This document shows, piece by piece, positions 1 through 32,595 of a stretch of 32,595 nucleotides of DNA. Source of the DNA: Candidatus Schekmanbacteria bacterium (lineage in GTDB: Bacteria; SZUA-182); the NCBI GenBank assembly GCA_016235675.1, contig JACRJN010000118.1, positions 1 through 32,595 on the forward strand, written 5' to 3'. The translations under genes were made by a program, and so were the position numbers. Numbering within the stretch: the stretch's first letter is position 1; each line of letters opens with the position of its first letter. The notes under the pieces were generated by a model. It did not search any database. It saw only the letters and a list, made by a program, of their open reading frames with translations, and was not told the DNA's origin.

Positions 1-1
1 A

Positions 2-139
2 ATGGTGATGCCCGGGGACAACGTGACCGTGGAAGCGGAACTGATTACCCCGATAGCCATGGAAAAAGAGTTGCGCTTTGCCGTCCGTGAAGGTGGACAC
101 ACCGTGGGCGCAGGCGTTATCAGTGAGATAATCGCGTAG
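2..139 (+). CDS. tuf: Elongation factor Tu, C-terminal fragment (5' end outside window)
   Basis: Only the last 45 residues are present, in frame from position 2 to the TAG at 137-139. They read as the end of EF-Tu domain III ([19 protein letters not shown], then [16 protein letters not shown]), which is near invariant in bacterial EF-Tu. The full protein is a GTPase that brings aminoacyl-tRNA to the ribosomal A site. A tuf gene directly before rpsJ is the usual junction between the str and S10 operons, so transcription may continue from upstream. The gap to rpsJ is 44 bases. The ATG at position 2 is an internal methionine, not a start. Confidence 0.95.
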
Positions 140-183
140 TTTAACTTCAGGTAATATTAATCCTTAAGGGAGTAGATAAATTT

Positions 184-492
184 ATGGTGGGGCAACGGAT
201 TAGAATCTGCTTACGAGCTTATGACCATCATCTATTGGATCAAGCGGCGGGCGAGATCTTGGAAACAGCCAAGCGCACAGGCGCCAAAGTAGCGGGACCG
301 ATCCCGCTCCCGACTAGAATAAACCGCTATACAGTATTGAGGTCTCCGCATGTCGATAAAAAGTCGCGTGAACAATTTGAAATGAGAACGCATAAGCGTA
401 TCATGGATATATTGGAGCCTACATCGCAAACAATTGATGCACTGATGCAGTTGGATTTGGCTGCCGGCGTAGATGTGGAAATAAAATCCTAG
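184..492 (+). CDS. rpsJ: 30S ribosomal protein S10 (NusE)
   Basis: This 102-residue protein has the family's usual length. It carries the S10 signature around residues 39-66 ([20 protein letters not shown] followed by DKKSREQFE). S10 sits in the head of the small subunit and, as NusE, also takes part in transcription antitermination and coupling. The ATG at 184 is preceded by AAGGGAG at 166-172. A start at the next in-frame residues would remove the conserved N-terminal strand ([11 protein letters not shown]). It is the first gene of the S10 cluster and lies 10 bases before rplC. Confidence 0.97.
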
Positions 493-502
493 GGAAAGAG
501 CA

Positions 503-1129
503 ATGACAGATAGTATATTGGCAAGAAAAATCGGGATGACTCAGGTATATGCTGATGACGGCAGTTGTATACCGGTTACGGTCTTAAAAGCCGGTCCTTG
601 TATTGTCGTTAATGAAAAAACGCAGGAAAAGGACGGGTATGCGGCGGTGCAAATCGGTCTGGTGGAAAAAGAGCCGAAGAATCTGGTAAAACCGCTGGCT
701 GGGTATTTTAAGCAGCAGAATGTTGCGCCGGTAAGGGTGCTAAGAGAGATTAAGCCTAAAAGCCCGGAGAAATACGCGATCGGTACCAAGGTTACCGTCG
801 AGCAGATTTTTAATCCCGGCGACAGGGTAAATGTTATCGGCACCTCAAAGGGTAAAGGCTTTGCCGGTGGTGTAAAGAGGCACGGTTTCAGAGGCGGTCC
901 GGCAACACACGGTTCAATGTTTCATCGTGCCCCCGGTTCAATCGGAAGTTCATCATATCCGTCAAGGGTATACAAAGGACAAAGATTACCCGGACATATG
1001 GGGCATGAGCGAGTGACGGTGGAGAATCTGAAGGTTGTAGATGTGTTGAAGAATAAAGATTTAATTCTGATTAGGGGTGCGGTACCCGGAACAGTGGGAA
1101 GTTTGGTTATAATCAATAAAATGAGTTAG
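503..1129 (+). CDS. rplC: 50S ribosomal protein L3
   Basis: At 208 residues this matches bacterial L3. The start MTDSILARKIGMTQVY is the standard N-terminus, and the central loop GKGFAGGVKRHGFRGGPATH lies at about residues 117-136. That loop reaches toward the peptidyl transferase centre. L3 is an early assembly protein of the large subunit that binds domain VI of 23S rRNA. GGGAAAGAG at 493-501 can serve as ribosome binding site. The gene is 10 bases after rpsJ and 8 before rplD, so cotranscription is expected. Confidence 0.97.
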   Translation: MTDSILARKIGMTQVYADDGSCIPVTVLKAGPCIVVNEKTQEKDGYAAVQIGLVEKEPKNLVKPLAGYFKQQNVAPVRVLREIKPKSPEKYAIGTKVTVEQIFNPGDRVNVIGTSKGKGFAGGVKRHGFRGGPATHGSMFHRAPGSIGSSSYPSRVYKGQRLPGHMGHERVTVENLKVVDVLKNKDLILIRGAVPGTVGSLVIINKMS

Positions 1130-1137
1130 GTTCTATT

Positions 1138-1761
1138 ATGTTGATAAGTTTAAAAAATAAAGAAAATCAGGAAAAAGGGCAGGTACATTTAAATCCGACC
1201 GTATTTGAGGCGGAAATTGCAGTTCCGCTAATGCACCAAGTGGTTAAAATGCAATTAGCCAAGAGACGTTCCGGAGATGCCTGTACCAAAACCCGCGGCG
1301 AAGTGAGTGGCGGCGGCAAAAAGCCCTGGAAGCAAAAGGGTACGGGGCGTGCCCGTGCCGGCAGCAGCCGTTCTCCTGTTTGGGTCGGCGGCGGTACAAT
1401 ATTCGGGCCAAGGCCGCGCAGTTATGATTTTTCAGTACCGAAGCAAATGCGTAAAACGGCCTTAAAAAGCGCTTTGAGCGTGAAGGCTAAAGACGGTCAA
1501 ATAACCTTGGTGGAAGAATTTAACGTAGATGAGCCGAAAACGAAAGTGGTGGCAAACTATTTAAAAGCCTTAGGTTTGGTTGGCAAAAAGGTCTTGATTC
1601 TGGATCAGGCAATCAACCCAAATTTGTATAAATCCATCAGAAATTTACCAAATGTGGATGTGTTGCCGGTCGAAGGTCTGAACTTATACGATTTATTGTG
1701 GCATGAACAATTGGTAATTACCCAAGCGGCGTTGGAAAAGATTGGGGAGAGGTTAGGATAA
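1138..1761 (+). CDS. rplD: 50S ribosomal protein L4
   Basis: The 207 residues fit L4. The long basic loop (GEVSGGGKKPWKQKGTGRAR, residues about 54-73) followed by GSSRSPVWVGGG is the diagnostic L4 extension that lines the nascent peptide exit tunnel. In Escherichia coli L4 also represses its own S10 operon; nothing here shows whether that happens in this lineage. The TAA stop shares its last A with the ATG of rplW (TAATG), pointing to translational coupling. Confidence 0.97.
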   Translation: MLISLKNKENQEKGQVHLNPTVFEAEIAVPLMHQVVKMQLAKRRSGDACTKTRGEVSGGGKKPWKQKGTGRARAGSSRSPVWVGGGTIFGPRPRSYDFSVPKQMRKTALKSALSVKAKDGQITLVEEFNVDEPKTKVVANYLKALGLVGKKVLILDQAINPNLYKSIRNLPNVDVLPVEGLNLYDLLWHEQLVITQAALEKIGERLG

Positions 1762-2048
1762 TGAAAAATCATTATCAGGTTATTAAAGGGCCTGTAATTA
1801 CCGAACGTACTACTCAGTTAAAGGAAAAAGAAAATAAAGTAGTATTTGAAGTGAATGTAAAGGCCAATAAAATCGAGATAAAATCCGCGGTGGAAGCCTT
1901 GTTTAAAGTAAAGGTGGCCGCGGTTAATGTGCAAAATTACCTGGGCAAGCCAAAACGGGTAGGCGTGCATATTGGAAAACGTGCCGATTGGAAAAAGGCC
2001 ATAGTAACATTGGGCATTGGTGAAAAACTGGATTTCCTGGAAGGTTAA
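1761..2048 (+). CDS. rplW: 50S ribosomal protein L23
   Basis: This 95-residue protein has the L23 pattern: VIKGPVITERTTQLKEKENK near the start, then FEVNVKANKIEIKSAVEALF and the basic hairpin NYLGKPKRVGVHIGKRADWK. L23 sits at the tunnel exit and forms the docking site for trigger factor and signal recognition particle. Its start overlaps the rplD stop by one base and its stop lies 3 bases before rplB. It therefore probably relies on ribosomes terminating on rplD. Confidence 0.97.
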   Translation: MKNHYQVIKGPVITERTTQLKEKENKVVFEVNVKANKIEIKSAVEALFKVKVAAVNVQNYLGKPKRVGVHIGKRADWKKAIVTLGIGEKLDFLEG

Positions 2049-2051
2049 GCG

Positions 2052-2882
2052 ATGGAAGCAACATTAAAACAAGTAAAACCGACAACCCCGGCGAGAAGAT
2101 TTCAATCATATTCGACTTTTAAAGAAATAACCACCGACAAACCGGAAAAAAGCTTGTTGGAGCCGATTAAGAAAACCGGCGGGCGGAATTGCTATGGCCG
2201 GATAACCTCAAGACATATCGGCGGCGGTCAGAAAAGATTTTACCGAATAATCGATTTTAAGCGAGACAAATTCGGAATCCCGGCCAAAGTGGCTACTATA
2301 GAATACGATCCGAATCGATCAGCCCGTATCGCCTTATTACAATATAAGGATGGGGAAAAAAGATATATAATCGCATCGGAAGGTTTAACGGTCGGTGAGG
2401 ATCTGATGTCCGGCCCGGATGCGGAAATAAAAAACGGCAATGCCTTGCCACTTACCAATATACCGGTCGGCAGTTTAATCCATAATGTCGAGATGCGACC
2501 CGGCAGCGGGGCTAAGTTGTTGCGTAGTGCCGGTACATATGGTCAGTTATTGGCGAAAGAAGGCAAATACGCTCACATCCGTTTGCATTCCGGGGAGATA
2601 AGATTAATCCCGGTTGGATGTTTGGCGACAATCGGTCAGGTTGGTAATTCTTCACATTTTAATCTATCGATCGGTAAAGCCGGTCGTACCCGCTGGATGG
2701 GCAAAAGACCGAAAGTTCGCGGCGTGGCCATGAACCCGGTCGATCACCCGCACGGCGGCGGTGAAGGTAAGACATCGGGCGGAAGACATCCGGTTTCTCC
2801 CTGGGGTATGCCGACAAAGGGGTATAAAACCAGGAAGAAGAAAAATGAATCCAACAAGTTTATTGTAAAAAGAAGAAAGTAG
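2052..2882 (+). CDS. rplB: 50S ribosomal protein L2
   Basis: The 276-residue length is typical. The nearly invariant C-terminal segment [18 protein letters not shown] includes the histidine loop that reaches the peptidyl transferase region, and it is followed by [20 protein letters not shown]. The N-terminal [10 protein letters not shown] and [10 protein letters not shown] motifs are also standard. L2 is needed for subunit association and large-subunit assembly. The start lies 3 bases after rplW; GGAAGG at 2039-2044 within the end of rplW probably serves as the ribosome binding site. Confidence 0.98.
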
Positions 2883-2906
2883 TATTTAGGAAAGGTGTAG
2901 ATAATC

Positions 2907-3191
2907 ATGGCGCGTTCGCTGAAAAAGGGACCTTATGTCGATGCCAAGTTATTTGCTAAAATAGAGCATTTGAATTTTAATGGCGAAAAAAAGGTTTTAA
3001 AGACCTGGGCACGCCGTAGTACAATTTCCCCTGAGCTTGTCGGCCATACTTTAGCTGTGCATAACGGTAGAAAATTTGTTCCGGTTTATATTACGGAAAA
3101 TATGGTAGGTCACAAACTGGGTGAATTCGCTCCAACGCGTACATACAAAGGGCACACTACAAAAACTGAGCGTGCCACTAAGGTTAAGTAG
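2907..3191 (+). CDS. rpsS: 30S ribosomal protein S19
   Basis: At 94 residues this is a standard S19. It starts [15 protein letters not shown], and the C-terminal block [20 protein letters not shown] then [16 protein letters not shown] is the family signature. S19 forms a complex with S13 in the head of the small subunit, near the A-site tRNA and the B1 bridge. AGGAAAGGTG just upstream (around 2888-2897) suits the ATG at 2907. A 9-base gap leads into rplV. Confidence 0.97.
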
Positions 3192-3200
3192 AGGTGGGTT

Positions 3201-3545
3201 TTGAAAGGTAAAGCGATCTTGACATTTGTAAGAATAGCGCCTCGTAAGGCACGTCTGGTGGCGGATCTGATCAGAGAAAAGCCGGTCGATCATGCGCTCG
3301 GATTGTTGAAATATACACCTAAACGCGGCGCAGGCATTATCGAAAAAATTTTGAAATCAGCGATTGCCAATGCGGAGCAAAATCCCGCAGTGGTTAGCGT
3401 AGATAATTTATACGTAAGCAGTATTTTAATCAACCCAGGGCCAACGATGAAGCGCTTCAGACCGTGCAGTATGGGCCGTGCCAATAAAATACGCAAACGC
3501 AGCAGTCATATAATAATTGAATTAGATGAAGCGTTGGCGAAATAA
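3201..3545 (+). CDS. rplV: 50S ribosomal protein L22
   Basis: The 114 residues match L22. The core reads [16 protein letters not shown] near the N-terminus, and the tunnel-lining hairpin is [20 protein letters not shown] near the C-terminus. The start is TTG at 3201, chosen because GAGGTGGG lies just ahead (3191-3198), the protein then has normal length, and no ATG or GTG offers a better N-terminus. L22 spans the large-subunit exit tunnel together with L4. It is 14 bases before rpsC. Confidence 0.96.
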
Positions 3546-3559
3546 AGGAGGTAAGGAGC

Positions 3560-4237
3560 TTGGGGCAAAAAGTTAATCCTATTGGCTTGCGCCTGGGAAT
3601 TGTAAAGACTTGGGATTCACGCTGGTGTTTTAAGCGCGGCTATAGAGAACAATTGCATGAAGATATCGAGATTCGCAAATATGTGCTGGAAAGCTTGAAA
3701 CATACAGGTGTATCAAAAGTAGAAATCGAACGTGCCAGTAAGCGGGTTAAGGTAAATATTTTTACCGCACGGCCGGGTGTAGTAATCGGGAAAAAAGGCC
3801 AGGAAGTTGAAAAGCTGAAAAAAGAGTTGCAAAAGCTGACCAAAAAGCAGATTTTTGTAAATATATATGAAGTGCGCAAGGCCGAAATCGATGCCAAGCT
3901 GCTGGCAGAAAATATAGCGACTCAGTTGGAAAGACGAATCCCTTTCCGTCGGGCCATGAAAAAGGCGGTAACCACCGCGATCCGTTTTGGCGCCGGAGGG
4001 GTTAAGATCGCTTGTTCCGGTCGTTTGGGCGGTGCTGAAATGGCTCGTCGGGAATGGTATATGGAAGGCCGGATGCCGTTGCATACCTTAAGAGCGAATA
4101 TAGATTACGGTTTAGCTGAAGCCAATACAACCTATGGAATTATCGGCGTTAAAGTGTGGGTTTTTAAAGGTGAGGTATTGGGTAAAGATAATCAGAAGGC
4201 TTTAGCTGAAGACAGAGGGAAATTAGTGGTAGCCTGA
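3560..4237 (+). CDS. rpsC: 30S ribosomal protein S3
   Basis: S3 of 225 residues, starting with TTG at 3560 behind an excellent AAGGAGGTAAGGAG site. The N-terminus [14 protein letters not shown] is diagnostic. A type II KH domain carries the GxxG loop at about residues 76-79 ([14 protein letters not shown]), and the C-terminal domain has [21 protein letters not shown]3 lines the mRNA entry channel of the small subunit and contributes to mRNA unwinding. Unlike all earlier junctions, its 3' side is a 162-base gap holding a palindromic element before rplP. Confidence 0.97.
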
Positions 4238-4239
4238 AG

Positions 4240-4358
4240 CGTTTTCTAGTTGATATGGCAAACTGTCATTCCCGAATGCCTTAATCGGGAACCTGGTTTT
4301 TCAAACAGTTAAAATCAGATTCCCGATAACATCATTCGGGAATGACAACTAGAAAACG
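4240..4358. repeat. 119-base palindromic element inserted between rpsC and rplP
   Basis: The ends are a perfect 13-base inverted repeat, CGTTTTCTAGTTG at 4240-4252 and its complement at 4346-4358. Nested inside is a perfect 14-base pair, GTCATTCCCGAATG at 4265-4278 and its complement at 4333-4346, then a shorter ATCGGGA/TCCCGAT pair (4284-4290 with 4321-4327). The core is about 40 bases of unpaired sequence. The whole would fold into a long hairpin in DNA or RNA. No ORF of note lies inside. It resembles a miniature inverted-repeat element, and only one copy is seen in the window. Confidence 0.85.
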
Positions 4359-4399
4359 ATATAAGAAGGTTACCGGATTATAATTGGTGGTAATATAAA

Positions 4400-4813
4400 A
4401 TGTTAATGCCCAAGAAAACTAAATATAGAAAGAACCAACGCGGCAGAAACCGCGGTACGGCTTCCCGCGGCTGTACTGTAAATTTTGGTGATTTTGGTTT
4501 GCAGGCGCTGGAAGCCGCCTGGATTACCAATCGCCAGATTGAAGCGGCTCGTATCGCCATGACCAGGCATGTCAAACGCGGCGGTAAAATCTGGATACGG
4601 GTATTTCCGGATAAGCCGGTAAGTAAGAAGCCCGCCGAAACCCGGATGGGTAAAGGTAAAGGCGCTCCTGAATTATGGGTCGCCGTAGTAAAGCCGGGCA
4701 AAATATTGTACGAGATGGATGGGGTAACTGAAGAAGTGGCTCGTGAGGCCTTACTTTTAGCCAGTCATAAATTACCTATAAAAACTGTGTTTGTATCGCG
4801 GAGTGAGATATAG
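4400..4813 (+). CDS. rplP: 50S ribosomal protein L16
   Basis: A 137-residue L16 beginning [19 protein letters not shown], the classic N-terminus. The conserved loop [20 protein letters not shown] (about residues 72-91) contains the arginine region close to the peptidyl transferase centre and the tRNA elbow. The ATG at 4400 follows GGTGG (4386-4390). L16 is a late-assembly protein required for A-site function. The preceding gap holds a palindromic element; the stop codon overlaps the rpmC GTG by one base. Confidence 0.97.
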
Positions 4814-5013
4814 TGAAAACAAGTAAAGTGCATGAACTTACAATAGATGAATTGAAACAGCAAGAGCAGGATATTTATAAAGAGCTGGTTAATTTGAGAG
4901 TGCAAAAAAGCGTAGGGCAGTTGGAAAACCCTTGTAGAATCCCTAATATGCGCAGGCAACTTGCCAGGGTAAAGACTGTGCTGCGCGCAAAATCAGTAAG
5001 CTCGCAGGCGTAA
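4813..5013 (+). CDS. rpmC: 50S ribosomal protein L29
   Basis: This 66-residue helical protein has the L29 pattern: the N-terminal KVHELTIDELKQQEQDIYKE followed by LVNLRVQKSVGQLENPCRIP. The GTG start at 4813 shares its G with the rplP TAG stop, so the two are probably translationally coupled. L29 binds near the polypeptide exit site next to L23 and adds to the docking platform for targeting factors. It is 15 bases before rpsQ. Confidence 0.95.
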   Translation: MKTSKVHELTIDELKQQEQDIYKELVNLRVQKSVGQLENPCRIPNMRRQLARVKTVLRAKSVSSQA

Positions 5014-5028
5014 GGAGTATTAAAGTTT

Positions 5029-5295
5029 ATGACGACGGAAGCTGTTAAAAATGAACGCGGGCAGCGCAGGTTCAGAGTCGGGCATGTGGTAAGCAACAAG
5101 ATGGATAAAACCGTGGTGGTGGCGATAGAGCGGCTGGTGAAACACACAGCTTATAAAAAATATGTCCGCAGGACTTCTAAAGTAAAGGCCCATGACGAGG
5201 GGAATACCTGTCAAATCGGTGATAATGTGCGCATTGCCATGACCAGACCGCTAAGCAAAGATAAAAAATGGCGGGTTGTTGAAATTATAAAATAA
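5029..5295 (+). CDS. rpsQ: 30S ribosomal protein S17
   Basis: The 88 residues fit S17, an OB-fold primary binder of 16S rRNA. Recognisable parts are [20 protein letters not shown] and the loop [20 protein letters not shown], ending [24 protein letters not shown] (5011-5017) sits at suitable distance from the ATG at 5029. Its 3' side holds a 93-base gap with a strong palindrome, whereas neighbours in this cluster are normally spaced by 0-15 bases. Confidence 0.96.
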
Positions 5296-5305
5296 TGGAT
5301 AGCAA

Positions 5306-5370
5306 AGGCTTGAGGCTTGAGGAAACACCTGCTGTCGGATGTTATCCGGTTTTCCTCAAGCCTCAAGCCT
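5306..5370. repeat. Palindrome with heptamer arms between rpsQ and rplN
   Basis: A perfect 20-base inverted repeat, AGGCTTGAGGCTTGAGGAAA at 5306-5325 and its complement at 5351-5370, encloses a 25-base loop. Each arm holds two tandem AGGCTTG units (period 7). The same AAGCCYN heptamer logic recurs at 25089-25122, 25209-25242 and 27779-27811. The structure sits inside the spc operon; only AAAAA rather than a U-tract follows (5374-5378), so it does not look like an ordinary rho-independent terminator for the plus strand. Confidence 0.88.
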
Positions 5371-5388
5371 ATAAAAAGGTAAACAAGG

Positions 5389-5757
5389 ATGATACAGACG
5401 CAAACAAGATTAAAGGTGGCGGATAACAGCGGCGCGAAAGAAGCCCAATGTATTCGGGTACTCGGCGGTACCAGAAGAAGATACGCTTATTTAGGCGATG
5501 TGATTGTGGTCTCTATAAAATCAGCGGCGCCGGTAGGAGCGGTAAAAAAGGGTGAAGTGCATAAGGCGGTTATTGTGCGCACCGTGAAGGAATATCGCCG
5601 TCAGGACGGTTCGTATATTAAATTTGATGAAAATGCGGTGGTTTTGATAAATACTCAAATGGAACCGATCGGTACCCGTATTTTCGGCCCGGTGGCCAGA
5701 GAGTTAAGGGCAAAGAATTTCAGCAAGCTTATTTCTTTGTCTTTGGAGGTATTATAG
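5389..5757 (+). CDS. rplN: 50S ribosomal protein L14
   Basis: A 122-residue L14, the standard length, beginning [20 protein letters not shown]. The conserved stretch [20 protein letters not shown] and the C-terminal [18 protein letters not shown] are present. L14 binds 23S rRNA, forms an intersubunit bridge and is the docking site of the silencing factor RsfS in bacteria that have it. AAAAAGGTAAACAAGG provides the upstream purine-rich site right after the palindrome. The TAG stop overlaps the rplX GTG by one base. Confidence 0.97.
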
Positions 5758-6065
5758 TGTACATAAAAAAAGGTGATCTGGTCAAGGTAATAGCCGGGAA
5801 AGAGTTGGGCAAGCAAGGCAAGGTTTTAAAAACCCTGCCTAAAAAAGATCGTGTAATAATAGAAAAAATTAATATCATAAAACGTCACACCCGTCCGACC
5901 CAGAAAAATCAGCAGGGCGGCATAATAGAAAAAGAAGGTTCGATTCATTATTCCAATGCGCTGTTGGTGTGTAGTAAATGTAATAATGGTGTGCGGACTG
6001 GCGTCAAGATATTGGAAGACGGCAGTAAGGTTCGGGTCTGTAAAGCGTGTGGGGAGCAAATATAA
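5757..6065 (+). CDS. rplX: 50S ribosomal protein L24, zinc-ribbon form
   Basis: A 102-residue L24 with an N-terminal KOW motif ([20 protein letters not shown], residues 6-25) and the [12 protein letters not shown] segment. The C-terminal part carries two CxxC pairs (Cys72, Cys75, Cys95, Cys98) likely to bind zinc. L24 is an assembly initiator of the large subunit. The GTG start overlaps the rplN stop and the TAA stop shares its last A with the ATG of rplE, so three genes are coupled in series. Confidence 0.96.
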
Positions 6066-6604
6066 TGGCGCGTTTGTTGGAAAAATATAGAAAAGAGGTT
6101 GTTCCGGCCATGATGCAAAAGCAGGGTTACAAAAATTCTCTGCAAGTTCCCCGTTTAGAGAAGATTGTAATTAATATGGGCGTGGGCGAGGCGATTCAAA
6201 ATGCTAAGGCGCTGGATGCTTCTGTCCATGTGATGACCAGGATTTCCGGACAAAAACCGGCGGTAACCAGGGCGCGTAAATCGATTGCGAATTTTAAATT
6301 GCGGGAAGGCATGGCGGTAGGCTGTAAAGTAACCTTACGCGGTAAGCGGATGTATGAATTTTACGATAGATTGGTTAATGTGGCTTTACCGCGCGTCAGG
6401 GATTTTAAAGGAATTTCCCCGAAATCTTTCGATGGAAGGGGTAATTTTGCTTTTGGCTTACAAGAGCAATTAGTATTCCCTGAAATTAATTATGATGAAA
6501 TAGACCGTTTAAGGGGTATGGATATAATTATTGTAACCACGGCTAAAACAGATGACGAAGCCAGAAATATGCTGGCGCTTCTGGGAATGCCATTTAGGAA
6601 ATAA
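6065..6604 (+). CDS. rplE: 50S ribosomal protein L5
   Basis: L5 of 179 residues, beginning [19 protein letters not shown]. Conserved blocks are [35 protein letters not shown] and [21 protein letters not shown]5 binds 5S rRNA and contacts the P-site tRNA. I chose the ATG at 6065, behind GGGGAG (6051-6056) and overlapping the rplX stop by one base, rather than a GTG 18 bases upstream that would add six non-conserved residues. Confidence 0.96.
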
Positions 6605-6619
6605 GCGGGGGTACAAGTT

Positions 6620-6805
6620 TTGGCCAGACTAGCGCTTAAAGTAAAAGCTGAGAGAAAACCCAAGTTCAGTGCAAGAAAATATAATCGGTGCCCATTATGC
6701 GGGCGGCCAAGAGCTTTTTTACGCCGTTTCGGTATGTGCCGTATTTGTTTTCGCAACATGGCGTCGCGCGGTGAAATACCCGGCGTAACTAAAGCCAGTT
6801 GGTAA
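6620..6805 (+). CDS. rpsZ: 30S ribosomal protein S14, zinc type
   Basis: The 61-residue length and the two CxxC pairs (Cys24/Cys27 and Cys40/Cys43) mark the short zinc-binding form of S14, as opposed to the roughly 100-residue zinc-free form. The end, [13 protein letters not shown], is typical. The start is TTG at 6620, giving [26 protein letters not shown] lies upstream (6606-6611). S14 is assembled late into the 30S head. A zinc-free paralogue could exist elsewhere in the genome but is not seen here. Confidence 0.95.
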
Positions 6806-6821
6806 AAGGGAGTGAAATAGA

Positions 6822-7217
6822 GTGTTTACAGATCATATCGCAGATATGCTGACGCGGATTAGAAATGCCAATATGGTTGGGCATGAAAATGTAAGTATGC
6901 AATTGACTAAAATGAAGTTAGCTCTAGCTGAAATATTAAGCCAGGAAGGGTATATTCGCAGCTTTAATATCGATGATAGTCAAAATATTAAAGTTTTAAA
7001 TATAACCTTAAAGTATGGCCCTGATAATGAACCGGTGATTAGGGGAATAAAAAGGGTAAGCAAGCCCGGTTTAAGAGTATACAGGCGGGCAACTGATATT
7101 CCGAGGGTTGTTGACGGTATGGGTGTGGCGGTGCTGACAACCTCTAAGGGGATAATGACCGATAAAGCTTGTCGCAAAAACAATGTTGGCGGCGAGTTAA
7201 TATGTTATATATGGTGA
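6822..7217 (+). CDS. rpsH: 30S ribosomal protein S8
   Basis: S8 of 131 residues. The N-terminus (M)[16 protein letters not shown] and the C-terminal [20 protein letters not shown] are family hallmarks. S8 binds the central domain of 16S rRNA, and in E. coli it represses the spc operon by binding its own mRNA. The start is GTG at 6822, with AAAAGGGAGTG upstream. The product ends GGELICYIW, and the stop is 6 bases before the ATG of rplF. Confidence 0.96.
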
Positions 7218-7223
7218 TAAAAT

Positions 7224-7763
7224 ATGTCCAGAGTAGGTAGAAATCCAATCGTGCTGCCCAAGGGGGTAGAAGTAAAAATTGAAAAAAGTCATGTTTTCGT
7301 AAAAGGGCCGAAAGGCGCTTTGGAACAGGCTTTTAGTCCGCTGATAGCTATTGATATGGCAGACGGGAAAATAGTGTTGACCAGGCCGGATGATTCCAAG
7401 CAAAATCGGGCTTTGCACGGGTTAACCAGAAGTATCTTGGCCAATATGGTAAAAGGCGTTACCGGCGGTTTCAAGAAGACTTTGGAAATTAACGGCGTCG
7501 GATACAGAGCCAGTGTCGACGGAAAGAATCTGAATTTGCAGTTGGGATATTCGCATATGATAAATTTCCCGATACCGGGTGGTTTGAAGATCGATGTCGA
7601 AAAGCAGACCTATATTAATATTGAAGGGGTTAATAAGGAATTAGTCGGGCAGGTGGCTGCAAACATTAGAAAGTTGCGCGGCCCTGAGCCGTATAAGGGT
7701 AAAGGTATAAAATATAGTGATGAAGTCATAAGACGCAAGGCAGGTAAGGCTGGAGCGAAATAG
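7224..7763 (+). CDS. rplF: 50S ribosomal protein L6
   Basis: At 179 residues this is a standard two-domain L6. It starts [20 protein letters not shown] and ends with the conserved [20 protein letters not shown] segment. The middle motif [18 protein letters not shown] is also clear. L6 lies near the sarcin-ricin loop and the factor-binding region. A weak ribosome binding site lies in the last codons of rpsH, suggesting translational coupling. Confidence 0.97.
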
Positions 7764-7771
7764 GGACGGAT

Positions 7772-8134
7772 ATGGGTAAAGAGAAGAAAAGCAGTGGTAA
7801 TTACAGACATGAACGGGTCAGGAAGAAGGTAAAAGGTTCAAGTGACAGGCCGCGTTTGTGTGTTTTTAAGAGTTTAAAGCATTTATATGCACAGATAATC
7901 GATGACGAAAATGGTCATACATTAGTAAGCTTTTCAACTGTGGATAAGGCTTTCAAAACCGTTGAGAACAAAAGAGCCAGTTTAGTGACGGCCAAAGTAA
8001 TTGGTGAACAATTAGCTGTCAGAGCGCGGGAAAAAGGTATCAGCAAAGTGGTATTCGATCGTGGTGGTTATCCGTATCACGGCCAGGTTAAAGTGTTGGC
8101 GGATGCAGCCAGAGAAAAAGGTCTTGTGTTTTAG
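7772..8134 (+). CDS. rplR: 50S ribosomal protein L18
   Basis: L18 of 120 residues, a 5S rRNA binding protein of the central protuberance. Diagnostic parts are [38 protein letters not shown] and the end [20 protein letters not shown] followed by [17 protein letters not shown] precedes the ATG at 7772. The following gap of 50 bases to rpsE is larger than most in this cluster and holds no clear repeat. Confidence 0.96.
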
Positions 8135-8184
8135 AGGTAGCAGATGAAAAGTATAATGGGTTACTTCAGATTAAGGGGGTTAAC

Positions 8185-8682
8185 TTGGGCATAATTAATC
8201 CTGAGGAACTAAACCTTACAGACAAGGTAGTTTATATTAATCGAGTTGCCAAAGTTGTTAAAGGTGGAAGACGTTTCAGTTTTTGTGCCTTAGTGACGAT
8301 TGGTGATGGCAACGGTCATGTGGCTATTGGCTATGGTAAGGCGCGGGAAGTACCCGAAGCCATCCGTAAGGCGATGGAGCAGGCCAAAAAATCGCTGATG
8401 AAGGTATCGCTGAAAAACGGAACGGTGCCGCATACTATTATGGGGCATTATGGAGCCAGTAAGGTATTTTTAAAACCGGCAGCACCCGGTACAGGCTTGA
8501 TTGCCGGAGGTGCGGTACGGGCGATACTTGAAGTGGCAGGAGTACAGAATATTTTGACCAAATCGATCGGTACCAGCAACCCGCAAAACGTAGCCAAAGC
8601 GACGATAGATGGTTTGAAACGGTTACGGAATGCTGAATATCATAAAATGTTAAAAGAATACGATAAACCTCAAGAGATTTAA
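8185..8682 (+). CDS. rpsE: 30S ribosomal protein S5
   Basis: S5 of 165 residues with the N-terminal double-stranded-RNA-binding fold ([20 protein letters not shown], then [20 protein letters not shown]) and the C-terminal domain ([20 protein letters not shown]). S5 lines the mRNA entry channel and affects decoding accuracy. The start is TTG at 8185 because AAGGGGG (8173-8179) sits 5 bases ahead and this gives the usual length. Three bases separate it from rpmD. Confidence 0.96.
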
Positions 8683-8684
8683 AT

Positions 8685-8867
8685 ATGGCAAATTTGAAGA
8701 TTAAATTAAAGAAAAGCATAAGTGGTGCTACCGAGCGGCAACGCCAGACTGTATATAATTTAGGTTTAAGAAAATTAAATCAGACCGTGGTAAAACCCGA
8801 TAACCCGTGTGTTAAAGGTATGGTGACCAGGGTTGTCCACTTATTGGAAGTGGAGGAAGTAGCCTAA
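8685..8867 (+). CDS. rpmD: 50S ribosomal protein L30
   Basis: This 60-residue protein matches L30: [20 protein letters not shown], then [20 protein letters not shown] and [14 protein letters not shown]30 is a small 23S rRNA binding protein that is dispensable in some lineages and characteristically missing in CPR bacteria, so its presence here is taxonomically informative. Its TAA stop shares a base with the ATG of rplO (TAATG), and its start lies 3 bases after rpsE. Confidence 0.95.
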
Positions 8868-9313
8868 TGCAATTACATGATCTAAAACCTGCTGATGGTT
8901 CGACCAAGAAGCGCAAAAGAATAGGCAGAGGACCGGGATCAGGTCATGGAAAAACTGCCTGTAAAGGACACAAAGGTCAGAAGGCGCGTACCGGGGCACG
9001 CACTAAAAGGGGCTTCGAGGGTGGTCAGATGCCGCTTATCAGACGTATTCCTAAGCGCGGGTTCACCAATATATTCCACAAAGATTACGAAATTGTGAAG
9101 CTAAGTCATTTGGAAACGTTCGAGGCCGGAACGGTTGTCACCCCGGAGTTGTTATTATCTAAGGGTTTCATTAAAAACACCAAGAGTATTTTTAAAGTTC
9201 TGTGCAATGGCGAATTAACCAAGAGCGTAACGGTCATGGCACATAAATTTTCCGATACCGCTAAGGAAAGGATCGTTTCCTGCGGCGGCAAAGTGGAAAT
9301 TATAGCAAATTAG
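8867..9313 (+). CDS. rplO: 50S ribosomal protein L15
   Basis: L15 of 148 residues. The basic, glycine-rich N-terminal extension ([20 protein letters not shown], then [20 protein letters not shown]) and [13 protein letters not shown] identify it. This extension penetrates the 23S rRNA core during late assembly. The gene overlaps rpmD by one base. It is followed by a 32-base gap before secY, the usual order in the spc operon. Confidence 0.97.
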
Positions 9314-9345
9314 AGTATAAACGGGGCTAAAATAGGTAGATTGAC

Positions 9346-10650
9346 TTGTTAGAAAAGTTACAAAATATATTTAAAATACCGGAATTAAAGAGAAAAGTTT
9401 TAATCACCTTAGGCCTGTTGACAGTTTATAGAATCGGGGCGCATATCCCGACGCCGGGAATAAACGGAAAAGCGCTGGCGGCGTTTTTTTCCTCGACCCA
9501 GGGAACGTTGTTGGGTTTTTTTGACATGTTTTCCGGCGGGGCATTAAGTCGTTTGACGGTGTTTGCCTTGGGAATAATGCCCTATATCGATGCAGCCATT
9601 ATTTTGGAGTTGTTGACGGTGGTATTTCCTCTTTTGGAGCGCTTGGCTAAAGAAGGGGAACAAGGGCGTAAAAAATTAACCCAATATACCAGATATGGGA
9701 CGATTTTTATTGCGATAATTCAAGGATTAGGAATAAGTTTCGGTTTAGAAGGGATGAAAGGCCCAAGCGGGGAAATGGTAGTGATTAATCCCGGTTGGGG
9801 TTTTCGTGTTATTACCGTTATCACCTTGACGGCAGGTACCGCATTCATAATGTGGCTGGGCGAGCAAATAAGCGAGAGGGGTATCGGCAACGGGATTTCC
9901 TTAATTATATTTTCCGGTATAGTAGTGCGGGCGCCTGCTGCAATCATCAATACCTATCGTTTGGTGAGCACCGGTGAAATGCAGCTTTTCGTAGTGTTAA
10001 TACTCTTAGTGATTATGGCGCTGGTTATCGCTTCAATAATTTTTGTAGAGAGCGGCGAGCGGCGTGTAATGGTTCAATATGCCAAAAGGGTGGTAGGCCG
10101 CAAAATGTACGGTGGGCAGAGTACGCATATTCCGTTAAAGGTTAATACGGCAGGGGTTATACCGGTTATATTTGCCTCCTCGATTATCATGCTGCCGGCA
10201 ACGTTAGCCCGGTTTGTAGCTCATCCCTGGGCGCAGAAAATCGCGGACTTATTATCGCCGGGCAGTGTTTTAAATAGCTTGCTATATGTGATATTTATAA
10301 TTTTCTTCTGTTATTTTTATACCGCGATAGTTTTCAATCCCATTGATTTAGCCGATAATATGAAGAAATACGGTGGGTATATTCCGGGAATCAGGCCGGG
10401 GAAAAGCACGGCGGAGCATATTAATAAGATTTTAACCCGGATAACCTTTGCCGGTGCCATCTACTTAACTTTGATAACGTTATTGCCGACTTTTATGATC
10501 AAATTAATGAATGTACCGTTTTATTTCGGCGGCATAGCCTTATTAATAGTCGTGCAAGTGGCGTTGGATACCGTACGGCAGACCGAATCGCATTTAATGA
10601 TGCGTTATTATGACGGTTTTATGAAAAAAGCGGGAATGAGAAAAGCCTAA
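9346..10650 (+). CDS. secY: Protein translocase channel subunit SecY
   Basis: SecY of 434 residues is the inner-membrane channel of the Sec translocon, working with SecE, SecG and SecA. The N-terminal TVYRIGAHIPTPGIN, the plug region around FFDMFSGGALSRLTVFALGI, the loop RVMVQYAKRVVGRKMYGGQS and the C-terminal PIDLADNMKKYGGYIPGIRP followed by GKSTAEHINKILTR are standard SecY motifs. About ten hydrophobic segments are visible. The start is TTG at 9346, giving MLEKLQNIFKIPELKRKVL. The gene lies between rplO and adk as in many bacteria. Confidence 0.97.
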   Translation: MLEKLQNIFKIPELKRKVLITLGLLTVYRIGAHIPTPGINGKALAAFFSSTQGTLLGFFDMFSGGALSRLTVFALGIMPYIDAAIILELLTVVFPLLERLAKEGEQGRKKLTQYTRYGTIFIAIIQGLGISFGLEGMKGPSGEMVVINPGWGFRVITVITLTAGTAFIMWLGEQISERGIGNGISLIIFSGIVVRAPAAIINTYRLVSTGEMQLFVVLILLVIMALVIASIIFVESGERRVMVQYAKRVVGRKMYGGQSTHIPLKVNTAGVIPVIFASSIIMLPATLARFVAHPWAQKIADLLSPGSVLNSLLYVIFIIFFCYFYTAIVFNPIDLADNMKKYGGYIPGIRPGKSTAEHINKILTRITFAGAIYLTLITLLPTFMIKLMNVPFYFGGIALLIVVQVALDTVRQTESHLMMRYYDGFMKKAGMRKA

Positions 10651-10665
10651 AAGAGTAAGGTATAG

Positions 10666-11322
10666 ATGATGCGGCTGATTTTTTTGGGAGCACCGGGGGC
10701 CGGTAAAGGCACGCAGGCACAGAGAGTAAGTGCAAAATATTCATTGCCGCAAGTGTCTACCGGTGATATACTGCGGGATGCGGTAAAATCTAATACCGAG
10801 TTGGGGAAAAAGGCGCAGGGATTTATCCAAAAAGGTTTTTTGGTGTCGGATGAAATAATTCTGGGGATTGTGAAAGAGCGTCTGGCCAAAGATGATTGTC
10901 AAAAAGGCTATATTTTAGACGGTTTCCCGCGCACAATTATTCAGGCGCAGGCTTTTAATGGGAATTTAAGCCAAAGCCGCGCTAAAATCGACTATGTTTT
11001 AAATATTGAGGTGCCGGAAGATAAGATTTTGGAGCGCTTATCGGGACGACGGGTTTGTACTAAGTGTGGTGAAGGCTATCATTTAATCTTTAAAAATCCT
11101 TTGAAAGAAAATATTTGTGATAAGTGCGGCAGTGGATTATATCAGCGTAAAGATGATCAAAAAGAGACGATTATTGAGCGGCTTAGACAATATCGGGAAC
11201 AGACCTTGCCGTTGATTGATTATTATAAGAAACAAAATGTATTGAGAACAATCAACGGTGATGAGCAGATAGATCTAATCAGTAAAAAAATTGATGATTT
11301 GTTGTCAGGCTTGAGGGCATGA
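10666..11322 (+). CDS. adk: Adenylate kinase, zinc-LID form
   Basis: Adenylate kinase interconverts ATP plus AMP and two ADP in the cytoplasm. The 218-residue product has the P-loop GAPGAGKGT at residues 8-16, the AMP-binding STGDILRDAV at 31-40, and DGFPRT at 85-90. The LID domain carries four cysteines (131, 134, 151, 154) that form a structural zinc site, as in Gram-positive and many thermophilic enzymes. Two ATG codons in tandem (10666, 10669) are possible starts. Its TGA overlaps the map ATG by four bases (ATGA). Confidence 0.97.
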   Translation: MMRLIFLGAPGAGKGTQAQRVSAKYSLPQVSTGDILRDAVKSNTELGKKAQGFIQKGFLVSDEIILGIVKERLAKDDCQKGYILDGFPRTIIQAQAFNGNLSQSRAKIDYVLNIEVPEDKILERLSGRRVCTKCGEGYHLIFKNPLKENICDKCGSGLYQRKDDQKETIIERLRQYREQTLPLIDYYKKQNVLRTINGDEQIDLISKKIDDLLSGLRA

Positions 11323-12068
11323 TACCGCTCAAGAATAAGCTGGAAGTTGACAAGCTAAGAAATAGCTGTAAAATAGCGGCTGAAACCTTAATGCTGTTAA
11401 AAGGATTGGTAAAACCCGGAATAACCACATATGAATTGAATAAAGCGGCGGAACAGTTTATCTTAGCGCAAAATGCCAAGCCGTCTTTTAAGGGTTATAT
11501 GGGATTCCCCAGTGCTTTATGTACATCGGTTAATGATGAGGTAGTGCACGGGATACCATCCAATAGGCAACTTAAAGAAGGCGATATAGTAAGTTTGGAT
11601 GTTGGTACCTGGCAGGATGGGTTTTATGGAGACATGGCAATAACCTTGCCGGTTGGGGACATAAAACCCGAAGTTAAAAAATTGTTGGATGTAACCCAAA
11701 AAGCGCTGTATCTAGGTATTGAGCAGGCTAAAGTGGGAAAAAGAATCAGCGATATTTCCTGGGCGATACAGTCGATAGCGGAAAAAGAGGGTTATTCAGT
11801 AGTCAGGGCTTTTGTCGGTCATGGTATTGGAAGGCGTTTACACGAGGAGCCGAAGATTCCTAATTACGGTTTGCCGGGACGCGGCGAGAAAATAAAAGCC
11901 GGGATGGTTTTGGCGATTGAGCCGATGATCAATATGGGTGGCAGCCCGGTAAGGATTTTGGCCGATCAATGGACTGCGGTAACCGGCGATGGGAGTTTAT
12001 CGGCGCATTTTGAACATACGGTGGCAATAACACATGATGGGAATCAAATTTTAACGAAAATAGAATAA
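11319..12068 (+). CDS. map: Type I methionine aminopeptidase
   Basis: This 249-residue metalloprotease removes the initiator methionine from nascent proteins. The five metal ligands are visible at Asp94 (SLDVG), Asp105 (YGDMA), His168 (VGHGIG), Glu201 (AIEPM) and Glu232 (FEHTV), spaced exactly as in the E. coli enzyme. There is no N-terminal extension, which fits type Ia. Its start overlaps the adk stop (ATGA), indicating coupled translation, and infA follows after 2 bases. Confidence 0.97.
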
Positions 12069-12070
12069 CT

Positions 12071-12289
12071 ATGGGCAAAGAAGATGTAATTGAAATTGAA
12101 GGTAAAGTGATTGAAAGCTTACCGAATGCTATGTTTAGAGTGGAGTTGGAAAACGGGCATAAGGTATTGGCGCATATATCAGGTCGGATGAGGAAAAATT
12201 TTATTCGCATCTTAGATGGCGATAAGGTATTGGTTGAATTATCCCCCTATGATTTAAATCGCGGCAGGATAGTTTTTCGCTTCAAATAA
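12071..12289 (+). CDS. infA: Translation initiation factor IF-1
   Basis: IF-1 of 72 residues, an OB-fold protein that occupies the A site during initiation. [40 protein letters not shown] and the end [12 protein letters not shown] are the classic sequence. It starts only 2 bases after map and probably depends on ribosomes terminating there. The order map-infA-rpmJ-rpsM is widespread; the KOW-domain gene that some clostridia place before infA is absent. Confidence 0.97.
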
Positions 12290-12315
12290 TAGGAATTTAC
12301 AAGGATTAACCAATC

Positions 12316-12429
12316 ATGAAGGTTAAAGCGTCGGTTAAAAAAATTTGTTCAAAATGTAAAGTAGTCCGTCGTAAAAATGTTGTACGGATTATTTGCGAAA
12401 ACCCGCGCCATAAGCAGCGGCAAGGCTAA
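12316..12429 (+). CDS. rpmJ: 50S ribosomal protein L36, zinc type
   Basis: A 37-residue [23 protein letters not shown] onward, ending [10 protein letters not shown]. Cys11, Cys14, Cys27 and His32 form the zinc ribbon of the C-plus form of L36, the smallest ribosomal protein, which binds 23S rRNA late in assembly. The ORF was read directly from the sequence. It lies in the standard slot between infA and rpsM. ACAAGGATTAACCAATC precedes the ATG, giving an AAGGA site at 12300-12304. Confidence 0.95.
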
Positions 12430-12441
12430 GGAGGTAGAGGG

Positions 12442-12834
12442 GTGGCACGTATTGCTGGAGTAGATTTACCCCGTAATAAGCGAGTGGAAATCGGTTTAAC
12501 CTATATTTACGGTATAGGCAGACCCTTGTCTGGTCAAATATTAACCAAGTCCCAGGTAAATCCCGATACAAGAGTAAAAGACTTAACGGAAGAAGAAGTC
12601 AGCAGACTGCGGACAATTATTGAGAAAGAATGCAAAGTTGAAGGTGATTTGCGCCGGACGATCAGTAATGCCATCAGTCGTTTAATCGATATTGGTTGTT
12701 ACAGGGGAAGTCGTCATAAAAGAGGCTTGCCGGTACGCGGGCAGAGAACCAAAACAAATGCGCGTACGCGTAAAGGGCCTAATCGCTCGGCTGTCGGAAC
12801 CAAGAAACAGAAAGCCGCTCCGAAAGCGGCCTAA
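12442..12834 (+). CDS. rpsM: 30S ribosomal protein S13
   Basis: S13 of 130 residues with GTG start at 12442 behind GGAGGTAGAGG. It begins (M)[20 protein letters not shown] and has the conserved [20 protein letters not shown] and [12 protein letters not shown] blocks. The C-terminal tail ([10 protein letters not shown]) is basic and alanine-rich, as usual. S13 contacts the large subunit through bridges B1a and B1b and touches the P-site tRNA. It is the first gene of the alpha-operon part of the cluster. Confidence 0.97.
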
Positions 12835-12856
12835 TATTGAATAAGGGATTGGTAGA

Positions 12857-13246
12857 ATGACACAAGGCAAAGTAAAAAAAGCCAAAAAAGAACGTAAGAA
12901 TATTAGAAACGGGGTAGCACATATTCAATCTTCGTTTAATAACACATTGGTTACCATCAGCAGCCCCGGCGGGGATGTCGTATCCTGGGCAAGTTCCGGC
13001 AGTTGCGGGTTTAAAGGTTCACGTAAAGGGACACCGTTTGCCGCTCAAATGGCGGCTGAAGCGGCTGCAAAATCAGCGATTGAACATGGCATGAAACAAG
13101 TTGAGGTCAGTGTAAAGGGGCCGGGTTCCGGGCGTGAAGCGGCGATTAGATCATTGCAGGCGGCAGGGTTGGAAATCATATCCATTAAGGATGTAACCCC
13201 GATACCCCATAACGGTTGTCGCCCCACGAAGCGGCGTCGTGTTTAA
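12857..13246 (+). CDS. rpsK: 30S ribosomal protein S11
   Basis: S11 of 129 residues. Clear motifs are [40 protein letters not shown] and [20 protein letters not shown], ending [14 protein letters not shown]11 forms the platform of the small subunit near the E site and the Shine-Dalgarno helix. AGGGATTGG lies ahead of the ATG. The rpsD start follows after 35 bases. Confidence 0.97.
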
Positions 13247-13281
13247 TCTGTATCTTTTTAAATATGCCAAGGAGGAAGAAT

Positions 13282-13908
13282 TTGGCCAGGTATTGTGAAG
13301 CAAGCTGTCGTCTGTGCCGTCGTGAAGGCGTGAAGTTGTTTTTGAAGGGTGCGCGTTGCACCGGCGAAAAATGCGCGATAGAAAAACGTAATTATGCACC
13401 GGGTATGCACGGGCAAAAACGCGGTAAATTGTCGGATTACGGCATACAGTTGCGGGAAAAACAAAAAGCCAAAAGAATCTATGGACTCATTGAGGTGCAG
13501 TTCAAAAATTTCTTTCATAAAGCGGAAAGACAAAAAGGGGTCACCGGAACAAATCTGTTGGTATTGCTGGAGAGGCGTTTGGATAATGTGGTTTACCGGA
13601 TGGGATTTGCCTCATCCAGAAAGCAGGCCAGGCAATTAGTCCGTCATGCCGGTTTTCTGCTTAATGGCAGGAAAATCAATATCCCGTCCTATTTAGTTAA
13701 AACCGGCGACGTGATTGCTGTCGAAGAAAAAAGCCGCGAATTGGTTTGTATATTGGATGCAATTAAAAATATGCGCGAGCAAGCCATCCCTAAATGGGTG
13801 GAAGTGAGTTTCGATCATAAGACTGGAACAATTACCGCGTTACCGACGCGTGAAGATATAGATTTACCGGTAAAAGAACAACAAATTGTCGAACTATATT
13901 CAAAATAA
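13282..13908 (+). CDS. rpsD: 30S ribosomal protein S4, zinc-binding form
   Basis: S4 of 208 residues, starting (M)[20 protein letters not shown]. Cys9, Cys12, Cys26 and Cys31 match the spacing of the zinc-binding S4 of Thermus. The S4 RNA-binding domain is at [20 protein letters not shown], then [21 protein letters not shown] chose TTG at 13282 because AAGGAGG (13269-13275) is ideally placed. The open frame extends upstream to 13216, overlapping rpsK, and an ATG at 13264 has no ribosome binding site. S4 nucleates small-subunit assembly and often autoregulates the alpha operon. Confidence 0.95.
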
Positions 13909-13956
13909 ATTATTTATTGGGGTTAGCCAGTAACTATGTTGGGAGGGAACCCTTAA

Positions 13957-14967
13957 ATGTTATTAAAAGGTTTACAGAAACCCAAAAGGTTAGAGTGCGA
14001 TAAAGATACGCTGACAAAGACATACGGGAAATTTGTGGCGGAACCTTTTGAGCGTGGATTTGGAATAACCATAGGTAATGCGTTGCGACGTACATTAATG
14101 TCGGCTATACCGGGTGCGGCGGTAACAGCTATTCAGGTTAACGGCGTATATCATGAATTTTCGTCTGTTCCCGGGGTGGTTGAGGATATTGCCGATATTA
14201 TCCTGAACTTGAAGCTATTGCGTTTGAGAATTTACGGTGACGAGCCAAAAGTGATCCGCATAAACGCACAGAACGCTAGCGGTGAATTTAAAGCGAAAGA
14301 TATTGTCACCGATGCAAATGTAGAAATTTTTAATCCCGATTTGCATATTGCAACTTTAGATGAAAATGCAACTTTTGAAGCCGAACTGACGGTTGAACGC
14401 GGAAGAGGTTATGTTACCGCTGAAGATAATAAAAAAGAAGGTCAACCTTTGGGTGTTATTCCGATTGATTCAATATTTTCACCTATTCAGAAGGTAAATT
14501 TTTGGGTAGAAAACACTTTTTTAGGTGAATCTAAAGCCTATGACAGATTAAATATCGAGGTATGGACTGATGGTACAATCGGCCCTGAAGATGCGATTGC
14601 TTGTGCGGCCAAGATTTTAAAGGATCAGTGGAGCATTTTTACCAGCGTGGAACAGAAACTGGAAGAAGCGGTTGTAGAAGATAACAGCGACGATGACTAT
14701 TGGAATAAGCTGAATGAATTTCTGGATCGCAGCGTTAATGAATTGGAATTATCTGTACGTGCTTATAATTGTTTAAAAAATGCCAACATTAAAACCATCC
14801 GGGATTTGGTACAAAAAAGCGACAATGAAATGTTGAGAACCAAGAATTTTGGTCGCAAGTCTTTAAATGAAATTAAAGAGATTTTAATGGAGATGGATTT
14901 GACTTTAGGCACAGACCTTGATGAATTGATTGGTAAACGGAAGAAGAAAAAGGAAAGTCTTTGTTAG
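13957..14967 (+). CDS. rpoA: DNA-directed RNA polymerase subunit alpha
   Basis: The 336-residue alpha subunit dimerises to scaffold RNA polymerase assembly. The N-terminal domain has [20 protein letters not shown] and [20 protein letters not shown]; the C-terminal domain, from about residue 265, has [20 protein letters not shown] and [15 protein letters not shown], the helix-hairpin-helix that contacts UP elements and activators. The acidic linker contains [19 protein letters not shown] (13941-13947) lies ahead of the ATG. A 62-base gap leads to rplQ. Confidence 0.98.
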
Positions 14968-15029
14968 TTATTGAAGACAGCGGTCAGACAATATAATTTG
15001 TACACAAGGAAAAAGCAGGGCTATAAACT

Positions 15030-15587
15030 ATGCGTCATCAAAAACATAGGTATCGTTTACAGCGACCCACAGCAGCTCGTAAAGCATTGTTGAGAAGTTT
15101 GTCTGCTGCGTTGATCAATAACGGTCGGATAGTGACTACGTTAACAAAAGCCAAGGCTTTAAGAATGGTGGTCGAACCGTTAATTACCTTGGGGAAAAAA
15201 GCTGATTTGAATGCCCGCCGCCGGGCGTTACAAATCCTGCCCGACAAAAAAACGGTGCATAAGTTATTCTCCGAGGTAGCGCCTGGATTTAAGGATCGTA
15301 ACGGCGGATATACCAGAATAATGAAATTGAATCAGCGTATCGGCGATGCTGCTCCGATGGCGATTATCGAGTTAGTAACCTATGCTGAAATATTAAAGGA
15401 ACGCCGGGAAAAGCAAGCAAAAGAGCTGGAATCGGAGCCGGGAAATAAAAAAGGTTTCGGTCAGCGCATCAAAGATAAACTCAAAACCATGAAAAAGACT
15501 GAAAGCGAAGAGCTTGCTGTGGAAGCGGTATCCGAAGTCCAGCAGGAACATAGTGTAAGTACGGATCAGGCTGAAAATAAAGAGTAA
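15030..15587 (+). CDS. rplQ: 50S ribosomal protein L17 with charged C-terminal extension
   Basis: Residues 1 to about 120 are a normal L17: MRHQKHRYRLQRPTAARKAL, LLRSLSAALINNGRIVTTLT and the end APMAIIELVTYAE. L17 lies near the tunnel exit and is conserved in bacteria. The protein continues to 185 residues with a Lys/Glu-rich tail (GFGQRIKDKLKTMKKTESEE, then VQQEHSVSTDQAENKE) that is probably disordered; family members are usually about 115-130 residues. The tail sits between the conserved core and the operon terminator, with no frameshift visible. Confidence 0.95.
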   Translation: MRHQKHRYRLQRPTAARKALLRSLSAALINNGRIVTTLTKAKALRMVVEPLITLGKKADLNARRRALQILPDKKTVHKLFSEVAPGFKDRNGGYTRIMKLNQRIGDAAPMAIIELVTYAEILKERREKQAKELESEPGNKKGFGQRIKDKLKTMKKTESEELAVEAVSEVQQEHSVSTDQAENKE

Positions 15588-15603
15588 CGAAAAAATAGTC
15601 ACG

Positions 15604-15652
15604 AAGACCGGTTTAATTTCATTTAATGATAATTAGGCCGGTCTTTTTTTTT
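15604..15652 (+). terminator. Rho-independent terminator of the ribosomal superoperon
   Basis: AAGACCGG at 15604-15611 pairs with CCGGTCTT at 15638-15645 and is followed by a run of Ts to 15652. The loop contains a further TAATT/AATTA pairing. It starts 16 bases after the rplQ stop, at the expected end of the alpha operon. Confidence 0.88.
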
Positions 15653-15711
15653 CGGCATGGATAGTCGTATAATACCAAGTTGAGGTTATAGAAGTAAATT
15701 ACGTTTTAATT

Positions 15712-15789
15712 GTCATAGCTCAGCAGCCTTATCGCCGAAGCAATCTCAGCCGCACGCATGGAGATTGCTTCGCTTAAGCTCGCAATGAC
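15712..15789 (+). repeat. REP-like palindrome, family A, copy 1
   Basis: A 78-base element bounded by GTCAT and ATGAC, with inner arms GAAGCAATCTC and GAGATTGCTTCG separated by a variable loop. Other copies lie at 26586-26662, 27626-27703 and, inverted, 29468-29539. This copy has diverged at its left end (CATAGCTCAGCAGCC instead of CATTGCGAGGCAGCC). It occupies the gap between the ribosomal operon and the helicase gene. The remaining 15653-15711 shows nothing recognisable. Confidence 0.85.
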
Positions 15790-15835
15790 GCTTCGGGTTT
15801 CCTGTTGAGAACGTGACCAAAATTTTGAGGCTACA

Positions 15836-18800
15836 ATGGCAAATATTTATTCTGCGGAAAACATCAGAAACTTTTTTCCCAGCGCTTATTATGCCCGCGG
15901 CCGATCGTATTTTCAAGAGGGGCGGGTAAGGGAATTAAAGTTCTCAGAAGACGGGAGGTTATTAAAAGGCAAGGTGGAAGGAAATCTCCCCAATCCCTAT
16001 CGCGTCAAGGTTGAAATCAATAAAGAAGGCGCTAAATATGTAGAATTTTTTGGGGAATGCAGTTGCCCGATCGGTTACAATTGCAAACACGTGGTGGCGC
16101 TGTTATTGGCGGGGCTGGCGGCACCGGCAAGCGAAGATACAGAGAAAAAGCCCGTCAAGGTGGAGGAAAAGGTTACCGATTATTTTGTCATAGAATGGTT
16201 AAGGAAAATAGAGGAAGCGGTTTTATCTCCATCCGTTAATAACTATTCCGCCGCAAGCAAGCAGCGTCTTCTATATCTGCTTGATCTAAAAAAAGAATCA
16301 AGCGGTTACCGGTTGATTGTCTCCCCGGCTGCCGGTACGGTGAAAAAAGACGGCAGTTTCAATAGCTGGAAATATTACGACCCCCAAAATGCCATCAAAT
16401 CCAATCCGGCCCAATTCTTACTCCCCAATGACGTCATTATATTAAGACGTTTAGCCGCAAGTGTCAGTTATAATTATCAAACCCTGCATGAGTATACCTT
16501 AAGCGGCAAAGAAGGGGCGCAACTTTTTGAGGATATTTTAGCCAGTGGACGTTGCTATTGGCAAAAACCCGGCCGGCCCAATCTAACCGTGGAGTCGGAG
16601 CGCTCCGGAAAAATCAGATGGGAAACGAACCCCGACGGCACTCAGCAGGTGGCCTGCGATATTGACGGCGCTCCCGATTTTGTTCTGCCGCTGGTACCTC
16701 CCTATTATCTGAATTTAACCCAAAATTGCTGCGGCAAATTAAATTTAGGTATTCCCGCCGGATTAGCCGGAGCGCTATTACAGGCGCCTCCGCTTAACCC
16801 GCTGGAGATAACGGCGGTGGAAAAGAAACTTTCCACCTGGTTAAAAGACACCCCGGTGGCCTTGCCAAAGGTTTTTGACGCCAAAGAAGAGAAAAAAATC
16901 ACCCCGGTTCCCCATCTCTGGTTGTGCAACACCCTGCTAAAAGAGAGGGTGGGTTGGTGGTGGACTCAAGGCAAGGCTACCAAAATCCCCATTGCCAGAC
17001 TTAGTTTTATTTACGGGAGAACCAAAATCGGTTATAGCGATCAATCTCCCTGTTTAACCTCGGTGGACAATAACAAATTAATCGCTTTCGAACGCAATCA
17101 ATCCTTCGAGAAATCAACCGCTAAAAAATTAAACGAATACCATCTGGCCGCCTTTCAGAAGTTGGCTTCGGCCTATGTGATTACCAATGAGCAAGCCGAC
17201 GATTATTTTATGGAAGACTATCAGGGCGGTTGGGCTGATGAAGACAGCATAATCAATCACTGGCTGGATTTTAATATGAAGACCTTGCCCAAACTGCGCA
17301 ATCAGGGCTGGCAGATAGAAATCGCCCCGGATTTTGCCTATAACCTGGTCGAGCCTGACGATGAATGGTACGCGGAGGTTGATGACTCCGGCGGTATCGA
17401 TTGGTTTGGGGTGGAATTGGGGATAATGGTGGGGGGAGAACGCTTAAATCTTTTGCCCATCCTGTTGACTAGCCTGAAAGAAAATCCGGATATATTTGAG
17501 CAATTGCAAAAGTATCCACAGGGCGGGAAAATATTATGTCCGCTGAAAAACGGCAGCAAATTGCTGCTGCCCGTCGAGCGTATCAAGACTATTTTCGGAT
17601 TTTTAAAAGACCTCTATAATTTTGAAAACCTGGATCAGGACGGCAAAATCAAACTTTCCCGCCTGGAAGCCGCTGATTTGGCGGAATTTGAAGCGGCCAT
17701 GGAAGCGGCGCATTTGCGCTGGTTCGGAGGTCAGCGCGTCAAACAATTGGGAGAAAAGCTGCGGAATTTTGCCGGGATTGCCCCGGTCAAAGCGCCCGGC
17801 GATTTCAAAGCCGAGTTGCGTCCTTATCAGCAAGAGGGGTTGAACTGGCTGCAATTTTTGCGCGAGTATGAATTGGCCGGGATTTTAGCCGATGATATGG
17901 GCTTGGGAAAAACCATCCAGGCATTGGCGCATGTAACCCTGGAAAAGGAGCAAAACCGCCTGAACAAACCGGCTTTGGTGATTGCCCCGACCAGTGTCAT
18001 GACCAACTGGCAGATGGAATTACAGCGGTTTGCCCCGGATTTGAAGGTGTTGACGCTTCACGGGATGGAACGCAAGGCGCATTACGACAAAATCAAAGAC
18101 CACGATTTGATTTTAACCACTTACCCCTTACTGATACGCGATAAAGACGAATTAATGAAAGAAACCTATCACACGGTAATCCTGGATGAAGCGCAATACA
18201 TTAAAAACACCAAAGCCAAAATGACGCAAGTCGTCAATCAACTGAAGGCCGATAATCGCCTTTGTTTGACCGGCACCCCGATGGAGAATCATTTGGGGGA
18301 ATTGTGGTCATTGTTCAATTTCCTGCTGCCCGGATTATTGGGGGATGAAAAGCAGTTCAGACAATTTTACCGCAATCCCATCGAAAAAGAACAAAACACC
18401 GACCGCCGCAACGCCTTAATCCGGAAGATTAAACCCTTTATGCTCCGGCGGACTAAGGACATGGTGGCCAGGGAACTGCCGCCCAAAAGCCAGATTTTGC
18501 AGACCTGCGAATTAGCCCAGGAACAGCGTGATCTCTATGAAACCATCCGTATCAGTATGCTGGAGAAGGTGCGCCGGGAAATTGAAAACAAAGGTTTTGC
18601 CCGCAGTCATATCGTGGTGCTGGACGCCCTTTTGAAGTTACGCCAGGTTTGCTGCCATCCGCAACTGTTGAAACTGGAAGCGGCGCAAAAAATCACCGCC
18701 TCAGCTAAACTGGAATCTCTGATGGATATGTTGCCTGAGATGCTGGAAGAAGGGCGCAAAATTCTGCTCTTTTCCCAGTTTGTCAGTATGCTGGAATTGA

Positions 18801-19204
18801 TTGAAAAACAATTGCAGGCCTGTAAAATAGAATATGTTAAGCTGACCGGACAGACCAAAGACCGGAAAACCCCGATAAACGACTTCCAAAACGGCAAAAA
18901 GCCGCTTTTCCTGATCAGCCTCAAGGCGGGAGGCACCGGTTTAAACCTGACCGCCGCCGACACGGTCATCCATTACGACCCCTGGTGGAACCCGGCCGTG
19001 GAAAATCAAGCCACCGACCGCGCCCATCGCATCGGACAGGACAAACCGGTATTCGTCTATAAATTGATTACCGCCGGAACGGTGGAAGAAAAAATCCTCC
19101 AACTGCAAGAGAAAAAACGCGCTTTAGCCGAAGGAATCTTCAACCCGACCAGCCAAGCCGCCGGGAAACTTACCGCGGATGATATTCATTCGTTGTTTGA
19201 GTAG
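15836..19204 (+). CDS. SWIM-domain SNF2-family helicase
   Basis: This 1122-residue protein combines an N-terminal SWIM zinc finger (Cys75, Cys77, Cys83, His85 in [16 protein letters not shown]), a long middle region, and a C-terminal Swi2/Snf2 ATPase. Motif I is [10 protein letters not shown] at about 686, the Walker B box is DEAQ at 784-787, then [20 protein letters not shown], and the second RecA lobe has [13 protein letters not shown] and DRAHRIGQ near 1060. Such proteins translocate on double-stranded DNA and are thought to remodel DNA-protein complexes; the bacterial substrate is unknown. TGAGG precedes the ATG. It stands alone after the ribosomal terminator, with repeats on both sides. 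Confidence 0.92.
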   Translation: [1122 protein letters not shown]

Positions 19205-19465
19205 CGGGATCGCAGGGTGGTCTGCGTCCCAATGTTGTTGAGTCAAGGAATTTTATCTGAAAATATCTTTTTGCCCATGAAGGACACGAAAAATGTAGTC
19301 CCGTGGCTTTAGCCACGCATTTTCAGCTTAGGCTGAGACTAAAAGCATGTTCACCCGGAACGGCTTGAATTATAGAGAAGATTTAACCATTTGTGAGACA
19401 ATATCGCATGGCTAATGCCATGAAGATCAGCCCTGAAGGGCTGGAACTACGATATTAATTGATAG

Positions 19466-19490
19466 GTTCAGCGTGAGAACACGCCGAAAC
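19466..19490. repeat. Family B palindrome, diverged copy
   Basis: GTTCAGCGTGAGAACACGCC followed by GAAAC, an imperfect palindrome with a GAGAA-type loop. It matches the form GTTTCGGnnTG-loop-CAnnCCGAAAC seen in seven other places (25128-25153, 25172-25197, 26511-26538, 26551-26578, 26676-26701, 26731-26756, 27726-27751). Confidence 0.6.
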
Positions 19491-19500
19491 ATCGAATTTT

Positions 19501-19706
19501 GGTGGGCACAGCCCACCCTACCGAAGTAGAGGCTTTAGCCTCGTCAACTTAGGAATAAAATTTGCGAAACTGATAAACTACGGCTATAATAAAATAGTCT
19601 TGTAGGGTGGGCTTTGCCCACCAATTTTGGTTGTCATTACATTATTTATGATCGGCATAATTTAAATTGAGAATAATTTAAAATGGTGGGCAGAGCCCAC
19701 CCTACA
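19501..19706. repeat. Family C GGTGGGC repeats, three copies
   Basis: Three 22-base palindromes of the form GGTGGGCACAGCCCACCCTA lie at 19501-19522, 19601-19622 (inverted) and 19685-19706. The loop varies: CACA, TTT and CAGA. Between the last two is AT-rich sequence with no recognised feature. A fourth copy is at 27758-27779 within the secretion operon. Confidence 0.8.
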
Positions 19707-19735
19707 GGGGTTTATTTTACTACTAAGGGGTTAAC

Positions 19736-20398
19736 ATGCACTATCCGGGGTTTTTTATTACGCTGGAAGGGATCGAGGGCTGCGGCAAAACCACGCAGGC
19801 AAAAAAACTGAATGCGGCGCTGCAAAAGCTGGGCTATCCGGTTTTATTGACCAAAGAGCCGGGGGGAACCGATCTGGGCAAGGAAATCAGGAAGTTACTG
19901 CTGCGCTGTAACGGCCTTAAAATCGGGGCCGAGGCTGAGCTGCTTTTGTATGCCGCCGACCGCGCCCAGCATGTCCGGGAGTTTCTCGTCCCGCCGCTGG
20001 AGGCCGGTCATATTGTGATTTGCGACCGTTTCGCCGATGCAACTGTGGCTTATCAGGGTTATGCCCGCGGGCTGGATAAAAACCTGATCGCCCACATCAA
20101 TCAATTCGCCACCCAAAAATTGCAGCCCGATGTCACCATCCTTTTAGACCTGGACGTCAGAACCGGTTTAGCGCGCGCTCAGGTCAGAAATCAGCAAAGT
20201 AAGCCCGCTGAGCGGGAAGATCGTTTCGAAAAGGAAGATTGGCGTTTTCACGAACAGGTACGGCAGGGTTATCTGGCGTCGGCCAAGGGCGAACCGGAAA
20301 GAATTAAGATTATCGATGCGGGCAAACCGGCGGTGCAGGTGTTTGAAAATATTATGGCCGATATTATGCCGTTGTTATTAGAGAAGGGAACAAAGTAA
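19736..20398 (+). CDS. tmk: Thymidylate kinase
   Basis: The 220-residue enzyme phosphorylates dTMP to dTDP. The P-loop is GIEGCGKTTQAKKL near residue 12, the DR(Y/F/H) motif is CDRFADATVAYQGYARG, and TILLDLDVRTGLARAQ is the strand before the LID. A LID with arginines follows (KPAEREDRFEKED). AAGGGG sits ahead of the ATG at 19736. It abuts ricT with no spacer, an arrangement recalling Firmicutes tmk-yaaQ-yaaR-holB-yaaT clusters but with the middle genes missing. Confidence 0.95.
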   Translation: MHYPGFFITLEGIEGCGKTTQAKKLNAALQKLGYPVLLTKEPGGTDLGKEIRKLLLRCNGLKIGAEAELLLYAADRAQHVREFLVPPLEAGHIVICDRFADATVAYQGYARGLDKNLIAHINQFATQKLQPDVTILLDLDVRTGLARAQVRNQQSKPAEREDRFEKEDWRFHEQVRQGYLASAKGEPERIKIIDAGKPAVQVFENIMADIMPLLLEKGTK

Positions 20399-21274
20399 AT
20401 GAATCTTTCCGTAAACATTAATTGTGCCGGGTGCCAAAATTGCATGTCCTGCCAGGTTGCCGACGGTGAAAAATTCAAATGCGGGGAAGGCTGCGTGGTG
20501 GAAACGAGTAAGGGGATATTTCTGGCGCATATCCAACAAATCGTGCCCGGTAATAAGGTAGACCAGGCTTGCGATTGCAAGTTTTTGCGTAAAGCCACCG
20601 CAGAAGATCTGGAGAAAAACCAGCAAAACCTGGAATCGGCGCAAAAAGCCCTGGATTTCTGCGCTCAGCGCATCCGAACACGCAATTTGCCGATGAAGCT
20701 GGTGGGGGTGCAATATCTTCTGGACGGCAGTAAGGCGGTTTTTTACTTTACCGCCGACGGCCGGGTCGATTTTCGTGAGTTGGTGCGGGATTTGGCCTAT
20801 GAATTGCGCACCCGCATTGAAATGAAGCAGATCGGGGTCAGGGACGAAGCCAAAATTATGGGCGGCTACGGCAGTTGCGGCCAGCAATTGTGTTGCAGCA
20901 CCTTTTTGCGCGATTTCGAGCCGGTCTCCATCCGTATGGCCAAAGTCCAGAATCTGACCCTTGATCCCACCAAGATTTCCGGAGTGTGCGGGCGACTGAT
21001 GTGTTGTTTGGGCTACGAGCACCAGGATTATGAAAAGGGCCGGAAATTGCTGCCCAAGATCGGCGAACACGTTACCGTCAACGGTAAAAACGGCAAAGTC
21101 ACCAGCTTGGATTTCATCAAAGAAATGGTGTTTGTTCAATTCGAAGAGGGTGCTCTGGAAAAATACCCCGCCGAGCAATTGAAAGGCAAGACCAAACCCG
21201 CTGCCAATCAAGAGCAAGAGCGCGAAGCGGAGCAAAACGGCGAGGGAGAAGCTCCCCCCGGTAAAGTGGATTAA
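20399..21274 (+). CDS. ricT: RicT/YaaT-like PSP1-domain protein with Cys-rich N-terminus
   Basis: The 291-residue product carries the PSP1 C-terminal domain with GGYGSCGQQLCCSTFLRDFE and KISGVCGRLMCCLGYEHQDY, the cysteine motifs of RicT (YaaT). In Bacillus the RicA-RicF-RicT complex holds iron-sulfur clusters and assists RNase Y-dependent mRNA processing. Here the N-terminus is unusual: Cys9, Cys12, Cys15 and Cys18 in CAGCQNCMSC, plus Cys28 and Cys32, resembling ferredoxin-type cluster ligands. The C-terminal tail is Glu/Gln-rich. The ATG directly follows the tmk stop, with AAGGGA upstream. RicA and RicF partners are not in the window. Confidence 0.88.
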   Translation: MNLSVNINCAGCQNCMSCQVADGEKFKCGEGCVVETSKGIFLAHIQQIVPGNKVDQACDCKFLRKATAEDLEKNQQNLESAQKALDFCAQRIRTRNLPMKLVGVQYLLDGSKAVFYFTADGRVDFRELVRDLAYELRTRIEMKQIGVRDEAKIMGGYGSCGQQLCCSTFLRDFEPVSIRMAKVQNLTLDPTKISGVCGRLMCCLGYEHQDYEKGRKLLPKIGEHVTVNGKNGKVTSLDFIKEMVFVQFEEGALEKYPAEQLKGKTKPAANQEQEREAEQNGEGEAPPGKVD

Positions 21275-21359
21275 TCGGGCTACTTTTAGCGATGCACGAA
21301 TTTGATTTTTTCCCATCTACCTTAAAGCAACTCACCCATAAATCCCCACGTGTACTAAC

Positions 21360-21606
21360 TTGTATTCAAATTTGCAGTCAATCAGGTAAATCTATTGTCG
21401 TAGCGCAGACCTTCAGGTCTGCCCCTCATGCACGATTAGCATGGACGTTGGGTATGAGGACTGAGGTGTGAGGACTGAGGTATGAGTAAAATTCACTCAG
21501 TCCTCAGTCCTGAACAACTCAGTTCTCAACTATAGTCCCGCCTCTCTAAGCAGACCTAAAGGTCTGTGCTACGTTAATATAATTGAGTTTACTTGTTTGA
21601 ATACAA
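21360..21606. repeat. Nested composite palindrome with heptamer arms
   Basis: Three layers of inverted repeat are nested. The outer layer is TTGTATTCAAA (21360-21370) with its complement at 21596-21606. The middle layer is the pair 21399-21422 and 21550-21573, matching at 22 of 24 positions when inverted; each member is itself a small palindrome (GCAGACCTTCAGGTCTGC and CAGACCTAAAGGTCTG). The inner layer is an array of GAGGACT/GAGGTGT-type heptamers at 21456-21486, facing the complementary CTCAGTCCTCAGTCCT at 21496-21511. Confidence 0.85.
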
Positions 21607-21753
21607 ATTGGTATTAATATTCCTAAACAAACACACATTCCCGTAATTTCCCTCAAAAGATCAACCCTTCACACGGTAAACGCTTAAAAATGTAATATGT
21701 CTGTACCAGGTACTGCCTTTACAGGGAATATATGTTGCATATTTCTTTAGTAT

Positions 21754-21895
21754 GTTGTAAGTAAGGTATCACGAGGGTTATGTCTCACGTAAGGAGGTGA
21801 GGTCTTTTAATTAGAGATTAGCCTAAAAGGGTGACTTTTGATGCCGTAACAACTTAACTAGATGTTTTGAAAAGTTCCATTACCAAAGGAGGTAA
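21754..21895 (+). promoter_or_regulatory. Putative structured 5' leader of the pseudopilin operon
   Basis: GTTGT (21754-21758) can pair with ACAAC (21849-21853), and GGTATCA (21765-21771) with TGATGCC (21839-21845), closing a domain. Inside are hairpins CTCAC/GTGAG around an AAGGAGG-containing loop (21784-21801) and CTTTTA/TAAAAG (21804-21829). TTACC (21880-21884) and GGTAA (21891-21895) then flank the ribosome binding site of the first pilin. It does not match riboswitch consensus sequences I know, including c-di-GMP-I. The fold is read by eye only. Confidence 0.35.
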
Positions 21896-21900
21896 CAATT

Positions 21901-22551
21901 ATGTGGAGCAAAAGAGAAAAAGAAGCGGGTTTTACCTTGATTGAAATTGTGGTGATTTTGGCGGTCATCGCCATTATCGCGGCGGCCATGGTTCCGCGTA
22001 TATCGGGTATTATGGATGACGCCAAAATATCCCGCGCCCAATCAGAAGTGCAAACCGTCGGTATGGCGATTTTACGGTTCAACGCCAATACCGGAAAATG
22101 GCCGGCCAGGGACGGCGACGCTGCCGACAACAAGTTGACCACCCTGGTCAGCGGCAGCAGCAGTATTCCGGTACCGTTGCCGGCTTATGCAGGCGGCGAT
22201 ACCAATTATTACGGCAACGATGCTACTACGGCTACCGGCGATTATCTGGACAATCACCTGAAAATGAACACTCCTAAGGGAAGCGCCGACGCTGCCTATC
22301 CTACCAGCGGGGTCAATCGTTGGAACGGCCCTTATTTGCAAGAGGTGGGCGCTGATCCCTGGGGCAATGCCTATGTAGTAAACATCATCAGCACATATGA
22401 TAACGATACGACAGATAATCTTTATTGTTACGTGATTTCCGCCGGACCGGACGGTACGATCCAAACCGATGCTGAGGTTAAAGACAGCGAATTGGCCACA
22501 CATGCTATCGGCGGCGACGATGTGGCCTTTTTGGTGCGGGCTAGAAAGTAA
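21901..22551 (+). CDS. GspG-like type II pseudopilin, copy 1
   Basis: The 216-residue protein has a short basic leader and a class III prepilin cleavage site, MWSKREKEAG|FTLIEIVVIL, with Glu5 of the mature chain and a hydrophobic N-terminal helix. The C-terminal WNGPYLQEVGADPWGNAYVV and VISAGPDGTIQTDAEV resemble the calcium-binding region of major pseudopilins (GspG). It would be processed by a prepilin peptidase and form the pseudopilus that drives secretion. AAAGGAGGTAACAATT before the ATG is the strongest ribosome binding site in this operon. A similar gene, about 80 percent identical by eye, follows 55 bases later. Confidence 0.92.
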   Translation: MWSKREKEAGFTLIEIVVILAVIAIIAAAMVPRISGIMDDAKISRAQSEVQTVGMAILRFNANTGKWPARDGDAADNKLTTLVSGSSSIPVPLPAYAGGDTNYYGNDATTATGDYLDNHLKMNTPKGSADAAYPTSGVNRWNGPYLQEVGADPWGNAYVVNIISTYDNDTTDNLYCYVISAGPDGTIQTDAEVKDSELATHAIGGDDVAFLVRARK

Positions 22552-22572
22552 AGGCTGTATTTTGCATCCTTT

Positions 22573-22598
22573 ACCTCATTCCTGAAAGGAAGGGAGGT
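22573..22598 (+). promoter_or_regulatory. Hairpin enclosing the ribosome binding site of the second pseudopilin
   Basis: ACCTC (22573-22577) pairs with GAGGT (22594-22598) and TTCCT (22579-22583) with AGGAA (22587-22591), with a GAA loop. The 3' strand contains the GGGAGG ribosome binding site of the pseudopilin starting at 22607. The structure could reduce or tune translation of the second gene relative to the first. Confidence 0.5.
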
Positions 22599-22606
22599 TG
22601 TTTGAT

Positions 22607-23257
22607 ATGAATCCCAAGAACAGAGAGAGTGGTTTTACCTTGATAGAAATCGTGGTTATTTTGGCGGTTATCGCCATTATCGCCGCTTCGATGGTACCGA
22701 GGATTTCCGGAATTATCGATGATGCCAAAATCGCCCGCGCCCAATCGGAGGTACAAACGGTAGGCATGGCGATCTTGCGCTTCAACGCCAATACCGGCAA
22801 ATGGCCGGCCAAAAATGGTGACGGCGAAGACAATAAGCTTTATACATTAGTCAGCGGCAGTGCCAGTATTCCGGTACCGATACCGGCTTATGCCGGCGGC
22901 GGCGACACCAATTATTTCGGCAGCGACGCTTCTGTGGCCACCGGCGATTACCTGGACAACCATCTGAAGATGAATTCGCCTAAGGGCAGCGCGGATAATG
23001 CCTACCCGACTACCGGTGTTAACCGCTGGAACGGTCCGTATTTGCAGGAAGTGGGCGCCGACCCGTGGGGCAATGCTTATGTGGTGAATATTATCAGTTC
23101 CTACGATAACAATACCGAAGAAAACTTATATTGTTACGTGATTTCCGCAGGCCCCGACGGCACCATTCAAACCGATTCCGACGTTACCGCGGCTGAAGTG
23201 GCGACTCATGCGGTGTCAGGTGATGACATCGCCTTCTTGCTGCGTTCCAGAAGATAA
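22607..23257 (+). CDS. GspG-like type II pseudopilin, copy 2
   Basis: This 216-residue paralogue of the preceding gene keeps the prepilin site, MNPKNRESG|FTLIEIVVIL, and the C-terminal WNGPYLQEVGADPWGNAYVV and VISAGPDGTIQTDSDV. Changes are scattered and mostly conservative, and the DNA has diverged at many synonymous positions, so both copies appear to be under selection. I chose the ATG at 22607, 9 bases after GGGAGG, rather than the TTG at 22598, which falls on the end of the ribosome binding site. Two similar subunits may have distinct positions in the pseudopilus. Confidence 0.91.
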   Translation: MNPKNRESGFTLIEIVVILAVIAIIAASMVPRISGIIDDAKIARAQSEVQTVGMAILRFNANTGKWPAKNGDGEDNKLYTLVSGSASIPVPIPAYAGGGDTNYFGSDASVATGDYLDNHLKMNSPKGSADNAYPTTGVNRWNGPYLQEVGADPWGNAYVVNIISSYDNNTEENLYCYVISAGPDGTIQTDSDVTAAEVATHAVSGDDIAFLLRSRR

Positions 23258-23413
23258 CGACTATCACCCTGCCGGCCCGCATTATTGTGCCGAATAATGC
23301 GGGCGGTAAGGTTGAAATGTTGACGGTTATCTGTTGTCGGTTGTCAGTTAAAACCTTATACGAAACCGACAACCGACAACCGACAACTGACAACCTGGAA
23401 AGGGTGAATAAAC
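23258..23413. repeat. Gap with GC-rich hairpin and GACAACC heptamer arrays
   Basis: A perfect hairpin, GCCCGCATTATT (23275-23286) with its complement at 23293-23304, is not followed by a U-tract. Then GTTGTCGGTTGTCAGTT (23333-23349) faces an array of ACCGACA units at 23365-23395 (three ACCGACA, one ACTGACA, then ACC; period 7). The same GTTGTCGGTTGTC motif recurs at 29458-29470 with complementary units at 29547-29561. The hairpin could attenuate readthrough from the abundant pilin genes into gspE. Confidence 0.8.
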
Positions 23414-25087
23414 GTGGAAAACCAGACGTTCAAGCCGCTTGGCCAAAGACTTATCGAACAAGGTGTTATCAGCAAGGCGCAACTGGATTTGGCCTTGGAA
23501 GAACAAAAACGCACCGGCGATTATTTAGGCGAGATTTTACAGCGCCTGGGATTTGTTACCGAAGCGCAGCTTACCTTTTGTTTAGCCGATCGCATCGGCG
23601 CCGCCTCCATTAAATTAAAAACGGTTTCCATCCCCTCCGAAGCCCTCAAGCTTGTTCCGGAGACTTTCGCCCGCTCACACAGATTAATTCCCGTCAATTT
23701 AGTAAATAATCTGCTTACCGTAGCCATGGTCGATACTGTCGATGTGGTGACCATCGATGAACTGCGCCGCCTGACCAAATGCCATATCGAGGTCAAATCC
23801 GCCACTCACGGTGACATCCTCAAGGCTATCGAAAAATATTACGCCGAGGAAGTGGTCGACGAGGACATCGAGAAGATCATCACCGAGGCGGAAAAGATCA
23901 GCGCCGACAAGAAAGAAGACGAGAGTTTGGCCGTCCCGATCATTAAACTGGTAGAGCAGATTTTATACCGCGGCATCAAGATGGGCGCCACCGATATTCA
24001 TATCGAGCCGGACGAATTGGTAATGCGCACCCGCTACCGTATCGACGGGGTGATGCAGCAAGGCCCCTCATTTCCCAAAAAGCTGCAATCGGCAATTATT
24101 ACCCGCATCAAAATTATTTCCGACCTGAACGTTTCGGAAAGCCGTATCCCACAGGACGGTAAAACCCGTTATACCATCGGCCAGAAAAAGATTGACATGC
24201 GCGTCTCCACCCTGCCCGCCATCTTCGGCGAGGCGATCGTCATTCGTATTCTGGATCGCGCCAAGGTCTTGGTCGGTTTGGCAAACCTGGGTTTTTTCGA
24301 TAAAGACCGGGCGATTTTCAATGACCTGATTGAGCGCCCTAACGGGATTATCCTGGTTACTGGGCCTACCGGTTCGGGGAAAACCACCACTCTCTATACC
24401 GCCTTAGGCAGCATCAACTCCCTGGAAAAGACGGTTATCACCCTGGAAGACCCGGTGGAATACGAGCTTTCCACCATTCGCCAGTCGCAAATCAACGTCA
24501 AAGCGGGAATGACCTTTGCTGCCGGGTTACGGGCGATTTTGCGCCAGGACCCGGACGTGATTCTGATCGGTGAAATGCGTGATAAAGAGACGGCGGAAAT
24601 GGCGGTGCGCGCCGCTTTGACCGGCCACCTGGTCTTTTCCACCCTGCATACCAACGACGCCCCCAAAGCCATCCCCCGTTTGGTGGATATGGGAATTACG
24701 CCCCTGCTGATCTCCTCCTCAGTGATTGCCATCATCGCCCAGCGCCTGGTGCGCATAATCTGCGAGGATTGCAAGGTGGAGGGCGAACCCAATATGCAGT
24801 TGGTGAAAAAGTTCAATCTGGAGGAGCGGCTGGATTTTTCCCAGCCCTTTTATAAAGGCAAGGGCTGCCCGGTTTGCAACAACATCGGTTTCAAAGGACG
24901 GCGGGCGATCTTTGAAATCCTGGTGATGAATGCCGAAATCAGCAAGTTGATTATCAACGATATAGACCCGGATAAAGTCAGAGCGGTAGCCAGTCAATCC
25001 GGTATGCGCTCCATGCTTGATGACGGCCTGGTTAAGGTGCAGGCCGGGATGACCACCCTGGATGAGGTGTTAAGGGTGGTGTTTTAG
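23414..25087 (+). CDS. gspE: Type II secretion / type IV pilus assembly ATPase (GspE/PilB)
   Basis: The 557-residue hexameric ATPase powers pseudopilus or pilus extension at the inner membrane. An N-terminal MshEN/GspE_N domain begins LGQRLIEQGVISKAQLDLAL. Walker A is GPTGSGKTT at about 317, the Asp box LEDPVEYE follows, Walker B is in PDVILIGEMRDKETAEMAVR (Glu387), and the His box is GHLVFSTLHTNDA. Two CxxC pairs (Cys450/453 and Cys485/488) form the zinc domain typical of GspE and PilB rather than the retraction ATPase PilT. The start is GTG at 23414 behind GAAAGGG. Confidence 0.95.
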   Translation: MENQTFKPLGQRLIEQGVISKAQLDLALEEQKRTGDYLGEILQRLGFVTEAQLTFCLADRIGAASIKLKTVSIPSEALKLVPETFARSHRLIPVNLVNNLLTVAMVDTVDVVTIDELRRLTKCHIEVKSATHGDILKAIEKYYAEEVVDEDIEKIITEAEKISADKKEDESLAVPIIKLVEQILYRGIKMGATDIHIEPDELVMRTRYRIDGVMQQGPSFPKKLQSAIITRIKIISDLNVSESRIPQDGKTRYTIGQKKIDMRVSTLPAIFGEAIVIRILDRAKVLVGLANLGFFDKDRAIFNDLIERPNGIILVTGPTGSGKTTTLYTALGSINSLEKTVITLEDPVEYELSTIRQSQINVKAGMTFAAGLRAILRQDPDVILIGEMRDKETAEMAVRAALTGHLVFSTLHTNDAPKAIPRLVDMGITPLLISSSVIAIIAQRLVRIICEDCKVEGEPNMQLVKKFNLEERLDFSQPFYKGKGCPVCNNIGFKGRRAIFEILVMNAEISKLIINDIDPDKVRAVASQSGMRSMLDDGLVKVQAGMTTLDEVLRVVF

Positions 25088-25088
25088 A

Positions 25089-25242
25089 AGGCTTCAGGCT
25101 CTGGGCTTCAGGCTTTAGGCTAATTTTGTTTTGGTTTGTCCCCAAGCCGAAACCGTAAATAGATAACGTTAGTTTCGGTGTGAGAACGCACCGAGACACT
25201 AAATGTTTTAGCCTGAAGCCCGAAGCCTAAAGCCCAAAGCCC
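25089..25242. repeat. Heptamer-armed palindrome enclosing two family B copies
   Basis: The arms 25089-25122 and 25209-25242 are inverted copies of AAGCCYR heptamer arrays, matching at 27 of 34 positions. All seven differences are transitions and fall mostly at the last two positions of the heptamer. Between them lie two family B palindromes, at 25128-25153 (GTTTTGGTTTGTCCCCAAGC followed by CGAAAC) and 25172-25197 (GTTTCGGTGTGAGAACGCAC followed by CGAGAC). The whole fills the gspE-gspF gap and ends about 10 bases before the gspF ATG. Confidence 0.85.
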
Positions 25243-25251
25243 GGAGAACCT

Positions 25252-26457
25252 ATGCCCAAATACACATACCACGCCAGAAACGACGACGGTGACAAAATCA
25301 GCGGAGAGCTTTTGGCCAATGACCTGGATGAATTGACGGAAAAGCTGGAGGGGATGAATCTGTTCCTGATTTCCGCTAAAGAAGCGCATGAGGTCAAAAG
25401 CTACACCCTGTCCAAAAAGGTTAAGCGCAAGGATTTGTTGACCTTCACCATCTATCTGAATACCTTGATTTCAGCCGGTGTGCCCCTTCTGGTCGGGTTG
25501 CAGCAGATTGCCGAGCAGACGGAAGACCCGTATTTCAAAAAAGTAATCTTCTCTATTTTGGATGATATTAGGGGCGGACGCAACATTTCGGAAGCCATGG
25601 AAAAGCATCCTAAGGTTTTCGATGGATTGTATACCAGCGTGATCAAGGCCGGGGAAAGTTCCGGCAGCCTGGAAATGGTGCTCAATGACCTGGCGGCTTT
25701 TCTGGAATGGCAGGATGATTTGAACAAAGAAGTCAGAAAGGCCACGGTTTACCCCTGTGTTTTGCTGGGTACGGTAGGCTCGCTGGTACTGGTGCTGATT
25801 GTTTTCGTTTTCCCGCGGTTTATGAAAATGTTTACCGACATTAATATGGACTTGCCCGGCCCGACCCTATTGGTAATTTCCTTAAGTACCTTCGTGAATA
25901 ATTATTGGCATTTGTTGATTGGCAGTTTAGTAACTTTCATCGTTTCCTATAAAGTGGCTTACCGCTACGACCAGGGGCGGGTGTTTATCGACAGATATAA
26001 GATGCACCTGCCGATTGTAGGGGTCTTGGTGACCAAGATCGCGGTTTCCCGCTTTGCCCATTACCTGGGCTTGATGCTGCGCGCCGGGGTAAGCCTGGTC
26101 GAGTCTTTCGAGATCGTGGAAAAAGTAGTCGGCAACGCCGCTATCGCTCAGGTTGTCCATTCCATGCGGGATATGGTATTAGGCGGCGAGAAAATCTCCC
26201 AGGCCATGGAAAGATATACCGAGTTTCCGCCGTTGGTGGTGCAGATGATCGCGGTGGGGGAAATGAGCGGCAAGCTGGAGGATAATCTGAACAAAGTCTC
26301 CAAGTTCTATGACCGGGAAGTGCCGGAGACGATCCACAAAACCCTGGGAGCGATTCAGCCGCTGATGATTGTTTTCATGGCCGGCGTGATAATCATCATC
26401 GCTCTGGCTATCTTTTTACCGATGTTTCAAATGGCCGGAGCGGCTAAGAAGGGATGA
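25252..26457 (+). CDS. gspF: Inner-membrane platform protein GspF/PilC
   Basis: At 401 residues this matches the GspF/PilC family, a polytopic platform that links the ATPase to the growing pseudopilus. Two T2SSF repeats are seen: the first around LTFTIYLNTLISAGVPLLVG and ESSGSLEMVLNDLAAFLEWQ, the second around RFAHYLGLMLRAGVSLVESF and VGEMSGKLEDNLNKVSKFYD. Three hydrophobic segments are clear (near residues 170-190, 215-235 and 370-390). CCCGGAGAACC precedes the ATG. The stop overlaps an ATG (ATGA) that opens the next reading frame. Confidence 0.94.
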   Translation: MPKYTYHARNDDGDKISGELLANDLDELTEKLEGMNLFLISAKEAHEVKSYTLSKKVKRKDLLTFTIYLNTLISAGVPLLVGLQQIAEQTEDPYFKKVIFSILDDIRGGRNISEAMEKHPKVFDGLYTSVIKAGESSGSLEMVLNDLAAFLEWQDDLNKEVRKATVYPCVLLGTVGSLVLVLIVFVFPRFMKMFTDINMDLPGPTLLVISLSTFVNNYWHLLIGSLVTFIVSYKVAYRYDQGRVFIDRYKMHLPIVGVLVTKIAVSRFAHYLGLMLRAGVSLVESFEIVEKVVGNAAIAQVVHSMRDMVLGGEKISQAMERYTEFPPLVVQMIAVGEMSGKLEDNLNKVSKFYDREVPETIHKTLGAIQPLMIVFMAGVIIIIALAIFLPMFQMAGAAKKG

Positions 26458-27599
26458 AGGGTGAAGGGATGAAGGGTGAAGGCGAAAGGATGAAAGAATT
26501 TTTTACATGGGCTTTCGGGTTGTCCTCAAGCCGAAAGCAAACAGAGGAACTGTTTCGGCTTGAGAACAAGCCGAAACACCAGAAGGTCATTGCGAGGCAG
26601 CCGTATCGCCGAAGCAATCTCAGACGCACGGGTAGAGATTGCTTCGCTCCGCTCGCAATGACGCTGGATGTCGATGTTTCGGTGTGTCCTCACACCGAAA
26701 CCCAGCAAGGGGTAACGTTCCCTCTTGTCGCTTTCGGCTTGAGGACAAGCCGAAAGACCGGGAGTCGGGGCTTTTCCCTCCTGGAAATCCTGGTCGTCAT
26801 GACCATTATCGCCATTCTGGGGGCGACTTTGGCTCCGGCGGCCTTTCAGATAATAGACGATTCCCGTGAGAGTGCCACGCGGGCGGAAATGGAGTCCAAC
26901 CACCGAGCGATAGTGGGCGATCCGCATCAAGGTCAGTACGGTTACGCGGCTGATTTGGGCGGATTGCCCACATCCTTGGCGGATTTGAATACCAATCCGG
27001 GAGCGCCGGTTTATAACGGCGATAATCTGCTGGGCATCGGCCTGGGCTGGAACGGGCCTTACATCAACAGCGGTTATGCCGCCAACAATTATTTGCTGGA
27101 CGCCTGGGGGCGGGATTATCTCTACGATTCCAATACCGGACAAATAACCAGTTTAGGCTCGGACGGGTTACAGGCCACCCATGACGACCTTGTCGTCCCC
27201 GCAACAGCGGTAAGCGTGCGCGGGGATATTTCAGTAACGGTGACGGTAGCCGATGGCCAAAACTCCAAAGTAACCAGAAACTTAGGTAACGATGCAGCTT
27301 CGGTCTGGATTTATTATTCAGCAAACGGGGAGGAGCAAAACGCCGCCGCAGTCTGGGATAATAATAATCAGGCATTTACTACTTATAGCTGGACAACCCA
27401 TCCCCATCAGGGGATGCACGCGGTAAAAGTCATCGGCCTGGATAATTTTTCCGGAACTGAAGCGGTAACCGAGGCATTGGTTTATCGGGGAACGACTTTT
27501 ATCAATGTCTTTCTGGGATTTTTCGATCTTAATCAAGGCAACAATGGAAACGGAAATGGCAACGGCCCGGACGGTACGGGGCCGCCGGGGCAGAATTAA
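26454..27599 (+). CDS. Third pseudopilin with repeat-derived N-terminal extension and Ig-like tail
   Basis: The frame is open for 381 codons from an ATG overlapping the gspF stop. The first about 95 codons are repeat DNA: a 15-base direct repeat (MKGEG twice), a family A copy and four family B palindromes. The pilin proper starts at the cleavage site SRG|FSLLEILVVMTIIAI near residue 107. A TTG at 26739, inside the last palindrome, would give an 11-residue leader but has no ribosome binding site; an ATG at 26658 is another option. After the pilin domain (WNGPYINSGYAANNYLLDAW) comes a beta-rich, Ig-like stretch, ending in a Gly/Asn-rich tail. It is probably a minor, GspG- or GspH-type subunit. 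The true start is unresolved. Confidence 0.72.
   Translation: MKGEGMKGEGERMKEFFTWAFGLSSSRKQTEELFRLENKPKHQKVIARQPYRRSNLRRTGRDCFAPLAMTLDVDVSVCPHTETQQGVTFPLVAFGLRTSRKTGSRGFSLLEILVVMTIIAILGATLAPAAFQIIDDSRESATRAEMESNHRAIVGDPHQGQYGYAADLGGLPTSLADLNTNPGAPVYNGDNLLGIGLGWNGPYINSGYAANNYLLDAWGRDYLYDSNTGQITSLGSDGLQATHDDLVVPATAVSVRGDISVTVTVADGQNSKVTRNLGNDAASVWIYYSANGEEQNAAAVWDNNNQAFTTYSWTTHPHQGMHAVKVIGLDNFSGTEAVTEALVYRGTTFINVFLGFFDLNQGNNGNGNGNGPDGTGPPGQN
26511..26578. repeat. Two family B palindromes
   Basis: GCTTTCGGGTTGTCCTCAAG followed by CCGAAAGC lies at 26511-26538, and TGTTTCGGCTTGAGAACAAG followed by CCGAAACA at 26551-26578. Arms of about 11 bases flank a 4-6 base loop. Both lie within the reading frame of the third pseudopilin extension. 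Confidence 0.85.
26586..26662 (+). repeat. REP-like palindrome, family A, copy 2
   Basis: This copy runs from GTCATTGCGAGGCAGCCGTA to GCTCGCAATGAC. It is 77 bases, with inner arms GAAGCAATCTC and GAGATTGCTTC. It lies within the extended reading frame of the third pseudopilin and supplies the in-frame ATG at 26658. Confidence 0.9.
26676..26756. repeat. Two family B palindromes abutting the pilin leader
   Basis: GTTTCGGTGTGTCCTCACAC followed by CGAAAC occupies 26676-26701; CTTTCGGCTTGAGGACAAGC followed by CGAAAG occupies 26731-26756. The arms differ between the two (TGTG/CACA against CTTG/CAAG) but stay complementary. The second ends only 18 bases before the codon of the mature pilin N-terminus, so it has replaced any native start region. 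Confidence 0.88.
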
Positions 27600-27823
27600 A
27601 TAATCGAGGTACGAGGTACGAAAAAGTCATTGCGAGGCAGCCTTATCGCCGAAGCAATCTCCAGCCGCACGAATGGAGATTGCTTCGCTTCGCTCGCAAT
27701 GACATTTTATAATGATGTAATGGATGTCTCGGTGTGTTCCCACACCGAAACAAAAATGGTGGGCACAGCCCACCCTACAAGCCTGAAGCCCGAAGCCTAG
27801 AGCCTAACGCCAGGTATTTCACC
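27600..27823. repeat. 224-base gap of five stacked repeats
   Basis: In order: a CGAGGTA heptamer array (27605-27621), family A copy 3 (27626-27703), a family B palindrome (27726-27751), a family C GGTGGGCACAGCCCACC element (27758-27779) and an AAGCCTG/AAGCCCG heptamer array (27779-27811). There is almost no unique sequence; the short ribosome binding site AGGT lies immediately after. The reading frame of the following gene is open back to 27734 through these repeats. Confidence 0.88.
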
Positions 27824-29455
27824 ATGTTTCTCAAATCAAAAAACATCTTAGCCCTGGAAATATTGCCCGGCAAGGTCAATATCGTGGAAGGGGTGCGCTC
27901 TTCCCGCCAGATCAAGGTGCTCAATTACTTGCAGCTTACCAATCTGCCGGATTCCCCCGAAGAAACGGGGAAATTAATCGCGGTCGCCCTCAAAGAAAAA
28001 GGGGTCGCCGCTAAATCGGTTTATCTCTCCCTTTATGATTCACAGATTGAGCAGACCTTATTACAAACGCCGGTTTTATCCAAAAAAGAATTGCAACTGG
28101 TGGTTAAAAGGGAGGTCAAAAAAATCCGGGACAAAGGGAACGACAAAAAGCCTGAAGAGGCAAAAGACAGGCAGGAGGGCAAAAACGGCAAAACAACCAG
28201 GGAGCCGGAAAAGAAAGGCCCGGAACTGTATTTCGATTATCAGGTTTTAGCTGAAATCACCCAGGAAAAGACCAAAAAGAAAAGCCTGCTTTTAGCTACC
28301 GCCCCCCAGCCGTTAATCGATAAATACGTCAAAATGCTGGACGCCGCCGAATTATCCCCACTGGTGATCACCGCCTCCCCCTTGGCCCTAATCAATGCTC
28401 AGGGCTTGATTTCCCCGCTGCTGAAAGACTCATCGGCGGAAACCAATAATTTGGCCATTCTGCACCTTTTGCCGGACAAAGGGCTGCTGGTAATTTTGAA
28501 CCAGGGGATTTGGCGCTTCTTCCGCGAACTGCCCTTGGTATATAAACCCCAGACAGAAGAAAGCAAGGCTAACATCCTTGATTATCAGCAACTTATTACC
28601 GAAGTAAACCGCTCATTTCTTTATTTTAATCAGGTAGAACGCGGCAAAAGGGTTAACGGATTAATCATCAGCGCCGATTTTGAATTACCGGATGAGATGG
28701 CGTATACCTGCTCCTCCCAATTGCAAGTCTCCGTGGCTTCTTTCGACCCGGCGGAAAAATTGAATTTACCGGGCACCGATGAGTTTAAAAACTTCAGCCC
28801 GCAAGCAAAAACGCTGCCTGTTGTTTTAGGATTGTTGGTCGAGGGCGGCAATCAGCTTACCCTGAATTTCCTGCCCTGGCAGATTCGGGAGCGCAAAAAG
28901 CATGTGGCCGGCAAGGTGGTCATCGGCTTGGTTTTTACCGGCTATGTCGTGGCGATCGTCGCGGGCTATGGCGCTCTAAGCTGGGCGCAGGAAAATTACC
29001 GCCAGGCCGTCGATAGCCAGAAATTAAATCTGGAACAGATGCGCCCTCAGCAGGAGGAGAAAAAAAGACTTTCGCAGGAACAACAGGGACAGGAGTTCCG
29101 GCGCACGGTATTACAAAAATTTGAGCGCAAATCACCGCTCTGGCGCGGGCTGCTTGTTGAATTCAATCAATTGTTGCGTCCCGGTTTAATTTTTAGTTCT
29201 CTGGAAATAACCGAGGGTGAGAAGGAAACCTGGCAGCTTAAGGCCAGCGGAACAATCGATGCTGCCACATCCGGGGAAGCACAGCAGACTTTAAAAGAAT
29301 ATATGGAAAATATGAAGCAAGCGGTTTTCTTCAGCCAGCCGGAGGTGCTGGAAGTCAAGATCGTCCCCTACAAGCCGGAAGCGAAGGGACAAACGCCTGA
29401 CGGCAATTTTAACGCCCGGCTGGGATTTACGCTGAGTTGTTTTGTACGGTATTAA
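27824..29455 (+). CDS. GspL-like PilM-PilN fusion protein
   Basis: The 543-residue protein has a cytoplasmic actin-like PilM-type part, starting KNILALEILPGKVNIVEGVR, with a charged Lys/Glu insert at about residues 100-130. One membrane segment follows at about 361-383 (VVIGLVFTGYVVAIVAGYGA), then a periplasmic PilN-like part with a coiled stretch (QQEEKKRLSQEQQGQEF). This matches GspL, which recruits the GspE ATPase, and equals separate PilM plus PilN in type IV pili. I chose ATG 27824 because the 30 residues encoded upstream are repeat DNA (heptamers and family C) and AGGT lies 8 bases before. Confidence 0.85.
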   Translation: MFLKSKNILALEILPGKVNIVEGVRSSRQIKVLNYLQLTNLPDSPEETGKLIAVALKEKGVAAKSVYLSLYDSQIEQTLLQTPVLSKKELQLVVKREVKKIRDKGNDKKPEEAKDRQEGKNGKTTREPEKKGPELYFDYQVLAEITQEKTKKKSLLLATAPQPLIDKYVKMLDAAELSPLVITASPLALINAQGLISPLLKDSSAETNNLAILHLLPDKGLLVILNQGIWRFFRELPLVYKPQTEESKANILDYQQLITEVNRSFLYFNQVERGKRVNGLIISADFELPDEMAYTCSSQLQVSVASFDPAEKLNLPGTDEFKNFSPQAKTLPVVLGLLVEGGNQLTLNFLPWQIRERKKHVAGKVVIGLVFTGYVVAIVAGYGALSWAQENYRQAVDSQKLNLEQMRPQQEEKKRLSQEQQGQEFRRTVLQKFERKSPLWRGLLVEFNQLLRPGLIFSSLEITEGEKETWQLKASGTIDAATSGEAQQTLKEYMENMKQAVFFSQPEVLEVKIVPYKPEAKGQTPDGNFNARLGFTLSCFVRY

Positions 29456-29467
29456 ATGTTGTCGGTT

Positions 29468-29539
29468 GTCATTGCGAGCGGAGCGAAGCAATCTCGTGCG
29501 CTTGAGATTGCTTCGGCGATACGGCTGCCTCGCAATGAC
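29468..29539 (-). repeat. REP-like palindrome, family A, inverted copy 4
   Basis: GTCATTGCGAGCGGAGCGAA through GGCTGCCTCGCAATGAC is family A in the opposite orientation to the other three copies. It is framed by GTTGTCGGTTGTC (29458-29470) and ACCGACAACCAACAAC (29547-29562), so the two repeat types are combined. It fills the gap between the GspL-like gene and the next gene. Confidence 0.88.
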
Positions 29540-29574
29540 ATTTTAACCGACAACCAACAACGGAAGTTAAAACC

Positions 29575-30231
29575 ATGGAAAAACAAAAAGGCTTTCTCCC
29601 CTATATCATCGGTTTAACGGCCTTTATCGCCATAAGCCTGGCCGGTATTTATATAAAACTTTACCGCCCGATGATTCAGTATATCTTGTCGGCCAGGGGG
29701 CAGATGGAGGAAATAAAGAAGGCATTGGCCGACATTGCGCTTTCGGAACAATCTCCCGTTTCTGCCGCCAAAGGGGAAGAGAGAAAAATCGAGGGGACTA
29801 AAGAGCAATTTTGCCAGCGTTTTCCCCCTCCGGAAACATTGCCCAAATACATGACTTTTCAGGGTTCCGGCAATTTGTTTTACGGTGAGGGAACATCCTT
29901 GCAGCAAGATGTCCCCGCGGTCTTTAAAGACTTAGCCAACGCTTTTCTGCAATCGGGCGGCAATCAATTGAACTTGCTGAATGCCACCGAGGAGGAAGCG
30001 AAACTGAAGCTTCCCGGTTCTGATGATGGGGGAAAAGCCAGGGAGCTAAAAGAGTATAAGCTGATGCTTTCCTTTACCGGCGAATTTCGGCAGGTTGCAG
30101 ATTTTTTGGGATTGATCCAAAAAATGCCGCGTTTTACCAAGATAAGCAATATCACCCTGAAGGCGGATAAATCGGGTTTAAAAACCTCTATTATACTTAA
30201 GACTTATCATTTTCCGCAGGATGGGGCATAA
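29575..30231 (+). CDS. GspM/PilO-like inner-membrane assembly protein
   Basis: A 218-residue protein with a short cytoplasmic start, one membrane helix at about residues 8-27 (LPYIIGLTAFIAISLAGIYI), and a periplasmic part. The segment LKEYKLMLSFTGEFRQVADF followed by LGLIQKMPRFTKISNITLKA is the ferredoxin-like fold typical of PilO (type IV pili) or GspM. It would bind the periplasmic part of the PilN/GspL-like protein encoded just upstream. GGAAG precedes the ATG. The next gene starts directly after the stop. Confidence 0.8.
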   Translation: MEKQKGFLPYIIGLTAFIAISLAGIYIKLYRPMIQYILSARGQMEEIKKALADIALSEQSPVSAAKGEERKIEGTKEQFCQRFPPPETLPKYMTFQGSGNLFYGEGTSLQQDVPAVFKDLANAFLQSGGNQLNLLNATEEEAKLKLPGSDDGGKARELKEYKLMLSFTGEFRQVADFLGLIQKMPRFTKISNITLKADKSGLKTSIILKTYHFPQDGA

Positions 30232-30807
30232 GTGTTTAAAAACAAGAAGATGATCGTAATCTTGGTGGTGATAATGGTTATTTCACTGTTCGCCAACTGG
30301 AAATATATCTTTCCGGAAAAAAAGAAGCCCAATGTGGTAACCGCCGAGGATGTTCAAAAAAGCAGCGGCACGGCAACGGCGGCCAAGGTGGAGATGTCTT
30401 CAAGTAAGAAGAAAGATAAGGGAAAAAAAGAGCGGCCCAAGGATGAAACACCGGTGGATTATGCGAAGATGCTGGCCTTATCGGAAGAAGATGATTGGAG
30501 CGGTGATCCCTTCGCGTTATTAAAGCTTATGGCAGTGAAAAATGTCGATGCCGCGGCGCTACAACCGGTTAGTGAGCCTGGAGAGGGAAAAGAAGAATCG
30601 GTCGAACTGCGGCTGGAATCTATTCTGGTCACTCCCTTCGGCGGGATTGCAGTGATTAACCGGCAATCATTAGAAAAGGGGGATGAGATTTCCGGCGGCA
30701 AAATCATGCGCATTACCCCGCAGACGGTTTATTGGGAAAAGGACGGGAAGACCAGGGAGCTAACGTTACCGGAGGATAAGATACCGCTGTCCTGGGTGAG
30801 GGAATAA
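30232..30807 (+). CDS. PilP/GspC-like periplasmic connector protein
   Basis: A 191-residue protein with GTG start right after the previous TAA, behind GGATGGGGC. One N-terminal membrane helix (MIVILVVIMVISLFANWKYI) is followed by a Ser/Lys-rich linker and a C-terminal beta domain (LRLESILVTPFGGIAVINRQ, then KIMRITPQTVYWEKDGKTRE). That domain resembles the homology region of GspC and PilP, which contacts the N0 domain of the secretin. Its place between the GspM-like gene and the secretin supports this. Exact subfamily is uncertain. Confidence 0.7.
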   Translation: MFKNKKMIVILVVIMVISLFANWKYIFPEKKKPNVVTAEDVQKSSGTATAAKVEMSSSKKKDKGKKERPKDETPVDYAKMLALSEEDDWSGDPFALLKLMAVKNVDAAALQPVSEPGEGKEESVELRLESILVTPFGGIAVINRQSLEKGDEISGGKIMRITPQTVYWEKDGKTRELTLPEDKIPLSWVRE

Positions 30808-30816
30808 TCCCAAACT

Positions 30817-30867
30817 GGTAGCACAGGCTTCCAGCCTGTGATTCGCAGGCATGATGCCTGTGCTACC
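30817..30867. repeat. GTAGCACAG double palindrome
   Basis: A 51-base element closed by GGTAGCACAGGC (30817-30828) and its complement at 30856-30867. It contains CACAGGCTTCCAGCCTGTG (30822-30840) and GCAGGCATGATGCCTGTG as two internal palindromes. The same GTAGC(A/G)CAGACC outer motif occurs at 21399-21422 and 21550-21573. It lies 14 bases before the secretin ATG, leaving little native sequence for a ribosome binding site. Confidence 0.85.
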
Positions 30868-30881
30868 GAAGACGAAATGGC

Positions 30882-32471
30882 ATGAAAACGTTATTAATAT
30901 TATTGATTCTTATTTGGCCGTTACCCGCCAGCGCTCAATCCGCGGCAGGCGGCAAGGGAAAAGACTTGCCTGCCGAAGACGCTAAAGACTTTTCCGGAGT
31001 CAAAATTCACCAGAAAGAAGTCACGCTGCCGGCGCAAAGCAAGGTGGAAATCCTTTATTCCTGGAGTTTGCGGGACGCCGACATCCATGACGTGCTGCTA
31101 AGTTTCGCTAAAGGTAGTAAGATCAATATTATCGTCGATCCGGGGGTAGAGGGTAAAGTAACGGTCGATTTGAACATGGTCAGTTTCGACAAGGTGCTGA
31201 ATTATCTGCTTGCCCCTTTGGGTTTGGAATATACGCGCGAGGAAAATTTCATCCGGGTTTTTAAGCCCCGGCAAAAGACCAAAATCTTTCAATTGGATTA
31301 CGTCAACGCCCAGCGTATCGGCAAAGGTTCGCTTTCCATCAGCGCCGGAGGGGGCGAGGGTGGGATTAAATCCACCAGTTCGGCCTCTATCGAAAATACC
31401 ACCACTACCGATTTTTGGGGAACGGTGATCGATGCCCTGAACACTATCGTTTTTGCAGAAAAAGGTACGGTGCAGTTGGGCGCGGGCGGTTCTTTCAGTA
31501 AAAAAGACACGTTAGGGAAAACCTTGATTGTCAATCCTCACTCAGGGGTAATTTTGGTTACCGACACGGAGGATAAACTTCAGGAGGTCGAAGATTTCAT
31601 CCATACGATACAGGCATCCATCCAGCGGCAGGTACTGATACAGGCCAAGATTGTAGAGGTAACCTTATCCGATGATTTCGAGATGGGGATAAACTGGAGT
31701 TATGTGGCCGATTTCCCGGAATGGTCGCGGCTATCCGGCGCTCTCACCAATGGTGCGGCTTTTGCCCAAACCCTGCTGCCCTCCCCGGAAAGCAAGGTCT
31801 TTCAACTGGGGGTAAGTAGCCAAAAAACCTCAGTACTTTTAGATGCCATGGCCAAACAGGGCAACGTCAATATCCTGTCCAGCCCGCAGATTGTGACCCT
31901 CAACAATCAGACGGCCATGATCAAGGTTACCCAGGAGAGCGTTTATTTCCAGGTTACTACTTCTGTAGAAACTGACACCAATACCCAAACCCAAACGGTA
32001 GAATCCAAAACTATTGATGTGGGAATTGTCCTGGACGTTACCCCGCAGATCAGCGACGCGGGATTAATCACCCTCAATATCCATCCCAGCATCAGTGAGA
32101 TAGTGGGAGAAGCCGTTTCCAAATTGGGAGACACCAGACCGATTATAGACCGGCGGGAGACCAATGCCGTAGTCAAAGTCAACGACGGGCAGACCATCGT
32201 TATGGCCGGGTTGATGAAGGAAAAGCAGCGGGAGGATTTAAAAAAGGTGCCCTGTCTGGGGGATATTCCCTTTTTGGGTGCCTTTTTCCGCCGCACCGTG
32301 CAGGAAAAAGCCAAGGTGGAGTTGGTTGTTATGCTGACCCCGATCGTGTTAAACGAAAGCCGCATCGACAAGATTCAGCAGATAAAATCCAAACAGATTG
32401 AAGATACCAAACAGGAAATGCACTTAGGTCTCCCGCCCCTTGAAAAGGCCGCCGAGCGGGAATGGAAGTAA
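30882..32471 (+). CDS. gspD: Secretin (GspD/PilQ family)
   Basis: The 529-residue outer-membrane channel begins with a signal peptide (MKTLLILLILIWPLPASA, cleavage after Ala18; no lipobox). An N0/STN-like domain follows (LRDADIHDVLLSFAKGSKIN), then an N1-type domain and the secretin barrel from about residue 255 (RQVLIQAKIVEVTLSDDFEM). The end has RRETNAVVKVNDGQTIVMAG, VPCLGDIPFLGAFF and VELVVMLTPIVL, the classic secretin signature. It has fewer N domains than most GspD. The last residues (PPLEKAAEREWK) nearly repeat in the convergent gene at the window edge. The ribosome binding site is weak (GAAGACGAA). Confidence 0.93.
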   Translation: MKTLLILLILIWPLPASAQSAAGGKGKDLPAEDAKDFSGVKIHQKEVTLPAQSKVEILYSWSLRDADIHDVLLSFAKGSKINIIVDPGVEGKVTVDLNMVSFDKVLNYLLAPLGLEYTREENFIRVFKPRQKTKIFQLDYVNAQRIGKGSLSISAGGGEGGIKSTSSASIENTTTTDFWGTVIDALNTIVFAEKGTVQLGAGGSFSKKDTLGKTLIVNPHSGVILVTDTEDKLQEVEDFIHTIQASIQRQVLIQAKIVEVTLSDDFEMGINWSYVADFPEWSRLSGALTNGAAFAQTLLPSPESKVFQLGVSSQKTSVLLDAMAKQGNVNILSSPQIVTLNNQTAMIKVTQESVYFQVTTSVETDTNTQTQTVESKTIDVGIVLDVTPQISDAGLITLNIHPSISEIVGEAVSKLGDTRPIIDRRETNAVVKVNDGQTIVMAGLMKEKQREDLKKVPCLGDIPFLGAFFRRTVQEKAKVELVVMLTPIVLNESRIDKIQQIKSKQIEDTKQEMHLGLPPLEKAAEREWK

Positions 32472-32494
32472 ATTGACAATGGTCTCACCAGGTT

Positions 32495-32546
32495 GGAGTA
32501 GGGACTTTAGTCCCGTGAATCCGCACGGGACTAAAGTCCCTACTCC
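32495..32546. terminator. Perfect palindrome between convergent genes, possible terminator
   Basis: GGAGTAGGGACTTTAGTCCC plus GTG (32495-32517) and its perfect 23-base complement (32524-32546) flank a 6-base loop. TTTT follows at 32547-32550 on the plus strand, so it may end secretin transcription. Each arm itself contains a GGGACTTTAGTCCC palindrome of the CTTTAG-centred type found elsewhere in the window. No U-tract is seen for the minus strand. Confidence 0.6.
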
Positions 32547-32548
32547 TT

Positions 32549-32595
32549 TTACTTCAGTTCCCGCTCGGCGGCCTTTTCAATGGGCGGGATAACCA
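32549..32595 (-). CDS. C-terminal end of a convergent gene sharing the secretin tail (partial)
   Basis: Read on the minus strand, the window edge encodes VIPPIEKAAERELK followed by TAA at 32551-32549. This closely matches the secretin end PPLEKAAEREWK, and the DNA (41 bases including the stop) differs at about 3 positions. It is either the 3' end of a second secretin or related gene in tail-to-tail orientation, or a decayed inverted duplication of the gspD end. Only 15 codons are visible, so the protein itself cannot be identified. Confidence 0.55.
   Translation of the reverse strand, partial: VIPPIEKAAERELK

Follow-up and report, generated by a model that had tools for sequence, protein, structure and literature searches.

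Facing heptanucleotide arrays in a Candidatus Schekmanbacteria genome: strand polarity and candidate dispersed hairpin elements

Background

In many bacterial genomes, no class of long simple repeat is more abundant than the heptamers (Mrazek et al. 2007, through its citation in PMC4679880 and PMC4692102). The heptamer repeats of Cyanobacteria, Xanthomonas, Beggiatoaceae, Geobacter, and the Nostoc trnL intron have each been reported separately, as a curiosity of its own. In Geobacter metallireducens, the available part of the original account (Aklujkar et al. 2009, PMC2700814) describes several classes of paired "global regulator" sites: class 3 comprises five tandem copies of MTYCTGA, whereas other classes comprise octamers or 8-9-mers, with variable spacing between the paired sites. 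That account proposes a function in protein binding, as has also been proposed for the TAACTGA repeats of Beggiatoaceae (PMC4679880).

Arrays in the window

The window, a stretch of 32,595 nt from a Candidatus Schekmanbacteria genome (G000), contains tandem 7-nt arrays in several intergenic gaps. A preliminary description located these arrays correctly, as judged by direct reading of the letters and by Tandem Repeats Finder (Table 1). It also had most of them faced by a complementary array. This is true of four pairs, all four of which are clear inverted repeats, but not of the arrays at 27605-27621 and 27779-27804, which are unlike in sequence and not mutually complementary, yet keep the G-then-C order. 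Two arrays indeed have 31 bases (four units plus three bases), as noted there; however, array length varies from 16 to 59 nt genome-wide, so 31 bases is no rule. The array at 21451-21486 is better described as a 14-mer composed of two alternating heptamers.

Table 1. Heptamer arrays in the window.
Feature	Position	Strand	Evidence and remarks
G-rich arm, AGGCTTG units, rpsQ-rplN gap	5306..5325	+	Direct reading, Tandem Repeats Finder; DNA fold z -8.6
C-rich arm, CAAGCCT units, facing 5306-5325	5351..5370	+	20-nt arms, 100% complementary
G-rich arm, GAGGACT/GAGGTRT alternating	21451..21486	+	Direct reading, Tandem Repeats Finder; DNA fold z -6.9
C-rich arm, CTCAGTC units, facing 21451-21486	21496..21511	+	Direct reading, Tandem Repeats Finder, inverted-repeat match
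G-rich degenerate arm, GTTGTCG units	23319..23349	+	Direct reading, Tandem Repeats Finder; DNA fold z -5.9
C-rich arm, ACCGACA units, facing 23319-23349	23364..23395	+	Direct reading, Tandem Repeats Finder
G-rich arm, GGCTHYR units (reads AGGCTYY)	25089..25121	+	Direct reading, Tandem Repeats Finder
C-rich arm, AAGCCYR units, facing 25089-25121	25210..25242	+	Direct reading, Tandem Repeats Finder
G-rich array, CGAGGTA units	27605..27621	+	Direct reading, Tandem Repeats Finder
C-rich array, AAGCCYR units	27779..27804	+	Direct reading, Tandem Repeats Finder

Three of the hairpins, folded as DNA, are far more stable than shuffled sequences (z scores in Table 1). The 93-bp rpsQ-rplN gap consists of a 65-bp hairpin and 28 bp of flank, and the same gap in two readable relatives from the class was judged to be roughly 25-35 bp. 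The C-rich arm at 23364-23395 ends 18 nt upstream of the GTG codon that starts the gene for a PilB/GspE-type ATPase; the G-rich arm at 25089-25121 starts 1 nt past the stop of that gene, and its facing arm ends 9 nt ahead of the next ATG. An Rfam search of the window returned no match.

Genome-wide excess and unit families

About a third of the genome, which is about 90% complete, was analysed (1.04 Mb). Arrays of period 7 number 87 in its intergenic DNA, compared with 2.8 after dinucleotide shuffling, and 19 lie within 889 kb of coding DNA; the lag-7 autocorrelation proposed earlier thus reveals the expected intergenic excess. Other lags yielded 0-16 intergenic arrays each, with two exceptions: lag 14 (49 arrays), a harmonic of lag 7; and lag 9 (34 arrays), a separate family with the unit CACGAAGNN.

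The units had been considered specific to their loci. Instead, most fall into a few recurrent families: under single-linkage clustering, a single loose cluster centred on AAGCCYR takes in 74 of 100 intergenic arrays. This dominant family, GGCTHYR/AAGCC, has 289 pattern matches (the reversed pattern has one), and the CGAGGTA family has 70 in the genome. A common period despite several unrelated units, the other half of that claim, stands. Within the dominant unit, the GGCT core is 94-97% conserved and the remaining three positions 54-66%.

Other genomes carry similar units. CTGACTY has 204 matches in a second genome, G006, and none in its congener G002; the CTGAMTY unit occurs throughout G006 and at some G000 loci. 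The unrelated G048 contains 18 matches to GGCTYYR, and Nostoc plasmids also carry the CAGGAGT hairpin, its loop-side unit again being CAGAATAA. (Identical heptamers in distant phyla are an identity of sequence, not proof of homology.)

Slippage in 7-nt steps does occur: two Nostoc strains (C057 and C052) differ at one locus by exactly one 7-nt unit, and units change in steps of seven in Cyanothece as well (PMC4679880). It is quite unlikely, though, that ordinary replication slippage made the arrays, with any local heptamer expanding because 7 nt suits the polymerase and facing arms arising by template switching within a hairpin. The abundance of heptamers in bacterial genomes, reported by Mrazek et al. 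in the citing papers named above, speaks for this explanation. Against it, adjacent units are hardly more alike (0.735) than units of different arrays (0.711), on which grounds simple local slippage was rejected as the sole cause; facing arms match at variable bases only slightly better than arms of different loci (0.61 versus 0.55, p 0.02), and so are barely mirror copies; identical units recur at dozens of loci and in distant genomes; and the arrays are polar. Hairpin-templated slippage, the mechanism suggested in the preliminary description, accordingly gains little from these comparisons.

Strand order and gene boundaries

The polarity is a new rule: the G-rich arm nearly always precedes the C-rich arm. 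Among neighbouring arrays in five samples, 55 follow this order and three the reverse; neighbours with unrelated units divide 20 to 2. The sister family (CACGAAGNN x3), whose inverted ends surround interiors of 22-413 nt, has the same order in 25 of 25 opposite-strand neighbours. Solo arrays keep their orientation to the gene boundary (30 versus 9, p 0.001), against the background skew near starts.

Selection could maintain such an orientation if a DNA- or RNA-binding protein acted at gene ends and each array were a series of its sites, a reading that we consider unlikely. A conserved core with a free spacer, the strong intergenic bias, and the orientation of solo arrays all accord with binding sites, as does the position of G000 arrays, nearer to gene boundaries than would be expected. 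However, G006 has no boundary preference, some arrays sit inside cysS and further genes, and the entire CTGACTY family is missing from G002. Nor did signals of expression appear in scans: no sigma-70-like promoter near 5306-5370 or at the arms, and no terminator-like site (stem plus T run) at the window's heptamer hairpins. Promoters and intrinsic terminators were therefore rejected. Stems contain more A-C mismatches than G-T pairs, and thus no sign that RNA pairing is kept at variable positions; selection for RNA structure was rejected because A-C mismatches are not depleted relative to G-T.

Alternatively, a strand-polar process might build or orient tandem arrays of short units, in Cyanobacteria and this lineage alike, and leave each of the two 3' ends that enter an intergenic gap G-rich, independently of the unit. 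This is unlikely; if it were true, a single generating or selecting mechanism would have produced the many bacterial heptamer repeats that now bear separate names. Very unlikely is break-end extension, in which G-rich repeats would be added to both 3' ends at a gap before the ends were joined, resulting in an order like that of a head-to-head telomere fusion. It would account for the polarity, including that of unrelated units and solo arrays, but not for copies that share a loop. No RVT_1 was found in array-rich G000 (about 90% complete) or G048 (95% complete), so a reverse-transcriptase, telomerase-like, or retron generator was rejected; Ku is absent or marginal in the array-rich genomes tested (one match, in G094, below the cut-off), so Ku-dependent end joining was rejected too.

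Proposed dispersed hairpin elements

Copying was initially thought not to explain the arrays. Nevertheless, one hairpin element has at least seven copies in G000, with a common 36-nt loop, differing flanks, and differing arm lengths; hairpins in G006 have homologous loops; and unit order is common to separate loci (z 6.6, or 5.0 without the seven-copy element). Alignment of arrays as copies, which the preliminary description had set against its own reading, is seen within families but not between them. Many hairpin loops are unique.

This suggests, with about even confidence, that the arrays belong, as arms, to dispersed, lineage-specific, non-autonomous hairpin elements that lie between genes and are copied within the genome. 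The 5' arm of each element would be G-rich and the 3' arm C-rich, both with about 3-5 tandem copies of the core at a fixed step of 7 nt (sister families step by 8 or 9 nt). Elements would multiply by copying within a genome, and the copies would then diverge, for the most part by transitions where these are tolerated and by whole units being gained or lost. Each lineage would have one dominant family, with fast replacement between related species and the same families in distant bacteria. Presumably, the arms are recognition sites for a putative trans-acting mobilising protein. The observed basis is as follows: loop-sharing copies; common unit order; fixed polarity; a conserved core with degenerate spacer; recurrence in distant genomes; and a change of one 7-nt unit between strains.

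Unique loops and solo arrays count against element copying, and unlike arrays standing side by side in G-then-C order are not predicted by a copied palindrome. Neither target-site duplications nor clean empty sites were found; in the comparison of G002 with G006, the DNA of the two genomes is too divergent, and at the cysS insertion site G002 instead has an insert that is longer, degenerate, and CAGGAGCC-rich. Neither a transposase linked to the arms nor any other mobilising protein was identified. Y1 transposases are present in G000, G006, and G048 and absent from G104 and G106, which have some arrays; no array lies within 500 nt of the few readable Y1 genes. A plasmid search with the CACGAAG element gave no match.

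Comparison with known systems

REP/REPIN elements are moved by RAYT (TnpA-REP). Like the hairpins described here, they are numerous, short, intergenic, lineage-specific palindromes; unlike them, they do not have tandem 7-nt arms of variable length. No GTAG or CGTC tag was found beside the present palindromes, and the arms read begin with heptamer units.

The likeness to cyanobacterial heptamer repeats, already remarked in the preliminary description, is borne out. As in LSSR/STRR, intergenic tandem 7-nt units exceed chance, and two Nostoc strains differ by one 7-nt unit (the locus above). In the P6b region of the Nostoc trnL intron, the repeats TDNGATT and NNTGAGT similarly form degenerate facing heptamers in a hairpin, with two interchangeable unit classes and changes in steps of seven (PMC3488679, PMC4476775); however, P6b is a single site in an intron RNA where pairing matters, whereas the present arrays are spread over many intergenic sites and show no sign that pairing is kept. 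The TAACTGA repeats of marine Beggiatoaceae, Cyanobacteria, and Bacteroidetes likewise are intergenic, patchy across phyla, and present in ribosomal operons, but almost all are direct repeats just upstream of start codons (PMC4679880). GGGAATC in Xanthomonas and GGGGAYT in Nostoc share the polarity, being G-rich on the coding strand after a gene and on the non-coding strand before it, but comprise one quadruplex-forming unit per organism (PMC4692102).

A literature search with the literal repeat strings gave no match. The available part of the G. metallireducens account describes degenerate tandem heptamers on opposite strands, and its class 3 unit (as CTGAMTY) is that of G006 and some G000 loci; the dominant unit here is a different one, GGCTHYR, and neither the polarity rule nor loop-sharing copies are reported in that part (PMC2700814).

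Any mechanism can now be judged against two simple, testable regularities: arrays keep a fixed G-then-C order, and families are replaced rapidly. Should complete genomes bear these out, a shared process, mobile or strand-polar, would become more credible than chance slippage. The G000 arrays are best read as the same kind of repeat as the cyanobacterial heptamers and the paired sites of G. metallireducens, and the present data link several of these heptamer repeats through the same units, facing arms, and the same polarity.

Period-7 arrays between genes

Direct reading of the window recovered, in place, every heptamer array named in the preliminary description. The facing complementary arms reported there are borne out in four pairs forming clear inverted repeats; three of these were folded as single-stranded DNA, and each proved much more stable than its dinucleotide-shuffled counterparts (z −8.6, −5.9, and −6.9). 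The genome-wide test covered 1.04 Mb, about a third, of source genome G000, a 2.98-Mb draft of 190 contigs (the window being 32.6-kb contig C81). With a period-7 score of at least 9 and simple longest-ORF gene calls, 87 arrays were found in 171 kb of intergenic DNA, versus 2.8 in shuffles, and 19 in 889 kb of coding DNA. Lags 4–6, 8, and 10–13 gave 0–16 intergenic arrays each; lag 14 gave 49, a harmonic of 7; and lag 9 gave 34, a separate family, CACGAAGNN. Thus, the anticipated lag-7 excess is real. Several window arrays occupy gaps in a run of type IV pilus-like genes, with further genes after that for a PilB/GspE-type ATPase.

Arrays also lie within coding sequence. In G006, one is in frame in a variable loop of cysteinyl-tRNA synthetase (cysS); the insert at that place in its congener G002 (L202) is longer, degenerate, and rich in CAGGAGCC. 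Another, read as RVVSGQWPVVSG, forms the linker of a 1789-codon G006 ORF resembling two fused UvrA-type proteins.

Coordinates of arrays, repeat families, and associated features
Feature	Location	Arrangement
Pilus-like gene run	window 23414-29455	
Dispersed palindrome	window 19489-19706	GTAGGGTGGGC...GCCCACCCTAC
Dispersed palindrome	window 27630-27708	GTCATTGCGAG...CTCGCAATGAC
Dispersed palindrome	window 30817-30867	GGTAGCACAGGC...GCCTGTGCTACC
cysS array	G006 L191:10394-10434	
Double UvrA-like ORF	G006 L178:2014-7380	
Period-9 family	G000 L015:6435-6581, L079:4244-4410, L081:16230-16445, L082:15574-15828, L107:3040-3142	three CACGAAG facing three CTTCGTG
Period-8 family	G006 L175, L177, L188, L190	three CGCAGAG (middle often CGCTGAG) facing CTCTGCG
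10-nt step	G000 L004, L010, L015, L021, L060, L061, L063, L100	AAGGGGGATTAAGGGGGATT

Families and copies

Units had been described as locus-specific, and ordinary transposon copying as no explanation for their shared period. Recurrent families refute the former: GGCTYYRGGCTYYRGGC has 289 matches in G000 (reversed control, 1), CGAKRTA has 70, and, with consensus heptamers clustered, 74 of 100 intergenic arrays fall in one large loose cluster around AAGCCYR, which, being single-linkage and including CGAGRTA, should not be taken for one family. Further clusters comprise AACTACG (GTTCGTA), CTGACTY, A/T-rich units, and AACCGAC.

The latter claim is not supported, given an element with loop CAGAAAGAGACCCTCCCCTGGAGGGTATTTGAATT, present in seven copies with differing arm lengths and unrelated flanks, and given unit order common to loci (z 6.6; 5.0 without those copies). 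Different loci share loops through 45 links, versus 12 for shuffled loops, many arising from other dispersed palindromes nested within loops; G006 hairpin loops AATAAAGGCTATCTTTT also recur, in both orientations. Dispersed palindromes in the window, some nested within heptamer-armed gaps, have GTAG-like ends similar to those of REP elements. The window rpsQ-rplN gap contains a 65-bp hairpin plus 28 bp of remaining flank; in the only two readable relatives (among eight at class level, none sharing genus, family, or order), the gap was judged about 25–35 bp, with the assigned start codon corrected. These sizes point to insertion of a whole hairpin.

The best-supported explanation is that arrays are arms of a dispersed hairpin element: elements with tandem-core arms would be scattered by copying, and slippage would then alter the copied arms. 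As to a mobilizing protein, Y1 transposases are widespread, and their distribution does not track arrays among the genomes compared; no reverse transcriptase was found in G000 or in array-rich G048, nor Ku above cut-off in array-rich genomes.

Variation within arrays

The core of GGCT arrays is 94–97% conserved, against 54–66% at the remaining three positions, where most changes are transitions. Arrays might instead be kept as putative binding sites under selection, which we consider improbable. Recent simple expansion of a local unit would give alike neighbors; unit identity is 0.735 between neighbors versus 0.711 across different arrays. Templated slippage on a hairpin, suggested initially, is weakly supported: neighboring units are barely more alike than distant ones, and the variable bases of facing arms agree only slightly better than in permuted arms (0.61 versus 0.55, p 0.02). 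Selection for RNA pairing in stems is not supported, since A-C mismatches (48) outnumber G-T pairs (26).

Other periods and lineages

Period 7 is one of several steps, since period-8 and period-9 families exist. The period-8 family, CGCAGAGN, is often letter-identical between G006 loci. Period-9 elements, also found in unrelated genomes and IMG/VR contigs, have two free bases between CACGAAG units, interiors of 22–413 nt, and outer ends (TNAC/GTNA) matched per element; adjoining tetramers agree at 0.90 versus 0.74 permuted (z 4.4). CACGAAG always leads, in 5/5 G000 elements and in 20/20 opposite-strand neighbors from IMG/VR contigs, which may contain host DNA. CACGAAGNNCACGAAGNNCACGAAG has 70 exact matches in G000 and, among 386 genomes, matches in only 10 (G340, 135; G280, 18; G239, 8), versus two in total for its reversed control. 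A 10-nt step occupies about ten intergenic places in G000.

Families turn over between lineages: CTGACTY has 204 matches in G006 and none in G002; AAATYCA matches 60 times in G037 and 19 times in G124. G048, unrelated to G000, has 18 GGCTYYR matches and shares further units, including CCTTCAT and AGGCTTG. A G006 hairpin matches Nostoc, Trichormus, Tolypothrix, and other plasmids. At one locus, Nostoc strains C057 and C052 have both arms, with a loop-side unit, CAGAATAA, that also occurs in G006 and G000; apart from substitutions, a single 7-nt unit separates the two strains there.

Polarity

G-rich arms precede C-rich arms in 25/25 GGCT neighbor pairs and, among arrays at most 250 bp apart, in 55 cases versus 3 (facing pairs, 35 versus 1; unrelated-unit neighbors, 20 versus 2, p 1.2e-4), counts that assume independent pairs, which chains of arrays partly violate, and that come from five samples (G000, G006, G048, Kovacikia, and Nostoc/Trichormus), G048 and Nostoc/Trichormus contributing few. 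About 20 same-strand pairs also occur. It is chiefly this polarity that keeps in play the construction of arrays by break-end extension, a very unlikely origin in our estimation. Solo arrays follow the same polarity relative to whichever gene boundary is closest (30 versus 9 in G000 and G006, p 0.001), opposite to background skew near starts; Xanthomonas and Nostoc repeats have a matching preference (PMC4692102).

Known precedents

The nearest precedents come from Geobacter metallireducens, whose paired sites are heptamers, octamers, and 8–9-mers (PMC2700814), and from Nostoc, with its P6b hairpin repeats (PMC3488679, PMC4476775). The window arrays therefore belong to a known, unexplained kind rather than to a new category.

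Follow-up and report, generated by a model that had tools for sequence, protein, structure and literature searches.

During library preparation, inverted repeats and palindromes give rise to fold-back chimeric reads that carry mismatched bases (PMC10908179). In this ‘PDSM’ model a read runs through a natural inverted repeat and continues as its own reverse complement, mismatched bases included. The locus described here may be a case of the same kind, although the model was described in human libraries and the present case is seen as a contig end. Illumina errors, too, become more frequent close to inverted repeats and GGCGGG motifs, with A–C and G–T transversions predominating (PMC4719071).

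Three other kinds of element bear comparison. Bacterial MITE and REP/BIME repeats are, like the hairpin at this locus, short, palindromic, non-coding and multi-copy, and often nested in other repeats. Intrinsic terminators share with it a G+C-rich stem 3′ of a stop codon and a short T run, here on the + strand; the stem at this locus (23 bp) is longer than usual, however, and its T run is just four. The S-domain of secretins, a C-terminal region that binds pilotins, was proposed in the first-pass annotation of this DNA, as the stretch common to both sides of the hairpin is the C-terminus of a secretin. In this genome, however, the tail occurs on one protein only, and the end of the nearest ortholog differs.

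Secretin gene and contig terminus

The window, by which we mean the whole 32,595-nt stretch of DNA analysed, is the entire contig C81, one of 190 in a draft genome of 2.98 Mb that is 89.65% complete. Because the window is a complete contig, the sequence stops 6 bases past the inverted repeat, at position 32595; this contig end lay beyond the view of the first-pass annotation. The features of the locus are collected in Table 1.

Table 1. Features at the 3′ end of contig C81 (coordinates of the window)
Feature	Coordinates	Strand	Basis
Secretin gene, 529 aa, MshL/PilQ/GspD family, last in a type IV pilus/MSHA-like operon	30882..32471	+	Pfam, NCBIfam, upstream genes
Left arm of wide imperfect repeat, covering the secretin 3′ end with its stop codon and some of the spacer	32431..32485	+	Inverted-repeat search; same DNA at C65 end
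Hairpin core GGAGTAGGGACTTTAGTCCCGTG-AATCCG-CACGGGACTAAAGTCCCTACTCC, dispersed-repeat copy, terminator-like on + strand (T4 tail)	32495..32546	.	Inverted-repeat, pattern and terminator scans
Terminal inverted copy of secretin tail, apparent ...VIPPIEKAAERELK-stop; read as probable fold-back artefact, not gene	32547..32595	-	Inverted repeat, C65 comparison, end survey

Pfam identifies the gene product as a secretin (Secretin, E 2.4e-47, plus STN and N0). The name gspD, under which the gene was first annotated, fits less well: the best NCBIfam match is MshL, at 234 bits against a cut-off of 250, and the protein is nearer to MSHA-pilus MshL than to GspD, yet falls under the curated cut-offs of both. 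It is preceded in the operon (23414–32471) by genes for T2SSE/MshEN, T2SSF, pilin-like, PilM-like and PilO proteins, a composition closer to that of an MSHA-type pilus cluster than to a classic type II secretion operon.

The palindrome reported at first pass behind the secretin stop codon is perfect: its arms (32495–32517 and 32524–32546) are 23 nt each, 100% complementary, and separated by a 6-nt loop. In a wider inverted repeat, the left arm of Table 1 pairs with 32535–32589, over 55 nt and at 84% complementarity. As RNA, positions 32430–32595 fold at −127.5 kcal/mol against −52.8 ± 4.4 in shuffled sequences (z −17), a stability far in excess of chance. A consensus scan of the + strand 3′ of the secretin scored a terminator with the tail TCCTTTTACT, and the G+C-rich stem-loop with its T run could act as an intrinsic terminator of the gene. 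Rfam returned only sub-threshold matches for the hairpin, mostly to microRNA precursors, as would be expected of any long hairpin.

Beyond the hairpin, C81 closes with ~49 bases that repeat the 3′ end of the secretin in inverted form (84%); their minus strand reads PPIEKAAERELK-stop. By eye, the minus strand of 32550–32592 gives VIPPIEKAAERELK-stop and the secretin itself ends in GLPPLEKAAEREWK-stop. The near-identity of the two at the DNA level, noticed at first pass, is borne out: 23 consecutive bases are identical, and the arms differ at 3 of the 42 best-aligned bases, rising to about 6 in 45–49 when the comparison is carried to the contig end. By eye, most of these differences sit in the first or second codon position and alter the encoded residue; they look like errors, unlike the differences of a conserved protein tail. 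A 19-nt pattern from the tail, searched with up to 3 mismatches, has exact copies at 32442, inverted at 32560 and in the last bases of contig C65, and nowhere else in the assembly.

The hairpin as a dispersed repeat

The palindrome belongs to a family of dispersed hairpin repeats that is common in this genome, a fact that the first-pass annotation had no means of seeing. The pattern GGAGTAGGGACTTTAGTCCCG has 44 hits in the genome at ≤3 mismatches, two per intact copy, and its reversed control has none. At ≤2 mismatches the hairpin pattern is absent from the 10 other genomes tested, and exact matches to a 28-base version were sought in the genome collection and not found. Secretin peptide patterns likewise yielded nothing in that collection, and the plasmid and phage collections gave no match.

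Alignment of 23 hairpin cores showed three settings: several cores lie within longer elements whose ends are of the TAGTACAGCATCC type, others occupy a second type of element with ends like ATACTAATTCGCTATCAAA, and still others are solitary. The core, 48–52 bp, is nested in the first element type on C100, C172, C49, C125, C32 and C30, in either orientation, and in the second, with its different terminal inverted repeats, on C108, C85, C28 and C127. It seems, then, to be mobile by itself or common to element families. The window copy differs from a MITE in that the outer TAGTACAGCATCC ends, found around other copies, are missing. Nor was a link to the Y1 (RAYT) transposases of REP/BIME repeats found: the four Y1_Tnp matches in the genome (on C54, C185, C78 and C67) are all on contigs without hairpin hits, and a RAYT link was rejected on this ground.

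A second contig ends at the same hairpin

Contig C65 ends (6540–6652) with this tail, spacer and hairpin too, arranged as in C81 and 88% identical over 113 bases. Both contigs end at this locus, and they diverge directly after the hairpin. Past the hairpin C65 has no inverted tail; a 60-aa ORF follows, together with a gene for a PEP-utilizing enzyme (ppdK-like), both pointing toward the secretin. No clear relative of the small ORF turned up in the class. The terminal bases of C81, for their part, continue in no other contig, the secretin tail itself aside. C65 is most likely the true continuation of C81.

The 13 substitutions that separate C65 from C81 include no transitions; most are T>A. As a reference we took the 3,274 pairs of repeats in this genome that differ by 8 or more substitutions. 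Transitions make up 55% of their substitutions, and 11 pairs have none. The C65/C81 pair has the most substitutions of these 11 and is the most extreme of the 3,274 (P about 3e-5, assuming independent substitutions). Hairpin copies at C101:10017–10074, C80:12273–12346 and C65:6540–6652 carry clusters that are all, or nearly all, transversions with respect to their closest relatives in the genome, many of them T>A and C>A. The clusters fit hairpin-related error; those on C101 and C80 lie inside contigs, so a biological cause is possible as well. At the C65/C81 junction the consensus is poor.

Contig ends were surveyed for overlaps. Exact 141-base overlaps with another contig terminus were found at 26 of the 175 ends sampled, which suggests de Bruijn assembly at k=141. 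The C81 end has no such overlap, and the C65 end overlaps the C81 end alone, by 38 bases. Contig C15 (L067) starts with a perfect, loop-free palindrome of 142 bp (positions 1–142), probably another fold-back or assembly artefact. Inverted repeats scoring ≥20 occur at 38 of 112 contig ends and in 38 of 240 internal stretches. They are frequent genome-wide, and one at a contig end proves nothing by itself; the case for a fold-back rests on C65 and on the absence of any further copy of the tail.

Origin of the inverted tail

The last ~49 bases of C81 are probably a fold-back, made in sequencing or assembly at a hairpin repeat that is itself real, with C65 the true neighbour. A very stable hairpin, a member of the dispersed repeat family, sits 3′ of the secretin stop, and short-read assembly broke there. 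A strand passing through the hairpin would fold back, whether in library preparation, sequencing or assembly, and recopy the 3′ end of the secretin in reverse. At the junction, the right flank CTCC-TTTT would meet ATTTACTTCC of the reverse-complemented gene end (ATTTAC) through TTT microhomology, and the jump would skip the 22-nt spacer. The product would be about 49 bases of noisy inverted sequence ending C81, and the real genomic order would be hairpin, small convergent ORF and ppdK-like gene, as on C65. The fold-back step itself, and C65 as the true neighbour, we infer. What it leads one to look for was found: the inverted copy extends to the contig end beside the hairpin, and the same locus has an alternative continuation, the C65 end.

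Some points weigh against a fold-back. Ideally the copy should be exact; about 6 differences in 45–49 bases are many for an assembled consensus, and hairpin-related errors have to be invoked to account for them. Also, the mostly T>A changes of C65 are not the commonest Illumina confusions. The first-pass annotation took the mismatches as an argument against a trivial artefact, an argument that fails: both contig ends at the hairpin carry substitution clusters that do not look like natural divergence, and fold-backs with mismatches have been published (PMC10908179). Of the causes it listed, the third (inverted duplication or assembly fold-back) is supported, as a fold-back at a hairpin at a contig end, and the second secretin and the shared C-terminal tag are not.

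It is unlikely, though conceivable, that the inverted tail is a genuine short duplication, present in the genome or in one strain, for which in vivo template switching copied ~45 bases in reverse; C65 would then represent another strain or arrangement. The strong hairpin and the TTT microhomology at the junction would suit such an event, the arms would owe their differences to mutations accumulated since, and one draft genome does show both arrangements. Against this, the secretin tail is found in no third setting, C81 ends 6 bases past the inverted copy, and the pattern of substitutions does not match the way sequences naturally diverge in this genome. The stronger version, in which template switching took place in the cell at a mobile hairpin behind the secretin and the substitution clusters reflect hairpin-driven mutation instead of sequencing error, we regard as quite improbable.

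That a second convergent gene, for a secretin or for another protein with the same C-terminal tag, ends at the edge of the window is very doubtful, despite a 14-residue frame that closes with a stop codon and replacements of the L/I type. Identity over 23 DNA bases, combined with differences that mostly change amino acids, misfits conservation at the protein level. A protein search of the assembly for other bearers of the tail, the check proposed at first pass, found this gene and one weak secretin match without the tail. The latter, the only other secretin match in the genome, is on C25; it is 28% identical overall and its alignment stops before the tail, and it was rejected as the second secretin. 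A shared tag was rejected likewise, since the DNA pattern at ≤3 mismatches is restricted to C81 and C65, chance 3-mismatch hits aside. The genome is 90% complete, however, and the missing tenth could contain a genuine second copy of the tail.

The nearest relative likewise argues against a second gene. The nearest ortholog of the secretin, in genome G003, is 68% identical, ends in HIGVPPHAEGIKGEFKSD and lacks the hairpin. It does not share the tail, and it faces a DUF5658 gene, not a convergent secretin. On the G003 contig, C278 (L051), this membrane-protein gene (9234–9755) overlaps the secretin end tail-to-tail. The best DUF5658 match in the present genome, C155:2981–3415, adjoins an unrelated convergent ORF and so does not reveal the true continuation of C81. 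The ‘tail-to-tail gene’ of the first-pass annotation is thus not supported, as no other gene bears the tail, the DNA itself is what is shared, and the ortholog's tail differs.

Least probable of all, and largely refuted by the lack of further arm copies, is that 32431–32589 as a whole forms a transposable element, bounded by long terminal inverted repeats, from which the secretin gained its last codons: the hairpin core is indeed dispersed, with several copies inside longer TAGTACAGCATCC-ended elements, but the outer arms, which hold the secretin tail, have no further copies in the genome, and the tail aligns with that of the G003 ortholog up to the PP motif, which marks it as native.

Implications

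With the hairpin a common repeat of this genome and the inverted tail a likely fold-back, the finding becomes an ordinary one. Were the inverted tail a true duplication, it would illustrate, on a small scale, template switching at a mobile hairpin. As a probable fold-back, it removes a false lead, that of a tail-to-tail secretin pair or of a pilotin tag shared between proteins, and it carries a caution: inverted gene ends beside hairpins at the termini of short-read contigs need to be checked for fold-back before genes are called in them.
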